Assembly (NCBI RefSeq): GCF_020164495.1
Contig: NZ_JAIQYZ010000001.1
Span: forward strand, 682,001 to 746,000
DNA: 64,000 nucleotides
Direction of reading: 5' to 3'
From: Psychroflexus lacisalsi
GTDB taxonomy: Bacteria > Bacteroidota > Bacteroidia > Flavobacteriales > Flavobacteriaceae
Numbering within the stretch: the stretch's first letter is position 1; the number at the start of each line of letters is the position of its first letter. Below are positions 1 through 64,000 of the stretch, one piece after another. Both the position numbers and the translations under genes were made by a program. Under the pieces are notes generated by a model. That model saw only the letters and a list, made by a program, of their open reading frames with translations. It had not been told where the DNA came from and made no database searches.

Positions 1-268
1 CAGCATTGATGTTTACAGAGGTAGCTTTAGCTCTAGCCTCGATAACTTCTGTCAACGTATTTCTCTCAAAATCTGCTGCACCCTGTACGGTTTTGACGAG
101 ATTACCTATAAGATCATTTCTACGTTGATAAGCGCTTTCAACGTTACTCCATGCTGTTTTTGCTTCTTCTTGCATTGTGACAGCAGTATTGTTGAAGCCT
201 TTGGTCCAGCTGTATAAGCCAAATACTACAACAACGATGACGATTACTGGAATTAACCACTTTTTCAT
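1..268 (-). CDS. LemA family protein, 3' end outside window
   Basis: The first 89 codons read from an ATG at 268-266, and the rest lies beyond the window start. Residues 1-18 form one hydrophobic membrane segment (MKKWLIPVIVIVVVVVFGLY), followed by a helical region. The segment NNTAVTMQEEAKTAWSNVES and the following YQRRNDLIGNLVKTVQGAA are characteristic of LemA. These are membrane-anchored proteins with an exported helical domain and no firmly established biochemical role. The MerR and M23 genes lie just upstream on the same strand, with 13 bases between the MerR stop and this ATG, so a three-gene operon is likely. Family call is firm; function is unknown. Confidence 0.88.
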   Translation of the reverse strand, partial: MKKWLIPVIVIVVVVFGLYSWTKGFNNTAVTMQEEAKTAWSNVESAYQRRNDLIGNLVKTVQGAADFERNTLTEVIEARAKATSVNINA

Positions 269-281
269 TTTTTTGGTTTTA

Positions 282-611
282 TTAAAGTTGATTTTTGATT
301 GAGATAAGTTCAGATTTTATGGCTTTCAATTTGCTTATCAATTCAAATTTTGAAAGTATTTCTTTTTTGTCTTCGCGTAAATGCGTTTTTGCACCTTCTA
401 AGGTGAAACCACGTTCTTTAACCAAATGGTAAATAAACTCTATGGTTTTGAGATCATCTTGCGAGAACTTCCTGTTTCCTTTTGCGTTTTTTTTAGGTTG
501 AATTTCATCAAATTCTTTTTCCCAAAACCTTATCAAGGATGGATTAACGTTAAAGGCCTTTGCGACTTCTCCGATAGAATAATAGAGTTTGTCTCCGAGA
601 CGGTGTTCCAT
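282..611 (-). CDS. MerR family transcriptional regulator
   Basis: A 109-residue protein with an N-terminal MerR-type winged helix-turn-helix. The motif YYSIGEVAKAFNVNPSLIRF at residues 10-29 is followed by WEKEFDEIQPKKN, the usual MerR recognition helix and wing. The C-terminal third is a dimerisation-type helix (KFELISKLKAIKSEL) with no metal-binding cysteines and no ligand domain. The start codon overlaps the stop of the upstream M23 gene by one base (TAATG), which indicates translational coupling. Short MerR proteins paired with an M23 peptidase and LemA are common in flavobacteria. The target genes cannot be read from the sequence. Confidence 0.88.
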   Translation of the reverse strand: MEHRLGDKLYYSIGEVAKAFNVNPSLIRFWEKEFDEIQPKKNAKGNRKFSQDDLKTIEFIYHLVKERGFTLEGAKTHLREDKKEILSKFELISKLKAIKSELISIKNQL

Positions 612-1585
612 TAGTCTAGAGATTGATTTTCTAGAGCAGATTGATTCAACATTATATCATATTCTTCTGCCGTTAAATCTCCATGGTAGAAATTAATGGG
701 GTTTACTACTTTCCCATTTTTATGAACCTCGTAGTGTAAATGTGGAGCTGTTGAGAGACCTGTATTTCCAACAAAACCTATGATTTCTCCTCGCTTTACC
801 TTTTGCCCAGGTCTTACCTTAAATTCGTTTAAATGAGCATAATAAGTTTCATATCCAAAACCATGGTCAAGAACAATCAAATTACCAAAACCGCTTGATC
901 GCCTTGCTTTTTTAATTACTGCATTTCCTGTGGCGAAAACTTCTGTACTGGTAGGAGCAGAAAAATCCATACCATTATGCATTTTTGGATATTTTAAAAT
1001 GGGATGCATTCGTTTACCAAAACCTGAAGCCATGCGTTTTAAATCATCATTTTTTACAGGCTGTATAGCTGGAATTGAGGCTAGTAAAGCTTCTTTGTTT
1101 TTGGCTAATGTTGCTATTTCATCAAGTGACTTAGATTGTATAATAAGTCTTTTAGACAATTGATCTAGATTTTTTGTTGTTTCAGTTATGATTTCAGAAT
1201 TTTCATAACCTTCTAAATTTTTATATCGATTTACACCACCAAATCCTGATCTTCGCTGTTCTTCGGTAATGGGGTTCGCTTCAAAATAAACTCTATAGAT
1301 GTTGTTATCCCTGTCTTCTACATTTTCCAAAACCCCCACCACTTCTTCCATGCGTTTGTTCAATAATTCATATTGAAATCTCATGTTTTCAACCTCCCTC
1401 TTGTAGGCTTTTTCTTTGGGGGTTTCAACATTTGGAATATTGAGATATACCAATGCTAAAACGAAACTCATGGCAACTATTCCAACCAAGAATAAGACCC
1501 CTAGCGCAAGGTTTTTACCCTTCTTGGGTTCAATTTTGCGGTAGGATAAAGTTTCACTATCGTAGTAATATTTTACTTTACTCAT
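611..1585 (-). CDS. M23 family metallopeptidase (LytM-type, membrane anchored)
   Basis: A 324-residue inner-membrane-anchored peptidoglycan hydrolase candidate. Residues 25-49 form one transmembrane helix, residues about 54-95 are a likely coiled coil, and residues 187-300 are the LytM/M23 domain. The zinc and catalytic residues are present: H203 and D207 in HNGMDF, and H282 and H284 in PHLHYEV. It should therefore be active, unlike the degenerate EnvC/NlpD type. It probably acts on peptide crosslinks in the periplasm during growth or division. It is first in a likely minus-strand operon with MerR and LemA and is divergent from alaS. An imperfect inverted repeat lies in the shared upstream region. 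Confidence 0.92.
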   Translation of the reverse strand: MSKVKYYYDSETLSYRKIEPKKGKNLALGVLFLVGIVAMSFVLALVYLNIPNVETPKEKAYKREVENMRFQYELLNKRMEEVVGVLENVEDRDNNIYRVYFEANPITEEQRRSGFGGVNRYKNLEGYENSEIITETTKNLDQLSKRLIIQSKSLDEIATLAKNKEALLASIPAIQPVKNDDLKRMASGFGKRMHPILKYPKMHNGMDFSAPTSTEVFATGNAVIKKARRSSGFGNLIVLDHGFGYETYYAHLNEFKVRPGQKVKRGEIIGFVGNTGLSTAPHLHYEVHKNGKVVNPINFYHGDLTAEEYDIMLNQSALENQSLD

Positions 1586-1599
1586 TCTTTAATTTTATA

Positions 1600-1630
1600 G
1601 TATTTTTGCACCTGTCAGGTGTCAAAATAC
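1600..1630. promoter_or_regulatory. Imperfect 15-bp inverted repeat between divergent M23 gene and alaS
   Basis: The arms GTATTTTTGCACCTG (1600-1614) and CAGGTGTCAAAATAC (1616-1630) are complementary except at two positions and surround one central T. The left arm contains TATTTTTG (1601-1608), which fits the Bacteroidota -7 consensus TAnnTTTG and points toward alaS, although no clear -33 TTG was found. It lies 15 bases from the M23 start. It could be a regulatory palindrome for either gene. The identity of any binding protein is unknown. Confidence 0.35.
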
Positions 1631-1695
1631 TATTTTGTAACCTACAAATATAGCTTAAAATTGAAACACTTTAAAATAAATTCAGTTCAGACTTT

Positions 1696-4326
1696 ATGAA
1701 ATCAATACTTCTTCGACGTCAATTTTTAGAATTTTTTGAAAGCAAATCTCACACTATTGTAGATTCTGCACCAATTGTTTTAAAGGAAGATCCAACGCTT
1801 ATGTTTACTAATGCGGGGATGAATCAATTTAAACCTTATTTTTTAGGTAATTCTGAACCGAGTTCCAAAAGAGTAACTAACTCTCAAAAGTGTCTACGCG
1901 TAAGTGGAAAACATAACGATCTTGAAGAAGTAGGAAAAGACACCTATCACCACACGATGTTTGAGATGGTGGGAAACTGGAGTTTTGGAGATTATTTTAA
2001 AAAAGAAGCTATAGAGTGGGCTTGGGAGTTTTTGACAGAAGTTCTTAAAATTGATAAGAAAAACTTGTACGTCACTATTTTCGAAGGAGATGAAGCGGAC
2101 GAGCTTCAGAAGGATACTGAGGCTTATGAATTTTGGAAAGCCCTAGTTGATGAGGACAAGATTCTTCTCGGCAATAAAAAGGATAACTTTTGGGAGATGG
2201 GAGACCAGGGTCCCTGTGGTCCTGCTTCCGAAATTCACGTTGATATAAGGTCTGATAAAGAAAAAGCTGAAACTCTAGGTAAAAATCTCGTGAACCAAGA
2301 TCATCCTCAAGTGGTGGAAATCTGGAATTTAGTTTTTATTCAATACAATCGTAAAGCAAACGGAAGTTTGGAAATGCTTCCTTCAAAGCACATAGACACA
2401 GGCATGGGTTTTGAACGTCTGTGTATGGTGATGCAGGATAAAACTTCCAATTATGATACAGATGTATTTACACCAATTATTAAAGAAATAGAAAGTGTCA
2501 CAAATAAATTTTATGGTGAATCAGAAGAGATTGATATCGCCATAAGAGTGATTGCAGACCACGTCAGAGCGGTAGCATTTGCCATTGCTGATGGTCAATT
2601 GCCTAGTAATACAGGCGCAGGTTATGTAATTCGTAGGATTTTGCGACGAGCCATTCGTTATGGATTTACTTTTTTGAATGCGAAAACAGCATTCATTTAT
2701 CAACTTGTAGATGTGTTGTCCAAACAGATGGGCGAAGCTTTTCCAGAAATACAATCTCAAGCTGAGCTTTGCAAAAACGTAATTCGCGAAGAGGAAAAAT
2801 CCTTTTTGAAAACTTTGGAACAAGGTCTCGGTCTGCTTGATAACCTGATGAAAGAATCTGCTTCCAAAACCATCAGTGGCGAAAAGGCTTTTGAGCTCTA
2901 CGATACATTTGGTTTCCCTATCGATTTAACCAGTCTGATTTTAAGTGAAAAGGGCTATAAATTAGACTTCGAAGCATTTCAAAAAGAGCTGGCAAAACAG
3001 AAGAAAAGATCCAAAGATGCTGCGCAAACAAGTTCTGAAGATTGGGTAGAGTTACTTCAGGAAAACAGCAGTGAATTTATAGGATACGACCAGACTGAAG
3101 CTAAAGTAAAGCTCGTAAAATATAGAAAAGTTACTTCCAAAAAAGACGGAGAACAGTATCAGTTGGTATTTGATAAGACTCCATTTTACCCTGAGGGTGG
3201 AGGCCAAGTTGGTGACAAAGGTTGTATAGAATCCAATGATGGTAACAAGGTATATATTCTTGATACCAAAAAGGAAAACAACCAAATCATTCATTTTTCC
3301 AAGACTTTGCCGTCATCTTTAAATGAGGAATTTAAAGCAGTAGTTAATGTTGCTCTGAGGCAAAAAACGGCTGCCAACCATACGGCTACTCATTTGCTTC
3401 ATCAGGCATTGCGAGAAGTTCTCGGAACTCATGTGGAGCAGAAAGGCTCTATGGTAAATTCAGACTATTTGAGATTTGATTTCTCCCATTTCTCCAAATT
3501 AACCGAACAAGAACTTAATGCTGTAGAATATCTGGTAAACGCCAGAATTGAAGAATCAATTGCTTTTGAAGAGGAACGAGAAATTTCCTACGATAAAGCT
3601 ATTGAAAAAGGAGCGATTGCTCTCTTCGGTGAGAAATATGGCGATAAAGTAAGAATGGTACAGTTTGGAAATTCTATGGAATTATGTGGAGGAACTCATG
3701 TCAACAATACAGCAAAACTTTGGCATTTTATCATCAAAAATGAATCTTCTGTGGCTTCTGGAATTCGCCGCATTGAAGCGATTACTTCTGAAGCTGCAAA
3801 AACCTTTTTAACCAAAGAATCTCAACTTTTGGATTCAGTAAAATCTATTCTGAATCAACCGCAGGATATATTAAAGTCAGTAGAATCTCTCCAAGATGAG
3901 AACCAGCAGTTGAAGCGAGAAGTCGAGCAATTAAATCAACTGAAATTAAAGCAAATTAAAGCTGAACTTCAATCTCAACTGAAGCAAATCAACGGTTTCA
4001 ATTTTGTTGCTCACAAAGTAGATTTGGACGCGGGAGCGATGAAGGATTTAGCTTTTCAGATAGGAGGTGAACAAGACCATGTTTTTATTGTTTTGGGAGC
4101 CGAAGCAAATGGTAAAGCTTTGCTTGCTTGCTATATTTCAAAATCACTAGTCGATACAGATGGCTGGAATGCTGGAAAAATTATAAAATCTTTGGGTAAG
4201 CACATACAGGGCGGTGGTGGTGGTCAAGCCTTTTTTGCAACAGCTGGAGGAAAAAATCCTGAAGGAATTCCAAAAGCTCTTCAAGAAGCAAAAACCATAG
4301 CAGAGCAAAACAAAACCGCTGGCTAG
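1696..4326 (+). CDS. alaS: Alanine--tRNA ligase
   Basis: An 876-residue cytoplasmic class II aminoacyl-tRNA synthetase that charges tRNA-Ala; the length is normal for bacterial AlaRS. The N-terminal catalytic core carries the class II motif [14 protein letters not shown] and motif 2 ([19 protein letters not shown]). The editing domain has the zinc/catalytic sets H562-x3-H566 (NHTATH) and C664-x3-H668 (CGGTH). The C-Ala domain ends in the glycine-rich segment [17 protein letters not shown]. No residue loss is seen. The GSCFA gene starts two bases after its stop, so alaS, the GSCFA gene and the TetR gene are probably cotranscribed. Confidence 0.98.
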
Positions 4327-4327
4327 T

Positions 4328-5284
4328 ATGAAATTGACTACTGAAGTAACTGTAAACCTTTTTGATAATCCTGTAGACTACAACTCGAAAGTTATGTGTT
4401 TGGGGTCTTGTTTTGCAGAACACATCAGTAAGAAATTAGATTACTATAAGTTTAGATACACAAGCAATCCTTTTGGAATCCTGTTCCATCCACAAGCGAT
4501 TTTGAATGTGGTTGAGAAGTCTTTAAGCGATGAAATGTTTACAAGTGATGATGTTTTTCTTTTTAATGAAAAGTGGCAGTCGTTTTACTCGCACTCCAGG
4601 TTAAGTAGGATTTCTGAAACTGAAACTTTAGCAGTATTAAATTCGGCAAAAGAAGATTTAAAAAAAGCTATAAAAAAATCAACTCATATTATAATTACAC
4701 TTGGAACTTCATTTGTCTATAAGCATTTGACATCAGGTCAGTTGGTTGCCAACTGCCATAAAGTTCCTCAGCATGAGTTTGAAAAGCAATTAACTTCAGT
4801 TATAGATCATCAAGACATATTGACGCGGCTCATAAAATTATGTCGGAAAGCTAATTCCGAAGTCAATTTTATTTTTACGGTGTCTCCAGTGAGACATATT
4901 AAAGATGGTATTGTCGAAAATCAGAGAAGCAAAGCCCATCTTTTGGTAGCTTTGCATCAAGTTTTAGAGAAAGAACCAAATTCTACTTATTTTCCTTCTT
5001 ACGAGTTAATGATGGATGAATTGAGGGATTACCGATTTTATGACCGGGATTTGATTCACCCTAGCACATTAGCCGTAGATTTAATTTGGGAAAGATTCAA
5101 AACGAATTTTATTCCCCAAGCTATTTATGCTGACATGACTAAAGTGGAGAAACTCCAAAAATCTTTAGCTCACCGACAATCTGAAAGTAAAGGAGAAGCT
5201 TTTGAAAAACTTAAAGCTTATCAATATAAATTCAAAAAGGAATTGACTGAGAAATATCCTTTTATGAGATTTCCGAAATTATGA
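4328..5284 (+). CDS. GSCFA domain-containing protein
   Basis: A 318-residue protein with the family-defining motif CLGSCFAEHIS at residues 24-34. This places the Ser-Cys at the position of the nucleophile block of SGNH-type hydrolases. Later it has TLGTSFVY and RDLIHPS, the latter resembling the Asp-x-x-His block of the same fold. Catalysis has not been shown for the family, so only an inferred SGNH-like hydrolase role can be given. No signal peptide is visible. It sits two bases after alaS, and its stop overlaps the TetR start by four bases (ATGA), a strong sign of translational coupling. Confidence 0.85.
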   Translation: MKLTTEVTVNLFDNPVDYNSKVMCLGSCFAEHISKKLDYYKFRYTSNPFGILFHPQAILNVVEKSLSDEMFTSDDVFLFNEKWQSFYSHSRLSRISETETLAVLNSAKEDLKKAIKKSTHIIITLGTSFVYKHLTSGQLVANCHKVPQHEFEKQLTSVIDHQDILTRLIKLCRKANSEVNFIFTVSPVRHIKDGIVENQRSKAHLLVALHQVLEKEPNSTYFPSYELMMDELRDYRFYDRDLIHPSTLAVDLIWERFKTNFIPQAIYADMTKVEKLQKSLAHRQSESKGEAFEKLKAYQYKFKKELTEKYPFMRFPKL

Positions 5285-5844
5285 CCCGAAGACAGGAAAT
5301 TATAAAATTCGCTAAAACCCTGTTTAGAGAACGTGGCTATAAATCCGTAAGTATGCGGGATTTGGCTAAAGCTATGGACTTCAAAGCGGCAAGCCTTTAT
5401 AATCATATCAGTTCTAAAGAAGAAATTTTAGCTGAAATTATTCTTGGAGTGGCTCATTATTTTACTGATGAAATGGAGTTGGTAAAACAACTGGAAGTGG
5501 ATGCTAAAACCCGTTTGGAAGCAGTGATCAATCACCATATTGATATTACTTTACGAAATCCTGAAGCAATCGCTATTGTAAATAATGATTGGGTTCACCT
5601 GGAAGGAGAACATCACCAAACTTTTTTACAACTTCGAAATGCTTATGAAGAAGATCTGCGAAAAATTATTTCTGAAGGTGTGGAAAATGGAGAATTAAAA
5701 TCTAAAAACGCTGAAGTTATTTTGTTTTCACTCCTGTCTACGCTCAGAACTTTGCACTCCTGGTATAGAAAACGAAGTGGTATTGATGGACAACAACTAA
5801 AAAATGATATAACAGAGATACTTCTCCGTGGCATTATAAACTAA
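5281..5844 (+). CDS. TetR/AcrR family transcriptional regulator (candidate PaaR-like)
   Basis: A 187-residue protein with an N-terminal TetR helix-turn-helix. FAKTLFRERGYKSVSMRDLA is followed by FKAASLYNHISSKEEILAEI, covering residues 10-50. The rest is an all-helical ligand-binding domain. The start overlaps the GSCFA stop by four bases. Context suggests a link to the phenylacetyl-CoA genes about 5 kb downstream. The palindromes before paaE and paaF resemble the operator form reported for TetR-type PaaR repressors, which respond to phenylacetyl-CoA. That assignment is inference; no matching palindrome was found upstream of this gene itself. Confidence 0.88.
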   Translation: MTRRQEIIKFAKTLFRERGYKSVSMRDLAKAMDFKAASLYNHISSKEEILAEIILGVAHYFTDEMELVKQLEVDAKTRLEAVINHHIDITLRNPEAIAIVNNDWVHLEGEHHQTFLQLRNAYEEDLRKIISEGVENGELKSKNAEVILFSLLSTLRTLHSWYRKRSGIDGQQLKNDITEILLRGIIN

Positions 5845-5903
5845 GTCGTATTTTTTGCCATAAATTGATATTTTAATGATCTCTGATTTGTGTTTTGATA
5901 AGT

Positions 5904-5911
5904 TAAATTTG
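5904..5911 (+). promoter_or_regulatory. Candidate -7 promoter element for the T9SS-secreted protein gene
   Basis: TAAATTTG matches the Bacteroidota -7 consensus TAnnTTTG exactly, 38 bases before the ATG at 5950. No TTG at the preferred spacing is present, so only the -7 part is supported. Transcription would start near 5917, which argues against any translation start as early as that position and favours the ATG at 5950. Confidence 0.4.
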
Positions 5912-5949
5912 TAGTTTTGATTCTACATTTTATTCCAAATCAATTATTT

Positions 5950-8388
5950 ATGAAAACAACTTTACTTAAAACATTTTTAGTTTTTTTTGCTTTGTTGATG
6001 GTCTCAACTATTTACGGTCAAACCGGCTGGCAAATAGACCAAGTTGATACTCCTTTTACTATCGATTTTGATAACACAGTTGCCGGAGTTAATAATGGAC
6101 AATTCGATGGTACTGGTTTTGCCCCGTCACCTTCAGCTGGTCAATTAAACTCCAATGCTATTACAATGACTGGCATGAGTGATGGGAGCTTAGCTTTTGG
6201 TGACAACAATAATTCAGCTGACTTTGCAAGAGGAACAAATCCAGGGGTAGTAAACACTGGCGGTGTTTATGCTTTTGATATAGCTACTGGAAATAGAGCT
6301 CTAGGGGTTCAGCCTGGTGGATCCGATTTCACGCCTGGAAGTATTATACTTAGATTTCAAAACAAAACTGGAGGAACGATAACTGATTTAATTTTAAGCT
6401 ACAAGATTTTTGTTTTGAATGATCAGCCAAGATCAAACTCATTCAATTTTAGTTATTCTGCTGATAATGTCAATTATACTGACGTGGCTTCACTCGATTT
6501 CGCCACCACTGAATCTGCTGATCCAAGTCCGGTGTGGAGTAAAAGAGAAAAATATACAGTTATTTCTGGTCTTAATTTAGCTGATGATGGTATAATGTAC
6601 TTAAAATGGACTTCTAATGACATTTCGGGAAGTTCTAATCGTGACGAAATTGCTATTGATGATATTCAATTAATTGTAAATCCATCCTCAATTGATTACA
6701 CATTCAATAACACATGGTCACCGCAAGACCCTTCTGGTGTTTCACGTTTAGTAGACAATATTAATGTACAAAGTGGTGTTGCAACTATCACTGATAACAC
6801 ACAGTCAAAGTATGTCACCATTACAACTTCTTCAAGCCTACAAGTAAATTCTAACTCTACCTTAGAAATTTCTGGAGATTTAACAGTAGATGGCGACTTA
6901 ATTTTCAAAAGTGATGCTTCAAGAAGCGCACAACTTGTTCATGCTACAAGTTCAAACCTAATCGGAGAAATCACAGTAGAGCGTTATATCCCAGCAAAGC
7001 GTGCATTTCGCTTCTTAACCTCTCCAGTTGGAGGACAATCCTTTGCAGCATCCTGGCAACAAGGAACTCATATTACTGGAGAAGGAGGTGCAAACAATGG
7101 TTTTGATGAGACCACCACTGACAATCCTTGATTATTTGTTTATGACAATCAAGTAACAACTACTGCAAATGGAGCTGCCTGGGAAGCCGTTACTTCTACC
7201 AATGATATCCTTCAAGCTGGGAAGCCTTATAGGATTTTGGTAAGAGGAGATAGGGAAGAAGTTGATTTATCAGATAATCAATCTGGACCATCAGTAACAA
7301 CTTTAATATCCAAAGGAAATATGCTTTCAGGAGAATTAACGACGGGAAATCAACTTCCAGCTTTGTCACCACTTGCGGATAAATTTAGTTTTGTAGCCAA
7401 TCCTTATCAGGCTGTAGTGGATTTTACAAAGGTTGCAACTTCAGATCTTACTGAGTTTATTTATGTATGGGATGCTCAAATAGCTGGGGATAATGGCAAT
7501 GGAGGTTACCTCAATGTAGCTTTAGATGGTTCTGCTCCAAACCCTTCATCTTCAGATGCTAGTAAGTTTTTAATTCCAGGTCAGTCCTTTTTTGTGAAAA
7601 ATATTGAAACTCTCACTGGCGCTCCAAGTTTGACGTTTTCACCAAACGCTATCGTTTCTAGCGAACTACAACCAGAAATTCTATCGACTTCTGAATTGGC
7701 TTATATAAATATTAGACTTTATAAAGCTCAGGATTTTGTCAATGGATCCATGGAAGCTGACGCTGTTGGTTTGAGGTTTTCAGATGAATTTACAACTTCA
7801 CCTTCAGATGAAGATGCTGACAAATTGATCAATCCGGGAGAAAATATGGTGATATTCAATGAGAAGATTTTGTCGATAGATAAAAGGAATTTTCCCGAAA
7901 ACGACGAGAAGATCCAATTGGCTATGGCTAATTTTAAACAAAACGAGTACACACTAGCTTTCTATTCTGACTATTTGCCAGAAGACAAAAAGCTAATTTT
8001 GATTGACAATTACCTTCAGGAAGAAATCGAAGTCACTGATGACTTTTCCTACAATTTTACTGTAGATAGCTCTATTGAGGGTAGTGATGATCAATCTAGA
8101 TTCCAATTGATGTTGACTCCAGTAACATTGGGACAGGATGATTATTTGGTAAATTCTGTGAGAATTTACCCTAATCCAGCAACTGATTTTTTAAATCTTG
8201 GCGGCGTTAATAACTCTTCAATTTCTGATGTAGAAATCTACTCGATGCTCGGTCAAAAGTTGAATTCAGATTTTATCACTACGGAAAAAGGAATTCAGTT
8301 GGATGTGTCTGCATTAAATACAGGATTGTATTTAGTCAAGATCAAAACTGAAAAAGGAATCACAACAAGACGTTTTATAAAAAATTAA
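5950..8388 (+). pseudogene. T9SS-secreted protein with type A sorting domain, interrupted by in-frame TGA
   Basis: One reading frame of 813 codons runs from the ATG at 5950 to the stop at 8386-8388, broken by a single TGA at 7129-7131 (codon 394). Both sides are clearly one protein in one frame, with coding-like sequence on either side of the TGA. The N-terminus is a signal peptide (KTTLLKTFLVFFALLMVSTI then YGQ). The C-terminal 80 residues form a type IX secretion sorting domain: VRIYPNPATDFLNL, then IYSMLGQKL, GLYLVKI and a final RFIKN. The protein is built of beta-rich repeats and a low-complexity region. Without readthrough the product loses its sorting signal. It may be a recent nonsense mutation (TCA or TTA to TGA is one step), a sequencing error, or recoding. 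The enzymatic role, if any, is unknown. Confidence 0.8.
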
Positions 8389-8410
8389 ATTCAATTTAGA
8401 TATTTGAATT

Positions 8411-8439
8411 AAAGGCTTCAATCTTATATTGAGGCCTTT
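8411..8439 (+). terminator. Rho-independent terminator after the T9SS-secreted protein gene
   Basis: The arms AAAGGCTTCAAT and ATTGAGGCCTTT pair over 12 bases with one G-U, around a short AT-rich loop, 23 bases after the stop at 8388. The downstream strand continues T-rich. It separates this gene from the sugar transferase gene. Confidence 0.75.
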
Positions 8440-8473
8440 GTTATTTGTAAAAAGCTTTGTTTATTTTAGGCGC

Positions 8474-9040
8474 ATGTATTTAAAAGTAGTAAAGCCAATA
8501 TTTGATTTTATTCTGAGCTTTTTTGGGCTTTTGCTTTCGATTCCATTTCTGATTTTAATTTGGATTTTACTTTTATGGATCCACAAATCCAATCCAATTT
8601 TTTTTCAAAAGAGGGTAGGGCAATTTGGAGAATATTTTATTGTTTATAAATTCAAAACTATTAAGGAAAACGGTCAATCCCATTCCTTTTTGAAATTACT
8701 TCGGAAAACTAAAATAGACGAGTTGCCTCAACTATTCAATGTTCTAAAAGGTAAGATGAGTCTTGTGGGACCAAGGCCAGATATTCCTGGTTATTATGAT
8801 AAATTAAAAGGTGATGATCGATTAATACTTCAGCTAAAACCAGGAATTACAGGTTATGCATCTTTGAAATTTGTGAATGAAGAAAAGCTTTTAGCTCAAC
8901 AAGAAGATCCTATAAGTTATAATGACACGGTTTTATTTCCTCAAAAAGTGAAGTTAAATCTAGAGTATTATCGAGAGGTTTCATTCACAACTGACATAAA
9001 AATACTTTTTAAAACAATACTTTTACCTTTCTATCACTAA
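8474..9040 (+). CDS. Sugar transferase (PglC/WcaJ-type polyprenyl-phosphate phosphosugar transferase)
   Basis: A 188-residue monotopic membrane enzyme of the bacterial sugar transferase family. It transfers a phosphosugar from a UDP-sugar to undecaprenyl phosphate at the inner-membrane face. Residues 8-33 form the hydrophobic re-entrant helix. FFQKRVGQFGEYFIVYKFKT, then KTKIDELPQLFNVLKGKMSL and VGPRPDIPGYY, are the conserved catalytic core, including the ED/DE-P and GPRP motifs. The length fits the small PglC class rather than long WbaP/WcaJ forms. The ATG at 8474 was chosen because translation further upstream would enter the terminator hairpin. An aminotransferase of the PglE type follows after ten bases. 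Confidence 0.9.
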   Translation: MYLKVVKPIFDFILSFFGLLLSIPFLILIWILLLWIHKSNPIFFQKRVGQFGEYFIVYKFKTIKENGQSHSFLKLLRKTKIDELPQLFNVLKGKMSLVGPRPDIPGYYDKLKGDDRLILQLKPGITGYASLKFVNEEKLLAQQEDPISYNDTVLFPQKVKLNLEYYREVSFTTDIKILFKTILLPFYH

Positions 9041-9050
9041 TCTTATTTGA

Positions 9051-10199
9051 ATGACTTCAGAATTATCAAAAATATGGTTATCCTCACCACATATGGGTGG
9101 TCAGGAACAGGAATTTGTCAATAAAGCATTTGAAGAAAACTGGATTGCACCTTTGGGTCCAAACGTCAACGGTTTTGAATCTGATTTGCAGGAATACATA
9201 GGACAAAACAAGGAAGTTTCTGTGTTGAGCAGTGGAACGGCCGCAATTCATTTGGCTTTGGTTCAGTTGGGTGTGACTGCCGGAGATGAAGTGATTTGCC
9301 AGAGTTTTACATTTTGTGGTTCTGCCAATCCTGTTATGTATCAGGGAGCAACTCCAATTTTTGTAGACAGTGAGCCTACAACTTGGAATATCTGTCCAAA
9401 AGCACTTGAAAAAGCAATAACAGATAGAATTTTTAAAAGCAAAAAACCAAAAGCGATTATCGCAGTTCATTTATATGGGATGCCGTATTTGATAGATGAG
9501 GTACATGAAGTCGCCTCAAAATATGATATTCCGATTATAGAAGATGCCGCGGAATCTTTGGGTTCTACTTATAAATCAAAATCTTGCGGCACCTTTGGTG
9601 ATTTTGCAGCTTTATCTTTTAATGGCAATAAAATCATTACGACTTCTGGCGGTGGAGCCCTAGTAAGCAAGGATAAAGCATCAAAAGATAAAACTGTTTT
9701 TTACTCAACTCAGGCTAGAGACCAGGCACCGCATTATCAGCATTCTGAAATTGGATTTAATTACAGGATGAGTAATATTTCAGCGGGAATTGGAAGAGGA
9801 CAAATGCTAGTCTTGGATAAGCATATTGCTTTAAGGCGAGTAATGCATCAGTTCTATAAAACTATTTTTTCTGAAATTGATGGAGTTGAAGTTTTAACTG
9901 AGCCATCGGATGACTATTTCAGTAATCACTGGCTGTCAGCAATCACAGTGGATCCGAAACAAACAAATGGAATAAACCGTGAACAAGTGCGCCTACATCT
10001 TGAAACCTACAATATCGAAAGCCGACCACTTTGGAAACCCATGCATTTGCAGCCTGTTTTTGAAAAGTATCCATTTTATGGAAGTAATGTCGCTGAAACA
10101 TTGTTTGAAAACGGACTTTGTTTGCCTTCAGGGTCTAACTTAACTGATGATGATAGAGACAGAATAAAATCAGCAATTTTAGAAGTATTTAAAAAGTAA
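9051..10199 (+). CDS. DegT/DnrJ/EryC1 family PLP-dependent aminotransferase (PglE-like)
   Basis: A 382-residue nucleotide-sugar aminotransferase of fold type I. IWLSSPHMGGQEQEFVNKAF at the N-terminus and IAPLGPNVNGFE are typical of the PglE/PglC-linked subgroup, which aminates UDP-4-keto-sugars in bacillosamine-type pathways. The PLP lysine is K194 in FNGNKIITTSGGG, and EDAAESLGS carries the conserved Asp. It follows the PglC-like gene closely, so the two probably act on the same lipid-linked sugar. The acetyltransferase (PglD) often found between them is absent here. Confidence 0.9.
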   Translation: MTSELSKIWLSSPHMGGQEQEFVNKAFEENWIAPLGPNVNGFESDLQEYIGQNKEVSVLSSGTAAIHLALVQLGVTAGDEVICQSFTFCGSANPVMYQGATPIFVDSEPTTWNICPKALEKAITDRIFKSKKPKAIIAVHLYGMPYLIDEVHEVASKYDIPIIEDAAESLGSTYKSKSCGTFGDFAALSFNGNKIITTSGGGALVSKDKASKDKTVFYSTQARDQAPHYQHSEIGFNYRMSNISAGIGRGQMLVLDKHIALRRVMHQFYKTIFSEIDGVEVLTEPSDDYFSNHWLSAITVDPKQTNGINREQVRLHLETYNIESRPLWKPMHLQPVFEKYPFYGSNVAETLFENGLCLPSGSNLTDDDRDRIKSAILEVFKK

Positions 10200-10206
10200 A
10201 TCGACA

Positions 10207-10767
10207 ATGGATATTTTAAAACTTATAAAGCAGAGGAGGACGATTTCTCCAAATCAATTTAACTCTGAACCGATTTCAAAATCTGAGTTAGATCAAATTC
10301 TTGAAGCAGCCAACTGGGCCCCCAATCATAAAAACACTGAGCCATGGCGATTCAAAGTTCTTCAAGGTGAAAGCCGCTTAAAACTCGCAGACTATCTGGT
10401 TGAATCCAATGCAGAACTGAAAGACAAACCTTCGTCTTTCAAAAGAAAAAAGATCGTTTCCAAATTTGAACATTCTCATACGGTCATTGTCATTTGCATG
10501 CAAAGAAGTCCAAAAGGCAAGCCGCCAGAATGGGAAGAAATTTCTGCTGTGGCTATGGCAGTTCAAAATATGTGGTTAGTGTCAAGTTCACTTGGAATTG
10601 GCGGCTACTGGAGCTCACCAGATTTAAAAAATCAGGTGGATGGTTTTTTTGATTTCAATGAAGGAGAGTCCTGTTTAGGCTTTTTCTATATGGGTAAACT
10701 TGATGAAGCATTACACGACGGTAAGCGTAAATCATCCATAGAAGCTAAAGTGGAATACCACCTATAA
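10207..10767 (+). CDS. Nitroreductase family protein
   Basis: A 186-residue FMN-dependent oxidoreductase of the nitroreductase fold. IKQRRTISPNQF at the N-terminus supplies the FMN phosphate-binding arginines. AANWAPNHKNTEPWRFKVL is the second conserved block, and LGIGGYWSS the late FMN-contacting loop. The length fits the single-domain YdjA/Frm2-like group. The substrate cannot be read from the sequence. It starts seven bases after the aminotransferase stop, so it may be cotranscribed with it. It ends before the paaE operator region and is probably not part of the phenylacetyl-CoA operon. Confidence 0.9.
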   Translation: MDILKLIKQRRTISPNQFNSEPISKSELDQILEAANWAPNHKNTEPWRFKVLQGESRLKLADYLVESNAELKDKPSSFKRKKIVSKFEHSHTVIVICMQRSPKGKPPEWEEISAVAMAVQNMWLVSSSLGIGGYWSSPDLKNQVDGFFDFNEGESCLGFFYMGKLDEALHDGKRKSSIEAKVEYHL

Positions 10768-10819
10768 TTTCTAGAGTTTTTATCAGCTTAAATAATTTAA
10801 CACCAATTTTTCGAAAAAT

Positions 10820-10841
10820 AAACTAACAATCGTTAGTTTTG
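10820..10841 (+). promoter_or_regulatory. Palindromic operator overlapping the -7 box of the paaE operon
   Basis: AAACTAAC and GTTAGTTT (8-bp perfect arms, 10820-10839) flank the four-base spacer AATC. The right arm forms part of TAGTTTTG (10834-10841), which fits the Bacteroidota -7 consensus TAnnTTTG, so a bound repressor would block the promoter. paaE starts at 10860. The 16-base core differs from the site before paaF at one position. It resembles the CNAACGNNCGTTNG-type operator reported for TetR-family PaaR proteins. No clear -33 TTG was found here. Confidence 0.75.
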
Positions 10842-10859
10842 ATTATAAATTAATAATTA

Positions 10860-11933
10860 ATGGCTAAGTTTTTTCCGATAAAAGTAAAAGACGTATACAA
10901 GGAAACAGAAGATTGTTCTGTAGTAACGTTTGATGTTCCAGAGGACTTAAAGTCTGATTTTAAATACCACCAAGGTCAACATCTAACTTTAAAGAAAGAC
11001 ATCAATGGTGAAGATGTAAGAAGATCGTATTCGCTTTGTTCTAGCCCAGTGGATGATGAATGGAAGGTGGCTGTAAAGCAAATTTTTGAAGGAAAGTTTT
11101 CTACTTACGTGAACCAGCAACTGAAAGCTAATGACATAATAGAAGTAATGCCTCCGAGTGGAGATTTTGGAGTTGATATTAAGGAAGATATCGAAAACAC
11201 GTATCTATTTTTCGCCGCTGGAAGTGGAATAACACCAGTGTTATCGATGATCAAAACGCATCTAGCAAAAGAGCCTAATGCAAATTGTAAGCTGTTTTAC
11301 TTGAATAAGAATGCGAAATCCATTATCTTCAAAGAAGAAATTGAGCAAATCCGAAATAAATATTTCGGCAGATTTGAAATCTTTTATTTTCTTACGAGAG
11401 AACAGCGTGATATAGAATTATTGAACGGAAGATTTACTCCAGAAAAAATTCAATTGCTCGCCAATTCAGTATTTGATATTGATCAGGTAACCGATGTATT
11501 TATTTGTGGACCTGAACAGATGATTTTTATGATTCGAGATGAATTCACCGCTTTAGGTCTGAACAAAAATCAAATTCACTATGAATTATTTGTAACAGGG
11601 ATTTCTGAAGAAGATAAAAAAAGAGCGGAAGCCGCCATGGCTAAACGCGAAGATGGTACTGAAATTACTATCTTAGATGGAGGGAAAGAGTTTCATTTTA
11701 TAATGAATAAAGATTACGAAAACATCTTGGATGCTGCTCTTGCCGCTGGTGCTGATTTGCCATTTGCCTGTAAAGGAGGTGTTTGCAGTACTTGCAAGTG
11801 TAAATTGATGGAGGGTGACGTTGAAATGAAAGTAAATTATGCTCTTGAAAAAGATGAAGTTGAACAAAATTTTGTGTTGAGCTGTCAAGCTATACCAACA
11901 TCTAAACGAGTGACAGTCGATTTTGATGTGTAG
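10860..11933 (+). CDS. paaE: 1,2-phenylacetyl-CoA epoxidase, reductase subunit PaaE
   Basis: A 357-residue electron-transfer subunit that passes electrons from NADPH to the PaaAC oxygenase of the ring epoxidase. Domains in order are an FNR-type FAD domain (RRSYSLCSSP near residue 58), an NAD(P) domain (FFAAGSGITPVLSMI, then FICGPEQM), and a C-terminal plant-type ferredoxin domain from about 270. The 2Fe-2S ligands C304, C309, C312 and C342 are all present. Length matches the family. It is the first gene after the operator/promoter at 10820, and paaA, B, C and D follow, giving the E-A-B-C-D order common in Bacteroidota. Confidence 0.97.
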   Translation: MAKFFPIKVKDVYKETEDCSVVTFDVPEDLKSDFKYHQGQHLTLKKDINGEDVRRSYSLCSSPVDDEWKVAVKQIFEGKFSTYVNQQLKANDIIEVMPPSGDFGVDIKEDIENTYLFFAAGSGITPVLSMIKTHLAKEPNANCKLFYLNKNAKSIIFKEEIEQIRNKYFGRFEIFYFLTREQRDIELLNGRFTPEKIQLLANSVFDIDQVTDVFICGPEQMIFMIRDEFTALGLNKNQIHYELFVTGISEEDKKRAEAAMAKREDGTEITILDGGKEFHFIMNKDYENILDAALAAGADLPFACKGGVCSTCKCKLMEGDVEMKVNYALEKDEVEQNFVLSCQAIPTSKRVTVDFDV

Positions 11934-11965
11934 AATAAATTACGAATTTAAAAAATTAGGATGCT

Positions 11966-12946
11966 ATGAATACTAGAGAGAAAATGAATGAAAATGATGA
12001 GCAAATCCGAAGCCTTGAAGAAATTTTTGAGGCGAAAATTGCTCGTGATGAAAAGATTGAGCCTAAAGACTGGATGCCAGAAAAATACAGAAAAACACAC
12101 ATTCGCCAGATTTCTCAGCATGCCCATTCAGAAATCGTTGGGATGCTGCCAGAGGGTAATTGGATCTCAAGAGCGCCTTCTTTGCGACGGAAAGTGGCGC
12201 TTTTGGCCAAAGTCCAAGACGAAGCAGGACACGGATTATATCTTTATTCAGCTTGCGAAACTTTAGGTATTTCTAGAGAAGAACTCTACGATCAGTTGCA
12301 TTCCGGAAAGGCTAAATACTCGAGTATTTTTAATTATCCTACTTTGACTTGGGCTGATATTGGAGCAATAGGTTGGTTAGTGGATGGAGCTGCGATTATC
12401 AATCAGGTTCCTTTATGTAGTACTTCTTTTGGACCCTATGCTAGAGCCATGGTGAGAGTTTGTAAAGAAGAAAGTTTCCACCAAAGACAGGGTTATGAAA
12501 TTATGATGACACTTTGCAACGGAACACAAGAGCAAAAAGATATGGCTCAGGATGCATTGAATAGATGGTGGTGGCCAGCATTGATGATGCTTGGACCTAC
12601 AGATGATGAATCTGTACACACAGCACAATCCATGAAATGGAAATTGAAACGTAAAACTAATGATGAATTGCGTCAGCAATTTATTGATCAAACAGTACCT
12701 CAAGCTGATATCTTAGGTCTCAAAATGCCTGATAAAGACCTGAAATACAACAATGAAACTGGTCACTATGATTTTGGAGAAATCAATTGGGATGAGTTTT
12801 GGCAAGTCGTTAAAGGTCACGGGATGTGTAACAAAGAACGTATTTCAGCTAGGAAAAATGCCTGGAATAATGGAGAATGGGTGAGAGATGCAGCCGTTGC
12901 TTATGCTGAAAAGCAGGCTGATAAAGAAGTAAAAGAAGCAGTATAA
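11966..12946 (+). CDS. paaA: 1,2-phenylacetyl-CoA epoxidase, catalytic subunit PaaA
   Basis: A 326-residue di-iron subunit of the multicomponent monooxygenase that converts phenylacetyl-CoA to its 1,2-epoxide. The ferritin-like core shows conserved PaaA blocks: [30 protein letters not shown] (di-iron Glu-x-x-His), [13 protein letters not shown] (second Glu-x-x-His) and [11 protein letters not shown]. An ATG 18 bases further in is a possible alternative start; either gives a normal length. It follows paaE by 32 bases and precedes paaB by 26. Confidence 0.98.
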
Positions 12947-12972
12947 AAAGCTTTAATTTTAAATAAAATTCA

Positions 12973-13260
12973 ATGTCAAAAAAAAACTGGCCACTTTGGG
13001 AAGTTTTCGTTAGAAGTAAAAATGGACTAGAACACCGTCATTTCGGTAGTTTACACGCTCCCGATGCAGATATGGCGCTAAAAAACGCAAGAGATGTTTA
13101 CACTCGCCGCAGCGAAGGTGTGAGCATCTGGGTGGTAGAATCCAAAAATATCAAAGCATCCAATCCAGAGGATAATGGCGAAATGTTTGAGCCTGCTGCA
13201 GATAAAGCTTACAGGCATCCCACTTTTTATGAATTGCCAGACGATATAGAGCACATGTAA
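12973..13260 (+). CDS. paaB: 1,2-phenylacetyl-CoA epoxidase, subunit PaaB
   Basis: A 95-residue small subunit required for the active epoxidase complex. The whole family core is present: WEVFVRSKNGLEHRHFGSLH, APDADMALKNARDVYTRR, SEGVSIWVV and a C-terminal FYELPDDIEHM. Length is normal. The stop codon at 13258-13260 is followed by the paaC start 39 bases later. Residue conservation leaves little doubt about the assignment. Confidence 0.97.
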   Translation: MSKKNWPLWEVFVRSKNGLEHRHFGSLHAPDADMALKNARDVYTRRSEGVSIWVVESKNIKASNPEDNGEMFEPAADKAYRHPTFYELPDDIEHM

Positions 13261-13299
13261 GTGATTCGAGAAGATTCATATTTTTTTAAAAACATTGAA

Positions 13300-14055
13300 A
13301 TGACGAATGAGAATTTAATACAATACATCTACGGCATAGCCGATAATTCCTTGATTTTAGGTCAGCGAATCTCAGAGCTTTGCGGCCACGGTCCAACTTT
13401 AGAAACTGACATCGCGATGACAAATATTGCTTTGGATTTGTTAGGTCAAACCAGAAGTTATTATCAATATGTGGCAGAGCTCTCTGCAAAAGATCTCACT
13501 GAAGATGATGTTGCTTTTTTGAGAACAGAGCGAGAGTATAAAAATGTACTTTTGGTCGAGCAACCCAATACAGATTTTGCTTATGTCATTGTTAGACAAT
13601 ATTTTTTTGATGTGTTTCATTTTATGCTTTTGAAAGAATTAGAAAATTCCAAAAACGTCAACTTTCAAGCGATTGCTAAAAAAAGTTTGAAAGAAGTTTC
13701 TTATCATAAACGATTTTCTGGAGATTGGCTCAAGCGTTTAGGCGACGGAACCGAAGAGAGTAAAGCTAAAGCTCAACAAGCAGTAAACGACCTTTGGGTT
13801 TATACTGACGAGCTATTTCAAATGACAGACAACGACATATTAATTGCTGAAGCGGGCTATGGTGTTGATACTAATCCTTTAAAGTCAGCTTATTATAACG
13901 AAATTACAGCATTGATAAAAGGATCTACACTAGATATTCCCGAAACCCCTTATTTTCAAAAAGGCGGTAAGCAAGGAATTCACACTGAACATATGGGTTT
14001 CATTTTGTCTGATATGCAGTACATGCAGCGCACCTACCCAGATATGAAGTGGTAA
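13300..14055 (+). CDS. paaC: 1,2-phenylacetyl-CoA epoxidase, structural subunit PaaC
   Basis: A 251-residue ferritin-like subunit that pairs with PaaA but does not bind iron itself. Diagnostic blocks are YGIADNSLILGQRISELCGH, ALDLLGQTRSYYQY, VRQYFFDVFHFMLL and EVSYHKRFSGDWLKRLGDGT, with the C-terminal GGKQGIHTEHMGFILSDMQY. The ATG at 13300 is preferred over the in-frame GTG directly after the paaB stop. It gives the usual PaaC length, and the 13 residues before it have no family similarity that I recognise. Confidence 0.96.
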   Translation: MTNENLIQYIYGIADNSLILGQRISELCGHGPTLETDIAMTNIALDLLGQTRSYYQYVAELSAKDLTEDDVAFLRTEREYKNVLLVEQPNTDFAYVIVRQYFFDVFHFMLLKELENSKNVNFQAIAKKSLKEVSYHKRFSGDWLKRLGDGTEESKAKAQQAVNDLWVYTDELFQMTDNDILIAEAGYGVDTNPLKSAYYNEITALIKGSTLDIPETPYFQKGGKQGIHTEHMGFILSDMQYMQRTYPDMKW

Positions 14056-14072
14056 TCTGGATTTGAGATGTG

Positions 14073-14102
14073 TTTCAATTTAAAATTCAAAATTTCATAA
14101 AG
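14073..14102 (+). repeat. AATTCAAAATT-type repeat tract between paaC and paaD
   Basis: The gap between paaC and paaD holds TTTAAAATTCAAAATTTCAT, which is close to the tracts flanking the four-helix-bundle gene at 27725 and the one inside the E1 gene at 28517. No gene accompanies it. It looks like a repeat-only relic of the same family. The AT-rich composition makes a chance match possible. Confidence 0.35.
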
Positions 14103-14105
14103 CAA

Positions 14106-14606
14106 ATGACTCAACTAGCAGACATAGATATTGAATTACATGATATTCTGAAATCGGTACCCGATCCAGAGATTCCTGTCTTGTCTATTATCGATTTGGG
14201 TGTTGTGCGTTCTGCAAAATTGCTTCCTAACCAAGTTGCCAAAGTTGAAATTACCCCAACTTACAGTGGATGTCCTGCCATGGATGTGATTGGCGATGAC
14301 ATCAAAGCTGAGCTTAAGAAACATGGCTATACTCCAGAAGTTAAACTCATTTTATCCCCAGCCTGGACGACAGACTGGATGACCGATGAAGGCAAAAAAG
14401 CGCTCAAAGACTACGGCATTGCCCCACCGGTGGATGCGACTTCAGATAAAGAGGCTCTCCTCGGCAATAAGCGCGTCATTCCATGTCCGCAGTGCGATTC
14501 TAAAAACACAAAATTGGTAAGTCAATTTGCATCAACTGCCTGCAAAGCCATGTTTAAGTGCGAAGACTGTGAAGAAACCTTCGATTATTTTAAATGCTTG
14601 ATTTAG
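14106..14606 (+). CDS. paaD: 1,2-phenylacetyl-CoA epoxidase, subunit PaaD
   Basis: A 166-residue MIP18/DUF59-type protein thought to help mature the iron centres of the epoxidase. VPDPEIPVLSIIDLGVVR and VEITPTYSGCPAMDVI are the DUF59 core. The C-terminus has the PaaD zinc-ribbon-like set CPQCDSKNT then CKAMFKCEDCEE. An earlier in-frame start exists in the repeat-like leader, but the ATG at 14106 gives the normal length. The 252-base gap to paaG contains two strong GC-rich hairpins. Confidence 0.96.
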   Translation: MTQLADIDIELHDILKSVPDPEIPVLSIIDLGVVRSAKLLPNQVAKVEITPTYSGCPAMDVIGDDIKAELKKHGYTPEVKLILSPAWTTDWMTDEGKKALKDYGIAPPVDATSDKEALLGNKRVIPCPQCDSKNTKLVSQFASTACKAMFKCEDCEETFDYFKCLI

Positions 14607-14616
14607 TTGGCGGTTA

Positions 14617-14684
14617 CCCCCAAGGCTTTGGGGGTCGGGCTTTCGGCAGTCGCTTTCCTGCCTCCAAAGCTTTGGGGGCAGGAA
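14617..14684. repeat. Tandem GC-rich hairpin repeats after paaD
   Basis: Two hairpins lie here. CCCCCAAGGCTTTGGGGG covers 14617-14634. A larger one runs from 14655 to 14684, with 15-base arms (TTCCTGCC... / ...GGCAGGAA, one mismatch) around CCAAAGCTTTGG. The sequence CGGGCTTTCGGC lies between them. The base composition is far richer in G+C than the surroundings. Related hairpins occur at 30174-30253 and 30455-30471, so this is a dispersed intergenic family. In this position it could stabilise or attenuate the paa transcript. Confidence 0.7.
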
Positions 14685-14858
14685 GAGCTTCAACAAATGC
14701 CTCAATCCCTAACCGAGGCTTACTCTATCAGTTCTTTTTTAAGATTTTCAACAAACAAGAATATTTGATTCATTAAGTTGAGTTAACCTTATTTCAAAGA
14801 GGATTTACATCTCAATTTCGTAACTTTTCGACTTAAACATAACTTAAAATATAAAGTC

Positions 14859-15641
14859 ATGGATTCCAGTATATTACTTAACATAAAAAATCAAGTCGCT
14901 TACATTAAATTCAATAGACCCAATAAATTCAACAGTTTTAATCGTGAGATGGCTTTTGCTTTGCAAAAAACACTAGATGATTGTATTCGAAATGATGAGG
15001 TGAGGGCTATAGTTCTAACCGGTGAAAGCAAAGCCTTTTGCGCTGGTCAGGACATACAAGAAATAACAGACCCGGAACAACATCCAGGGTTTAAGCAAAT
15101 CTTAGAAGACCATTACAATCCGATCATTACCAGAATTCGAAATATCGAAAAGCCAGTCATTGCCGCTGTGAATGGTGTTGCAGCTGGAGCAGGAGCAAAT
15201 ATTGCTTTGGCTTGTGATATCGTTGTTGCCAACGAACAAGCTAGTTTTATACAGGCTTTTTCAAAAATTGGATTAATACCAGATTCGGCTGGGACCTTCT
15301 TTTTGCCGAGGTTAATCGGTTTTCAAAGAGCTTCCGCTTTAGCTATGCTAGGCGACAAAGTGGACGCCGTAGAGGCAGAACGTATGGGTATGATTTATAA
15401 ATATTTTTCAGCAGAAACTTATGCAGAAGAAGTAGTGAAGCTAGCTGAGAAACTCGCTAAAATGCCAACCAAAGCTTTAGCTTATACCAAAAAAGCGCTG
15501 AACAAGTCCTTTAATAATTCACTCGAAGAACAACTGGCTTTAGAATCTGAATACCAAATCGCCTCCGCCAATACAGAAGATTATGAAGAAGGCGTTTCCG
15601 CATTTATGGAGAAAAGGGAACCGAAGTTTAAAGGGAAGTAA
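14859..15641 (+). CDS. paaG: 1,2-epoxyphenylacetyl-CoA isomerase (enoyl-CoA hydratase family)
   Basis: A 260-residue crotonase-fold enzyme that opens the epoxide to the seven-membered oxepin-CoA and later isomerises a double bond. KAFCAGQDIQEI (oxyanion-hole block one), NGVAAGAGANIALACDIVVA (block two) and FSKIGLIPDSAGTFFLPRLI (with the PaaG-type catalytic Asp in PDSAG) are diagnostic. Length is normal. It lies downstream of the hairpin-containing gap after paaD, and the next gene is a four-helix-bundle protein rather than paaH. Confidence 0.95.
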   Translation: MDSSILLNIKNQVAYIKFNRPNKFNSFNREMAFALQKTLDDCIRNDEVRAIVLTGESKAFCAGQDIQEITDPEQHPGFKQILEDHYNPIITRIRNIEKPVIAAVNGVAAGAGANIALACDIVVANEQASFIQAFSKIGLIPDSAGTFFLPRLIGFQRASALAMLGDKVDAVEAERMGMIYKYFSAETYAEEVVKLAEKLAKMPTKALAYTKKALNKSFNNSLEEQLALESEYQIASANTEDYEEGVSAFMEKREPKFKGK

Positions 15642-16146
15642 ATACAGAATACTGAATAACGAATTTTTAAAATAACAGCATCAATTAATTAAAATGGCTA
15701 AGTACAAATATGATATTGAAAATCAGTTGATTAGTTTTTCAATTCAGATTATACTTGTTTGTGGTAGCATTAATAAATCCTTTGCTACCGAGCATTTGGC
15801 TAAACAATTAATTAGATTGACAACTTCAGCTGCTTTGAATTACGGAGAGGCTCAAAGTGCTCAATCTCCAAGAGATTTTCTTCATAAGATGCGTTTGTGT
15901 TTAAAAGAATTAAGAGAATCGTTGGTAAATCTTAAAATACAAAAAGTGGCTAATCTGATTAAAGACTTAAATAAATTAGATGATTTGATTGTTGAAAATA
16001 ATCAGTTGATAGCTATTTTCGTAACAAGTATTAAAACTTCAGAACAAAAAATAAATGAGAATTTTTCATTCAAAAACTAATTATAACATTAAACTGGAGG
16101 GTTAAAACTTCATAATTCAGTATTAATCATTCGATATTCAATATTT
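15640..16146 (+). mobile_element. Putative repeat-bracketed S23 cassette 1 (between paaG and paaH)
   Basis: A 507-base unit separates paaG from paaH. The left flank, 15640-15670, begins AAATACAGAATACTGAATAA. The right flank, 16111-16146, read on the minus strand begins AAATATTGAATATCGAATGA. The two agree at 21 of 31 positions in inverted orientation, with the common pattern AAATAnnGAATAnnGAAT. The cassette carries one S23-type gene at 15694-16080. No transposase or target duplication was recognised, so mobility is inferred only from the pattern shared by four such cassettes. Confidence 0.45.
15694..16080 (+). CDS. Four-helix-bundle protein (S23/IVP family), copy 1
   Basis: A 128-residue all-alpha protein of the 23S rRNA-intervening-sequence (S23, TIGR02436-like) family. 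The pattern LAKQLIRLTTSAALNYGEAQ, then SAQSPRDFLHKMRLCLKELR with ESLVNLKI, is the classic signature of one subgroup. Copy 4 at 27725 belongs to the same subgroup, while copies 2 and 3 belong to another. No catalytic motif is known; family members form pentameric bundles, and the related Avd protein helps retroelement reverse transcriptases. No reverse transcriptase is present here. It has nothing obvious to do with phenylacetate breakdown. Confidence 0.85.
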   Translation: MAKYKYDIENQLISFSIQIILVCGSINKSFATEHLAKQLIRLTTSAALNYGEAQSAQSPRDFLHKMRLCLKELRESLVNLKIQKVANLIKDLNKLDDLIVENNQLIAIFVTSIKTSEQKINENFSFKN

Positions 16147-16152
16147 ACAACT

Positions 16153-17325
16153 ATGAAAGTAGCAATAATAGGAAGCGGAACCATGGGAAGCGGCATAGCT
16201 CAAGTTGCAGCTACTGCAGGGTGCACGGTGAAACTTTACGACACAAAAACAGAAGCGCTGGAGAAAGCCAAACAAGCTTTGGAAAAAATTCTCAGTCGGT
16301 TGATTGAAAAAGGGAGAATTGATGACAAAGAAAAAAACCGGATTCAGTCTAATATCACTTACGTAGCACGGTTAAAAGCGCTTGCTGATGCAGATCTGAC
16401 AATTGAAGCCATTGTTGAAAATCTGGAAGTCAAGCAAAAGGTGTTTCAGGAAATCGAAAGTTATCAAAGTGATGAAGCGATAATAGCCAGTAATACGTCT
16501 TCATTATCGATTGCATCCATTGCATCAGCTTTGGAGAAGCCAGAGCGATGTATTGGTGTTCACTTTTTTAATCCAGCCCCTTTAATGCCTTTGGTCGAAA
16601 TCGTGCCAGCGGTACAAACGTCACAGCAAGTTTTTGATAAGGTGTTTTCTACCATTGAAAGCTGGAAGAAAGTACCAGTGAAGGCTAAAGATACCCCAGG
16701 ATTTATAGTTAATAGAGTGGCTCGGCCATTTTATGGAGAAGCCCTTAGAATTTATGAAGAAAGCTTTGCGGGATTGCCAGAAGGAGAGGCCGGTTTTGCA
16801 ACGATAGACTGGGCGATGAAGGAATTTGGAGGATTTAAAATGGGACCATTTCAATTGATGGATTTCATTGGTAATGATGTCAATTACACCGTCACTGAAA
16901 CTGTTTTTGAAGCTTTTTACTATGACCCGCGTTACAAACCTTCCTTTACTCAGAAGCGTTTTGCGGAGGCTGGCTATTTAGGGCGAAAGTCTGGAAAAGG
17001 ATTTTATGATTATAGTGAAACTGCCATAAAAGTGGCGCCAATAAAAGATCAGGACATGGGTAAGAAAATTTTCGATCGTGTGTTAGTTATGTTAATCAAT
17101 GAAGCTGCAGATGCCTTGTTTTTGAATATTGCTACTGCAAAAGATATTGATTTGGCCATGACCAAAGGCGTTAACTATCCAAAAGGACTTTTGAAATGGG
17201 CTAATGAAAAAGGAATTGATTGGTGTGTAGAACAAATGGACCAGCTTTATGATATTTACCGGGAAGACCGATATAGATGTAGTCCGTTGCTAAGGAAAAT
17301 GAAGGAAAAAGGGGGTAGGTTTTAG
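16153..17325 (+). CDS. paaH: 3-hydroxyacyl-CoA dehydrogenase (PaaH-type)
   Basis: A 390-residue NAD-dependent dehydrogenase that oxidises 3-hydroxyadipyl-CoA to 3-oxoadipyl-CoA in the lower phenylacetate pathway. AIIGSGTMGSGIAQVAATAG at residues 4-23 is the Rossmann motif. H137 in GVHFFNPAPLMPLVEI is the catalytic histidine, and IASNTSSLSI precedes it. Two C-terminal helical domains follow (FGGFKMGPFQLMDFIGNDVN; the second around KGVNYPKGLLKWANEKG). It is shorter than the E. coli PaaH. The final codons run into the TAGG-rich repeat of cassette 2. Confidence 0.93.
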   Translation: MKVAIIGSGTMGSGIAQVAATAGCTVKLYDTKTEALEKAKQALEKILSRLIEKGRIDDKEKNRIQSNITYVARLKALADADLTIEAIVENLEVKQKVFQEIESYQSDEAIIASNTSSLSIASIASALEKPERCIGVHFFNPAPLMPLVEIVPAVQTSQQVFDKVFSTIESWKKVPVKAKDTPGFIVNRVARPFYGEALRIYEESFAGLPEGEAGFATIDWAMKEFGGFKMGPFQLMDFIGNDVNYTVTETVFEAFYYDPRYKPSFTQKRFAEAGYLGRKSGKGFYDYSETAIKVAPIKDQDMGKKIFDRVLVMLINEAADALFLNIATAKDIDLAMTKGVNYPKGLLKWANEKGIDWCVEQMDQLYDIYREDRYRCSPLLRKMKEKGGRF

Positions 17326-17800
17326 GTAATGGGTGTTAGGTAGTAGGTAGTAGGAAAAAATAGTTAAGAAATGAAGGAGTCCAAGTATCATTTTAAATTT
17401 GAGGATTTTAAAGTTTATCAAAAAGCAATGGATTTTGGAGAAGTTGTTAATCAACAGACAAAAGATTTTCCGAAAGACGAGCGATTCGAATTGACTTCCC
17501 AATATAGAAGAGCTGCGGACTCTATTGCTTTTAACTTAGCAGAGGGTTCTGCAGGAAAAGATAAACAATTTCTCAATTATCTTGGTAATGCTTATCACAG
17601 CATACACGAGTGTGTTGCTTGCAGCGCAAAAGCAGCTCGAAGAAATTATATTAGTCAAGAAGTGAATGAAGCAAATCGAGAATACTTAGTTGAAATGGCA
17701 AAAATGATAAGCAGCTTACGCGCTATAATTTCTAAAAGAATTAGTAAATAACAATTAAAACTTAATACCTAGACCCTATGCCCAACAACCTAATACCTAG
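17311..17800 (+). mobile_element. Putative repeat-bracketed S23 cassette 2 (between paaH and paaI)
   Basis: The left flank (17311-17354) is built of TTAGGTAATGGGTGTTAGGT followed by two AGTAGGT-like units. The right flank (17761-17800) read on the minus strand gives CTAGGTATTAGGTTGTTGGG and then a further TAGGTATTA unit, so the same motif occurs at both ends in inverted orientation. The gene between is an S23-type gene on the plus strand. The left flank overlaps the last codons of paaH and the right flank abuts paaI. The repeat type differs completely from those of cassettes 1, 3 and 4. Confidence 0.5.
17371..17751 (+). CDS. Four-helix-bundle protein (S23/IVP family), copy 2
   Basis: A 126-residue all-alpha protein. 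YHFKFEDFKVYQKAMDFGEV, then FPKDERFELTSQYRRAADSI and AFNLAEGSAGKDK with NYLGNAYHSIHECV, is the most widespread S23-family signature in Bacteroidota. It is clearly homologous to copy 3 at 25304 (shared YQKA, SQ-RAADSIA, LAEGSA, ECVA, RNYI blocks) and more distant from copies 1 and 4. Function is unknown. It interrupts the paaH-paaI order in the same direction as the operon. Confidence 0.88.
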   Translation: MKESKYHFKFEDFKVYQKAMDFGEVVNQQTKDFPKDERFELTSQYRRAADSIAFNLAEGSAGKDKQFLNYLGNAYHSIHECVACSAKAARRNYISQEVNEANREYLVEMAKMISSLRAIISKRISK

Positions 17801-17804
17801 TAAG

Positions 17805-18194
17805 ATGCTCTCCCAAGATCCCTTCAGCACCTGGCTGGGAATTGAGATTTTGGAAGTGAGTTTAGGTAAGTGCAAAGTGGGTTTAACGATAAGACCTGAG
17901 ATGCTGAATTCCATGAAAAAAGCTCATGGTGGCATTACCTACGCTTTGGCAGATACAGCTTTTGGGTTTGCAGCTAATACTCATGGAAAATATGCGGTGT
18001 CTATCGAGACGTCAATAAATCATATTGAAGCTTTGGGAGAAGGAGATTATATCACCGCAGAATCGAGTGTGGAAGTGACCAAAAATAAACTTGGTTTTCA
18101 TGTCGTTGAGGTAAAAAAAGAAGACCAGTTAGTGGCGCTTTTTAAAGGAGTGGTGTACAGAACTTCAAAAGAGTGGAACTTAAATGACGACTAA
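17805..18194 (+). CDS. paaI: Hotdog-fold hydroxyphenylacetyl-CoA thioesterase PaaI
   Basis: A 129-residue hotdog thioesterase that hydrolyses stalled CoA intermediates and recycles CoA in the pathway. MLNSMKKAHGGITYALADTA (the HGG-xx-xxLAD block with catalytic Asp), then GKYAVSIETSINHI and GDYITAESSVEV, are diagnostic. Another in-frame ATG lies 27 bases upstream at 17778, but it sits inside the right repeat of cassette 2, so the ATG at 17805 is preferred; the family begins with a similar segment (LSQDPFSTWLGI). The gap to paaJ contains a GGAAAGCC-type repeat. Confidence 0.93.
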   Translation: MLSQDPFSTWLGIEILEVSLGKCKVGLTIRPEMLNSMKKAHGGITYALADTAFGFAANTHGKYAVSIETSINHIEALGEGDYITAESSVEVTKNKLGFHVVEVKKEDQLVALFKGVVYRTSKEWNLNDD

Positions 18195-18225
18195 AAATAG
18201 TAAATTGAAAACGGATTTGCGTTAA

Positions 18226-18350
18226 GGATTGCAGTGGAAAGCCCGCATGTTTTTGTTGAGCTGAAATAGGTTTGGCATAGCGACTGAAAGAAGCTATTGA
18301 GAAACCTTGTGAAAACCAAGAAAAACAGAGGACTTGAAGCGGAAAGCCTG
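18226..18350. repeat. Direct GGAAAGCC repeats between paaI and paaJ
   Basis: GGATTGCAGTGGAAAGCCCG (18226-18245) and GACTTGAAGCGGAAAGCCTG (18331-18350) agree at 15 of 20 positions, 105 bases apart in the same orientation. The core recurs as GAACGGAAAGCGCG at 30437-30450 and in reverse complement as CGGGCTTTCGGC at 14636-14647. The 187-base gap has no gene. This appears to be the same dispersed intergenic family as the hairpins at 14617 and 30174. Function unknown. Confidence 0.55.
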
Positions 18351-18381
18351 TCAACGCCCAAAAAACAAATATAACTAAACT

Positions 18382-19587
18382 ATGGATGCATACATAATAG
18401 ACGGAATTCGAACGCCAATTGGCAACTACAAAGGAACCTTATCGCCAGTGAGAGCAGATGATTTGGGGGCTTTGGTCATCAAAGAAATTGTGAGCAGAAA
18501 CCCATCGATCCCAAAAGAAGCGTTTGATGATGTGATCTTGGGATGTGCCAATCAGGCTGGTGAAGACAACCGAAACGTTGCTCGAATGTGTTCACTTTTG
18601 GCGGGATTACCACATTCGGTTCCCGGAGAAACTGTGAATCGACTTTGCAGCAGTGGGTTGTCGGCCATTATCCACGCCAACCGAGCGATAAAAGCGGGTG
18701 ATGGTGATTTGTTTATTGCCGGTGGTGTTGAGCACATGACACGTGGTCCTTATGCGATTGCAAAGCCTTCCTCGGCTTACGGTAATGATGCCAAAATGTA
18801 CGATACGAGTTTTGGGTGGCGGTTTGTGAATCCAAAGATGCACGAGCAATATGGAACGGATGGTATGGGTGTGACGGCTGAAAACCTGGTCGATATCCAC
18901 AAAATTTCGCGTGAAGATCAAGATGCTTTTGCTTACCATTCTCAGATGAAAGCCTCGAAAGCTCAGGAAAACGGCCGATTGGACAAAGAAATTGTTGCTG
19001 TCAATATTCCACGTCGAAAGCAGGATGATTTAATTTTTGCTCAGGATGAGTTCGTTAAACCGCAAACTAAATTAGAGATCCTGGGAAAACTTAGGCCTGC
19101 ATTTAGAAAAGATGGCAGCGTGACTGCCGGAAATTCTTCAGGGTTAAATGACGGTGCTGCGGTTACGATTGTCGCTTCTCAAAAGGCAGTTGAAAAGTAT
19201 AATTTGAAGCCTATTGCCAAAATTTTGAGCTCGGCTGTGGTTGGGGTTGAACCAAGAATTATGGGAATTGGTCCAGTTGAAGCGTCTAATAAGGCTTTGG
19301 CAAAAACAGGCTTAACCATGGAAGATATGGACGTGATAGAGCTAAATGAAGCTTTTGCTGCACAATCTCTGGCCTGCATAAGAGCCTGGGGATTGAAAGA
19401 TGATGATCCGAGAATAAATCCAAATGGTGGTGCTATTGCTATTGGTCATCCACTTGGAGTCACTGGAGCAAGATTAGCTTATTCAGCAGCTTTGGAGTTG
19501 AAAATGACCAATAAAAAATATGCATTAGTAACTATGTGTGTAGGAGTTGGGCAAGGTTACGCGGCTGTAATTGAGAATGTGAGTTAA
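18382..19587 (+). CDS. paaJ: 3-oxoadipyl-CoA / 3-oxo-5,6-dehydrosuberyl-CoA thiolase
   Basis: A 401-residue acetyl-CoA acyltransferase that performs the thiolytic cleavages of the lower phenylacetate pathway, giving acetyl-CoA and succinyl-CoA. C89 in [10 protein letters not shown] is the acyl-enzyme cysteine. [19 protein letters not shown] carries the catalytic histidine, and [14 protein letters not shown] the second cysteine. [20 protein letters not shown] and the [10 protein letters not shown] segment match the PcaF/PaaJ subgroup rather than general thiolases. Length is normal. Confidence 0.94.
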
Positions 19588-19613
19588 GAATTGAAGCTTA
19601 TCTAAAATAAATA

Positions 19614-19629
19614 ATTATAAATCATTAGT
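19614..19629 (+). promoter_or_regulatory. Degenerate copy of the paa operator before paaZ
   Basis: ATTATAAATCATTAGT matches 13 of 16 positions of the site before paaF (24486-24501), with an intact right half (ATCATTAGTTT) and a degraded left half. It is directly upstream of paaZ. The -7-like sequence TAGTTTG is one T short of the consensus. It may be a weak internal operator or promoter, or a chance match in AT-rich DNA. Confidence 0.3.
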
Positions 19630-19638
19630 TTGAAGATT

Positions 19639-22149
19639 ATGCAAACCACACAAAGTTATATTAAAGGACAATGGATTCAAGGTAAAGGCGAAAGTCACCC
19701 CATTTATGATTCTATTACAGGAGAACATTTTACCAACATTAATGTTGATGGATTTGATGTTCCTGAAGTTCTGGCTTACGGCCGAGAAAAGGGAGAAACT
19801 CTCCGAAAAATGACTTTTCAGGAACGCGGAAACATGCTAAAATCTTTGGCGTTTTATCTTCAGAAAAAGAAAAAGGCCTTTTATGAATTGAGTTATCGTA
19901 CGGGAGCAACGAAAATGGATTCGTGGTTTGATATTGATGGTGGTTTTGGAAACTTATTTGCTAATGCTTCTTTAAGAAAATTATTCCCTAATCAACCTTT
20001 TGATGTGGAAGGTGATCCTATTGATTTGTCTCGCGGTGGCCGATTTATGGCGCATCATATTTTAGTGCCCAAAGAAGGGGTTGCGGTACATATCAATGCC
20101 TTTAACTTTCCTGTGTGGGGAATGTTGGAAAAATGCGCGGTCAATTGGATGGCTGGAGTTCCAGCAGTGGTTTTGCCAGCTCCGCAGTCGGCGTATTTAA
20201 CTGAAGCGGTAGTCAAAGAAATCATAGCTTCAGGAATTTTGCCAGAAGGTGCTTTGCAGTTGATTTCAGGAACTGAAAAAACCATTTTGGATAGTGTCGA
20301 ATCACAGGATATCGTCACATTTACAGGTTCTGCCGCAACTGGCCGAATGCTCAAGAATCATCCGCGATTGCTTGAAGAATCCGTTCCATTTACCATGGAG
20401 GCAGACTCTTTGAATGCTTGTATTTTGGGAGAAGATGCCGTTCCAGGAACCCCGGAATTTGATTTATTCATCAGAGAAGTTAGAAACGAGATGACGGTGA
20501 AATGCGGTCAGAAATGTACGGCCATACGAAGAGCGATTGTCCCCGAGTCTCTCATTGAGGATGTTCAGATTGCCTTAGGAAAAGCTTTAGATAAAGTCAC
20601 ATTGGGAGATCCAAGATTGAAGGAAGTCCGAATGGGAAGTTTGATTGACAAGCAACAGGTGGAATCCGTTAAAAAAGCGGTTGGCGAGATTTCTAAAACT
20701 GCTGAAATTGTTTATGGAGATTTTAATGCAGTTGAAACGATCAATGCTGTTTTTGAAAAAGGAGCTTTTATCAAACCAATTTTGATGCGTGAAAATGAGC
20801 CTTTCAAAAATGAAGCAGCTCACATTACCGAAGCATTTGGCCCTGTGAGTACTTTAATGCCATATAGAAATTTAGAAGAAGCAATTCAACTTTCTAAAAA
20901 AGGAAGAGGGTCATTGGTGAGTTCAATCTTCACTAACGATGATCGGATTGCCACTGAATATACCATCAAAGCAGCGTCTCATCACGGAAGGATTATGTCC
21001 ATTAATCGGGAATCCGCTAAGCAAAGTACTGGTCATGGTGCGCCTCTGCCAAACCTAGTTCATGGTGGTCCTGGACGAGCAGGGGGTGGTGAAGAGATGG
21101 GTGGAAAACGCGGTATTAAACACTTTATGCAGCGTTGTGCAATTCAAGGAAGCCCTACGACTTTGACCGAAATCACTGGAATCTATCAGCCAAAAGCAAA
21201 ATACAAAGAAGCAGAAAAGCATCCCTTCGCCTACCATTGGGAAGACATTCAGCCAGGGATGTCGTTGAAAACGCATAATCGTACTTTGACGGATACGGAT
21301 ATCATTAATTTCGGTAATTTAACCTGGGATCACTTTTATGCCCACACAGATATTACTTCTTTGGAAGGAAGCATTTTTGAGCAGCGTACAGCTCATGGTT
21401 ATTTCATAATTTCAGCGGCAGCTGGATTATTTGTGTATCCAAATAAAGGTCCTGTGGCGGCCAACTATGGTTTAGAAGAAATTCGATTTTTGAGACCCCT
21501 GTATCACAACGATACTATAAATGTCCGATTAACCTGCAAAGAAAAAGTAGACAGAGATCAAAAAGGAAAAGAATTACCAAGCGGGATTGTGAAATGGTAC
21601 GTGGAGGTATTTGATGTGGAAGCTGTTGAAGAAGAGGATAAACTGGTGGCGATTGCCACTATCTTGACCATGGTTCAGAAGAAACAAGATACTTTTCATG
21701 AAGTGGATAAAGAATTTATTGAAAATAAGTTAGAATTACTTTCAGAAAATAATCAGCCTGAACGGGGGATGATGACGCCTCAACACATGGTAGAGCATTT
21801 AGAAATGAGTTTAAAAATAGCTATAGGAGAAATTTCAGATTTTGAAGTCGCTACCCCAGACGAATATATTGAGCAAGTACAGGAAACTTTATATAACTAC
21901 GAAAAGATGCCCCAAGGCTATAAAATGCCATTGATTAAAAAAGATGAGCTCGAAGACTTGAAGCATGATAATCTTGAAGCGGCAAAAAGTGCTTTATTAG
22001 AAGCTTACGAAACTTTTGAAGTTTATTTTAGAGATCGTCCGGAAGCGATCACTAAAAATGCTGTGTTTGGTGAACTGACAAGTTTTGAATGGAAACTTTT
22101 AAATAGAAAGCATTTTAATCACCACTTTGAGCAGTTTGGGTTGATTTAA
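19639..22149 (+). CDS. paaZ: Bifunctional oxepin-CoA hydrolase / 3-oxo-5,6-dehydrosuberyl-CoA semialdehyde dehydrogenase with C-terminal extension
   Basis: An 836-residue fusion enzyme that opens oxepin-CoA and oxidises the resulting aldehyde. Residues 1-515 are the aldehyde dehydrogenase, with catalytic C293 in VKCGQKCTAIRR. Residues about 525-680 are the MaoC-like hydratase, with D564 and H569 in WDHFYAHTD; these align with Asp561/His566 of E. coli PaaZ. The E. coli enzyme ends near residue 681, whereas this one continues for about 150 residues. The extra part (MMTPQHMVEHLEMSL... LNRKHFNHHFEQFGLI) looks like a DinB/DUF1569-type helical domain. The ATG at 19639 was preferred to the TTG nine bases upstream. 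Confidence 0.94.
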   Translation: MQTTQSYIKGQWIQGKGESHPIYDSITGEHFTNINVDGFDVPEVLAYGREKGETLRKMTFQERGNMLKSLAFYLQKKKKAFYELSYRTGATKMDSWFDIDGGFGNLFANASLRKLFPNQPFDVEGDPIDLSRGGRFMAHHILVPKEGVAVHINAFNFPVWGMLEKCAVNWMAGVPAVVLPAPQSAYLTEAVVKEIIASGILPEGALQLISGTEKTILDSVESQDIVTFTGSAATGRMLKNHPRLLEESVPFTMEADSLNACILGEDAVPGTPEFDLFIREVRNEMTVKCGQKCTAIRRAIVPESLIEDVQIALGKALDKVTLGDPRLKEVRMGSLIDKQQVESVKKAVGEISKTAEIVYGDFNAVETINAVFEKGAFIKPILMRENEPFKNEAAHITEAFGPVSTLMPYRNLEEAIQLSKKGRGSLVSSIFTNDDRIATEYTIKAASHHGRIMSINRESAKQSTGHGAPLPNLVHGGPGRAGGGEEMGGKRGIKHFMQRCAIQGSPTTLTEITGIYQPKAKYKEAEKHPFAYHWEDIQPGMSLKTHNRTLTDTDIINFGNLTWDHFYAHTDITSLEGSIFEQRTAHGYFIISAAAGLFVYPNKGPVAANYGLEEIRFLRPLYHNDTINVRLTCKEKVDRDQKGKELPSGIVKWYVEVFDVEAVEEEDKLVAIATILTMVQKKQDTFHEVDKEFIENKLELLSENNQPERGMMTPQHMVEHLEMSLKIAIGEISDFEVATPDEYIEQVQETLYNYEKMPQGYKMPLIKKDELEDLKHDNLEAAKSALLEAYETFEVYFRDRPEAITKNAVFGELTSFEWKLLNRKHFNHHFEQFGLI

Positions 22150-22166
22150 AGTTTTTTATAAAATAT

Positions 22167-22811
22167 TCAGTTGCCAAACTTAAAAATAAAACCAAGACTG
22201 AGATTCATTAAATGTGTACGCCCAAACAAGTCGTCAGCTTGGGAGGGCCTCTCGATATTGGCATTGGTTGTAAGGTAATTTGCCCTAAAACTTAAATTAA
22301 ATGTTTTAGTAAACTCATAAATTAAATAGGCTCCTGTTCTCCACTCATCAGTAGAATATCGACCTCTTCGAGTACTTCTTGTGAATTGTCTGACATAGTT
22401 AGCTCCATATCCAAGTGAAATTCCTGCATTGAAGTTATTGGTTTTTAAAATTTCATAGTTGAGCTGTGCAAAATATGTCCTGTAGGTAGATCTTTCAAAG
22501 TTGCCAGCTAAAGAAGCATCTGTAAGACTTGATCTAAAACTTGAGTATTCAATTCCTAGATTAAATTTACGATAGTTGAGTAAATTCATATACAATCCAA
22601 ATCCTAGAGCACTCTGCTCATAGGCTTGGTTCAAAAAATGTTCTCCAAAAAATGTAGGATTGAACAACTGGATTTCTCCGTAAAACTTAAATTCTACAAC
22701 AGACTTCTGACTTGAATATTTTTCAGCTTCATCTTCAGTTAAGTTTTGAGCATATGTACATCCAAATGCAAAAAATACCGATATGAGAATTAAAGTTTTA
22801 ATATTTCTCAT
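22167..22811 (-). CDS. Outer-membrane beta-barrel family protein
   Basis: A 214-residue exported protein with a signal peptide (residues 1-21, ending FGCTYAQ). It then has a series of amphipathic strands alternating aromatic and polar residues (KFNLGIEYSSF, YRTYFAQLNYEI, FNAGISLGYGANYV, TFNLSFRANYLTT) and ends in FGN after SLGFIFKF. This is consistent with a small porin-like outer-membrane beta-barrel. No close family is recognised. It lies two bases from a frameshifted lipoprotein gene on the same strand, so the pair was probably an operon inserted between the two plus-strand paa blocks. Confidence 0.6.
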   Translation of the reverse strand: MRNIKTLILISVFFAFGCTYAQNLTEDEAEKYSSQKSVVEFKFYGEIQLFNPTFFGEHFLNQAYEQSALGFGLYMNLLNYRKFNLGIEYSSFRSSLTDASLAGNFERSTYRTYFAQLNYEILKTNNFNAGISLGYGANYVRQFTRSTRRGRYSTDEWRTGAYLIYEFTKTFNLSFRANYLTTNANIERPSQADDLFGRTHLMNLSLGFIFKFGN

Positions 22812-22813
22812 AT

Positions 22814-23520
22814 TTAAGGATTCTGAATTATAAACTCTAAATTTTCGTTGCCAACGTCTATTGCAATTCTGTCTTCAAAGATTTCATCACTGCTCAACTC
22901 TTTTAATTTATAGTTGATAAAAAGCGTTTGGTTTTCCTTGACTCTGAAACTATCTGAAAATTTAAATCTGATAGGATTTTCAAAAGCATCTACTGTAAGA
23001 ATTCTGTAGGCTATTTCTCCTTCAAAAAAGTATTCCAATAATTCAAATCCGTGTATGTTATCCCTGATATTTAAAAAGACAAGTTCCGAACTATTGAGTA
23101 ACTTGATTTGTTGAAGTTGTAAATAGTTATTTGAAAAGTCATCTTCTTCAATCAATATGACCGATCGTTCTTTTTCTCTGTGTTGGTCACTAAGTTCTAA
23201 ATAAAAACGTGCACCTGTTGAATTTCGACCTCTCTTTGAAGGAGGAAAGTTAAGGACTACACGACCTTGAGAATCGGTTTCTCCAAAACTGATGAGATCA
23301 CCTCTATTGTTTCCTGAACCAAAAATCAGGCCTTTGTTAGCTTCCAAATAAGAGCTGGGTAGTTCTAAACCTCCAGAATAAGCTTCAGCTGATATACTTT
23401 CCAGCTGCATCGCATCACCATCAGTAATTTGAGCTTCTAAAGTAAATCTTGAATTTAAATTGTATCTTATATCACAAACAAAGTGATTACTAATAGTAAA
23501 ATTAAAATTGTGACTCTCAT
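22814..23520 (-). pseudogene. Exported lipoprotein gene, frameshifted after the signal peptide
   Basis: An ATG at 23520-23518 starts a clear signal peptide (MRVTILILLLVITLFVI) that stops almost at once. The next frame over continues without interruption as FVCDIRYNLNSRFTLEAQ and then a long beta-rich domain (LEANKGLIFGSGNNRGDLIS onward) to the stop at 22814. The frames meet near 23473-23485 at a short A-run (80-82 in 23480-23482). One extra base there would join them into a lipoprotein with a cysteine just after the hydrophobic segment. The only ATG in the second frame is at 23410, inside the conserved-looking domain. A frameshift mutation or sequencing error explains this best. Function is unknown. 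Confidence 0.65.
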
Positions 23521-23600
23521 TTAAGGTAGTTTAAATAATTCAAAACCATTTCAACTTTACAGGTGTTTTTCTCGTTACTGGGGCTTTTTAAAGCTATTGT

Positions 23601-24416
23601 TTAATCTTTCATATAGAAGACGTAAAACATCATTTCACCAGGGTAGGACACATCGTCTTTGCGGGGACTTCTAAACTTAGATTCATCCAAAACCTCTACT
23701 ATATTTTTTTCAAAAATAGTATCAAGCTTTGAGTTGCCAGAATTTGATACTATTTTAGTTATTGTGTCATCTTTACTATAAAGAATTTTAACTTCATAAA
23801 AATTCATTCCTGGATTTAAAAAGGTGTTTATTTGATCAGGATCAATTTTATTAAAAAGAAAGTTTAGCATATAGTCAGTGTAAATATTAAATGCTTTTTC
23901 TTCATCTTCATACTTGCAATAAATATCAATACTTGGATAAATCCTTTCGTTGCCTGAATAATCATTTTTATCAGTTACTTTACTCATCTTATGATTAGCT
24001 TTTACACCAGTTGCATTTGTTTTAATTACCACTGGCAAGTTAATGGTAGCATTAACAGGTTCACCTTCTTGAATACCAGGATCTATTATTTTAAGTTTAC
24101 CTAATGTTTTTTCAAATTCCTTTTTAATGACAGGATTATTAGAATTTAAATGAACTAAATGAAAAGATTTATTTTTTTGGACTTCAAATGTCAGATTGAA
24201 CTTGTTTATTCCAGGTTTTAATTCACTATTAAACCTAGTGCTTAAACCTCGTCTAAACAAATTTGAAACCTTTTCCGAAAAACAATTTTTCAACTCCATA
24301 TTTCCCAATACATTTTTGCAGCCCTTAGCAATTATATAGGTTTCATTGGATTCTTGAGAATAAGAAGAAGCAGACACAAGTAAAAACACAAACAATAATA
24401 ATTGGATGTTTTTCAT
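23601..24416 (-). CDS. Exported protein of unknown function, TonB C-terminal-like
   Basis: A 271-residue protein with a clear signal peptide (KNIQLLLFVFLLVSASSYSQ). After it comes a segment with two cysteines (AKGCKNVLGNMELKNCFSEK) and beta-rich stretches. The pattern of a cysteine-containing helix followed by NKFNLTFEVQKNKSFHLVHL resembles the repeated TonB C-terminal-like domains of flavobacterial energy-transducer proteins, but no N-terminal membrane anchor or proline-rich linker is present. It lies between the two paa blocks, divergent from paaF, and the operator/promoter at 24475 lies in the shared upstream region. Confidence 0.6.
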   Translation of the reverse strand: MKNIQLLLFVFLLVSASSYSQESNETYIIAKGCKNVLGNMELKNCFSEKVSNLFRRGLSTRFNSELKPGINKFNLTFEVQKNKSFHLVHLNSNNPVIKKEFEKTLGKLKIIDPGIQEGEPVNATINLPVVIKTNATGVKANHKMSKVTDKNDYSGNERIYPSIDIYCKYEDEEKAFNIYTDYMLNFLFNKIDPDQINTFLNPGMNFYEVKILYSKDDTITKIVSNSGNSKLDTIFEKNIVEVLDESKFRSPRKDDVSYPGEMMFYVFYMKD

Positions 24417-24474
24417 TTTTAAAGTTTAAAAATATTAGATTATGTGTAAAACTACTAAATTTAAAATAATCCAA

Positions 24475-24505
24475 TTGTGAATGATACTAACAATCATTAG
24501 TTTTG
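24475..24505 (+). promoter_or_regulatory. Promoter with overlapping palindromic operator before paaF
   Basis: TTG (24475-24477), 20 bases, then TAGTTTTG (24498-24505) fit the Bacteroidota promoter TTG-N19-TAnnTTTG closely. The palindrome ACTAACAATCATTAGT (24486-24501) lies across the -7 box. It differs at one position from the core before paaE (ACTAACAATCGTTAGT). paaF starts at 24540. The arrangement fits repression by a TetR-type PaaR released by phenylacetyl-CoA. Confidence 0.75.
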
Positions 24506-24539
24506 AATTTAACCGAAAACGATTTAGAAAATACATCAA

Positions 24540-25292
24540 ATGACTAAACCATACGTAAAAAAAGATATTAAAGATAAAATTGCAACGATAGAATTTTTTC
24601 ATCCTGCACATAATTCTTTGCCAAGTGACATCCTAGCTCAATTAGCTGATATCATTACAGAAGTAGGCCAAAATGAAGACGTTTTAGTGGTGGTCTTAAA
24701 ATCTGGAGGAGAACGTACTTTTTGTGCCGGGGCCAGCTTTAAGGAATTGATTTCCATTGAAGACGAAAAAACCGGGGAGCAATTTTTTAGTGGTTTTGCC
24801 AATGTGATCAATGCGATGCGCAAATGCCCAAAGTTTATTATTGGGCGTGTTCAAGGTAAAACTGTTGGAGGTGGAGTAGGACTCGCATCTTCTATGGATT
24901 ATTGCATGGCGACGAAATATGCTGCTATTAAATTGAGTGAATTGAATCTTGGGATTGGTCCTTTTGTTGTTGGACCAGCCGTCGAACGGAAACTTGGTGT
25001 TAGTGGCATGTCCCAAATCGCCATTGATGCGAATTCATTTTATTCAGCTGAATGGGCTAAGGATAAGGGTTTGTTTGCGAGTGTTTATGATTCAACAGAA
25101 GATCTTGATATCGCTGTAGCTGAATTTGCTAAAAACTTATGTGAATATAATCCTGAAGCTGTGAAACATATGAAACAAATGTTTTGGCGAGGCACAGAAG
25201 ATTGGGATGAGTTGTTGAAAGAACGTGCAAAAATCAGTGGAAAATTAGTGCTGAGTTCTTTTACAAAAGAGAAGTTGAAGAGGTTTAAATAG
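24540..25292 (+). CDS. paaF: Enoyl-CoA hydratase/isomerase family protein (PaaF-type)
   Basis: A 250-residue crotonase-fold enzyme. RTFCAGASFKELISIED is the first oxyanion-hole block. GRVQGKTVGGGVGLASSMDY is the second, and LSELNLGIGPFVVGPAVERK holds the active-site region, with Glu in the LSELN position. The pathway otherwise lacks a 2,3-dehydroadipyl-CoA hydratase, and the gene is under the same operator as paaE, so a PaaF role is likely. The sequence alone would also allow a methylglutaconyl-CoA-type hydratase. Its stop sits at the edge of the repeat of cassette 3. Confidence 0.75.
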   Translation: MTKPYVKKDIKDKIATIEFFHPAHNSLPSDILAQLADIITEVGQNEDVLVVVLKSGGERTFCAGASFKELISIEDEKTGEQFFSGFANVINAMRKCPKFIIGRVQGKTVGGGVGLASSMDYCMATKYAAIKLSELNLGIGPFVVGPAVERKLGVSGMSQIAIDANSFYSAEWAKDKGLFASVYDSTEDLDIAVAEFAKNLCEYNPEAVKHMKQMFWRGTEDWDELLKERAKISGKLVLSSFTKEKLKRFK

Positions 25293-25697
25293 AGGTGAGT
25301 GATATGAAAAGTGACTATTATTTTAAATTTGAAGTTTTAAAACTTTATCAAAAAGCGATAGAATTTGGTGAACAGATAAATTCTCAAACAGAAAATTTTC
25401 CAAGTCACGAAACATATAAATTAAGTTCACAATTTTCACGAGCGGCAGATTCTATTGCATTAAATATCGCAGAAGGTTCAGCTATTACTGATGCAAATTT
25501 CGTTGGGCATTTAAAAATGGCTTGGGATAGTTGTTATGAATGTGTTGCAGCTTCAACAAAAACTAGACTAAGAAATTATATCACTTTTAAAGTTGATGAG
25601 CAGAACAGAAGGCATATCACTGAAATATCAAAAATGATTTCAGCTCTCATCAAGCATCTTAAAAATAAACCACAGTTTAATATGAAAACTCACCTCT
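25291..25697 (+). mobile_element. Putative repeat-bracketed S23 cassette 3 (between paaF and paaY)
   Basis: AGAGGTGAGT at 25291-25300 and its exact reverse complement ACTCACCTCT at 25688-25697 enclose an S23-type gene. The left copy begins within the paaF stop region and the right copy ends 22 bases before the paaY start. The ten-base match is perfect, and the right copy continues TCAC, a further partial unit. The 3' end of the S23 gene runs through the right repeat. Confidence 0.5.
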
Positions 25698-25723
25698 CAC
25701 TACTAATAAACTGTTCTTTATGA
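25304..25723 (+). CDS. Four-helix-bundle protein (S23/IVP family), copy 3
   Basis: A 139-residue all-alpha protein of the same subgroup as copy 2. It shows YYFKFEVLKLYQKAIEFGEQ, LSSQFSRAADSIALNIAEGS, WDSCYECVAASTKTRLRNYI and the late helix ISKMISALIKHLKNK. The last 15 residues (after NKPQF) are encoded by the right inverted repeat and have no family counterpart, so the original stop was probably lost. The stop overlaps the paaY start by four bases (ATGA). A GTG nine bases upstream is a possible alternative start but lies in the left repeat. Function unknown. Confidence 0.86.
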   Translation: MKSDYYFKFEVLKLYQKAIEFGEQINSQTENFPSHETYKLSSQFSRAADSIALNIAEGSAITDANFVGHLKMAWDSCYECVAASTKTRLRNYITFKVDEQNRRHITEISKMISALIKHLKNKPQFNMKTHLSLLINCSL

Positions 25724-26319
25724 TCTACAAATTTAAAAACCATACACCAGTCGTACACGAAACTAGTTTTGTTCATCCATTGGCTGCAGTAACAGGTAAC
25801 GTTATTATTGGCAAGGATTGTTACATTGGGCCTGGAGCAGCGATACGCGGGGATTGGGGAGAGATTATTTTGGAAGATGGTGTGAATGTGCAGGAGAATT
25901 GTACAGTGCACATGTTTCCAGGTAAAAGCATAACTTTAAAAAAAGGAGCTCACGTAGGCCATGGAGCTATTATTCATGGGGCAAATCTAGGCGAAAATTG
26001 CCTTGTCGGTATGAATTCAGTAATTATGGACGATGCTGAAATTGGCGACGAATGCATCATTGGTGCTTTGGCGTTTGTAAAAGCGGAAACTAAAATTCCC
26101 AAGCGAAGTTTAGTGGTTGGGAATCCTGGAAAAATCATCAAACAAGTTTCAGATGAAATGATTGCCTGGAAAACCGCAGGGACACGATTGTATCAGCAGT
26201 TACCAACAGATTGTCATGAGAGTTTGAAAGAAGTTCAACCTTTGAGAGAAATCCCAGACAATAGACCTGAACAGGAAAATTTTTATAAAACATTGAAAGA
26301 ATTTAAGGGTAAAAAATAA
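25720..26319 (+). CDS. paaY: PaaY, gamma-carbonic-anhydrase-fold protein (hexapeptide repeat)
   Basis: A 199-residue left-handed beta-helix protein. It shows VHETSFVHPLAAVTGNVIIG, GPGAAIRGDWGEIILEDGVN, the metal-site stretch VHMFPGKSITLKKGAHVGHG, and AIIHGANLGENCLVGMNSVI. Three histidines (in TVHMF, HVGHG and IIHGA) fit the zinc site of this family. PaaY is a thioesterase-like accessory protein in some phenylacetate clusters, acting on ring-hydroxylated CoA esters. Length is normal. It follows the S23 cassette 3 gene with a four-base overlap and precedes the E2 gene after a short repeat tract. Confidence 0.9.
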   Translation: MIYKFKNHTPVVHETSFVHPLAAVTGNVIIGKDCYIGPGAAIRGDWGEIILEDGVNVQENCTVHMFPGKSITLKKGAHVGHGAIIHGANLGENCLVGMNSVIMDDAEIGDECIIGALAFVKAETKIPKRSLVVGNPGKIIKQVSDEMIAWKTAGTRLYQQLPTDCHESLKEVQPLREIPDNRPEQENFYKTLKEFKGKK

Positions 26320-26323
26320 TTGC

Positions 26324-26356
26324 GACTTAGAAAGTAGAAAATTAGAAGCTAGATTG
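26324..26356 (+). repeat. TAGAA-type tandem repeat tract between paaY and the E2 gene
   Basis: The gap holds GACTTAGAAAGTAGAAAATT followed by AGAAGCTAGATTG, an irregular tandem of units ending in TAGAA. This is the same style of short degenerate tandem as the flanks of the S23 cassettes, but without a gene. It is listed as a probable relic or target of that system. Confidence 0.45.
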
Positions 26357-26364
26357 AAAAAATT

Positions 26365-27690
26365 ATGAGTGAAAAAGCTACAGAGTTTAAACTTCCTAAA
26401 ATGGGAGAAAGTATTACTGAAGGAACTATTCTGAACTGGATGATGAGCGAAGGAGATATTTTTCAAGAAGGTGATATTTTAGTAGAAGTAGGGACAGATA
26501 AAGTGGACAATGAAGTACCTGCCCCATTTTCTGGGAGACTTATCGAGAAGAAGTATCAAGCCAATGAAATAGTTAAAATTGGTGAAGCAATTGCAATAAT
26601 TGAAGCCATAGATGAAGAGGAATCAAATTCAGAAGTAAAGACTAAAAAGGAAATTAAACCAGAAGTAAAAAAAGCTTCAACAACAAACTCTCAACCAGAA
26701 AAACCAAAATCACAACTTAGTAAAACATCAAAAAATGTTTCTAAAGTAGAGTGGAAGCCAAGTGATAGAGGAAATCAGTTTTATTCTCCGTTAGTTGAAA
26801 AAATTGCCAGAAATTACCACATCAGTTATGAGGAATTAGCGAGAATTCCAGCTTCTGGAGCTAACAACCGACTCAAAAAATCTGATATTTTTAATTACAT
26901 AGAACAAGGCAGGCCCGCCCAGTTTGCTCAACCTGAATCAACACAAAAACCCTCTGGATTTCAAGTTCCCGATTTAAAATTTAATAAGGGAGAAGGGAAG
27001 CGAATTGAAATGGACAGGATGCGACAAATGATTGCTGACCATATGGTGTTTTCAAAACACACTTCACCTCACGTCACTGCTTATGTAGAAGCAGATTTGA
27101 CCAATTTGGTTAACTGGAGAAACAAGAATAAGGTGAAATTTCAGAAGGAAAACGGTGAGAAACTGACGTTTACGCCACTTTTTATTCAGGCGGTGACCAA
27201 AGCGATTCAGGATTTCCCTATGATCAATTCGTCTTTGGATGGAAACGAGATCATTGTGAAAGATAACATTCATATCGGTATAGCTACTGCTTTGCCTAGC
27301 GGAAATTTGATTGTTCCTGTAGTAAGAAATTCAGATCAAAAAGACCTAAAAACTTTAGCGAAAGATGTTAATGGTTTAGTCGCAAAAGCTCGAGATAACA
27401 AATTAACTAGCGAAGAAACCAAAGGCAGTACGTTTACGATTTCAAACGTGGGTACTTTCGGAAGTTTGATGGGAACTCCAATTATCAATCAACCGGAAGC
27501 AGCGATTTTAGCAACGGGAATTATCAAAAAACGGGCTGAGGTCATCGAATACGAAGACGGCGATAAAATAGAAATCCGACAAATGATGTATTTGTCACTC
27601 TCCTTCGATCATCGGATTGTAGATGGATTTTTAGCCGGAAGTTTTCTGAGAAGGATAGCGGATTATTTGGAGGAAGAGATTAAGAATTAA
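26365..27690 (+). CDS. 2-oxoacid dehydrogenase E2 component (dihydrolipoamide acyltransferase)
   Basis: A 441-residue acyltransferase of a 2-oxoacid dehydrogenase complex. The N-terminal lipoyl domain has FKLPKMGESITEGTILNWMM and the lipoylated K46 in GTDKVDNEVP. A charged linker (residues about 90-135) and an E1/E3-binding domain (FYSPLVEKIARNYHISYEEL) follow. The C-terminal catalytic domain carries H416 and D420 in SFDHRIVDG. It is of the BCKDH type rather than the pyruvate type by overall layout. It belongs to the paaF transcription unit with the fused E1 at 28107; no E3 is nearby. Placement suggests it makes an acyl-CoA feeding the paa pathway. Confidence 0.92.
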   Translation: MSEKATEFKLPKMGESITEGTILNWMMSEGDIFQEGDILVEVGTDKVDNEVPAPFSGRLIEKKYQANEIVKIGEAIAIIEAIDEEESNSEVKTKKEIKPEVKKASTTNSQPEKPKSQLSKTSKNVSKVEWKPSDRGNQFYSPLVEKIARNYHISYEELARIPASGANNRLKKSDIFNYIEQGRPAQFAQPESTQKPSGFQVPDLKFNKGEGKRIEMDRMRQMIADHMVFSKHTSPHVTAYVEADLTNLVNWRNKNKVKFQKENGEKLTFTPLFIQAVTKAIQDFPMINSSLDGNEIIVKDNIHIGIATALPSGNLIVPVVRNSDQKDLKTLAKDVNGLVAKARDNKLTSEETKGSTFTISNVGTFGSLMGTPIINQPEAAILATGIIKKRAEVIEYEDGDKIEIRQMMYLSLSFDHRIVDGFLAGSFLRRIADYLEEEIKN

Positions 27691-28101
27691 AAATTTTAAA
27701 TCATCAAAACTTAACTATTCTGTAATGAAGTCAAACATAGTTAAAGATAAAAGCTTTGAGTTTTCTCTTAAAATTATCTTGCTATTCAAGACAATGCAGG
27801 ATCAAAAAGGATACATAATTTCAAAACAGATTCTTCGATGCGGGACAAGTATAGGAGTCAACATCGCAGAGTCTGAGGCAGCACAAAGTAGAAGCGATTT
27901 TGTACAGAAGTTGTCAATTGCATCTAAAGAAGCAAGAGAAACTATTTACTGGCTTCAACTTCTGGATAAAAGTGAATTGGTTGATGTTGAAGTGAATACT
28001 CGTATTGATGACTGCAATGAGATTATTCGCTTGTTGACTTCAATTATTAAAACAATCAAATCTAAATTATGAATTAAAAATTCATAATTAAAAATTCATA
28101 A
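27685..28101 (+). mobile_element. Putative repeat-bracketed S23 cassette 4 (between E2 and E1)
   Basis: The left edge holds AATTAAAAATTTTAAATCAT (27687-27706), and the right edge holds AATTATGAAT (28065-28074) and ATTCATAATT (28080-28089), a perfect 10-base palindrome with a five-base loop, then a further AAAAATTCAT unit. Both sides share AATTAAAAATT. The S23 gene at 27725-28072 lies between, and its stop codon is inside the right palindrome. The repeat type is distinct from cassettes 1-3 but similar to the tract inside E1 at 28517. Confidence 0.4.
27725..28072 (+). CDS. Four-helix-bundle protein (S23/IVP family), copy 4
   Basis: A 115-residue all-alpha protein of the same subgroup as copy 1. 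It shows ISKQILRCGTSIGVNIAESE, AAQSRSDFVQKLSIASKEAR and ETIYWLQLLDKSEL, then a final helix (CNEIIRLLTSIIKTIKSKL). SIGVNIAES with the SDF-x5-IA-KE pattern is diagnostic. It separates the E2 and E1 genes of one enzyme complex, which are normally adjacent. Function unknown; no catalytic residues are recognised. Confidence 0.88.
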   Translation: MKSNIVKDKSFEFSLKIILLFKTMQDQKGYIISKQILRCGTSIGVNIAESEAAQSRSDFVQKLSIASKEARETIYWLQLLDKSELVDVEVNTRIDDCNEIIRLLTSIIKTIKSKL

Positions 28102-28106
28102 GAAAT

Positions 28107-30161
28107 ATGATTTCAAAAAATATATTCAAAAAAGCCTTTCAAAATTTAGTCACTGCGAAAGCGATGACAGAACTTTACGAGGATAATTTCAAAGTAGTAT
28201 CCAAATACGTGCATGCGACTTCTCGAGGACATGAAGTGATACAAACTGCGGTAGGAATGCAATTGAAACCACAGGATTATGTGTATCCGTATTATCGTGA
28301 TGACTCGATTCTGCTGGCGATTGGCATGCAGCCTAAAGATTTGATGTTACAGCTTTTAGCTAAAAAAGATGATCCCTTTTCGGCAGGACGTACCTATTAC
28401 TCTCACCCTAGTCTTAATGAGGAAGATAAACCCAAAATTCCACATCAAAGTTCAGCGACAGGTATGCAGGCTATTCCTGCTACTGGCGCGGCGATGGGCC
28501 TTAAGTACAAAGAAAATAATTCACAATTCAAAATTAATAATTCAGAATTACCAATAATTGTTTGCTCCCTTGGTGATGCCTCTATGACAGAAGGTGAAAT
28601 TGCAGAAGCCTTGCAAATGGCTGCACTTAAGCAATTGCCGATTATTTATGTAGTGCAAGACAATGAGTGGGATATTTCAGCTAGTGCGGAAGAAACCAGG
28701 GCTCAAGATGCTTTTCAGTATGCCAAAGGTTTTCATGGTTTGGAAGCCATTAGCATTGATGGAACAGATTTTATCGAATCTTACAGTGAATTTGAAAAAG
28801 TTCTGGAGACTGTGAGAACTGAGCGTAGACCGTTTTTGGTGCATGCTAAGTGTCCACTTCTCAATCATCATACTTCGGGTGTAAGAATGGAATTTTATAG
28901 AGATGATCTCGAGGAGTCTAAAATAAGAGATCCCTATCCGAAAATAAAACAACAACTTCTTGATAATGGCTTTACTGAAGACGAATTGGAAGCTATTGAA
29001 AAAGCTGCCAAAGCAGTTGTGAAAAAAGAATATCAGGAAGCATTGCAAGCTGAAGATCCAAAGCCAGAAGATCTGTTTACGCATGATTTTGCTCCAACCC
29101 CGATTATTGAAGAACAAGGTGATCGCTCCCCGGAAGGAGCCGAAAAAGTGGTCATGGTCGATTGTGCCCTGTTTGCTATTGAAGAGTTGATGACAAAATA
29201 CAAAGAATGTTTACTCTACGGTCAGGATGTGGGCGGTAGGTTAGGAGGTGTGTTTCGTGAAGCAGCTACATTGGCTCAGAAATTCGGAGATCATCGGGTA
29301 TTTAACACGCCAATTCAGGAAGCATTTATCGTGGGTTCAACTGTTGGTATGTCTGCCGTTGGTCTCAAACCAATCGTTGAGGTTCAGTTTGCAGATTATA
29401 TCTGGCCAGGGCTAAATCAGTTGTTTACAGAAGTGAGTCGCAGTTGTTATTTGTCCAACGGGAAATGGCCAGTATCCATGATTTTGCGTGTACCTATCGG
29501 GGCATACGGTAGCGGTGGTCCCTACCATTCCTCTTCAGTGGAAAGTGTAGTTACTAACATACGCGGACTCAAAATAGCTTATCCTAGTAACGGTGCAGAT
29601 CTCAAAGGTCTTATGAAAGCTGCTTACCACGATCCAAATCCAGTGGTTATTTTTGAACACAAAGGATTGTACTGGAGTAAAGTCCCTGGTACCAAAGGAG
29701 CCACTAGCATAGAACCGTCAGAAGATTATGTGCTTCCATTCGGAAAAGCCTGGGTGTTGCAGGAAATCTGGCCTCAAGACGACAAGGAAACACTAAGTAT
29801 CATCACTTACGGAATGGGCGTGCACTGGGCAATGAATGCCTCACAAGAACTTGGTTTGCAAGACCAAATTGAAGTTGTAGACCTTAGAACATTGCATCCT
29901 TTAGACGAAGAAACCATCATGAAATCTGTCAAAAAGTGTAAGAAATGTCTGGTCGTGACTGAGGAGCCATCCGATAATACATTTGCCAGAGCCTTGAGCG
30001 GGAAGATTCAAGAGGAATGTTTCCAATACCTCGACGCTCCTGTGATGACTATCGGTTCCGAAAATATGCCGGCTATTCCCCTCAATTCCATTTTGGAAGA
30101 AACCATGATTCCAAGTACAGAAAAGGTAAAAGCCAAAATAAAAGATGTTTTAGATTACTAA
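28107..30161 (+). CDS. 2-oxoacid dehydrogenase E1, fused alpha and beta subunits
   Basis: A 684-residue thiamine-diphosphate enzyme that decarboxylates a 2-oxoacid and loads the acyl group on E2. The alpha half (about 1-330) has YPYYRDDSILLAIGMQPKDL and CSLGDASMTEGEIAEALQMA (ThDP site). The beta half (about 345-684) has YGQDVGGRLGGVFREAATLA, FNTPIQEAFIVGSTVGMSAV and VEVQFADYIWPGLNQL. The fused layout is normal for Bacteroidota BCKDH-type E1. Residues about 137-148 (NNSQFKINNSEL) are encoded by an AATTCA repeat tract inserted in frame. Branched-chain and aryl 2-oxoacids are both possible substrates; phenylpyruvate is suggested by the context. Confidence 0.92.
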   Translation: MISKNIFKKAFQNLVTAKAMTELYEDNFKVVSKYVHATSRGHEVIQTAVGMQLKPQDYVYPYYRDDSILLAIGMQPKDLMLQLLAKKDDPFSAGRTYYSHPSLNEEDKPKIPHQSSATGMQAIPATGAAMGLKYKENNSQFKINNSELPIIVCSLGDASMTEGEIAEALQMAALKQLPIIYVVQDNEWDISASAEETRAQDAFQYAKGFHGLEAISIDGTDFIESYSEFEKVLETVRTERRPFLVHAKCPLLNHHTSGVRMEFYRDDLEESKIRDPYPKIKQQLLDNGFTEDELEAIEKAAKAVVKKEYQEALQAEDPKPEDLFTHDFAPTPIIEEQGDRSPEGAEKVVMVDCALFAIEELMTKYKECLLYGQDVGGRLGGVFREAATLAQKFGDHRVFNTPIQEAFIVGSTVGMSAVGLKPIVEVQFADYIWPGLNQLFTEVSRSCYLSNGKWPVSMILRVPIGAYGSGGPYHSSSVESVVTNIRGLKIAYPSNGADLKGLMKAAYHDPNPVVIFEHKGLYWSKVPGTKGATSIEPSEDYVLPFGKAWVLQEIWPQDDKETLSIITYGMGVHWAMNASQELGLQDQIEVVDLRTLHPLDEETIMKSVKKCKKCLVVTEEPSDNTFARALSGKIQEECFQYLDAPVMTIGSENMPAIPLNSILEETMIPSTEKVKAKIKDVLDY
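28517..28550 (+). repeat. AATTCA repeat tract inside the E1 coding sequence
   Basis: The tract starts with AATTCACAATTCAAAATTAA at 28518 and continues TAATTCAGAATTA to 28550. It is made of the same AATTCA/AATTAT units as the flanks of S23 cassette 4 and encodes a low-complexity loop (NNSQFKINNSEL) just before the conserved CSLGDAS block. The reading frame is kept. The loop is absent from the E1 consensus I know at this point. Confidence 0.55.
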
Positions 30162-30173
30162 TAATTTGGGCGT

Positions 30174-30253
30174 GACCCCTCTCTCCCCAAAGCCTTGGGA
30201 TCGGGAGGGGTCGGGCTGCCCGTTTCAATCCCCCCCCCCTAAGCCTTAGGGGT
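30174..30253. repeat. GC-rich hairpin repeats downstream of the E1 gene
   Basis: GACCCCTC (30174-30181) pairs with GAGGGGTC (30205-30212) around CCCCAAAGCCTTGGGA. A second hairpin, CCCCTAAGCCTTAGGGG, lies at 30237-30253, and CGGGCTGCCCG is between them. Core and spacing match the element at 14617-14684, although no gene is shared. Possible roles are transcription termination or mRNA 3'-end protection. Confidence 0.65.
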
Positions 30254-30430
30254 GCGGGATTTCCACTCGCATCCCTCACGCAAGGCTTTCTCGAAAGATT
30301 TACCATAAATCAAAATAGGTGGATTGATTTGAACCCTAGAGTTTAAGTTCGTGATAAATTCTCCTAGGTTTTTCGATTGATTCTAAAAATAGGATTTGTT
30401 CTATTCCTGTGAAATAATCCCTGGCACATA

Positions 30431-30471
30431 GGGATAGAACGGAAAGCGCGAAACTCCCAAAGCCTTGGGGG
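30431..30471. repeat. GGAAAGCGCG plus hairpin repeat unit
   Basis: GGGATAGAACGGAAAGCGCG (30431-30450) is followed at 30454-30471 by CTCCCAAAGCCTTGGGGG, a hairpin. The first part matches the GGAAAGCC repeats at 18226 and 18331, and the second matches the hairpin family at 14617 and 30185. This shows that both motifs belong to one composite intergenic repeat. Confidence 0.6.
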
Positions 30472-30545
30472 CGTACTTGTAGTGATAGCCTGGTTATGCC
30501 CTTAATAATTATCGATAAGCAAATTAAAAATCAGCTGACGTTTGC

Positions 30546-31367
30546 TTATTTGGTTTTGATGCTTTTGTTGAATGGAATTTTTAATTGGTATAAAATATCT
30601 TCATCCTTGATGTCATCGACGATATCTAATCCATATTGAATTTTGCTGGTGTCGTCGTACATATACGTCCCAAATAGCCTGTCCCAAACGGAAAACATAT
30701 TCCCATAGTTGGTATCTGTCCAGGGCAATTCTTTATGGTGATGGAACTTGTGTAGGTTTGGAGTTACAAAAAGGTAACTTAGAATTTTATCTATTTTGCC
30801 AAGATTGATATTAGCGTGAGTGAAATACGTAAAAAACACACTTAGAATTCTATAGAAAAGGTAATAGGCGATAGGCATTCCCATAATCAATACGGCGATG
30901 AGGGCAAATGTTTCTCTTATGGTAAAGTCAAACGGATGGTGTCTTGTTCCTGTGGTGACATCTACTTTGGTATCGCTATGGTGGATGATGTGGAGTCGCC
31001 ACATCCATTTGACTTTGTGCAGCAAATAATGTACTCCATATTGTGCTATAAAGTCTAAAGCGAGCAGGGCTAATAGTAATTCGACAACAATCGGTAAATC
31101 AATGCTATTTAACAAACCAAACTGGTTGACCTCTATCCAATAAAAAACTCCAAGTGTTAGTGCTCCAAACCCAACATTGATGATTATTGTAAATAAAAGG
31201 AATATGAAGTTGACTCCAGCGTGTTTTATTTTCTTGTATTTTGCTACCGATAACGTATAATAACCTTCTAATATCCAAAAGACTCCTAAAATTCCAACCA
31301 CCCAACCTAGCTTCATCCAAATTGGCATTTCTTCAAAAAAAGTTAGAAATTCTGTCATTTTCATCAT
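30546..31367 (-). CDS. Sterol desaturase / fatty acid hydroxylase family protein
   Basis: A 273-residue integral membrane di-iron enzyme with four or more hydrophobic helices. The histidine clusters HYLLHKVKWMWRLHIIHHSD and TPNLHKFHHHKELPWTD, with TNYGNMFSVWDRLFGTY after the last cluster, define the family. It probably hydroxylates or desaturates a lipid such as a carotenoid, sterol-like or fatty acid chain; the substrate is not evident. It is monocistronic by appearance, and a terminator-like hairpin overlaps its stop. Confidence 0.92.
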   Translation of the reverse strand: MMKMTEFLTFFEEMPIWMKLGWVVGILGVFWILEGYYTLSVAKYKKIKHAGVNFIFLLFTIIINVGFGALTLGVFYWIEVNQFGLLNSIDLPIVVELLLALLALDFIAQYGVHYLLHKVKWMWRLHIIHHSDTKVDVTTGTRHHPFDFTIRETFALIAVLIMGMPIAYYLFYRILSVFFTYFTHANINLGKIDKILSYLFVTPNLHKFHHHKELPWTDTNYGNMFSVWDRLFGTYMYDDTSKIQYGLDIVDDIKDEDILYQLKIPFNKSIKTK

Positions 31368-31459
31368 TATTTTGAAACTAAATTTAGAAAAAAATTTTCA
31401 GACTTGGTGTATTAGTAAAATTTAAAATGATCGGTCTACAAGGTTTAAAATAATTTGAA

Positions 31460-31485
31460 ACAAAAAGCCCCGAATTAACGAGGCT
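31460..31485 (-). terminator. Terminator after the FNR-like gene
   Basis: Read on the minus strand, AGCCTCG-TTAATT-CGGGGCT forms a stem with one G-A mismatch, followed by TTTTTG. It is 28 bases after the stop of the gene at 31513. Confidence 0.65.
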
Positions 31486-31512
31486 GATTATGATAATACT
31501 GAATGTTTTAAT

Positions 31513-32178
31513 TTATTCTTCCATAATGATGTTTTCATCATCTACACCTAATTCTTTAAGGTCTTTTACAACACTTTCGATCATTGGATCTGGACCACAT
31601 ATGTAGAATTTTTGTTGTAAATTAAAGATGTGCTTTTTCAAGAATGTTTGATCTATTTGCCCGTGTTCATGTTCCTCTGTTTTTTCTCTTGATAGAATAT
31701 TTATAAAATTGCTTCCAAGCATTTGCTCTAATTCATCCTTCAAAATAATATCTTCTTTGGTTTTATTGGCAAAGATGAGTTTATTATTTTCATTCTTATC
31801 ACCATATTTATTCCTATTTCTCAGGATTGCAATTAGGGGGGTTAAACCTGCACCACCAGCTATAAATGTTCCTTCTTCTCTAAAATAAATATTACCAAAG
31901 ACATCGGTTTGCAGCAATTCATCACCTGCTTTTAAGTCTAACAACTTTTCTGTGACTCCGTTGTGGTCGGGATAAGTTTTGATGACAAATTCCAAATGAT
32001 CATTCTCTGGAAGACTGGTGAATGTGAAAGGTCTGCCCTCATCTTTCCAGCCCTCTTGATTGATAAAAAGTTCTGTAGCCTGACCAGGTTTAAATTCTAA
32101 ATCAGAGGGTTTACTAGTTCTGATTTGTAAAACGTCAGGTGTAATTTTTTCGATGTGAGTAATTTTTAAAGTATTCAT
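31513..32178 (-). CDS. FAD/NAD(P)-binding ferredoxin--NADP reductase-like oxidoreductase
   Basis: A 221-residue flavoprotein of the FNR superfamily. FKPGQATELFINQEGWKDEG and RPFTFTSLP (FAD-binding RxxS/T-type motif) are in the N-terminal barrel. GTFIAGGAGLTPLIAILRNR and FYICGPDPMIESV are the nucleotide-binding blocks. No ferredoxin domain is attached, so it should reduce a separate protein such as a ferredoxin, flavodoxin or globin. It has its own terminator at 31460. The partner cannot be named from the context. Confidence 0.87.
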   Translation of the reverse strand: MNTLKITHIEKITPDVLQIRTSKPSDLEFKPGQATELFINQEGWKDEGRPFTFTSLPENDHLEFVIKTYPDHNGVTEKLLDLKAGDELLQTDVFGNIYFREEGTFIAGGAGLTPLIAILRNRNKYGDKNENNKLIFANKTKEDIILKDELEQMLGSNFINILSREKTEEHEHGQIDQTFLKKHIFNLQQKFYICGPDPMIESVVKDLKELGVDDENIIMEE

Positions 32179-32325
32179 TTTTTATTTTAAATTTAAAGAA
32201 GGAATAAGTTTTATCTATGGCGATTAAGAATATAAGTTTCAATTTTTAACAATTTGAATCGAATGCCAAAAACTGATTGATTATAAGTATTAATAATTAT
32301 CTTATCCAAAAATATAATTCAGAAT

Positions 32326-33171
32326 ATGGATACATCATTTATTGACTCAATTAAGAGTTTTTTTAAAGAAACACTTGTGAGTTTAGGGCCTAAGCTTTTG
32401 TATTCGATAATAGTGTTTATACTGGGAATGCTCATCATTAAATTAATTATGAGACTCTTGAAAGCAACTTTAAAAAAATCAAAAGTTGAATTGTCCCTCA
32501 AGACCTTCGTAGAAAGTTTATCTGTTTTTATACTTTATGGGTTATTATTTACCCTTATCGGTTCTATTTTAGGAATAAAGGCAACGTCTTTCCTTGCTAT
32601 TTTTGGAGCAGCAGGAATAGCTATAGGTCTTGCTCTTCAAGGAAGCCTTGCTAATTTTGCAGGTGGTGTTTTGATTTTAGTCTTCAAACCTTTTAAAGCC
32701 GGAGATTTAATTGCTGTTAATCAACATAAAGGGCATGTGGTGAAGGTTGACATTCTTTACACGAGAATTAAAACGTTCGATGGAAGAATTATAACAATGC
32801 CTAATGGTAATGTAGCAAATAGTGACGTTGATAACCGAACAATGGAACCTACTAGGCGAATAGATTTAGAACTGCGATTCACTTATAAAACCGATATTGA
32901 TCAAATACGAGAGGTTGTTTTGAAAGCTTTGAAATCTCATAAGCAAATTGAGACCGATCCCGAGCCAGATGTTTGGTTGGAAGAATTTCTTGAATCTGAA
33001 ATGCGTATTGTAGCAAGATGTTGGGTAGACTCACAATTATATTGGCCTGTGTTCTGGGAACAGATGGAATCTGTAAAGAAATCTCTTGACATAGCAGGCC
33101 TAGAAATATCAATGCCACAAAGGGTTGTTTACCAAGGAGGAGATTATATTATAAAAGAAAAAAATCAATAA
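32326..33171 (+). CDS. Small-conductance mechanosensitive channel (MscS family)
   Basis: A 281-residue inner-membrane channel that releases solutes on hypo-osmotic shock. There are three hydrophobic helices: residues about 17-43, 60-85 and the pore-lining TM3. TM3 shows the Gly/Ala packing pattern of MscS, FGAAGIAIGLALQGSLANFA. The beta domain follows with FKAGDLIAVNQHKGHVVKVD, then TMPNGNVANSDVDN. Length equals that of E. coli MscS. Its stop codon is part of a perfect 32-base palindrome shared with the convergent aminotransferase gene. Confidence 0.95.
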   Translation: MDTSFIDSIKSFFKETLVSLGPKLLYSIIVFILGMLIIKLIMRLLKATLKKSKVELSLKTFVESLSVFILYGLLFTLIGSILGIKATSFLAIFGAAGIAIGLALQGSLANFAGGVLILVFKPFKAGDLIAVNQHKGHVVKVDILYTRIKTFDGRIITMPNGNVANSDVDNRTMEPTRRIDLELRFTYKTDIDQIREVVLKALKSHKQIETDPEPDVWLEEFLESEMRIVARCWVDSQLYWPVFWEQMESVKKSLDIAGLEISMPQRVVYQGGDYIIKEKNQ

Positions 33172-33190
33172 GTTAACTTATTGATTTTTT
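33159..33190. terminator. Perfect 32-base palindrome, bidirectional terminator formed by two coding 3' ends
   Basis: AAAAAATCAATAAGTT (33159-33174) and AACTTATTGATTTTTT (33175-33190) are exact reverse complements with no loop base. The arms include the stop codons of both convergent genes (33169-33171 plus, 33173-33175 minus) and their last few sense codons. The U-run on either strand fits intrinsic termination in both directions. Confidence 0.8.
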
Positions 33191-34357
33191 GATTCTTTCC
33201 ATGGCTTCTTTTATGTCAGATTCGCTAGCAGCATAGGATATTCTTATGCAATCTGGGTTTCCAAAAGCTTCTCCAGTGACTGTAGCAACATTAGCTACTT
33301 CCAATAAAAACATGGAGAAATCAGTTGCATTTTCAATAAGTTTCCCATTATAAGTCTTTCCAAAAAAGGAAGAAACGTTTGGAAATACGTAAAATGCTCC
33401 TTCAGGTTCATTGCACTCAAAACCTGGAATAGTTTCAATCAAATCTAGAATCAGCTTTCTTCTAGATTTGAATTTATCAATCATGTATTGTATTTTATCC
33501 AATGGTGCTTCAAGAGCTGTTATGACAGCACGCTGAGCTATACAGTTTGCACCACTTGTGACCTGGCCTTGTAATTTCTTACAAGCATTGGCTATTTTTT
33601 CCGGGGCTCCTATATAACCAATTCTCCAACCTGTCATCGCAAAAGCCTTTGAAACTCCATTAACGGTCACAGTTCTGTTGTACATTTCTGGAATTTCAGC
33701 CATAGAAAATCGTTCGTTCCCAAAATTGATATGCTCGTAGATTTCATCACTCACAATGATGATGTCAGGATGATCTTTAAGAACTTCAGCTAGTGCTTTC
33801 AATTCATCCTTAGAATAAACAGATCCACTGGGATTACAGGGTGAACTGTACCAAATCATTTTAGTTTTCGGGGTAATAGCGGATTTCAGCTGATCAGGAG
33901 TCATTTTAAAATCTTGATCTATATCTGTTTGAACTTCAACTGGAATACCTCCATTTAATTTGACAATATCACTGTAGCTTACCCAGTAAGGACAAGGTAG
34001 TATAACTTCATCTCCCTTATTCAATAAAACAGAAGCAACATTGTACAACGATTGTTTAGCCCCTGTAGAAACGACTATTTGATTCAATCCATAATCAAGA
34101 TTATTGTCCCTTTTAAATTTTCCTTTAATAGCTTTTTTTAGATCTTCATAACCATCTACAGGGGTATATGAATTATAATTATCATTAATAGCTTTTATGG
34201 CCGATTCCTTTATGAAATCTGGAGTATTGAAATCTGGTTCGCCAAGACTAAGGCCTATGATATCTTTACCTTCGGCTTTTAATTCTCTGGCTTTTGCTGC
34301 CATAGCCAAAGTTGCAGAGGTTTCAAGTTTTTGAATTTTATCGGATAGTTGGATCAT
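33173..34357 (-). CDS. PLP-dependent aminotransferase, aspartate aminotransferase-like (class I/II)
   Basis: A 394-residue fold-type-I aminotransferase. GKDIIGLSLGEPDFNTPDFI at the N-terminus, STGAKQSLYNVASVLLNKGD, NPSGSVYS (substrate/PLP contact), SDEIYEHI and the lysine block NGVSKAFAMTGWRIGY identify the aspartate/prephenate aminotransferase subgroup I-gamma. The late Arg in RISYAASESDIKEA binds the substrate carboxylate. It probably transaminates aspartate or aromatic amino acids; the latter would supply phenylpyruvate, but there is no direct link to the paa locus. The gene ends two bases from MscS within the shared palindrome. Confidence 0.9.
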   Translation of the reverse strand: MIQLSDKIQKLETSATLAMAAKARELKAEGKDIIGLSLGEPDFNTPDFIKESAIKAINDNYNSYTPVDGYEDLKKAIKGKFKRDNNLDYGLNQIVVSTGAKQSLYNVASVLLNKGDEVILPCPYWVSYSDIVKLNGGIPVEVQTDIDQDFKMTPDQLKSAITPKTKMIWYSSPCNPSGSVYSKDELKALAEVLKDHPDIIIVSDEIYEHINFGNERFSMAEIPEMYNRTVTVNGVSKAFAMTGWRIGYIGAPEKIANACKKLQGQVTSGANCIAQRAVITALEAPLDKIQYMIDKFKSRRKLILDLIETIPGFECNEPEGAFYVFPNVSSFFGKTYNGKLIENATDFSMFLLEVANVATVTGEAFGNPDCIRISYAASESDIKEAMERIKKSIS

Positions 34358-34369
34358 GTAATTTTTAAA

Positions 34370-35464
34370 TTATGATAATTGTGGCTCACTTCCAAGCATG
34401 CGTAGATGTCTAAAGTGCGATTTTATAGCTTCTCTTGTTGATTCATACTCATTATAAGGGAGGTCGAATTCTTTGGCCGTTTCTTTAACAATCTTGCTTA
34501 TTTTATCATAGTGAATGTGACTGATATTCGGAAATATGTGATGTTCTACTTGATGATTCAAACCACCACTAAACCAACTCATTAATTTGTTGTTTGTTGC
34601 AAAATTCGCAGTTGTGAATAATTGGTGAATTGCCCATGTATTTTTCATTTCTCCAACTTCATTTGGCATTGGCATATCGTTTTCTTCAACCATGTGTGCT
34701 AATTGAAATATGATGCTCAAAATCAAACCAGCAGTATAATGCATGATGAAAAAACCTAAGAGAACTTTCCACCATACAATTCCAATTAATATAGGAATGA
34801 CAATCCAAATAGAAAGATATAAAGCTTTAGTAACAGCCAATAAGATCCATTGCTTCCATTTGCTAGGCATTTTTCCGTAGGAAAGTTGACGCTTCAGATA
34901 ACTCCTTGTTTGTTTAAAATCTGATGTAAGTGACCAGTTGAAAGTCAATAATCCATAAAGAAAAACAGAATAAATATGCTGAAACTTATGGAAACGTTTC
35001 CACTTAGCATGTTTTGAAAATCTAATAATTCCTCCAGCGTCTATATCTTCGTCATGGCCATGAATGTTGGTGTAAGTATGGTGAAGCACATTATGTTGGA
35101 CTTGCCAGTTGTAAACATTACCTGCCAAAATATAAATGGAACTTCCCATAAATTTATTAACCCATTTCTTTTTAGAGTAAGTGCCATGATTTCCATCATG
35201 CATGACATTCATACCTACTCCGGCCATTCCAACTCCCATCAACATGGTAAATAGTAATTTCCACCAACCGGAAACGTCTAAAAATAGAATTAAGAAATAT
35301 GGGGTTAAAAATAAACTGAACATAAAAATTGTCTTAAGGTGCAATTTCCAGTTACCAGTTTTCTTGACTCCGTTTTCATTAAAGTAGTTATTTACTCTTT
35401 TGTTAAGTGTCTTAAAGAATTTCTGAGGATCTTTTCTCGAGAATTTAATTGTTGGATTTGTCAT
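34370..35464 (-). CDS. Acyl-CoA / fatty acid desaturase family protein
   Basis: A 364-residue membrane-bound di-iron desaturase with three histidine boxes: MHDGNHGTYSKKKW, QHNVLHHTYTNIHGHDEDID and LNHQVEHHIFPNISH. Four hydrophobic segments lie between them. It introduces a cis double bond into acyl chains and is important for cold-adapted membranes. An ATG at 35524 is in frame upstream, but a promoter -7 element TATATTTG at 35483-35490 lies between the two and the upstream segment has no family similarity, so the ATG at 35464 (MTNPTIKFSRKDPQ) was chosen. It lies 12 bases upstream of the aminotransferase on the same strand, so the two may share a transcript. Confidence 0.93.
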   Translation of the reverse strand: MTNPTIKFSRKDPQKFFKTLNKRVNNYFNENGVKKTGNWKLHLKTIFMFSLFLTPYFLILFLDVSGWWKLLFTMLMGVGMAGVGMNVMHDGNHGTYSKKKWVNKFMGSSIYILAGNVYNWQVQHNVLHHTYTNIHGHDEDIDAGGIIRFSKHAKWKRFHKFQHIYSVFLYGLLTFNWSLTSDFKQTRSYLKRQLSYGKMPSKWKQWILLAVTKALYLSIWIVIPILIGIVWWKVLLGFFIMHYTAGLILSIIFQLAHMVEENDMPMPNEVGEMKNTWAIHQLFTTANFATNNKLMSWFSGGLNHQVEHHIFPNISHIHYDKISKIVKETAKEFDLPYNEYESTREAIKSHFRHLRMLGSEPQLS

Positions 35465-35482
35465 CGTAAAAGTTATGTATAA

Positions 35483-35490
35483 CAAATATA
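35483..35490 (-). promoter_or_regulatory. -7 promoter element for the desaturase gene
   Basis: On the minus strand TATATTTG fits TAnnTTTG exactly, 18 bases before the ATG at 35464. No convincing -33 TTG is at the usual distance. It is mainly useful as evidence for the chosen translation start. Confidence 0.5.
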
Positions 35491-35659
35491 AAAATTTATA
35501 TATATCGGTGCTTTGGATGAACACTAATTGTGTTCGATTTAGGGAAGTTTAATTGTCCAAATCTTTTTTGTTGTCGCAATTTGATTAAAAATAATCAAGT
35601 TGCATTTTGATTCATTTGATGATAATAACTGCTATTTTCGCGCTAGAAAATTCAAAACA

Positions 35660-36289
35660 GTGGAATTAATAAAACATTACTTTGCCGATATTGATGAATC
35701 ACAAATAAAGCAATTTGAAAAAATAGCAGAAGTTTACAAGGATTGGAATCAAAAAATTAATGTCGTCTCCAGGAAAGATATTGATGAAATTTATATACGC
35801 CATGTGCTACATAGCCTTGGTATTGCAAAAGTTCAAAGTTTTTTGCCTGGATCTAAGGTTTTGGATGTTGGTACCGGAGGAGGTTTTCCAGGTATCCCCC
35901 TAGCTATTTTGTTTCCTGAAACTCAGTTTACCTTGGTGGATAGTATAGGAAAGAAAATAAAAGTTGTGGAAGAAGTGGTTGACGCATTGGAACTTAAAAA
36001 TGTAACGGCCATTAACGATCGTGTTGAAAATATATCTGGTGAATTTGATTTTATAGTCAGTAGGGCAGTAGCTGTTATGCCAAGTTTTGTTCACTGGGTA
36101 AAAGGTAAAATTGCTAAGGAATCCAAGCATGATCGAAAAAATGGAATTCTATATTTAAAAGGTGGTGATTTATCTGAAGAGCTTCAGCCTTATCGTACAG
36201 TAGAAGTTTTTGAATTGCCTACATTTTATAAAGAAGACTTTTTTGATACCAAGAAAGTGGTATACCTCCCTATGAAGTATAGAGGATAA
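35660..36289 (+). CDS. rsmG: 16S rRNA (guanine(527)-N(7))-methyltransferase RsmG
   Basis: A 209-residue class I methyltransferase that modifies G527 of 16S rRNA. VLDVGTGGGFPGIPLAILFP (SAM-binding motif I), FTLVDSIGKKIKVVEEV (motif II) and FIVSRAVAVMPSFVHW (the late VSRAVA motif) are unmistakable. Start: GTG at 35660 gives MELIKHYFADI and the normal family length. The alternative TTG 60 bases upstream adds residues without similarity and would overlap a -7-like TATTTTCG. A perfect palindromic terminator follows. Confidence 0.93.
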   Translation: MELIKHYFADIDESQIKQFEKIAEVYKDWNQKINVVSRKDIDEIYIRHVLHSLGIAKVQSFLPGSKVLDVGTGGGFPGIPLAILFPETQFTLVDSIGKKIKVVEEVVDALELKNVTAINDRVENISGEFDFIVSRAVAVMPSFVHWVKGKIAKESKHDRKNGILYLKGGDLSEELQPYRTVEVFELPTFYKEDFFDTKKVVYLPMKYRG

Positions 36290-36303
36290 TATGGATCATA
36301 AAA

Positions 36304-36335
36304 AAATCCCTTAATCATATATGATTAAGGGATTT
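36304..36335. terminator. Bidirectional terminator between rsmG and pruA
   Basis: AAATCCCTTAATCATA and TATGATTAAGGGATTT are exact 16-base reverse complements with no loop base, flanked by A-runs on the left and T/A on the right. It lies 15 bases after the rsmG stop and 19 bases from the end of the convergent pruA gene, so it can serve both. Confidence 0.85.
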
Positions 36336-36353
36336 AACTTTAATTGAAAATAA

Positions 36354-37979
36354 TTATCCCATATGAGGATATTTGTAATCTGTTGCAGGAACAAAAGTCT
36401 CTTTTATCAATCTTGGTGAAGACCACCTTAATAAGTTAAACTTAGATCCAGCTTTATCATTGGTACCACTGTTTCTGGCGCCTCCAAATGGCTGACGACC
36501 TACTACAGCTCCTGTACACTTGTCATTAATGTAGAAATTACCTGCAGAATTTTGCAGAATGTCAGTTGCAACTGAAGCTGCATAACGATCTGTCGAAATA
36601 ATAGAACCTGTTAATCCATACTGGCTCGTGTTATCAACTACATGAAGTGTCTCTTCAAATTTATCGTCATCATAAACATAAAGTGTCAACACCGGACCGA
36701 ATAATTCTTCGACCATGGTTTCATACTGTGGATTGGTAGTCACGATAACAGTTGGTTCTACGAAATAACCTTTAGACTTATCGCATTTGCCTCCAACAAT
36801 GATTTCTGCTTCATCACTTTTCTTAGCTCTTTCAATAAAACTGGATAATTTGTCGAAAGATTGTTCGTGAATAACAGCACCCATGAAATTACCAAAATCA
36901 CCTGTAGGTCCCATTTTGATTGACTTTACGTCTTTTACTAAACGTTCTTTTACATTTGGCCATAAGCTACTTGAAACATAAGACCTTGAAGCTGCACTAC
37001 ATTTTTGTCCTTGAAATTCAAAAGCTCCTCTCAGTAATGCTGTTGCAACAACTTGCGCATCAGCAGACTTATGTGCAACAATAAAATCTTTTCCGCCAGT
37101 TTCTCCAACTATTCTTGGGTAAGTATTATAATTATGGATGTTTTCACCGATTTTAGCCCAAATGCCTTTAAATACATTTGTACTCCCAGTGAAATGGATT
37201 CCAGCAAATTCTTTTCTTGCTAGAATCTTGTCAGTAATCATTACTGGGTCTCCTATAATCATGTTTATGACACCATCAGGTAGACCTGCTTCTTTAAATA
37301 CTTCCATAATCACTTGAGCTGATAGCATCTGACTATCGCTAGGTTTCCAGACAGCAACATTTCCCATTAAAGCAGCGCTAGATGGTAAATTACCAGCAAT
37401 AGCTGTAAAATTGAAAGGAGTAATAGCGTATACAAATCCCTCAAGAGGTCTATGTTCTAATCTGTTCCATTCGTTATCAGCAGATTCAGGTTGTTCTCTG
37501 TAAATTTCTGACATGTATTCAACGTTGAATCTTAGGAAATCACAGATTTCACAGGCAGAATCAATTTCAGCTTGAAAAACAGTTTTAGATTGACCAATCA
37601 TAGTTGTTGCGTTCATTCTATCTCTGTAGGGTCCAGCGATAAGATCTGCAGCTTTTAGAAAAACAGCAGCTCTTTGCTCCCATGGTAACTTTGCCCATTC
37701 TTTTCTGGCTTCCAAAGCAGTATCAATAGCTTTGTCTACATGTTCTTCTTCGGCATTATGATAAACTCCAACTTCATGTTGATGATCGTGTGGTGGTCTA
37801 ATGCTTTTAGTTTTTCCTGATTTTATTTCTTCCTTACCTATATATAGAGGAACTTCTGCCTTTTCACTATATATTTTCTTATACATCTTTTCAATAGATT
37901 CTCTTTCAGGAGAACCTGGTGCATAAGTTTTTATTGGTTCGTTTATAGCGGTTGGCACTTGAAAATAACCTTTTCCCAT
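36354..37979 (-). CDS. pruA: L-glutamate gamma-semialdehyde dehydrogenase (1-pyrroline-5-carboxylate dehydrogenase)
   Basis: A 541-residue aldehyde dehydrogenase that oxidises glutamate semialdehyde in proline catabolism. AITPFNFTAIAGNLPSSAAL, VAVWKPSDSQMLSAQ, HFTGSTNVFKGIW, the catalytic FQGQKCSAASRSY (Cys) and AGNFYINDKCTGAVVGRQPF are typical of the type 1 P5C dehydrogenase of Bacteroidota. It has no proline dehydrogenase fusion; putA is not in the window. It is monocistronic, with a terminator shared with rsmG. Confidence 0.95.
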   Translation of the reverse strand: MGKGYFQVPTAINEPIKTYAPGSPERESIEKMYKKIYSEKAEVPLYIGKEEIKSGKTKSIRPPHDHQHEVGVYHNAEEEHVDKAIDTALEARKEWAKLPWEQRAAVFLKAADLIAGPYRDRMNATTMIGQSKTVFQAEIDSACEICDFLRFNVEYMSEIYREQPESADNEWNRLEHRPLEGFVYAITPFNFTAIAGNLPSSAALMGNVAVWKPSDSQMLSAQVIMEVFKEAGLPDGVINMIIGDPVMITDKILARKEFAGIHFTGSTNVFKGIWAKIGENIHNYNTYPRIVGETGGKDFIVAHKSADAQVVATALLRGAFEFQGQKCSAASRSYVSSSLWPNVKERLVKDVKSIKMGPTGDFGNFMGAVIHEQSFDKLSSFIERAKKSDEAEIIVGGKCDKSKGYFVEPTVIVTTNPQYETMVEELFGPVLTLYVYDDDKFEETLHVVDNTSQYGLTGSIISTDRYAASVATDILQNSAGNFYINDKCTGAVVGRQPFGGARNSGTNDKAGSKFNLLRWSSPRLIKETFVPATDYKYPHMG

Positions 37980-38078
37980 AATTTTAATATTATTTTTTTG
38001 GTTTATGTAAATATAAAGCTAATAAATCATTTTTAAAATTCGAGGTGATAAGCTTTTATTAATACTTGTTAAGAAGCC

Positions 38079-39368
38079 TTAATTAATGATGTTTTCACTA
38101 TTTCCAAAACCTGTACCTATGACTCTGTCAAATCTTGCTCCTATATCGCGATAGTAAACTATGACCTGATAATCATTTTCTGTAACGTCGTGGTTTCCGC
38201 TAATGAAACCTTCTTTGAAATTTCCGTTTTTATCGAGAAAAACATACTTATAATTATAGAAGCCTTGTTTTAATAATAGTTCGTTTGTCAAAATATTTGG
38301 TTGTGACTCAAGAGGTTTCATCAACGTACTATCATCTAAAACGTAGTTGTTGAATCTTCCGTAAAGATGAATCTCACCATTTTCCAGGTCTTTTGAATTT
38401 TGTAAAGTAAAATGGACCTTGGCATACTCAGATTCAATATCAATATCATCACCTTGAATCGTATTAATTCTGAAAGCCCCGTTTATATCAGGATAAAACG
38501 TATAAACATTTCCCGCTCTTAAAAAATTAGGATACAAAAATGAGTTATATAAATCGTCGAGTTCCACGCGCTCTATTCTAAGTGTACCTTGTCTTATGTC
38601 TTTGTTATCGAAGTTGAAATATTCATTGCCTCCCCAAAAAGAGGATTCTTCATCGTATCTATATATAAGTCTGTTCCCTTGAGTGAACTGAGGTTTTAAA
38701 TCGTAAATAGCTGTATTAAAATCATTGTTTTGAACAACAACAGTGTTGACAGTTTGTTCGGGATTTCTGAAAATAAAATCATCTCTTCCTACTTCAAAAT
38801 TTACAACTTGTTTTTTATCTAAGTAAGTAAGATTTCTTGATCTTCTTATTATGATATCGACATTAACCAGATTTTCAAAGACAATAAATTTTCTTGAGAA
38901 CAACAGTTCTTTATTGGAATTGAAGATCTTGAGCATATAATTACCACTTACTTTCAAGCCCCGTGTGTTTTCATTTGGAAAACTCAGTTCATAATGTGTA
39001 TATGGCTGAAGCGTTGTGAATGAATTTACAAAATTGAATAATCTGATATTATCAAATCCTTCCAGATATTCGTTTTTGGAAAGTTTGGAAGGAGTCCAGT
39101 CAAAATTGTAATGCTCGATTTCATAGTAATAATCATTTTCAGCTGCAGTCAAATCATCAAATTTGAGATTTAAGGTCTCATTAATTGATATGATTGGTGT
39201 GCCACTAAACTCATCAGAAGATCCAAAGAATTCTATGGTTTTGATGAAATCTGGAGGTAAAGTCTCGTAAACCTCCTGACCTTTTATTGAAGAACTTGTA
39301 AAAGTTATTAAAATAAGGAGGATAAACTTTTTAATAATATTGTTAAGCCTTATATTTATTAAGCTCAT
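38079..39368 (-). CDS. T9SS plug-type protein (DUF5103 family)
   Basis: A 429-residue exported protein with a signal peptide at residues 1-30 (NIIKKFILLILITFTSSSIKG). It then has the DUF5103 first domain (FIKTIEFFGSSDEFSGTPII, DYYYEIEHYNFDWTPSKLSK). It is rich in beta-strands and ends with a carbohydrate-binding-like domain (HLYGRFNNYVLDDSTLMKPL, NYKYVFLDKNGNFKEGF). Members of this family were described as the periplasmic plug that closes the SprA translocon of the type IX secretion system in Flavobacterium johnsoniae. The name rests on family similarity; the sorting-domain gene at 5950 is independent evidence that T9SS exists. Confidence 0.82.
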   Translation of the reverse strand: MSLINIRLNNIIKKFILLILITFTSSSIKGQEVYETLPPDFIKTIEFFGSSDEFSGTPIISINETLNLKFDDLTAAENDYYYEIEHYNFDWTPSKLSKNEYLEGFDNIRLFNFVNSFTTLQPYTHYELSFPNENTRGLKVSGNYMLKIFNSNKELLFSRKFIVFENLVNVDIIIRRSRNLTYLDKKQVVNFEVGRDDFIFRNPEQTVNTVVVQNNDFNTAIYDLKPQFTQGNRLIYRYDEESSFWGGNEYFNFDNKDIRQGTLRIERVELDDLYNSFLYPNFLRAGNVYTFYPDINGAFRINTIQGDDIDIESEYAKVHFTLQNSKDLENGEIHLYGRFNNYVLDDSTLMKPLESQPNILTNELLLKQGFYNYKYVFLDKNGNFKEGFISGNHDVTENDYQVIVYYRDIGARFDRVIGTGFGNSENIIN

Positions 39369-39412
39369 TTAATTGTTTAGATTAATTATAAATAATAGAA
39401 CTATAAGATTTG

Positions 39413-39448
39413 TTTGCTTTAGGAATGTAAGTTAAATTATTAAATTTG
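39413..39448 (+). promoter_or_regulatory. Promoter of the nqr operon
   Basis: TTTG (39413-39416), 24 bases, then TAAATTTG (39441-39448), an exact match to the -7 box TAnnTTTG. The spacer is slightly longer than usual. nqrA starts at 39475, giving a leader of about 17 bases. Confidence 0.5.
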
Positions 39449-39474
39449 CAAACCAAATAAAATTTTATTTAAAG

Positions 39475-40824
39475 ATGCCCATAGACGTAAAAATTAAAAA
39501 GGGTTTAAAGCTAAATCTAAAAGGTGAAGCCAAAAATTCAATTGAACAAGCACAGAAATCAAAAACTGTTGCTTTAAGACCTTCAAATTTTCACTCTTTG
39601 GTACCAAAGTTGGTTTTAAAGGAAGGTGCTAAGATAAAAGCAGGAGATGAAGTTTTTTTCTCAAAATACTCTGATAAGACAAGGGTTGTTTCTCCTGTGA
39701 GTGGTGTTCTTAAAGAAATTAAGCGTGGAGCAAAGAGGAAAATTTTAGAAGTTATCATCGAAGCAGATGACTATATAGAATATAAAGATTTTGGATCAAT
39801 GAATCCTTTGGAGTCTGAGTCTTCATTGGTTAAAGAAAGAATTTTTTCAACTGGTTTAGGGATTTTTCTGAACCAAAGACCGTATAATATTCCAGCTGAT
39901 GCTGATGATACTCCCAAAGCTATTTACATATCAGCATATGATACAGCTCCTTTATCTGCGTCTCATGAGTTGGTTTTAAAGGATAAAGCTGAATATTTTC
40001 AGAACGGTATCAATGCGCTTACAAAATTAACAGGAGGTAAGGTTTACTTAGGAGTAGATAAACAGTCAGCAACTTTCCTGAAAGATGTTCAAAATGTTGA
40101 ACTAATTACAATATCAGGACCACATCCTGCTGGTAATGTAGGAACGTTAATCCACGAAACTGAACCGATGAATAGAGGTGAGCGTGTTTGGACCATCAAT
40201 CCTGAAGATGTTGCGATCATTGGTGAGCAGTTTAAAACTGGAAAATACAATGCTGAAAGAACAGTTGTAGTAACTGGATCTGCTGCCCATGAAAATAATA
40301 GAAAATATTTTAAAACCATTATTGGTTCTGAAGTTAAATCATTCTTGACTGATTTTGAAGATAACTCAAGAATAATTAGTGGTAATGTATTGACAGGTGA
40401 AAAGATTGAAAGCGATGGCTATATTAATTTTTTTTCCAATACGCTTACTGTGATTCCAGAAGGAAATGAATACAGAATGTTTGGTTGGGTGCCTTTTAAA
40501 GACAATGATATCCACTCCGCATCAAAAACTTCCTTGTCTTGGTTGTTTCCAAACAAAAAGTATGATGTAAATACAAATCTAAACGGAGAAGAGAGAGCGC
40601 TTGTAGTGACAGGCGAAATGGAAGAAATGATGCCAATGGATATTCTGCCTATGCAACTTTTAAAAGCTTGTATGGCTGGAGATATAGAGAAAATGGAGAA
40701 TTTAGGAATCTATGAAGTAGTGCCAGAAGATTTCGCGCTAGTAGAATATACAAATACATCTAAAATCGAAGCGCAAGAAATTATACGCAATGGTTTAGAT
40801 TTAATGATAACTGAAGTAGGATAA
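39475..40824 (+). CDS. nqrA: Na+-translocating NADH:quinone reductase subunit A
   Basis: A 449-residue peripheral subunit of the sodium-pumping NADH:quinone reductase, the respiratory entry point common in marine bacteria. It starts directly with IDVKIKKGLKLNLKGEA. It then shows ALRPSNFHSLVPKLVLKEGA and GDEVFFSKYSDKTRVVSPVS, a barrel-sandwich-type domain, and the NqrA-specific block SGPHPAGNVGTLIHETEPMN. Length matches the family. It heads the six-gene operon nqrABCDEF on the plus strand, all with 1-15-base spacing. Confidence 0.97.
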   Translation: MPIDVKIKKGLKLNLKGEAKNSIEQAQKSKTVALRPSNFHSLVPKLVLKEGAKIKAGDEVFFSKYSDKTRVVSPVSGVLKEIKRGAKRKILEVIIEADDYIEYKDFGSMNPLESESSLVKERIFSTGLGIFLNQRPYNIPADADDTPKAIYISAYDTAPLSASHELVLKDKAEYFQNGINALTKLTGGKVYLGVDKQSATFLKDVQNVELITISGPHPAGNVGTLIHETEPMNRGERVWTINPEDVAIIGEQFKTGKYNAERTVVVTGSAAHENNRKYFKTIIGSEVKSFLTDFEDNSRIISGNVLTGEKIESDGYINFFSNTLTVIPEGNEYRMFGWVPFKDNDIHSASKTSLSWLFPNKKYDVNTNLNGEERALVVTGEMEEMMPMDILPMQLLKACMAGDIEKMENLGIYEVVPEDFALVEYTNTSKIEAQEIIRNGLDLMITEVG

Positions 40825-40839
40825 ATTTATATAATAACT

Positions 40840-42012
40840 ATGAATTGGATTAGACAGAAAATTGATCAAATTAAAGAGCCTTTTGAGCCAGGTAATAAAT
40901 TAGAAAAATATCGTCCAGCAATTAATGCGCTTGACACTTTCTTATTTGTACCTGATCATACAACTAAAAAAGGGGCACACATTAGAGATGCGGTAGATTT
41001 GAAGAGGACGATGATAACAGTTGTGCTAGCTTTAATACCTGCATTAATTTTTGGAATGTGGAACGCTGGTTACCAACATTACACTCAGCTAGGTGAAAAT
41101 CCAGCATTTCTTGAAGCATTTTTACATGGAGCTTATAAAATAGTTCCAATGATTGTAGTATCCTATGCCGTAGGTTTAGGATTAGAATTCGCTTTTGCAA
41201 TAATGAGAGGACATGAAGTTAATGAAGGATACTTAGTTACTGGATTGCTTATCCCAATGATTATGCCGGTTGACATTCCATTGTGGATGGTTGCATTGTC
41301 AGTTATATTTGCAGTCTTGATTGGCAAGGAAGCCTTTGGAGGAACTGGAATGAATATCTTGAATCCTGCCTTAACAGCAAGAGCTTTTGCTTTCTTTGCC
41401 TACCCTACTTATATGTCTGGAAACAAAATATGGGTCAGTGAGGCTTCAAATGTGGATAGCATTTCCGGTGAAACTATATTGGGTTCTCTTGCTGCAAATA
41501 AAGAAGTGACCTATAACGCTGCAGAAATGTTCACGGGAATTATACCGGGTTCTATTTCAGAAACATCAACGCTTTGTATTGTTGCTGGTGCTTTAATTTT
41601 AATTTTAACTAAAGTTGCTGATTGGAGAATTATCTTAAGTGGTGTAATTGGTGCTGCGGCGATGGGATTACTTTTAAACGCTTTACCATCAATGGGTGTA
41701 GAAGGAAATGGTTTGACAAATTTCCCATGGTACAATCACTTAATAGTTGGCGGATTTGCTTTTGGAATCGTTTTCATGGCAACAGATCCTGTAAGCGCTG
41801 CCCAGACTATGAAAGGTAAATGGATTTATGGCGTTCTAATAGGTTTAACAGCTATTTTAATTAGAACATTGAATCCTGCTTATCCAGAAGGGATTATGTT
41901 ATCAATATTGTTGTTGAATGTCTTTGCACCGACAATCGACCACTATGTAATTGAAGGTAACATCAAGAAAAGAAAGAAACGTTTAGACATGAAATCAGTT
42001 AAAACAGCATAA
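40840..42012 (+). CDS. nqrB: Na+-translocating NADH:quinone reductase subunit B
   Basis: A 390-residue membrane subunit with about ten helices that carries riboflavin and a covalent FMN. HIRDAVDLKRTMITVVLALI, EAFGGTGMNILNPALTARAF and TDPVSAAQTMKGKWIYGVLI are family hallmarks. The FMN-attachment region reads DSISGETILG, with Thr212 at the expected position. The usual S/T-G-A-T motif has Glu here in place of Ala. It is followed by nqrC one base after the stop. Confidence 0.96.
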   Translation: MNWIRQKIDQIKEPFEPGNKLEKYRPAINALDTFLFVPDHTTKKGAHIRDAVDLKRTMITVVLALIPALIFGMWNAGYQHYTQLGENPAFLEAFLHGAYKIVPMIVVSYAVGLGLEFAFAIMRGHEVNEGYLVTGLLIPMIMPVDIPLWMVALSVIFAVLIGKEAFGGTGMNILNPALTARAFAFFAYPTYMSGNKIWVSEASNVDSISGETILGSLAANKEVTYNAAEMFTGIIPGSISETSTLCIVAGALILILTKVADWRIILSGVIGAAAMGLLLNALPSMGVEGNGLTNFPWYNHLIVGGFAFGIVFMATDPVSAAQTMKGKWIYGVLIGLTAILIRTLNPAYPEGIMLSILLLNVFAPTIDHYVIEGNIKKRKKRLDMKSVKTA

Positions 42013-42013
42013 C

Positions 42014-42739
42014 ATGAATAAAAATAGTAACGCATACACATTTATTTTTGCAATTGCGATGGTTGTAATTGTTGCTGTGACATTATCATTCACATCAACA
42101 ACACTAAGTCCGCTTCAAAAAGAAAATGTTCGTAAAGAGAAAATGCAAAGTATATTATCTACTGTAGGTATTGAAACAGATAGAGAAAATGCTGAAACAC
42201 TATTCAATAAGCACATTACTCAGCAAATCACTTTAGATTATGAAGGTGAAGAAAAAGAAGATGTAGATGCTTTTGAAGTTGATTTAGCGAAAGAACTTTC
42301 AAAGCCAATTGAAGAGCAATCTTTTCCAATATATTTGGCAAATTATGATAATTCAGATTATTACATCGCTCCTATGAGAGGTAATGGATTATGGGATGCA
42401 ATTTGGGGGTACATCGCTCTAAAAGACGATGCAAACACTATAAAAGGAGTCATTTTTGACCATAAAGGAGAAACTGCTGGTCTAGGAGCAGAGATTACTA
42501 CTGATTGGTTTCAACAACGCTTCGTAGATGAAAAGATTTTTGATAACAACGGAGAATTAGTTGGTGTAAGTGTTGTAAAGGGATATAGTGGTGGAAATGA
42601 TAAAGATGATAATAAAGTAGATTCTATTTCTGGTGCGACTATTACTGGTGATGGTGTAACAGAAATGATCGAGAAAAGGTTGAAAAATTATTTACCTTTC
42701 TTTAAGAAGCGTCAGGAAATTAAAGTTGTAACAAGATAA
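42014..42739 (+). CDS. nqrC: Na+-translocating NADH:quinone reductase subunit C
   Basis: A 241-residue subunit with one N-terminal membrane helix (residues 8-29) and a periplasmic FMN-binding domain. [20 protein letters not shown] and [20 protein letters not shown] are typical. The covalent FMN site is intact as [15 protein letters not shown], Thr209 being the attachment residue loaded by ApbE, whose gene is just downstream of the operon. Confidence 0.96.
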
Positions 42740-42741
42740 TT

Positions 42742-43491
42742 ATGAGCTTAGAAACAAATCAAAAGCCTCAAACAGAAGAAGAAAAAAAGAAAAGCGAGAT
42801 GTTACTTTTCTTATCAAGTTCTGAGGAAAAAGAACATTTCTTATCAAAGGCTAATCGAAAGATATTAAAGGATCCGTTGGATGACAATAATCCTATAACT
42901 GTTCAAGTTTTAGGTATTTGTTCAGCCTTAGCAATTACAGTTCAGCTTAAGCCAGCTATTGTGATGTCGCTTGCTGTTGTCTTTGTAATGGCATTTAGTA
43001 ATGTTATTATTTCACTTCTTAGGAATTCAATTCCAAGTAGAATTAGAATTATAGTTCAGTTAGTTGTTGTTGCCTCTATGGTAATTTTAGTTGATCAAAT
43101 TTTGAAAGCTTACGCATTTGATGTTAGTAAACAACTTTCTATATTCATTGGTCTGATTATTACAAATTGTATTATCATGGGTAGATTGGAAGCATTTGCT
43201 CTGGGTAATGGAGTTTATAAATCCTTTTTGGATGGTATCGGTAATGCGGCAGGATATGGACTTATTCTTATTATAGTTGCTTTCTTTAGAGAACTATTCG
43301 GTTCAGGTAAGTTACTTGGCTATGAAGTCTTAGGTCACAAAGGTGTTACCATGGCAGAATCAACTGGTTTATATGCTTTAGGGTATGAGGATAATGGATT
43401 TTTCTTATTATCGCCAATGGCACTTATAGTAGTCGGAGTTCTTATTTGGATACAAAGAGCTAGAAATAGAAAATTAATTGAAGAAAATTAA
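42742..43491 (+). CDS. nqrD: Na+-translocating NADH:quinone reductase subunit D
   Basis: A 249-residue membrane subunit with six helices, homologous to NqrE and Rnf[42 protein letters not shown] (one half of the shared Fe-S cysteine motif between D and E) and [20 protein letters not shown] are diagnostic. The first 40 residues form a charged cytoplasmic extension beyond the usual E. coli RnfE length, as expected for NqrD. Confidence 0.96.
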
Positions 43492-43504
43492 ATAAACCTC
43501 ATAG

Positions 43505-44119
43505 ATGGATTTAGTAAACTTATTTGTTAAAAGTATTTTCATAGAAAATATGATTTTTGCCTATTTCTTAGGCATGTGCTCTTACTTAGCTGTTTCAAAA
43601 ACAGTAAAAACAGCGGTTGGACTTGGTGCTGCTGTTATATTTGTACTACTTATTACAGTGCCTGTCAATTATCTTTTAGATAATTACCTGCTGCAATCTG
43701 GAGCACTAAGCTGGTTAGGCCCAGGATTCGCCGACGTAGATTTGAGCTTTCTCAGCTTTATCATGTTTATAGCTGTAATTGCATCAATGGTTCAGCTTGT
43801 AGAGATGATAGTTGAAAAATATGCACCAGCTCTTTACGGGTCACTAGGTATTTTTTTACCGCTTATTGCTGTAAACTGTGCTATTTTAGGCGGATCATTA
43901 TTTATGCAGCAAAAAGATTTTAGTGGTATTGAAGGTGCAGCAGTCTATGGCTTAGGTAGTGGTATAGGTTGGTTTTTGGCTATTCTAGCTATTGCTGCGA
44001 TTAGAGAGAAAATAGCTTATTCTAATGTTCCAGCTCCTTTGAAAGGGCTTGGAATAACATTCATCATTACAGGATTGATGGCGATTGGATTTATGAGTTT
44101 TATGGGAATTAAATTATAA
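43505..44119 (+). CDS. nqrE: Na+-translocating NADH:quinone reductase subunit E
   Basis: A 204-residue membrane subunit with six helices. It has [20 protein letters not shown] (cysteine half-motif), [20 protein letters not shown] and [20 protein letters not shown] (second cysteine). These pair with NqrD to hold the intramembrane iron centre. Length is normal. It starts 13 bases after nqrD and nqrF follows 12 bases later. Confidence 0.97.
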
Positions 44120-44131
44120 ACACAGAGGATT

Positions 44132-45421
44132 ATGACAGTTATATTAGCGAGTGTTGCAGTATTCTTAACTTTAATTTTATTGTTGGTAGTAATTTTACTT
44201 ACAGCAAAATCAAAATTATCGCCTTCGGGTCCAGTTAAGATTAATGTAAATGGTGAGGAAGACTTAGAAGTTGGATCAGGTTCAACCCTATTAAATACAT
44301 TAAGTGATAACAAATTATTTTTGCCTTCAGCTTGTGGAGGTGGTGGTACTTGTATCCAGTGTAAATGTATCGTAACAGAGGGTGGTGGCTCAATTTTACC
44401 AACTGAAGAACCTCACTTTTCAAGAAAAGAAATTGCCGAAGGATGGAGATTAGGATGTCAGGTTAAAGTAAAACAAGACATGAAAATCGAAATACCAGAA
44501 GAAGTTTTTGGTATAAAAAAATGGGAAGCTACTGTAGCTTCAAATTATAATGTAGCCTCATTTATTAAGGAGTTTATTGTCGAGATTCCTGAAGATATGG
44601 ACTACAGGGCTGGTGGTTACATCCAAATTGAAGTACCTCCTTGTGAAGTAAAATTTGAGGATATGGATATCACAGCTCATCCAGAAGAACATCCTGATGA
44701 AAAAGATAAATTTAAAGCTGAGTGGGATACATTTAAATTGTGGCCATTAGTGATGAAAAATCCTGAAACTGTTGAAAGAGCATATTCTATGGCTTCTTAT
44801 CCTGCAGAAGGAAAGCGTGTAATGCTAAACGTTCGTATAGCAACTCCACCGTTTGATAAATCTAAAGGTGACTGGATGGATGTGAATCCTGGTGTTGCAT
44901 CTTCATATATATTTGGTTGTAAAGCAGGTGATAAGGTTACTATTTCAGGTCCTTATGGTGAATTTTTTATCAACGAAAGCGAAGCCGAAATGCTATATGT
45001 CGGTGGTGGTGCTGGAATGGCTCCTATGCGTTCTCATTTATACCATCTTTTCAGAACTTTAAAGACGGGAAGAAAAGTTACATTTTGGTATGGAGGTCGT
45101 TCTAAACGTGAATTATTTTATACTGAACACTTTAGAGCCTTGGAAAGAGATTTTCCTAACTTTAAATTTTACCTAGCTCTATCCGAGCCACAGGAAGAAG
45201 ATAATTGGAAAGTTAAAGATGGTTTAGATGGTGAAGGCGATGGTTTTGTTGGTTTTATTCACCAATGTGTTATCGATAATTATTTAAGTCATCATGAAGA
45301 ACCAGAAGACATTGAATTATATTTTTGCGGACCTCCTTTGATGAACCAAGCAGTTCAAAAAATGGGCGAAGACTTTGGAATGGCCGACGAAAATATCAGA
45401 TTTGATGACTTCGGAGGATAA
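44132..45421 (+). CDS. nqrF: Na+-translocating NADH:quinone reductase subunit F
   Basis: A 429-residue NADH-oxidising subunit. It has an N-terminal membrane helix (residues 2-26), a 2Fe-2S domain with [13 protein letters not shown] and a late LGCQVK cysteine, an FAD domain with [12 protein letters not shown] and an NADH-binding domain ([20 protein letters not shown], then [11 protein letters not shown]). All cofactor ligands are visible. It is last in the operon, and a strong terminator follows. Confidence 0.97.
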
Positions 45422-45439
45422 TCTTTAATTTACCATACG

Positions 45440-45472
45440 AAACCCAAACATTAAATCTGTTTGGGTTTTTTT
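45440..45472 (+). terminator. Terminator of the nqr operon
   Basis: AAACCCAAACA (45440-45450), seven-base loop, TGTTTGGGTTT (45458-45468), then TTTT. A perfect 11-base stem, 18 bases after the nqrF stop. It lies immediately before the next gene, whose ATG at 45485 was chosen so that the start does not fall inside the stem. Confidence 0.85.
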
Positions 45473-45484
45473 ATATCTTTTAAA

Positions 45485-45844
45485 ATGGGATTACTTACAG
45501 AACAACAATTGCATAATCTTGCCATGAATGTTGTTGGTAAAGACTTAGAAGATTTGGGATACGAGTTTTTAGCTGTTAACAGCAAAAAATCTAAAAACCC
45601 TCAGTTTGTAGCTACAAAAGCTAAAAAAATGGTATTTGTAGTTGTAAGAGCTGTTACATATCCTGATAATCCAGTTATATATAACGAAGAGCTTTTGCAG
45701 AAGGTTTCTAAACATGCAACCAGTTTTGAGGCTAAAACTTTTTATGCTGGTGTAGGAATTGCAAATTCCATTAGTTACGAATTGCCTGTAGATTCAGAAG
45801 AAGATTACGTTTTGAACTATTCAGGTTTAATTGAAATCAAATGA
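45485..45844 (+). CDS. Conserved small protein, unknown function
   Basis: A 119-residue soluble protein (MGLLTEQQLHNLAMNVVGKD, LEDLGYEFLAVNSKKSKNPQ, KMVFVVVRAVTYPDNPVIYN). I do not recognise a named domain. The alternation of short strands and helices with a Lys-rich patch could suggest a nuclease-like or restriction-endonuclease-like fold, but no catalytic residues can be asserted. It sits between nqrF and apbE, overlapping apbE by four bases (ATGA), so it is translationally coupled with the flavin transferase and may be part of NQR maturation. Confidence 0.7.
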   Translation: MGLLTEQQLHNLAMNVVGKDLEDLGYEFLAVNSKKSKNPQFVATKAKKMVFVVVRAVTYPDNPVIYNEELLQKVSKHATSFEAKTFYAGVGIANSISYELPVDSEEDYVLNYSGLIEIK

Positions 45845-46842
45845 AGCATATCCTGTTATTTTTAAGTTTTTTAGTTTTAATCTCATGTAATGATTTAGCT
45901 GAAGTCAAAACGCTACAAGGAAATGCTCTAGGCACTACTTATTCGATTAAATACTTTTCTGATGAGACCATTCGACCTTTAGAAATTGATTCCATACTAA
46001 AGGTGATAAACTCTTCGATGAGCACTTATGTTGAGGATTCCGACATTTCTAAAATTAATTCCGGTGACACTACAATTGTAGTTGATACCCATTTCAAAAA
46101 AGTTTATAAAGCTTCTCAACGCATTTATAAAGCCACAAATGGATATTTCGATCCAAGTGTAGGAGTACTTGTCAATGCTTATGGTTTTGGACCTGGAGGG
46201 TATTCAGATATTGTCACAGATGAAGAATTTGACTCTCTTCATCAGTTGATTGGTTTTGATAAAATCCAATTAACAGCCGACTCCAAAATAACTTTTGATT
46301 CTTCAATCTCCTACATAGATTTCAATGCAATAGCCAAGGGCTATACGGTAGATGTCTTTGCTGATTTCATCCAGTCTAAAGGGGTAGAAAATTTTCTTGT
46401 TGAAATAGGAGGGGAAGTTTCAGTTATGGGTCAAAATTTGAATAACCAAAGTCCATGGAAAATAGGGATCGAAATGCCCTTAGAAGGCGGTTCAAGGGAA
46501 TTGGAATATGGTGTTAACCTTTACAATCAATCTCTAGCAACTTCTGGGAATTACAGGAAATTTCGAATAGATTCAACGACTGGTCAAAAATATGTCCACA
46601 CTATTAATCCCAAAACTGGTAAGTCCCAAAAATCCGATGTTTTATCAGCATCAGTCATTGCCGATTCTTGTACAGATGCAGATGCATTTGCTACTGCTTT
46701 TATGGCGATGGGATTTGTGGAGTCTAAAAAATTTCTGGAAACTAATGAAAGGTTGAAGGTGATTCTAATCTACTCTGATCAGAATGGAAACCAAAAGACA
46801 TTTATCTCTGAAGACCTTCAAGATTCAGTAGAAAAATTTTAA
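45841..46842 (+). CDS. apbE: FAD:protein FMN transferase (lipoprotein)
   Basis: A 333-residue exported flavin transferase that attaches FMN to threonines of NqrB and NqrC. It has a lipoprotein signal peptide (HILLFLSFLVLISCND; Cys at 16). It then shows GNALGTTYSIKYF, STYVEDSDISKIN, YIDFNAIAKGYTVDVFADFI and FLVEIGGEVSVMGQNLN, with the Mg/FAD block at ADSCTDADAFATAFMAMG. Length is normal. Location next to nqrABCDEF strongly supports NQR as its substrate. It converges with the methyltransferase gene, overlapping by four bases. Confidence 0.95.
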   Translation: MKHILLFLSFLVLISCNDLAEVKTLQGNALGTTYSIKYFSDETIRPLEIDSILKVINSSMSTYVEDSDISKINSGDTTIVVDTHFKKVYKASQRIYKATNGYFDPSVGVLVNAYGFGPGGYSDIVTDEEFDSLHQLIGFDKIQLTADSKITFDSSISYIDFNAIAKGYTVDVFADFIQSKGVENFLVEIGGEVSVMGQNLNNQSPWKIGIEMPLEGGSRELEYGVNLYNQSLATSGNYRKFRIDSTTGQKYVHTINPKTGKSQKSDVLSASVIADSCTDADAFATAFMAMGFVESKKFLETNERLKVILIYSDQNGNQKTFISEDLQDSVEKF

Positions 46843-47609
46843 ATAGGTTTAAAGCAAACCGGTATTATTTCTCCTTTTTGAAGACGATAATAGTCAATTT
46901 GCGATTCATTTAATTCCGAAGTGAGATCGACTTCTTCGACTTTAAAACCTATTGATCTTAATTTTTCGAAATAATCTTTACCATAAATCCTAAGGTGATC
47001 ATACTGGCCAAAAATTTTGGCTCGTTCTTTAGGATCCTTTATCGTATTATCCTCAAAAGTTTTTTCTCTATTGAGATCTTGTGGAATTTGAAGTATAGCC
47101 AGACCGCCCGGTTTAAGAACTCTGTATAGCTCTTGCATAGCTTTTGTGTCATTTTTTATATGCTCCAGAACATGATTGCATATAATGGTGTCAAACATGT
47201 CATCCCCAAAAGGTAAATTACATATATCAGCTTTTACATCTGCAATTGGAGAGTTCAAATCTGTAGTGGTATAATCTAGGTTGGACAAACTTTTAAATCG
47301 TTTGTAAAATGCCTGTTCGGGTGCAAAGTGAAGGACTTTATGTTTGCTTGTGAAAAAATCTGTTTTTTTTTGAAGGTAAAGCCATAATAAGCGATGTCTT
47401 TCTAGTGATAACGTAGATGGACTCAAGACATTAGCTCTTTTTTTCTCATACCCATAAGGCAAGAATTTTGAAAATGTTTTTCCATCAATTGGATCTTTAA
47501 ATTTATCTCCTCGATAAATTAGAACCAATAAAGGTTTTAAAAATAGACTCACTCGTATTAGGAAGGGTCTAGGAAACATATTCAAGATGACTTGAAAGGG
47601 CTTTTTCAA
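46839..47609 (-). CDS. Class I SAM-dependent methyltransferase
   Basis: A 256-residue protein. The N-terminal 60 residues include a hydrophobic helix (FLIRVSLFLKPLLVLIYRGD) and DPIDGKTFSKFLPYGYEKKR. The methyltransferase fold follows with VLHFAPEQAFYKRF (motif I variant), DICNLPFGDDMFDTIICNHV, LEHIKNDTKAMQELYRVLKP and GGLAILQIP. The substrate is not known; a lipid or small molecule is likely rather than RNA. It overlaps the apbE 3' end by four bases in convergent orientation. Confidence 0.85.
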   Translation of the reverse strand: MKKPFQVILNMFPRPFLIRVSLFLKPLLVLIYRGDKFKDPIDGKTFSKFLPYGYEKKRANVLSPSTLSLERHRLLWLYLQKKTDFFTSKHKVLHFAPEQAFYKRFKSLSNLDYTTTDLNSPIADVKADICNLPFGDDMFDTIICNHVLEHIKNDTKAMQELYRVLKPGGLAILQIPQDLNREKTFEDNTIKDPKERAKIFGQYDHLRIYGKDYFEKLRSIGFKVEEVDLTSELNESQIDYYRLQKGEIIPVCFKPI

Positions 47610-47691
47610 AATGATTTAGTAAAGGGTTATTTTTTTATAATTACAAATTCAGTTGAATATTGAATCAGAATTTTTATGAATGGTAATCCTT

Positions 47692-48378
47692 TTAGTCAAT
47701 TGCCGAAAAGGTTTCACCGTTTGGGCCATCATTTTCAATTAAAACCGGCTTAAGCGCACCTGGTAAAACTTCCTCAACAGAATGATCTGCAAATTCGCCA
47801 CCTAAGTCTGTTGATATCCACTGAGGGTCTAAAGAATTGATTCTAACACCAGTTCCTTCAAATTTTACTGCAAGGTCAATAGTTATTTTGGATGCAGCCC
47901 ATTTTGAAACGCTATATGGTAGTAGCTCTGGCTGATCTTTAATTCCAGAAACCAAATTGACAACTCTACCAAAGCCATTTTTCACCATTCCAGGAATAAA
48001 GGCACTACTCAGAGTGTAAACACTTAAAACATTTGTCTTCATGCTTTTCATCCATTCCTCCCAATTGTGGCTCCAAAAATCTTCTTTATAGCTCGTCATG
48101 ATTGCAGCGTTATTGTATAAGATATCTATATTAACATTTAGTTTTTGAACTTGTTTTATGACGTCTTTAATGCTCTTTTCTTCAGATAATTCCCCATGAA
48201 CAATATTTACCCTCACATTGTAAGGTTTTAAAAGCTCCAAAGTTTTGTTGCAGTTTTCCTTTTTTCTACCATGTACAACTACGTTACAACCTAAATTTGC
48301 CAAACCAACAACAATTTGTTGACCTATACCTCGGCTAGATCCAGTTACAAATGCTGTTTTATTTTTTATATCAATCAT
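47692..48378 (-). CDS. Short-chain dehydrogenase/reductase family protein
   Basis: A 228-residue classical SDR. It has TAFVTGSSRGIGQQIVVGLA (NAD(P)-binding TGxxxGxG), DILYNNAAIM (NNA motif), FGRVVNLVSGI (catalytic Ser region) and the catalytic YSVSKWAASKITIDLA (Tyr-x-x-x-Lys). INSLDPQWISTDLGG is the PG-type loop. The substrate is unknown. It is single-gene by appearance, with a -7-like TAACTTTG about 60 bases upstream. Confidence 0.88.
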   Translation of the reverse strand: MIDIKNKTAFVTGSSRGIGQQIVVGLANLGCNVVVHGRKKENCNKTLELLKPYNVRVNIVHGELSEEKSIKDVIKQVQKLNVNIDILYNNAAIMTSYKEDFWSHNWEEWMKSMKTNVLSVYTLSSAFIPGMVKNGFGRVVNLVSGIKDQPELLPYSVSKWAASKITIDLAVKFEGTGVRINSLDPQWISTDLGGEFADHSVEEVLPGALKPVLIENDGPNGETFSAID

Positions 48379-48439
48379 AGATTATATGTTTAGGGGATGG
48401 GACTATATATTTTATAAATGCAATATTGTATACAGATAA

Positions 48440-48447
48440 CAAAGTTA
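48440..48447 (-). promoter_or_regulatory. Candidate -7 element for the SDR gene
   Basis: On the minus strand TAACTTTG fits TAnnTTTG. It is 62 bases upstream of the ATG at 48378. No -33 TTG at a good distance, so support is weak. Confidence 0.3.
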
Positions 48448-48624
48448 TGTATAATATTCTTTTTTGATTCTTTCAATACCTATTAAATAATGAAGAATAC
48501 AATGGTTTTAATTGTCCTACATTGCTTAAATTCTTGTGTAGTTAAAGAACAGGAAATCAAATAATATTTTTGAAATTACTTTTATTAAAAAATACTAGGA
48601 AGGAAAAATTTAAATTATAAAAAG

Positions 48625-48708
48625 TGCCCAGAGCGGGAGTCGAACCCGCACGCCCTAAAGGACACATGGCCCTCAACCATGCCTGTCTACCAGTTCCAGC
48701 ACCTGGGC
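48625..48708 (-). tRNA. tRNA-Leu (GAG)
   Basis: An 84-nucleotide tRNA with the long variable arm expected for tRNA-Leu. The acceptor stem GCCCAGG pairs with TCTGGGC, and the discriminator base is A. The anticodon stem CATGG/CCATG encloses the loop TTGAGGG, anticodon GAG, reading CUC and CUU codons. CCA is not encoded, as is usual in Bacteroidota. Confidence 0.95.
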
Positions 48709-48718
48709 ATTTAGGATA

Positions 48719-48748
48719 CAAATATAACTCTTAAAATCTTTGATTCAA
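48719..48748 (-). promoter_or_regulatory. Promoter of tRNA-Leu
   Basis: On the minus strand TTG (48748-48746), 19 bases, TATATTTG (48726-48719). It matches the Bacteroidota consensus TTG-N19-TAnnTTTG and is 11 bases before the tRNA 5' end. Confidence 0.7.
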
Positions 48749-48878
48749 TATTAAGATTATTAATAGTTATAAAATAAGAGGGAAAAGAGTTGATTTAAAT
48801 ATGACTTGTCTTGGATTTTCTTAGGTTTAGATTATCTCTAAAACTCTTGAACCAACTAACAAAACACATTTTATAAAG

Positions 48879-48951
48879 TGATCTGGCTGGGGCTCGAACC
48901 CAGGACCCTCTCCTTAAAAGGGAGATGCTCTACCAACTGAGCTACCAGATC
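48879..48951 (-). tRNA. tRNA-Lys (UUU), copy 1
   Basis: A 73-nucleotide tRNA. The acceptor GATCTGG pairs with CCAGATC, discriminator A. The anticodon stem TCTCC/GGAGA encloses the loop CTTTTAA, anticodon UUU. Identical in sequence to copy 2, from which it is separated by 60 bases; both are on the minus strand and probably share one primary transcript. Confidence 0.96.
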
Positions 48952-48986
48952 TAAAATATTTGTAAGAACTTTATTTTAATAAAATA

Positions 48987-49003
48987 CCCGTGTCAAGCAC
49001 GGG
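48987..49003 (-). other. Hairpin between the two tRNA-Lys genes
   Basis: CCCGTG-TCAAG-CACGGG is a perfect six-base stem with a five-base loop in the 60-base spacer of the tRNA-Lys pair. Downstream on the minus strand is TATTTTATT, so it could act as a partial terminator or attenuator between the copies, or guide processing. Confidence 0.5.
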
Positions 49004-49011
49004 ATTATAAG

Positions 49012-49084
49012 TGATCTGGCTGGGGCTCGAACCCAGGACCCTCTCCTTAAAAGGGAGATGCTCTACCAACTGAGCTACCAGATC
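49012..49084 (-). tRNA. tRNA-Lys (UUU), copy 2
   Basis: A 73-nucleotide tRNA identical to the copy at 48879-48951, with the same acceptor stem, UUU anticodon and A discriminator. It is the promoter-proximal copy; a consensus promoter lies at 49106-49136. Confidence 0.96.
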
Positions 49085-49105
49085 TTTTGCGTCTTTTTGC
49101 GGGTG

Positions 49106-49136
49106 CAAATATAATATCTTAGTTTGTTATTTCAAG
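49106..49136 (-). promoter_or_regulatory. Promoter of the tRNA-Lys pair
   Basis: On the minus strand CTTG (49136-49133), 19 bases, TATATTTG (49113-49106). Exact match to the -7 box and TTG core of the Bacteroidota promoter; 22 bases before the tRNA 5' end. Confidence 0.7.
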
Positions 49137-49187
49137 CAAAAATAAATTAAATTTGAAACATTTTTAATTTGTTCAAAGTTGAAGTTT

Positions 49188-49718
49188 ATGAAAGTAGTTT
49201 TGTTGGGATATATGGGAGTTGGAAAGTCAACGCTTGGGCGGGTCTTAGCAGATTCCTTGGAGTTTAATTTTATCGATTTAGACACTTACATTGAGGCTGA
49301 GGAGGGTTTAAGTATACCAGAATTATTTAAAACTAAAGGTGAAATCTATTTCCGAAAAAGAGAATCTTACTATTTGAAAGAGATTCTTTCAAGAGATGAA
49401 GATATAGTTTTATCATTGGGAGGAGGGACTCCGGTTTATGGAAATAATATGAAAGAAATTGTGGAAGCTAATGATACTATTTCTGTTTACTTAAAACTTC
49501 AGCTTAATGAGCTTGTTGCTAAGCTATATCATCAGCGATCAAAGCGCCCTCTCATAGCTCACTACCAAGACGAATCTGAATTCGAAGAATTTGTGAGAAA
49601 ACATTTATTTGAACGTCAGCAATTTTATTTTCTCGCAGATCACGTTTTAGATTTGACCGGAAGTAACGTCAATGAAAGCTTAAGTGAATTACTAAGGTTA
49701 CTTAATAAGAACGTTTAA
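49188..49718 (+). CDS. aroK: Shikimate kinase
   Basis: A 176-residue P-loop kinase that phosphorylates shikimate in aromatic amino acid synthesis. It has VVLLGYMGVGKSTLGRVLAD (Walker A), FIDLDTYIEAEEGLSIPELF (substrate Asp), GEIYFRKRESYYLKEIL (Arg) and LSLGGGTPVYGNN (GGG motif). SKRPLI is the LID region. The ATG at 49188 was preferred to the TTG nine bases upstream. It overlaps the phosphoribosyltransferase gene by four bases in convergent orientation. Confidence 0.95.
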   Translation: MKVVLLGYMGVGKSTLGRVLADSLEFNFIDLDTYIEAEEGLSIPELFKTKGEIYFRKRESYYLKEILSRDEDIVLSLGGGTPVYGNNMKEIVEANDTISVYLKLQLNELVAKLYHQRSKRPLIAHYQDESEFEEFVRKHLFERQQFYFLADHVLDLTGSNVNESLSELLRLLNKNV

Positions 49719-50215
49719 ATCAATTCTGCTTTTGCTGGAGCATTGAAATCAACTTTCACACTTTCATTTAATGATGTTGATAAAGATATTCCTTTAAAGT
49801 CGACTTTAATAGGATATTTTTTATGATTTCTATCGACCAAAACAGCTGTTTTAAATTGCTTTAATGGAACATCGAGAAAATGCTTAGCAGCAAACATTAA
49901 GGTAGAGCCCGTATTGAGAACATCATCAATTAAAATCACACTTTTGTTTTTATACTCTGTCGGAGTTAGAGAAACTTCAACACTATTAAGTGGATTCTTT
50001 TTGTTAATTTTTACCTTGGTCAGGATAATAGACTGTTCAGATAGTTTATTGAGATTTTTTAATATTGACTCAGCCATTTTAAATCCATTTTTTTCAATAC
50101 CTGCAACCACTATAGACTCTTCATTTATGCATGCTTCTAGAATCTGAAGTGATATCCGTTTAATCTTGATGTCGATATCTTCCTCAGATAAAATTAAGGT
50201 GGGTTCTGTTTTCAT
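49715..50215 (-). CDS. Phosphoribosyltransferase family protein (PyrR/hypoxanthine PRT-like)
   Basis: A 166-residue type I phosphoribosyltransferase. KSVILIDDVLNTGSTLMFAA is the PRPP-binding loop, and RISLQILEACINEESIVVAG with GIEKNGFKMAESI resembles PyrR. VLVDRNHKKYPIKVDFKG is the late flexible-loop region typical of PyrR. Length is close to PyrR but the gene is not beside pyrimidine genes here. Whether it is a regulator or a salvage enzyme cannot be settled from the sequence. Confidence 0.85.
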   Translation of the reverse strand: MKTEPTLILSEEDIDIKIKRISLQILEACINEESIVVAGIEKNGFKMAESILKNLNKLSEQSIILTKVKINKKNPLNSVEVSLTPTEYKNKSVILIDDVLNTGSTLMFAAKHFLDVPLKQFKTAVLVDRNHKKYPIKVDFKGISLSTSLNESVKVDFNAPAKAELI

Positions 50216-50219
50216 TTTA

Positions 50220-50603
50220 CTAGTCTATATCGTCTTTGGTATTTTCTTTTAAGTCATCTAATTCTCTTCTATCCTTTTTAGTTGGTCTTCCGGCTCCTTT
50301 CTTTCTATAATAATCTTGAGAATACTTTAATAAATCTAATTTTTCCAAGTTCTCTTTCGGAGTAATATCATTACAATAGATATTCACCAGTTTGGCTCCA
50401 ACTCTGGATTTGGGAAGATCTAAAACTTCAATTTGATAATTGATTTGATTTTTTCTTACTTCCAGCTTATCTGTAGGATAAACGTTTCTTGAGGGTTTTA
50501 TGGATTCACCTCCTATTTTCACATGACCTTTTTTGCAAGCATTGGTGGCGATGCTTCGAGTTTTAAAGTATCGCACTGCCCACAAATATTTATCTACCCT
50601 CAT
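50220..50603 (-). CDS. RNA-binding S4 domain protein (HslR-like)
   Basis: A 127-residue small basic protein with an S4 RNA-binding domain. RVDKYLWAVRYFKTRSIATN, ACKKGHVKIGGESIKPSRNV and YPTDKLEVRKNQINYQIEVL fit the HslR (Hsp15) family, which rescues stalled 50S-nascent-chain-tRNA complexes. The C-terminal 40 residues are charged and low complexity (YYRKKGAGRPTKKDRRELDD). Start: the ATG at 50603 begins the conserved MRVDKYLW block; an upstream ATG adds seven residues. Confidence 0.9.
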   Translation of the reverse strand: MRVDKYLWAVRYFKTRSIATNACKKGHVKIGGESIKPSRNVYPTDKLEVRKNQINYQIEVLDLPKSRVGAKLVNIYCNDITPKENLEKLDLLKYSQDYYRKKGAGRPTKKDRRELDDLKENTKDDID

Positions 50604-50670
50604 CAAAAACAAATTTAATCTCAAACAAAAATATAAGAAAATTGTATCTTGCGACCAAAATAACAGTTAA

Positions 50671-51588
50671 ATGAAAATACAAAATCTAGTTTTAATTTTT
50701 ATCTTTTTTACAGTGATTGCATGCAGTAATGATGATGATGGTCCGGCTGAAGTAGTTACAAGAGATGTTGAAGAGGTAAAGGTTGAAAATATGGAGCAAA
50801 TCGAGACCTTTTTAGAAACTCACTATTATGTGTTTGAAGAAAATTCTCAAAATTCAAACTTTCAAAATATAGTCTTCAAAGAGATAGAAGAAGGAGATAC
50901 GGATAAGCAACCAGTAATGGAATCTGAGTTTCTTAAATCAAAAACTGTTACACAGCTAGAAACTGACTATACATTATACTATTTACAAATACGTGAGGGA
51001 GCACAGTCACAAAGAAAACCAACGTTTGCAGATTCTGTTCTTGTAACTTACAAGGGTTTTTCAATTACTGAAAAAGAGGTTTTTGATAACTCTCCGAATC
51101 CTGTTTGGTTTGATCTGACAAATAATATAATTGGCTTCTATGAGGTGATGGATGAGTTCAGAGGTTCTACTGGTGTTATTGAGAACCCAGATGGTACTGT
51201 AACTTTCGATGATAACTTTGGAATAGGATCTGTTTTTATTCCTTCAGGCATTGCTTATTTCGCTTCTCCGCCAGCTGGTTCTGGTATTAGTGCGTATGAG
51301 CCTATTGTATTTAATATTCAATTGTATAAATCCATAGAGTCAGATCACGATCGTGATGGTGTACCTACATGGATGGAGGACGTAAATGAAAACAGAAGAG
51401 TCAATGATGATGACACTGACGAGGATAGAGTCCCTAACTACGCAGATGGTGACGATGATGATGATGGTGTTTCAACGCGAGAGGAAGTAGAATTTGATGA
51501 AGGAGGAGATCTGGTTTTACCTTTTCAAGATTCAAACGGTAATGGTATTCCAGATTATCTGGATTCATCTTTTCCTGCTCAAAATTAA
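50671..51588 (+). CDS. FKBP-type peptidyl-prolyl isomerase-like lipoprotein with acidic C-terminal repeats
   Basis: A 305-residue lipoprotein (signal peptide NLVLIFIFFTVIACSN, Cys at 18). Residues about 95-215 resemble an FKBP domain: ADSVLVTYKGFSITEKEVFD, NNIIGFYEVMDEFR, GIGSVFIPSGIAYFASPPAG and FNIQLYKS. The last 85 residues are Asp-rich repeats (DHDRDGVPTWMEDVNENRRV, DDDTDEDRVPNYADGDDDD), typical of thrombospondin type 3-like calcium-binding stalks. Some catalytic positions of FKBPs are not conserved, so activity is uncertain. It probably acts as a periplasmic or surface folding factor. A strong terminator follows. Confidence 0.85.
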   Translation: MKIQNLVLIFIFFTVIACSNDDDGPAEVVTRDVEEVKVENMEQIETFLETHYYVFEENSQNSNFQNIVFKEIEEGDTDKQPVMESEFLKSKTVTQLETDYTLYYLQIREGAQSQRKPTFADSVLVTYKGFSITEKEVFDNSPNPVWFDLTNNIIGFYEVMDEFRGSTGVIENPDGTVTFDDNFGIGSVFIPSGIAYFASPPAGSGISAYEPIVFNIQLYKSIESDHDRDGVPTWMEDVNENRRVNDDDTDEDRVPNYADGDDDDDGVSTREEVEFDEGGDLVLPFQDSNGNGIPDYLDSSFPAQN

Positions 51589-51608
51589 TCCTACAGTTTT
51601 AATAATTT

Positions 51609-51642
51609 AAAAAGCCCTTAAATTTAATATTTAAGGGCTTTT
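51609..51642. terminator. Terminator after the FKBP-like gene
   Basis: AAAAAGCCCTTAAAT pairs with ATTTAAGGGCTTTTT over about 15 bases with an AT loop, and the downstream end is T-rich. It lies 20 bases after the stop of the plus-strand gene and 21 bases from the end of the convergent E2 gene, so it can serve both. Confidence 0.85.
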
Positions 51643-51662
51643 TGTTTAAACTATGAAGAAAA

Positions 51663-53009
51663 TTAAATGCTTCTTTCAGTATCAAAATTTTCTATATATT
51701 CTTTCATTCTCTGAATAAATTGACCTCCAAGGGCACCATTTACAACTCTATGGTCATAACTATGTGACAAGAACATCTTATAGCGTATTCCGATAAAGTC
51801 GCCTTCTGGCGTCTCAATAACTGCTGGGACTTTTCTTATAGCGCCCAAAGCTAAAATACCAACTTGTGGTTGATTGATTATTGGTGTACCCATTACACTT
51901 CCAAAAGTTCCAACATTAGTCACCGTATAAGTTCCGCCTTGAGTTTCATCTGGTTTGAGCTTTCCCTTACGTGCTCTTCCCGCCAGATCATTCACTTTCT
52001 TGGCCATGCCAAGCAAGTTGAGTTGATCTGCATCCCTTATTACAGGAACTATAAGATTGCCGTCTGGCAAAGCAGCAGCCATTCCCAAATTGATATGTTT
52101 TTTCATAACAATCTTATCACCATCTACTGAGATATTAATTTTAGGGAAATCCTTAATGGTTTTAGCAACAACTTCCATGAAAATAGGGGTGAAGGTCAGC
52201 TTTTCGCCTTCTCTTTTTTGAAACTCATTTTTATATTTATTTCTCCAGTTCCAGACGTCTGTGACGTCCACCTCAATAAAAGACTGAACATGAGCTGAAG
52301 TTTGAGTGCTAGCAATCATATGGCTGGAAATCAATTTTCCCATTCTGCTCATTTCAATAACTTCATCCTCAGCATTTATATTTACTGGGGTGCTAACATT
52401 AGGCACAGGCTGTGTCTTTTTTGTTTCAGCAGTTTTTTCTTCCGAAGCTGTTTTTGATTTACTTTGCTGTGAGGATGTTTTACCCTCTTTTTTGTTTTTA
52501 ACGTAGGCAAGAATATCATCTTTTGTTACCCTTTCGTCCATACCAGTACCTTGAATGGCTTCAAGTTCATCGAAAGAAACGTTTTCTTTTTCAGCAATAT
52601 TTTTGACTAGAGGGGAGTAGAACCTAGATGAATCTGAGTAGTCTGCTTTTGTTCCAGCAATATTTTCAGCTTGTTTAACACTGTCTTCAACTACAGACGC
52701 AGCTTCTTCAATTTCTTCAGATTCAGATACAGAGTCATCCTCAGTATCATCACTAGAATCTTCTTCGCCTTCAACTTCTATAATGGCGACAACCTCTCCA
52801 ACTTTCACGACATCATCTATATCAAATAACTTTTCTACTAAAACGCCGTCATATTCACTTGGAACTTCAGAGTCTACCTTGTCTGTTGCAATCTCAAGGA
52901 CCGCCTCATCAGCCTCGATATTATCGCCGACTTCTTTAAGCCAACTGGTAATGGTTGCCTCAGCAACGCTTTCTCCCATTTTGGGTAACTTTAATTCTTT
53001 TTTTGCCAT
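51663..53009 (-). CDS. 2-oxoacid dehydrogenase E2 component, second copy
   Basis: A 448-residue dihydrolipoamide acyltransferase. It has a lipoyl domain with K44 in ATDKVDSEVP, an acidic linker (VEGEEDSSDDTEDDSVSESE), an E1/E3-binding domain (FYSPLVKNIAEKENVSFDEL) and a catalytic domain (FTPIFMEVVAKTIKDFPKIN onward). The active-site block reads SYDHRVVNG: H420 is present, but the usual Asp of HxxxDG is Asn424. It is clearly paralogous to the E2 at 26365, whose block is intact. No E1 is adjacent. It is likely a branched-chain or general 2-oxoacid dehydrogenase E2. Confidence 0.92.
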   Translation of the reverse strand: MAKKELKLPKMGESVAEATITSWLKEVGDNIEADEAVLEIATDKVDSEVPSEYDGVLVEKLFDIDDVVKVGEVVAIIEVEGEEDSSDDTEDDSVSESEEIEEAASVVEDSVKQAENIAGTKADYSDSSRFYSPLVKNIAEKENVSFDELEAIQGTGMDERVTKDDILAYVKNKKEGKTSSQQSKSKTASEEKTAETKKTQPVPNVSTPVNINAEDEVIEMSRMGKLISSHMIASTQTSAHVQSFIEVDVTDVWNWRNKYKNEFQKREGEKLTFTPIFMEVVAKTIKDFPKINISVDGDKIVMKKHINLGMAAALPDGNLIVPVIRDADQLNLLGMAKKVNDLAGRARKGKLKPDETQGGTYTVTNVGTFGSVMGTPIINQPQVGILALGAIRKVPAVIETPEGDFIGIRYKMFLSHSYDHRVVNGALGGQFIQRMKEYIENFDTERSI

Positions 53010-53093
53010 ATATGTAACCTAAAAGGTGTTTTTGTATTTCAGATTGCAAATTTAGTAAAATTAAGCTAGTTATATTCCTAAGTTCTTACCTTC

Positions 53094-54209
53094 TTAACTT
53101 AGGTCAATAACTTCGCCTTTCAGATACTTACTTTCGCTTCCTATTATAAAATTATAATTTCTCGGTTTTATTCTATAAGCATTATTCTTAGACTTAAGAT
53201 TAGTCATGATATTTATACAATCTCTGTATTGTAAGTAATTAGAGTCAATTATGATAAACGAATTTTCCACTTCTGATGTTATTTTTGAAGAAACCTTTAT
53301 TTTAGAATTCAATCGGTTTGCAACTTTATTTCTCAAACATTTACTTTCAGAAACCAAGAGGGTTTCTTTAAATGTTTGTTTCCTATTTTTTATAGATTTA
53401 AGCTTTATTCTCTCTAAAGCCATAGTTAGTTTGAGAATCTGTTTTACCAGACTAAAGGATGTTTTATAATTCTTGAAGTGCTTTTTGTAAAAAATGTACA
53501 TTGCTTCATAAAATCGATTAACATACAATTGGTCCTTGATTGTGCTTTCACCTTTAAAATGTAAAACTTTTACAGAACCCAAGTAGTAGTTTTGGAAGCC
53601 AGCCTTGAGAATTCTGTAACTTAAGTCAATATCTTCCCCATACATAAAGTAATCTTCATCAAATCCTCCAATATTTAGATATACTTCAGTTTTCATAAAC
53701 ATAAATGCTCCGACCAATATATCAGTAGATCCTTTATCTTCTTTTTTTAATTTAAAATTATAATAGGACGAAGAGTTTCCGGTTAGTTTCTTTAGAGCAA
53801 CTCTTGGTGTAGGTATATTCCGTTTACTTTCTTTAAGAAATTTCCCTGAACCATCGATCAATTGGACGCCTACAGCTCCGGGTTTTTTCAATTCTTGATA
53901 ATATTTTAAAAGATTTTCGAAGCAATCTTCAGGAACAACGGTATCTGGATTTAGGATGCAAAGAAATTCTCCCTGAGCTTTTTTTACACCTATATTATTT
54001 CCTTTGGAAAATCCTAAATTTTCTTTATTACTAATTAGTCGTACTTCAGGAAAGTTTTTTCTTACTAATTCGCAACTTGCGTCCAAAGATTTATTATCTA
54101 CAACAATAATTTCAGCTTCGATATTTTCAATTGATTTAGTAACGCTATCTAGGCAGAGCATCAAATGATGAGGTACTTTGTAGTTTAGAATAACAATGGA
54201 AAGTTTCAA
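53094..54209 (-). CDS. Family 2 glycosyltransferase
   Basis: A 371-residue GT-A fold glycosyltransferase. It has LSIVILNYKVPHHLMLCLDS, AEIIVVDNKSLDASCELVRK, GEFLCILNPDTVVPEDCFEN (DxD-like) and GGFDEDYFMYGEDIDLSYRI (GED motif). This is the rhamnosyltransferase/WcaA-type GT2 subgroup used for cell-surface polysaccharide. The C-terminal 100 residues are more variable and basic, with no membrane helix. recR is immediately upstream on the same strand. The acceptor is unknown. Confidence 0.88.
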   Translation of the reverse strand: MKLSIVILNYKVPHHLMLCLDSVTKSIENIEAEIIVVDNKSLDASCELVRKNFPEVRLISNKENLGFSKGNNIGVKKAQGEFLCILNPDTVVPEDCFENLLKYYQELKKPGAVGVQLIDGSGKFLKESKRNIPTPRVALKKLTGNSSSYYNFKLKKEDKGSTDILVGAFMFMKTEVYLNIGGFDEDYFMYGEDIDLSYRILKAGFQNYYLGSVKVLHFKGESTIKDQLYVNRFYEAMYIFYKKHFKNYKTSFSLVKQILKLTMALERIKLKSIKNRKQTFKETLLVSESKCLRNKVANRLNSKIKVSSKITSEVENSFIIIDSNYLQYRDCINIMTNLKSKNNAYRIKPRNYNFIIGSESKYLKGEVIDLS

Positions 54210-54214
54210 AAAGA

Positions 54215-54838
54215 TTAGTTTTTTAATGAATTTTCAAATGGAACTCTTTGTAAAATACTTCTTCCTAAAGTAATTTCATCTGCATATTCCAATTCATCTC
54301 CTATTGAAATTCCTCTGGCTATTGTAGAGGTCTTTAATTCTCGTTTTGAGGATTGTATCTGTTTATAAATATAAAAGTTGGTTGTGTCACCCTCCATAGT
54401 GCTGCTTAAAGCAAAAATAATTTCCTTGACCTTACCTGTTTTTACTTTGGTTACTAAAGTTTCTATATTCAACTGATTTGGTCCAACCCCGTCCATGGGA
54501 CTTATTTTACCTCCTAAAACGTGATAAATTCCTTTGTATTGTTCTGTATTTTCAATTGCCATAACATCCCTTATATCTTCAACAACACATATAATGGATT
54601 GATCCCTAGATTGGTTTTTGCAAATACCACAAAGATCTTGGTCTGAGATGTTATGACAGCTTTTACATTGTTTGACTTTCGTTTTTAAATCGACTAAAGC
54701 GGTTGCAAGATCTGTAGTTTGAGCTTGCGGTTGCTTCAATAGGTGTAAAGCTAGTCGAAGTGCAGTCCGCTTACCTATTCCCGGTAACAGCGAAATCTCT
54801 TCAATCGCCTTTTCAAGATACTTTGATGAAAACTCCAT
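54215..54838 (-). CDS. recR: Recombination mediator protein RecR
   Basis: A 207-residue DNA-repair protein that loads RecA with RecO. It has the helix-hairpin-helix [20 protein letters not shown], a four-cysteine zinc finger ([18 protein letters not shown]), a TOPRIM domain starting [17 protein letters not shown] with [19 protein letters not shown], and the late [20 protein letters not shown]. Length is normal. The glycosyltransferase gene begins five bases after its stop. Confidence 0.96.
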
Positions 54839-54922
54839 ACCGGGCTAAAATACAATTTTGAGTCTTCTTTTTATAAAAATCTTAAATAAACATTTGTATT
54901 TTCGCCTGCCAAAATAAAATGT

Positions 54923-56377
54923 ATGCAGGCTTACCAGATTTTACTTCTTGTTTTAGCTTATTTCGTTGTCCTTATTTTAATTTCATTTTTAACCAATAAA
55001 AGCGGAAGTAATTCTGAGTTTTTTCAGGCCAATAAGCAATCTCCATGGTATCTCGTTGCTTTTGGGATGATAGGTGCGTCACTTAGTGGGGTCACTTTCA
55101 TTTCAATCCCTGGTACAGTAGCTTTCAGTAGCTTTAGTTATTTTCAAGTTGTACTCGGTTATACCATTGGATATGCTGTAATAAGTCTTGTGCTTATGCC
55201 TCTATATTATAGGCTCAATCTTACTTCTATCTACACTTACTTAGATTCCCGTTATGGCAATTATGCCTATAAGACTGGGGCTTCCTATTTTATCCTTTCA
55301 AGGATAGTGGGTGCTAGTTTCAGGCTTTTTTTGGTGGCAAATGTTCTTCAGCTCATAGTTTTTGATGCATTAGGCATTCCTTATTATGTAACTGTAAGCA
55401 TTACTATATTACTAATCTGGCTGTATACATTCAGAAGTGGAATAAAAACTATAGTATGGACAGATACTTTGCAAACGCTATTTATGCTTATAGCCTTGGG
55501 TATTTCTATTTATTTTATTTCAGACGCTTTACAGGTAGAAAGTTTATGGATTTACTTAGGGACTCACGATAACTTTCAAATTTTCTTTTTTGAAGATTAT
55601 AAAAGTTCAGACTTCTTCTTCAAACAATTTATATCTGGAATGTTTATCGCGATAGTTATGACAGGTCTTGATCAGGACATGATGCAAAAAAACTTAACCT
55701 GCAGAACTCTTAAAGATGCTCAAAAAAATATCTTCTGGTTTACGCTGGTTTTGACTGTGGTCAACTTTTTATTTTTGCTCCTAGGTTTACTCCTTACCGA
55801 TTATGCAGATTTGGTTGGAATTTCAGAGACAAGGGATGATTTATTTCCAGCAGTGGCAACTTCTGGTGTACTAGGTGTAGCTGTAGCAATCACCTTCATA
55901 TTAGGTCTTGTAGCAGCGGCTTATTCGAGTGCAGACAGCGCGTTAACTTCGCTTACAACTTCTATAAGTATTGATATACTTAATATCGAAGATAGATATT
56001 CTGTAGCCTCTCAAACCAAAGTGAGAAAATATATTCATGTTCTAATTTCTCTAGTTCTTATTGTTGTGATGATGATTTTTAAATATGCAATCGCAGATAA
56101 GAGTGTTATCAATAAGTTATTTGAATTTGCTGGATACACCTATGGTCCACTTTTAGGACTGTATGCTTTTGGATTGTTTACCAAATGGATAGTTAAGGAT
56201 AGATGGATACCGATTGTAGCGATTCTGTCACCTATTCTTTCTTATATTATCAGTAGTTTAAGCTTAGCTTACCTGAACTTTGAATTTGGCTTCTTTATTC
56301 TGATTTTGAATGGTTTGCTAACCTTTCTTGGCTTAATATTGATTTGTAGCCAGAAGAACCAGAGTACAGGCATTTAA
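54923..56377 (+). CDS. Sodium/solute symporter (SSS family)
   Basis: A 484-residue inner-membrane transporter with 13 predicted helices. It has SEFFQANKQSPWYLVAFGMI, GASLSGVTFISIPGTVAFSS, GYAVISLVLMPLYYRLNLTS, YTYLDSRYGNYAYKTGASYF and FILGLVAAAYSSADSALTSL (the conserved late SSS motif). It resembles the subgroup of flavobacterial SSS permeases without a histidine kinase domain. The solute cannot be assigned. Its 3' end overlaps the convergent CoA-binding protein gene by 45 bases. Confidence 0.92.
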   Translation: MQAYQILLLVLAYFVVLILISFLTNKSGSNSEFFQANKQSPWYLVAFGMIGASLSGVTFISIPGTVAFSSFSYFQVVLGYTIGYAVISLVLMPLYYRLNLTSIYTYLDSRYGNYAYKTGASYFILSRIVGASFRLFLVANVLQLIVFDALGIPYYVTVSITILLIWLYTFRSGIKTIVWTDTLQTLFMLIALGISIYFISDALQVESLWIYLGTHDNFQIFFFEDYKSSDFFFKQFISGMFIAIVMTGLDQDMMQKNLTCRTLKDAQKNIFWFTLVLTVVNFLFLLLGLLLTDYADLVGISETRDDLFPAVATSGVLGVAVAITFILGLVAAAYSSADSALTSLTTSISIDILNIEDRYSVASQTKVRKYIHVLISLVLIVVMMIFKYAIADKSVINKLFEFAGYTYGPLLGLYAFGLFTKWIVKDRWIPIVAILSPILSYIISSLSLAYLNFEFGFFILILNGLLTFLGLILICSQKNQSTGI

Positions 56378-56695
56378 AGTTTTGATTCCTGCCTTTTCAA
56401 GTTTATCTTGAAGCTCAAAGCTTTCTGTACCAGGATTAAAAATTACTCGCTTAGGACAAAGTTCAAGTAGAAAGTCTTCGTATTGTTTTTGATGATTGGG
56501 ATTCAGATATAAGGTAACAGTATCAACTTTCTTATCTGTTGAAATTTTAGTCTGTATCTCAACACCTTTTACTTCACCTTTCCGTTTGCCAAGAGCAATA
56601 ACGGCTTTGTTATTCTGCAACAAAGCACGAATAGCTTTATTGGAATATCTACTTGGATTTTCTGAAGCGCCAATGACAAGAGTTATGCTTTTCAT
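56333..56695 (-). CDS. CoA-binding domain protein
   Basis: A 120-residue Rossmann-fold protein of the YccU-like CoA-binding family. ITLVIGASENPSRYSNKAIR, ALLQNNKAVIALGKRKGEVK, DTVTLYLNPNHQKQYEDFLL and LCPKRVIFNPGTESFELQDK match the family. Metabolic role is unknown. The gene overlaps the symporter gene by 45 bases in antisense, so both C-termini are encoded by the same DNA. Confidence 0.87.
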   Translation of the reverse strand: MKSITLVIGASENPSRYSNKAIRALLQNNKAVIALGKRKGEVKGVEIQTKISTDKKVDTVTLYLNPNHQKQYEDFLLELCPKRVIFNPGTESFELQDKLEKAGIKTLNACTLVLLATNQY

Positions 56696-56842
56696 TCCTT
56701 TTTTCTTTTTTGTTGAACAATGCTTTAGCTTTGATTATCAATGTGTTAAACTGTGTTAATGATTGTAACAATACACCCTTTTATGCGTTTAACTAATAAA
56801 ATATTGTTTGTTTGGATTAGCCTCTAGTAAACTCATTTTATA

Positions 56843-56872
56843 AAAAAAGGTAGTCTTTAAGATTACCTTTTT
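56843..56872 (-). terminator. Terminator after the DUF192 gene
   Basis: On the minus strand AAAAAAGGTAATCTTAAAGA then CTACCTTTTTTT forms a stem of about 13 bases with one mismatch and a U-run, directly abutting the stop codon at 56872-56874. Confidence 0.75.
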
Positions 56873-57354
56873 TAGTATAAAATAATTTGATTACCTCTTT
56901 CAAGTGATAATTTATCAACAGAACCAGCATTTAATTCAAGAACGTAAATCGAAGGAACTTCAGAAGGAATAAGTTCTTCAGATAGCGGTGTGGTATTTAA
57001 ATTAAAATCTACAATTTCTAGGTTTTTATTAAAATAAATCAAGTCAAGTGGGAGGTAAGTGTTTTTCATATAAAATGAGGGTCTCAGCTTTTCAGTCTCA
57101 TAGATAAAAAGCATCCCTTGATTAGATTCCATTTTTTTTCTATGCATTAATCCCGTTTCTTTTTCATAATCAGATTTAGCTAATTCAATTTTGAAAACAG
57201 GAGACAATGTATCTTTGTTTTTAATAAACTTTAGAAGCGTATCATTTTTAAATTGAATTTCTCTTGTAAGATTTTGATCTTGTTTTTTTTCAGATTGACA
57301 AGATATTGCAAGTAAGATCAAGCTTAACCTAAAAATTATTTTAAACAACTTCAC
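56872..57354 (-). CDS. DUF192 family lipoprotein
   Basis: A 160-residue protein with a lipoprotein signal peptide (FKIIFRLSLILLAISC, Cys at 19). It then has the DUF192 fold: KIELAKSDYEKETGLMHRKK, QGMLFIYETEKLRPSFYMKN, TYLPLDLIYFNKNLEIVDFN and YVLELNAGSVDKLSLERGNQ. The family's function is not established. Its start lies within the 3' end of lgt, overlapping by 14 bases, so the two genes are translationally coupled. Confidence 0.9.
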   Translation of the reverse strand: MKLFKIIFRLSLILLAISCQSEKKQDQNLTREIQFKNDTLLKFIKNKDTLSPVFKIELAKSDYEKETGLMHRKKMESNQGMLFIYETEKLRPSFYMKNTYLPLDLIYFNKNLEIVDFNLNTTPLSEELIPSEVPSIYVLELNAGSVDKLSLERGNQIILY

Positions 57355-58171
57355 TTTTTTGAGATGTTTTATTCGAAAAATAAATGATTCCTAAACCAAT
57401 TATAATCATAGGAATACTCAATAATTGTCCAGTGTTGAATAACCAGTCTGCCCTTTCCGCTACTTGAGGTTCCTTGACATACTCTACCAAAAATCGAATA
57501 GTCCATAGTAAAGTAAAAAATATTCCGAAAAGAACACCTTTCTTTTGTTTGAGGTTAGTTTTCCAAAAAAGCAAAGATAAAACTCCGAAAAGAATCAAAT
57601 ATGAAACAGATTCATACAACTGAGCGGGATGTCTGGGGAAGCTTTCTCCCAATTGCACAAATATGACTCCGAAGTCTGAACCTGTTGCTTTACCGACGAT
57701 TTCAGAATTCAAAAAATTTCCAATTCTAACAAATACAGCACCTAAAGCTACAGGAATTGTTATACGGTCAAGAATCCAAAAGATAGATTTTTTTGTTACA
57801 TTCTTGCTGTAAAAGTACATTCCAATGGCAATACCAATAGCTGCACCGTGACTGGCAAGACCTCTAAAACCTGTAAATTCAATATCCGGAACAAAGCTTA
57901 CAGGTAGGAAAACCGATAGTGGATCCTCGAGAAATAATTCTGGCTGATAGAAGATGACGTGACCCAATCTTGCTCCAGCAAGCGTAGAAATTATGGTGTA
58001 AATTAGAAGCTTATCCAGCTTTTCTAATGAAATACCTTCGTGAATAAATATTCGCTTTGAAATATAAAATCCACCACCAAAAGCAATGAGAAACATTAAA
58101 CTGTAATACCTGAGAGTTAGAATTCCTAGGTCGATTCCCAAAGAGGGATCCCATTGGATAGCTTGGAACAT
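57341..58171 (-). CDS. lgt: Prolipoprotein diacylglyceryl transferase
   Basis: A 276-residue inner-membrane enzyme with seven helices that adds diacylglycerol to prolipoproteins. It has YSLMFLIAFGGGFYISKRIF, FRGLASHGAAIGIAIGMYFY (His of the active site), GAVFVRIGNFLNSEIVGKAT (Lgt signature) and SFPRHPAQLYESVSYLILFG (RHPxQLYE). Length is normal. It is followed by the DUF192 lipoprotein gene, itself a likely substrate. Confidence 0.95.
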   Translation of the reverse strand: MFQAIQWDPSLGIDLGILTLRYYSLMFLIAFGGGFYISKRIFIHEGISLEKLDKLLIYTIISTLAGARLGHVIFYQPELFLEDPLSVFLPVSFVPDIEFTGFRGLASHGAAIGIAIGMYFYSKNVTKKSIFWILDRITIPVALGAVFVRIGNFLNSEIVGKATGSDFGVIFVQLGESFPRHPAQLYESVSYLILFGVLSLLFWKTNLKQKKGVLFGIFFTLLWTIRFLVEYVKEPQVAERADWLFNTGQLLSIPMIIIGLGIIYFSNKTSQKSEVV

Positions 58172-58219
58172 GCTTAAATTATTTGAGGGCTAATATACAG
58201 AATATTGAAATGTTCACCT

Positions 58220-58465
58220 CTAATCTGATTCTTTTTTAGGCTTCGGGACTGGATCATAACCAGATTTTCCCCAGGGATGACATTTTGAAATTCTTACAGC
58301 ACTTAGATAAAAGCCCTTGATCACCCCATGGGTTTCAAATGCTTCAATAGCATAATGTGAGCAGGTTGGTTGAAACCTGCAACTAGGCCCTAATAGAGGG
58401 GATATGATCCATTGATAAAGCTTGATGAGAACTAAAAAAGGAAAAATCAATAATTTACGCCACAT
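58220..58465 (-). CDS. yidD: Membrane protein insertion efficiency factor YidD
   Basis: An 81-residue protein. It has [40 protein letters not shown] and [20 protein letters not shown]. The cysteine pattern CRFxPTCSxYA and CHPW are family hallmarks. It assists membrane protein insertion at the YidC/Sec site. cysS starts three bases upstream on the same strand, so cysS and yidD are probably cotranscribed. Confidence 0.95.
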
Positions 58466-58468
58466 TGA

Positions 58469-59962
58469 TTAAGATTGAATCTCAAAAGTAGTTCCTTCTC
58501 GACTGTCTTTCAACTCCACTTTCATTTCTAAAAGTTTATCACGTATCTTATCACTAGTTTCAAAATTTTTATTGAGTCGGGCATGATTTCTCATCTCAAT
58601 TAAGAAATGAATAAGCTCTTCAAAATCGTTTGTATTGTCTTTCGATTTTGAATTATTTTCTCCATCTTCAAGTCCCATGACATCAAAAATAAAGTCTTTC
58701 ATGGTTTTATCTAGCAAATCGATATGTTCTTGAGTGAATTTTATTCGATTCGCTTTGGCTAGATTAATTTGTTTCACAGCTTCAAAAAGATGGGCAATTA
58801 AAATCGGACTGTTAAAGTCATCATTCATCGCTTCATAACATTTCTTTCTCCATTCTGAAACATCAAAATCTGAAGACTTTGAGGCTTTAATTGACTTTAA
58901 AGTTTCAAGACTATCCATCAATTTATTGAATCCTTTTTCTGAGGCGGATAAAGCTTCATCGGAAAAGTCAAGAATGCTTCTATAGTTGGCCTGAAGCATG
59001 AAAAATCGAACTACAGGTGCTGTATACGCTTTTGATAGATTTTCGTTTTCTCCTGTAAAAAGTTCTCTAGGTAAGATATTGTTGCCAGTACTTTTAGACA
59101 TCTTCTTACCATTTAATGTCAACATATTGGCATGCATCCAATAGTTAACAGGATCCTTTCCAGTGGAAGCATGGCCTTGAGCAATTTCACACTCATGGTG
59201 AGGAAACTTCAAATCCATTCCACCGCCATGAATATCAAATTGATCACCAAGATACTTGGAGCTCATTACGGTACATTCCAGATGCCATCCTGGAAAACCT
59301 ATTCCCCATGGTGAGGGCCAGCGCATGATGTGCTGAGGTTCTGCTTTTTTCCAAAGCGCAAAATCCTGAGGGTTTTTTTTATCAGATTGGCCGGCAAGCT
59401 CTCTAGTATTCGAGATAAGATCCTCGATTTTTCTTCCGCTTAACTTTCCGTAATGTTGAGATTCATTGTATTTCATCACATCAAAGTACACATTACCTTT
59501 TACTTCGTAGGCCAGTCCTTTATCAAGTATGGTTTTTATAGTTTCAATTTGCTCAATAATATGCCCTGTAGCTGTAGGCTCAATACTAGGAGGTAGGTTA
59601 TTGAATTTTTGAAGGATTTGATGAAAATCAACACTGTATTTTTGAACCACTTCCATTGGCTCAATTTCCATTAATTTAGCTTTTTTCGCGATTCTATCTT
59701 CTCCTTCTTCACCATCATTTTCCAAATGACCAGCATCTGTAATATTTCTTACATACCTTATTTTATAACCTAAGTGCTTCAGGTAACGAAACACCAAATC
59801 AAAAGAGATAAAAGTCCTGCAATTTCCTAAATGAACATTGCTATATACGGTAGGACCGCAGACATACATGCCGACGTAGCCTTCAGTTATAGGTTTAAAC
59901 TCTTCTTTTTCTCCTGAAATAGAATTATAAATCTTTAAGGATTGATGCTTATATAAAGCCAT
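58469..59962 (-). CDS. cysS: Cysteine--tRNA ligase
   Basis: A 497-residue class I synthetase charging tRNA-Cys. It has [20 protein letters not shown] (the CGPTVY zinc cysteine and HLGN form of HIGH), [40 protein letters not shown] and [13 protein letters not shown] (KMSKS). The C-terminal helix bundle is present. It lies between folE (3-base gap) and yidD. No anomaly. Confidence 0.97.
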
Positions 59963-59965
59963 TAG

Positions 59966-60643
59966 TTAAAATTTAGTTTCCAAATTTATATAATTGAGAA
60001 GCTCTTTCCTCACATTCTCGTCTTTGAATTTTCCTCCAAACTCGCTCGTTACAGTGCTACTTTCTATGTCGTTGATACCACGGCTATTGACGCAAAGGTG
60101 TTTGGCATCAATGATACATGCTACATCCTCAGTTTCCAAAGCCTTTTGTAGCTCTTTGACCACTTGCATGGTAAGCCTTTCCTGAACCTGTGGTCGTTTA
60201 GCGAAGTAATTGACGATTCTATTCATTTTGGAAAGTCCTACAACTCTTCCGCTAGATATGTAGGCGACGTGAGCTCTTCCAATAATTGGTAAAAGGTGGT
60301 GTTCACAAGTAGAATAGACCGTAATGTTCTTTTCCACGAGCATTTCACCGTATTTGTAATTATTCTCAAAAGTTGATGCTTTAGGTTTTTTCTCAGGGTT
60401 TAAACCTCCAAAAATTTCGTTCACGTACATCTTAGCCACTCGTTTGGGAGTACCCATCAAGCTGTCATCTGTCATATCCATACCCAATGTATGCATGATT
60501 TCATAGACGTGACCTTTTATTTTTTCAATCTTTTCATCCTCTGTCATATCAAAAGCGTCGTTTCTTACCGGGTTTTCGTAAGATGTAGCTATATGATTAT
60601 CGCCGATTTCTTCTGTAAATTCTTTATTTTTTTGTTCGCTCAT
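59966..60643 (-). CDS. folE: GTP cyclohydrolase I
   Basis: A 225-residue enzyme that makes 7,8-dihydroneopterin triphosphate, the first step of folate synthesis. It has STCEHHLLPIIGRAHVAYIS (zinc Cys and His), GTPKRVAKMYVNEIFGGLNP, RVVGLSKMNRIVNYFAKRPQ and DAKHLCVNSRGINDIESSTV (second zinc Cys). The first 35 residues are a non-conserved extension. Normal type IA. It is transcribed with cysS. Confidence 0.96.
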   Translation of the reverse strand: MSEQKNKEFTEEIGDNHIATSYENPVRNDAFDMTEDEKIEKIKGHVYEIMHTLGMDMTDDSLMGTPKRVAKMYVNEIFGGLNPEKKPKASTFENNYKYGEMLVEKNITVYSTCEHHLLPIIGRAHVAYISSGRVVGLSKMNRIVNYFAKRPQVQERLTMQVVKELQKALETEDVACIIDAKHLCVNSRGINDIESSTVTSEFGGKFKDENVRKELLNYINLETKF

Positions 60644-60771
60644 TTCTTAAAAATTAGTAATCGCGAAGATAGCCTTTCTTTAATTTTTGACACTCAAACT
60701 TTTTTTCTTTGTATAACTTTACGTTATAAATTAACTAAGCTTTTGTATTTATTCTGAATTTGAATTTGTTA

Positions 60772-61284
60772 TTAATAATGTAAAAGTGAATTTACTTTAG
60801 CCTTAGGAAGAAGTTTTCTGCCTTCAAGAAAGTCCAATTCAATGATAAAATTGATATGAACTAGTTCACCTCCAAGTTTTTCAATAAGCTTACAGGCAGC
60901 AGAAGCTGTACCTCCTGTAGCAAGTAAATCATCATGAAGCAGAATGCGTTCTCCTTTTTGAATAGAGTCTTCGTGTATTTCGATGGTATCACTTCCATAT
61001 TCTAGATCGTAGGATTGAGAAATGGTTTCAGAAGGAAGTTTCCCTGGTTTACGAATAGGTATAAATCCTACTCCAAGTTCTTTGGCTAGAAGCATTCCAA
61101 ATAAAAATCCGCGAGACTCTATGCCGATGACCTTGTCAATAGGTTTACCTTCCAGGCCTTTAATCAATTCCGAAACTGCAAAATCAGAAGCTTTCGGGTC
61201 CATAAGTAGGGGGGTGATGTCTTTATAAGAGATGCCTCCCATAGGGAAATCTTCGATAGTTCTTATATAATTGGTGAGTTGCAT
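60772..61284 (-). CDS. apt: Adenine phosphoribosyltransferase
   Basis: A 170-residue purine-salvage enzyme converting adenine and PRPP to AMP. It has TIEDFPMGGISYKDITPLLM, KVIGIESRGFLFGMLLAKEL, GVGFIPIRKPGKLPSETISQ and RILLHDDLLATGGTASAACK (PRPP loop, here with a Leu between the acidic pair and ATGGT). Length is normal. It is single-gene, reading away from the tRNA-Arg gene. Confidence 0.96.
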   Translation of the reverse strand: MQLTNYIRTIEDFPMGGISYKDITPLLMDPKASDFAVSELIKGLEGKPIDKVIGIESRGFLFGMLLAKELGVGFIPIRKPGKLPSETISQSYDLEYGSDTIEIHEDSIQKGERILLHDDLLATGGTASAACKLIEKLGGELVHINFIIELDFLEGRKLLPKAKVNSLLHY

Positions 61285-61302
61285 GATAATTATGATTTAA
61301 TG

Positions 61303-61333
61303 TTTGGTAAAAGTATAAAAAGAAATATATTTG
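61303..61333 (+). promoter_or_regulatory. Promoter of tRNA-Arg
   Basis: TTTG (61303-61306), 19 bases, TATATTTG (61326-61333). An exact match to the Bacteroidota promoter, 12 bases before the tRNA. Confidence 0.85.
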
Positions 61334-61345
61334 CAATCCCAAAAA

Positions 61346-61419
61346 GGCCTCGTGGCGCAACTGAATAGCGCATCTGATTACGGCTCAGAAGGTTGCAGGT
61401 TTGAATCCTGCCGAGGTCA
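61346..61419 (+). tRNA. tRNA-Arg (ACG)
   Basis: A 74-nucleotide tRNA. The acceptor GGCCTCG pairs with CGAGGTC (one G-U), discriminator A. The anticodon stem TCTGA/TCAGA encloses the loop TTACGGC, anticodon ACG (A34 normally becomes inosine). The T arm GCAGG-TTTGAAT-CCTGC is standard. CCA is not encoded. A consensus promoter and an intrinsic terminator flank it. Confidence 0.96.
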
Positions 61420-61433
61420 CAGAATTGATACTT

Positions 61434-61459
61434 AAACCCCTGTAAATCAGGGGTTTTTT
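61434..61459 (+). terminator. Terminator after tRNA-Arg
   Basis: AAACCCCTG (61434-61442), five-base loop, CAGGGGTTT (61448-61456) then TTT. A perfect nine-base stem with U-run, 14 bases after the tRNA. Confidence 0.85.
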
Positions 61460-61968
61460 ATTTTGTCTCCTTTTTTGAGGTCACTCCCTTTTATGTTATT
61501 TTCAAATTCAATAGCATATCTACTCTTCTTTGACTTATGAGTAAACCTTCCATCATAACCTTGTATAATGCTGTAATTTTTACCCTTAAGAAACGGGTAC
61601 GCAACTTTAACTTTTTGTATATTTTTATCAATATCTCCTCGATTTCTGATGATTCTAAAGCGTTCAAACTCATTTAAATTTGGATAATACAACTTAATGA
61701 TTGTGTCTTTAGATTCCTCCAATACAAATTTTTTGAGAATTCTTGATGAATCCTGATCGGTCAAAACTGATTTAATTTTTAATCGTAGGGGGCATTTTAG
61801 GGAATTCTTAAGGTCAAAGAATAAAGTGTCACTTTTATAAAGTATTTCTTGCTCAAATCTATATTCCTAATAAGTTTCATCTGGGAGTTTTTTGAAATAA
61901 GCACAAGATGACAATGAAAAAAAAAGGAATAAAAACAAAATATTTCTTAAGCAGTATAGTGTTTTCAT
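61447..61968 (-). pseudogene. Decayed M23 peptidase-like lipoprotein gene
   Basis: An ATG at 61968-61966 begins a lipoprotein signal peptide (LRNILFLFLFFSLSSCAYFK, Cys at 22) that hits an in-frame TAG at 61869-61867 (codon 34). The same frame then continues for over 100 codons: EYRFEQEILYKSDTLFFDLK, an Ig-like region, and the start of an M23 domain (KGKNYSIIQGYDGRFTHKSK, RYAIEFENN). The M23 domain is cut after its first strand, and the frame closes inside the tRNA-Arg terminator. The catalytic HxH half is missing. Both the nonsense codon and the truncation point to a dead gene, unlike the intact M23 gene at 611. Confidence 0.7.
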
Positions 61969-62044
61969 GTCTGAAATTATTTTAGTCAATTTACTGAAAC
62001 TGCCTTAAACACGAGTTCAAAATCATATTCGAAGTTGAGAAAAA

Positions 62045-62080
62045 AATATAGCCCTTACCATATTATGGCAAGGGCTATAA
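62045..62080 (-). terminator. Terminator of the TonB-dependent receptor gene
   Basis: On the minus strand TATAGCCCTTGCCATAATAT, then GGTAAGGGCTATA and a run of seven T. The stem is about 15 bases with one mismatch, 23 bases after the stop of the receptor gene. Confidence 0.85.
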
Positions 62081-62102
62081 ATAATAATAGTTCAGACCTA
62101 AT

Positions 62103-64000
62103 TTAGAAACTAATATTCAATTGTGAGAAGACGCGTGTTCCATCAATTCCAAACTGAGTCGTTTGCCATGGATACTTAAATCTGCCAACAAAATCAAGAT
62201 TTCTATCTTGTGGTGTGCCGCCTCTTCCTGCATAAGCTTCTGCAAAAGTATCAGGGAACACATCGAATAAATTATTTACACCAATGGTGAAGTTGATTTT
62301 ATCAGTAAACGCATAATTAACACTCAAATCGGTTAGGGTTTTACCACCGTAAGTTGCGTCATCTAGAGGATTGCTTGGATGTCTGTAAGTCACAGAACCG
62401 TAATACATCAATGATAAATTAGTGGTGAATTTATCAATTTCATAGCTAAGTGTTCCAATAATTTTCTCTCTAGGTCTCCAGGTTTCTACTCTTGAAATGT
62501 CTTCTCTTGAAAATAAAGCATCTCCAAGATTATTGTTTTCTATAAAACTTGGAAAATTGGTCCCTTGAACTTCAGTTTTATTAAAGTTTGCTGCTAAGCT
62601 ACCGCTTAGAAAACCTCTTCCAAATTCAAGATTACTTAGTGTATATACAATATCAATTCCTTGAGTTCTTGTATCGATTGCATTTAAGAAGAAACCGGCA
62701 GAACCTACACCTACATTCTCTAGAGTTTGATCAATTGGGCTGTTAGCATCTCCAGTCGCTGTAACTTGTCCAGAAAGTACAATTCTATCATCAACATCTA
62801 TCTGATAAGCATCTATAGTAATTCCTGAGTTTTGACTAATTCTGTATGTCAAGCCAGCACTTAAATTGAAAGAAGTTTCTGCATCCAATTCAGGAATACC
62901 CAAAGCTCTTAACGCAGGGTTTCCATTATCTAAGATACCATTCTGCTGTACACCATTTTCCGTTAAGGTAGTTGTTGTCGCCGTATAATATACTTGATGT
63001 AAAGATGGTGCTCTAAAACCACTACTTACAGATCCTCTAAAGACTAGTTTATCATCAAGGGTTTTGTATCGGGAACTCATTTTCCAACTTACATTAGAAC
63101 CAAAATCACTGTAGTTTTCATATCTCAAAGCACCACTCAGAAGAAAACTCTCTGTGATATCGGCTGTGATATCGGTATAAAAACCAATGTTGGATCTATA
63201 ATCGTCAGATGCATTTTCTGGACTAAAACCTCCAAATGATTCGGATCCTGTTCTTCCTCCTTGTGCATCTGGAGATTCACCATCACCATAAGAAGCAAAT
63301 TCACCTTCCTCGGTTACGAAATTTTCAGTTCTATGCTCTACACCAAAGGCAACCGATAAAGCTTCGAGTCCTGTGTCGTAAAATGTTCTATTCACGTCCA
63401 AATTATTGACCACATGGCTAAATTCGTGCGCACCATTGTAAAAATTAGAAGGACTTGCTCCAGCAAAAGATTGATTAAAAGAATCCTCTATGTAATAGTC
63501 AATTCTGTTTTTACCTAAAGTCGAACTTAGGTCAAAATTCCATTCATTATGAGTTGTTCTTAAACCCAATGAAAAAGTATGGTCTCTGATTTGTGGTGCC
63601 ATTTTGGCTAAGAAGAAATCCTGATCTGGGTAAATAGCTTCAAACCCAGGGACCCAATAAGGAACTCTCGCAAACTGAGGTGCAGAACCTTCTCTATCGG
63701 TTAAAGTACCGAAAGAGTATATTTCAGTTTCGGTTTCCTCGTCTAGGGTGTAACCTAAATTATAAGCAAAATTGGTAATTGTCATTTCTGGTAAACCTAC
63801 CTGAAAGCCAGCACCAGGATTTCTGTCTAAAAAGTTACTCAAATCGTTTACTGAAAAATCTGGAACTGCTCCAGGAATTCCCCAATAGTCAGCTTCATCC
63901 TGTACACTTGTGATCTCACCGGCACGTTGGGTTGTTTCGGAGTCCATATGGCTTAGTGTAAAGTTTACGTAACCGTTTTCACCTAAATTCGCTCCAAAAC
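62103..64000 (-). CDS. TonB-dependent outer-membrane receptor, 5' end outside window
   Basis: The frame stays open to the window edge (FGANLGENGYVNFTLSHMDS continues upstream of the only internal ATG), so the true start is outside. About 632 residues of the barrel are visible. Features are periodic beta-strands (FLLSGALRYENYSDFGSNVS, VFRGSVSSGFRAPSLHQVYY), INFTIGVNNLFDVFPDTFAE near the end, and a C-terminal strand ending QLNISF. This is the typical barrel of a FecA/BtuB-like receptor; the plug domain and TonB box are not visible. No SusD partner gene lies downstream. The substrate is unknown. Confidence 0.92.
   Translation of the reverse strand, partial: FGANLGENGYVNFTLSHMDSETTQRAGEITSVQDEADYWGIPGAVPDFSVNDLSNFLDRNPGAGFQVGLPEMTITNFAYNLGYTLDEETETEIYSFGTLTDREGSAPQFARVPYWVPGFEAIYPDQDFFLAKMAPQIRDHTFSLGLRTTHNEWNFDLSSTLGKNRIDYYIEDSFNQSFAGASPSNFYNGAHEFSHVVNNLDVNRTFYDTGLEALSVAFGVEHRTENFVTEEGEFASYGDGESPDAQGGRTGSESFGGFSPENASDDYRSNIGFYTDITADITESFLLSGALRYENYSDFGSNVSWKMSSRYKTLDDKLVFRGSVSSGFRAPSLHQVYYTATTTTLTENGVQQNGILDNGNPALRALGIPELDAETSFNLSAGLTYRISQNSGITIDAYQIDVDDRIVLSGQVTATGDANSPIDQTLENVGVGSAGFFLNAIDTRTQGIDIVYTLSNLEFGRGFLSGSLAANFNKTEVQGTNFPSFIENNNLGDALFSREDISRVETWRPREKIIGTLSYEIDKFTTNLSLMYYGSVTYRHPSNPLDDATYGGKTLTDLSVNYAFTDKINFTIGVNNLFDVFPDTFAEAYAGRGGTPQDRNLDFVGRFKYPWQTTQFGIDGTRVFSQLNISF

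Follow-up and report, generated by a model that had tools for sequence, protein, structure and literature searches.

S23 proteins, or 'four helix bundle proteins', are widespread, and intervening sequences (IVSs) that encode them are known from the 23S rRNA of Leptospira and others. We know of no function for S23 outside rRNA IVSs and Avd of diversity-generating retroelements (DGRs). In a plasmid 23S rRNA IVS of Azospirillum that encodes S23, similar heptad arms were seen by eye on both sides. The 23S rRNA IVS of Coxiella has heptameric repeats before the S23 ORF, and in vitro cutting by RNase III is reported; the ORF is described as undergoing reductive evolution and the RNA is argued to matter more (PMC4990558). 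A decaying ORF beside a favored RNA, as described there, makes a general role for the protein less likely. The Azospirillum arms and the Coxiella heptamers uphold the link to rRNA IVSs drawn by the original prediction for the DNA analyzed below.

Cyanobacterial STRRs are heptanucleotide arrays, and the repeat units in P6b of the Nostoc trnL intron are 7 nt long. In REP/REPIN–RAYT systems, repeat hairpins in intergenic gaps are tied to a small gene family, and the REPs of a genome have one motif in common. TAACTGA heptanucleotide arrays were found in one genome to lie mostly just before start codons (MacGregor 2015, PMC4679880); the terms S23, 23S rRNA and four helix bundle are absent from that article. 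The Nostoc P6b repeats are further short repeat arrays (PMC4476775). TAACTGA arrays and the S23 arms described below are both short and degenerate, and the arms of locus L251, among others, contain the reverse complement TCAGTTA. Bacteroidetes and Cyanobacteria are among the hosts of known heptanucleotide arrays and of S23 arms. Searches of the open-licence PMC literature listed no report linking S23 genes outside rRNA with heptad arms.

Four S23 genes in a paa gene run

The window, a stretch of 64,000 nt of Psychroflexus lacisalsi (NZ_JAIQYZ010000001.1, 682,001–746,000; own genome GCF_020164495.1, labeled G000), contains four S23 genes in a run of paa and 2-oxoacid dehydrogenase genes. All four proteins exceed the curated cut-offs of PF05635 and TIGR02436, which places them in the S23/IVP (four helix bundle) family, and the profile of alignment A1 retrieved the solved relatives 2gsc (E = 8e-34) and 2rld (E = 1e-25). 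The own genome gave 11 S23 matches corresponding to ten genes, one gene being split into two hits. By NCBIfam best hits, most of them below curated cut-offs, the order is PaaG-S23-PaaH-S23-PaaI and enoyl-CoA hydratase-S23-PaaY-E2-S23-E1. The order that had been claimed thus stands, with the copies on the sense strand between protein genes and not in 23S rRNA, except that the gene called 'PaaF' can be named only as an enoyl-CoA hydratase. Two protein subgroups, also claimed, were recovered: copies 2 and 3 are 53% identical, copies 1 and 4 are 33% identical and the other pairs are 19–29% identical.

15694–16080, + strand: S23 copy 1, between paaG and paaH; 128 aa, pI 9.1; PF05635 34.9 bits, TIGR02436 61 bits
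17371–17751, + strand: S23 copy 2, between paaH and paaI; 126 aa, pI 9.0; PF05635 91.6 bits, TIGR02436 83.1 bits
25301–25723, + strand: S23 copy 3; 140 aa from ATG, with a GTG at 25295; PF05635 80.7 bits, TIGR02436 80.9 bits; overlaps the paaY start, and the right arm is translated as part of its C-terminal extension
27725–28072, + strand: S23 copy 4, between the E2 and E1 genes; 115 aa, pI 8.9; PF05635 88.8 bits, TIGR02436 106.5 bits
15648–15670, + strand: left arm of copy 1, GAATACT-type; inverted match to 16102–16124 with score 31, reached in 0/2000 shuffles
16102–16124, + strand: right arm of copy 1, inverted match to 15648–15670; further ATTCGATATTCAATATT units follow up to the paaH start
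17318–17354, + strand: left heptad arm of copy 2, with NNNNTAG units, taking in the final paaH codon and the TAG stop that follows; local match at 17337–17354 (p = 0.10), related motif in five relatives by eye, arm paired in the fold
17764–17800, + strand: right heptad arm of copy 2, crossing the ATG into codons 1–8 of paaI (MPNNLIPS)
25292–25306, + strand: left arm of copy 3, GAGGTGAGTGATATG; by eye, G008 and G021 have a related motif; not the best-scoring match
25689–25703, + strand: right arm of copy 3, CTCACCTCTCACTAC, from the sequence and a comparison of relatives by eye
27685–27701, + strand: AT-rich repeat in the left flank of copy 4; its inverted match does not exceed chance (p = 0.27)
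28073–28089, + strand: right flank repeat of copy 4, not above chance

Compared with 2000 dinucleotide shuffles, the inverted flanks gave p < 0.0005 for copy 1, 0.10 for copy 2, 0.05 for copy 3 (from a best match other than the GAGGTGA motif) and 0.27 for copy 4, and only copy 1 of the four is individually clear of the shuffles. The claim of inverted repeats at each S23 gene therefore stands for copy 1, for the predicted fold of copy 2 and for the population of loci described below, while copies 2–4 are not clearly above shuffles. The copies of the window do differ in repeat type, as had been claimed.

S23 is under purifying selection, with a median dN/dS of 0.09 in the 59 pairs giving a value among the first 80 pairs of 70–96% identity at any site (21 had no usable value). 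The Bacteroidota-type promoter TTG-N17-21-TANNTTTG, sought as a promoter of S23's own, was found in 0/140 upstream stretches (up to 100 nt) and in 3/700 shuffles, and with the shuffles also near zero this negative tells little.

Heptad arms and stop-codon register across S23 loci

The genus-to-order set consisted of 140 S23 loci (40 plus 100 further stretches chosen among the matches listed); it includes orthologues and one gene counted twice (L008/L011), and with 225 same-site pairs its loci are not independent. For the cross-phylum set, the 80 best were taken among 582 stretches confirmed for a single query, and the set is therefore biased to that S23 subfamily; the Rfam scan covered L264 and 39 of these 80 loci. 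Dropping one too-short locus per set left 139 and 79 loci for the flank test. Neighbors were taken as the longest ORFs with a minimum length of 100 aa, with guessed start codons.

Sequence beside S23 repeats every 7 nt. The ACF excess at lags 7, 14, 21 and 28 was 0.101, 0.083, 0.064 and 0.045 in the 140 genus-to-order loci and 0.112, 0.090, 0.066 and 0.035 in the 80 cross-phylum loci. Control gaps nearly lack the signal: the lag-7 value was 0.011 for 32 other gaps of the window, 0.022 for 47 gaps farther off at the S23 loci and 0.001 for 163 gaps across 400 kb of the own genome. Left and right arms were reverse-complementary above the 99% shuffle level in 62/139 genus-to-order and 52/79 cross-phylum loci. 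Among the remaining flanks, 77 in the first set comprised 29 direct-only and 48 of neither class; the second set had 7/79 direct-only and 20/79 of neither class. It had been asked whether S23 flanks are always inverted repeats of variable family, which holds for the variability and for the 62 inverted loci but not for the 77 direct-only or unclassifiable ones. Among plasmid records, with 23 copy 2 matches and 25 copy 4 matches, ten of the copy 2 matches were inspected and their arms judged by eye; the adjacency of arrays and S23 in Cyanobacteria was looked at in nine plasmid loci.

The arm motif is private to each S23 locus and varies in length and unit number, whereas REPs share one motif per genome; between-locus arm matches above the 99% shuffle level amounted to 2.2% in the genus-to-order set and 4.2% in the cross-phylum set. 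Sharing occurs mainly among S23 of ~70% identity or more. Arms were common to both members in 21/24 pairs of at least 70% identity classed as different-site, and in 12 of the 15 such pairs in which each member has an upstream ORF. Because closely related S23 genes with unlike neighbors have like arms, the arms apparently move together with the gene. Among same-site pairs with both arms significant, 11/61 have unrelated arms, which fits both re-insertion and joint change.

Both neighbors are on the S23 strand at 128/138 loci, compared to 194/318 ORFs of the own genome, and a convergent arrangement was seen at 0/138 loci compared to 49/318 ORFs. The upstream stop is TAG at 70/124 loci versus 65/320 own-genome ORFs (p = 6e-13); the cross-phylum figures are 26/68 upstream stops versus 13/79 among S23's own stops (p = 0.005). 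At the 70 TAG loci the A and G of this stop recur every 7 nt, and no such recurrence of stop-codon letters was seen in 46 TAA loci. Among 92 loci selected for a good inverted match, the median distance is 2.5 nt from the upstream stop to the start of the arms and 10.5 nt from their end to the next start codon.

Turnover at the paa gaps and predicted arm pairing

In genus relatives the same paa gaps are occupied by S23 of other subfamilies, by unrelated one-gene cassettes (GIY-YIG or GxxExxY), or are empty, often with −4 to 24 nt from stop to start. Presence and absence with clean empty sites, as predicted, was thus found at fixed positions, among relatives too diverged for base-level comparison of junctions or target-site duplications. 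At paaF–paaY, one cassette is replaced by another between sister species (G000/G001 and G021/G025), which suggests that intercistronic gaps serve as slots where one-gene cassettes of unrelated kinds take each other's place. In the gap-state tree, an S23 remnant in G016, recognized by eye, was scored as S23, and the 210-nt E2–E1 gap of G015 was left out. Among the observations that the original prediction named as speaking against itself, a lack of empty sites and a lack of inverted flanks above shuffles at other S23 genes did not appear, while persistence with related flanks did in part: counterparts of copies 1, 2 and 4 with such flanks occupy the corresponding gaps of closely related species. 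GIY-YIG loci (n = 30) had no 7-nt period and GxxExxY loci (n = 30) had a weaker 8–9-nt period with more sharing between loci, and both were therefore taken as separate cassette kinds.

Pairing of the two flanks, suggested at the outset, is supported as a prediction. Whole-cassette folds of 102 loci gave 21.8 expected arm–arm pairs with true arms versus 8.3 with swapped arms, and at least eight such pairs were expected in 86/102 full cassettes versus 69/204 with swapped arms. The test covered copies 1, 2 and 4 of the window, with 19.1, 22.3 and 2.5 expected pairs; copy 2 is predicted to fold into a long arm–arm stem (z = −3.4). Complementary ends capable of a stem are thus a population-level feature, clear in the window for copy 1 and the copy 2 fold but not for copy 4. 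Mispairs in sense-strand arms numbered 133 G.U versus 225 A.C (composition-corrected expectation, 165.5 versus 192.5; p = 6e-4), and folds of the antisense strand are no poorer (24.6 versus 21.8 pairs). With G.U below A.C and antisense folding as good, there is no sign of selection for sense-RNA pairing; this idea was not supported, and a reading purely at the RNA level is weakened.

Proposed intervening sequences in mRNA and competing accounts

We judge it somewhat probable that S23 cassettes with heptad arms are mRNA counterparts of the S23-encoding IVSs of 23S rRNA, and the often facing heptad arrays around S23 genes in operons suggest that IVSs known from rRNA also occur in mRNAs of many bacterial phyla. 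Weighing against this reading are the lack of a sense-strand G.U signature, the loci with direct-only or unclassified flanks, the heptad arrays without S23, the three window copies not clearly above shuffles, the partial orthology of the genus-to-order loci and the Coxiella view of the ORF. The cassettes and the rRNA IVSs have the same protein family and inverted ends able to form a stem. They differ in that rRNA IVSs lie inside 23S rRNA, whereas the cassettes lie between protein cistrons with arms abutting stop and start codons; RNase III cutting is reported in vitro for the Coxiella IVS and proposed for the cassettes.

Each cassette comprises a 7-nt-repeat arm, the S23 ORF and usually a reverse-complement arm, placed sense-wise from the upstream stop (just after it or including it) to the downstream start (before it or into it), and would be carried on the host operon transcript. 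Pairing of the arms in vivo would loop the ORF and shorten the distance from the upstream stop to the downstream start, which could make the insertion tolerable. The stem may be an RNase III target, as in rRNA, and the basic S23 protein, made from that transcript too, is likely to bind either the stem or the RNA or DNA of the cassette. Drift and growth of arms by 7-nt slippage might give each locus its own motif, and a cassette moving to a new gap would take its arms along. Sense orientation, intercistronic position and private, often complementary heptad arms form a grammar that gives S23 a testable job and connects rRNA IVSs with the orphan S23 genes of paa and CRISPR operons and with heptanucleotide arrays recognized long ago. 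Only tentatively do we extend this to a phylum-spanning class of mRNA IVSs whose private arms would be seeded at the host stop, which would invade gaps and restore stop–start proximity, whose remains might make up a large share of those heptanucleotide arrays in Bacteroidota and Cyanobacteria that lack an explanation, and whose S23 would be an arm-binding factor driving arm growth or movement.

Alternatively, slippage and hairpin template switching might produce 7-nt arrays that become landing pads for S23 or other cassettes, the symmetry being a by-product without RNA function. This account, which we hold to be rather unlikely, draws on heptad arrays without S23 (the paaG–paaH gap of G020; own-genome contig C1, ~274–280 kb), on the missing sense-strand G.U bias, on an array register that follows the host stop codon and on the GIY-YIG and GxxExxY cassettes in the same gaps. 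Of 12 intergenic arrays across 400 kb of the own genome, only two have an S23 gene no more than 300 nt away (at the threshold used, 2/4 S23 places there have an array that near), as arrays arising first would allow, but 11 are within ~6.6 kb of one, in two clusters, and 163 other gaps have no heptad signal; the like arms of closely related S23 with unlike neighbors also argue against it. A DNA transposon-like cassette, with arms as terminal inverted repeats for S23 itself or a transposase or recombinase in trans, would fit the inverted ends, the clean empty sites and cassettes found with their arms beside unlike neighbors in related species. A transposase reads ends common to its copies, however, and no such shared terminal repeats were found, between-locus arm similarity being near shuffle level; as the ends are private and unequal in length and unit number, and as antisense insertions are few and convergent ones absent at 138 loci, we regard this account as quite improbable.

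Still less credible are two further explanations. Vertical descent of ordinary small operon genes, with flanks drifting as low-complexity AT-rich sequence, would account for the same-gap relatives of copies 1, 2 and 4 and for purifying selection, but the empty sites and sister-species replacement led us to reject it as the sole account, and the periodic complementary arms also oppose it; we give it very little weight. A DGR-type retroelement, in which an Avd-like S23 works with a reverse transcriptase, scarcely deserves even that. Avd is of a related four-helix-bundle family and copy 2, alone among the copies, has a weak hit to the DGR Avd model, at 23.3 bits against a cut-off of 80, but RVT_1 (PF00078) had no match in the own genome with its ten S23 genes, on which ground the link was rejected, or in G004, G005, G024 and G033 (8–17 S23 matches each), in assemblies whose draft state may hide genes. 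The early hint at Avd and retroelements is weakened accordingly. The 7-nt period, the stop-codon register, the other cassettes in the same slots and the cross-phylum reach are new relative to the original prediction.

S23 genes and turnover in the paa gaps

All four ORFs that the original prediction had called S23-type genes on the operon strand proved to be members of the S23/IVP family. By best NCBIfam match, most scoring under curated cut-offs, their neighbours encode PaaG, a PaaH-type dehydrogenase, PaaI, an enoyl-CoA hydratase ('PaaF'), PaaY and 2-oxoacid dehydrogenase E2 and E1. The genome (3.04 Mb, 53 contigs) gave 11 S23 matches, representing 10 genes; four of these lie within 12.4 kb, a non-random clustering (P = 6 × 10−8, uniform draw). 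The co-directional run is interrupted at window 22167-24416, where three minus-strand ORFs separate paaZ from the gene for the enoyl-CoA hydratase. The paaI-paaJ gap (window 18195-18381, 187 nt, no gene called) measures 10-224 nt in 12 relatives.

The same gaps were examined in genus genomes, where the PaaH query matched 24/27 and the E2 query 27/27 (G017 via a 47% paralogue only).

Content of gaps with both neighbours in view
paaG-paaH (copy 1): 16 gaps; 11 S23; 5 without, of 2, 2, 12, 73 and 115 nt
paaH-paaI (copy 2): 17 gaps; 8 S23; one remnant of an S23 gene (by eye); 8 gaps lacking S23, −4 to 107 nt
paaF-paaY (copy 3): 20 gaps; 9 S23 (two degraded); 5 GIY-YIG gene; 5 gaps of −1 to 6 nt; one 93-nt gap with repeats
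E2-E1 (copy 4): 25 gaps; 9 S23; 12 GxxExxY gene (one broken); 3 gaps of 14-51 nt; one 210-nt gap

The empty sites sought for the proposed mobile module were present in all four positions, often of −4 to 24 nt, and family searches confirmed the GIY-YIG and GxxExxY genes at paaF-paaY and E2-E1. On a PaaH plus E2 tree, the minimum number of state changes was 3, 2, 6 and 8 (16, 17, 20 and 24 genomes, in table order). At paaF-paaY, content differed within the sister pairs G000/G001 (G000 being the window's genome) and G021/G025, S23 versus GIY-YIG, and the paaG-paaH S23 of some relatives shared just 45-53% identity with copy 1. The gaps are therefore read as slots with turnover, in which vertical persistence and replacement both occur. 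S23 genes in these gaps ran in operon sense in every case among the matches listed, and some were broken by stops, frame breaks or truncation (G024, G004, G005, G021 and G010).

Several of the GxxExxY one-gene cassettes in the E2-E1 slot (12 genus genomes, for example loci L071 and L080) are flanked by mutually facing GCAAAGACGCAAAG-like arrays; across GxxExxY loci (n = 30) the periodic signal was weaker than at S23 loci and at 8-9 nt. GIY-YIG one-gene cassettes in the paaF-paaY slot (L066, L072, L073, L077 and L084) have hairpin-like ends by eye, and flank autocorrelation gave no signal at 7 in GIY-YIG loci (n = 30). In G025, two GIY-YIG matches lie 488 bp apart near paaY (C1 near 840524-841239, L072), where paaF beside the gap was found only as its last 20 codons; this arrangement may be a tandem duplication of the cassette with the host 3′ end. 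A tandem run of eight GIY-YIG matches, spaced by ~364 bp, occupies G013:C34:6991-9748.

Heptad arms flanking S23 genes

Across 140 S23 loci of genus, family and order (100-nt flanks), autocorrelation excess was 0.101, 0.083, 0.064 and 0.045 at lags 7, 14, 21 and 28 and at most 0.029 at the remaining lags (lag 8 highest). Control gaps at lag 7 gave 0.011 (32 other window gaps), 0.022 (47 distant gaps of the same loci) and 0.001 (163 gaps from a 400-kb stretch of the window's genome). Tested singly, the inverted frames noted at every window copy clearly exceeded 2,000 dinucleotide shuffles for copy 1 (P < 0.0005) but less clearly or not for copies 2-4 (P = 0.10, 0.05 and 0.27). Extended to other S23 genes, reverse-complement matching of left and right flanks exceeded the 99% shuffle level at 62/139 loci, compared with 2.2% of between-locus pairs; the classes were 51 inverted, 11 both, 29 direct only and 48 neither, the last two making up the 77 loci at which inverted matching stayed below that level. 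The arm motif is thus private to its locus, and its inversion is frequent, not universal.

Among 92 loci picked for good inverted match, the median start of the left arm was 2.5 nt past the stop of the upstream gene (IQR −4 to 11), and the median end of the right arm 10.5 nt ahead of the next start. TAG was the upstream stop at 70/124 loci versus 65/320 own-genome ORFs (P = 6 × 10−13); it served as the S23 gene's own stop in 24/140 and as the cross-phylum upstream stop in 26/68 (from the best 80 of 582). Where this stop was TAG (70 loci), its A and G recurred at +5/+6, +12/+13, +19/+20 and +26/+27 (45-64%); no equivalent 7-nt recurrence of stop bases was seen at 46 TAA loci. The 7-nt identity extends ~14 nt into the upstream gene, and the first PaaI residues in the window are encoded by the copy 2 right arm. 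The arms may be seeded by the host gene end, or may overwrite it.

S23 was co-directional with both neighbours at 128/138 loci, compared with 194/318 own-genome ORFs (49 convergent); of the remaining S23 loci, six had both neighbours on the opposite strand, four were divergent and none was convergent. S23 dN/dS was 0.03-0.26, median 0.09 (59 pairs with a value of 80 tried), and most of the proteins are basic, with a median pI of 8.9 and 74% above 8 (201 intact of 220).

A scan of the same 400-kb stretch gave 12 intergenic arrays with period 7 or 8 and none with period 6, 9 or 10. Eleven of the 12 lay no more than 6.6 kb from an S23 place, forming two clusters, but just two within 300 nt, and 2/4 S23 places in this stretch had no nearby array; arrays therefore accompany S23 neighbourhoods yet occur solo too. 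Long intergenic mixed heptad and octad arrays at L358 13400-20000 (G000:C1 273.4-280 kb) hold no S23, with one S23 gene near. The 73-nt geneless paaG-paaH gap of L048 holds a TCTAGAA-like heptad array, which thus stands alone in a position used by S23 elsewhere.

Predicted arm pairing, putative cassette movement and likeness to rRNA intervening sequences

In whole-cassette folds (102 cassettes, both gaps 20-120 nt), expected arm-arm pairs numbered 21.8 versus 8.3 once the right flank was exchanged for that of a different locus (P = 5 × 10−20), and at least eight were expected in 86/102 cassettes versus 69/204 swapped. For copy 2, a long stem joined the last paaH codons and stop to the first paaI codons (z = −3.4; 0/100 shuffles equal). 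These models predict arm pairing in the transcript. Since antisense-strand folds did at least as well as sense (24.6 versus 21.8 arm-arm pairs) and A·C mismatches (225) exceeded G·U (133) in 101 arm alignments, neither the 102 cassettes nor the alignments gave a sign of selection on RNA pairing. Copying from arm to arm at the DNA level may be at work, or a role in DNA binding.

S23 pairs of at least 70% identity classed with unlike neighbours shared arms in 21/24 cases, although the upstream ORF was absent from at least one locus in nine and at least L234/L240 and L022/L023 have homologous neighbours despite this class. Twelve of the other 15 pairs (upstream ORF in both) shared arms, among them L186/L187, for which no homologous neighbour was found; below 50% identity, ~1% of unlike-neighbour pairs did so. 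No reverse transcriptase match was obtained in the own genome.

According to a Coxiella study (PMC4990558), the 23S rRNA intervening sequence there carries heptameric repeats upstream of its S23 ORF, variable in number among strains, and a 28-bp terminal stem; the study also reports in vitro cutting by RNase III, and reductive evolution of the ORF. The S23 locus of Azospirillum lipoferum AZO_p2 is itself a 23S rRNA intervening sequence (Rfam LSU match), whose complementary heptad arms resemble, by eye, those of intercistronic S23 genes. The S23 cassettes are filed as probably working like rRNA intervening sequences but outside that class, because those of the window are not inserted in rRNA. 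The originally predicted phenomenon is real, and broader than first described; among the open-licence papers listed by our searches, none described heptad arms beside S23 genes located elsewhere than in rRNA.

S23 cassettes across phyla and on plasmids

One query against genome contigs yielded 582 confirmed stretches, of which the best 80 came, by record title, from Bacteroidota, Cloacimonadota, Clostridia, Desulfobacterota, Nitrospirota, Acidobacteria, Planctomycetes, Patescibacteria, Atribacterota and others. In this best 80, autocorrelation excess was 0.112, 0.090, 0.066 and 0.035 at lags 7, 14, 21 and 28, and inverted flanks exceeded the 99% level at 52/79 loci (between-locus 4.2%); 44 loci were classed as inverted, 8 as both, 7 as direct only and 20 as neither. 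Both neighbours shared the S23 strand at 63 of the 80, with 4 both opposite, 3 divergent, 3 convergent and 7 missing a neighbour.

A plasmid tblastn search with copy 2 matched 23 records, 22 of them cyanobacterial, and arms were judged by eye in 10. At L255, L259 and L260, S23 genes sit within CRISPR-Cas operons on cyanobacterial plasmids. Heptad arrays frame S23 in cas6-S23-cas4 (Anabaena 90, right side weak, and Pseudanabaena); short repeated units occur in cas10-S23-cmr3 (Picosynechococcus) and likewise at the Nostoc, Trichormus and Geminocystis loci. The N. commune HK-02 plasmid locus had no repeats by eye, and S23 is antisense to both neighbours in the N. edaphicum and Calothrix 7716 plasmid loci. 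Riboswitches occur in three S23-holding loci: FMN and THF in L279, and SAH in L287 and L333.
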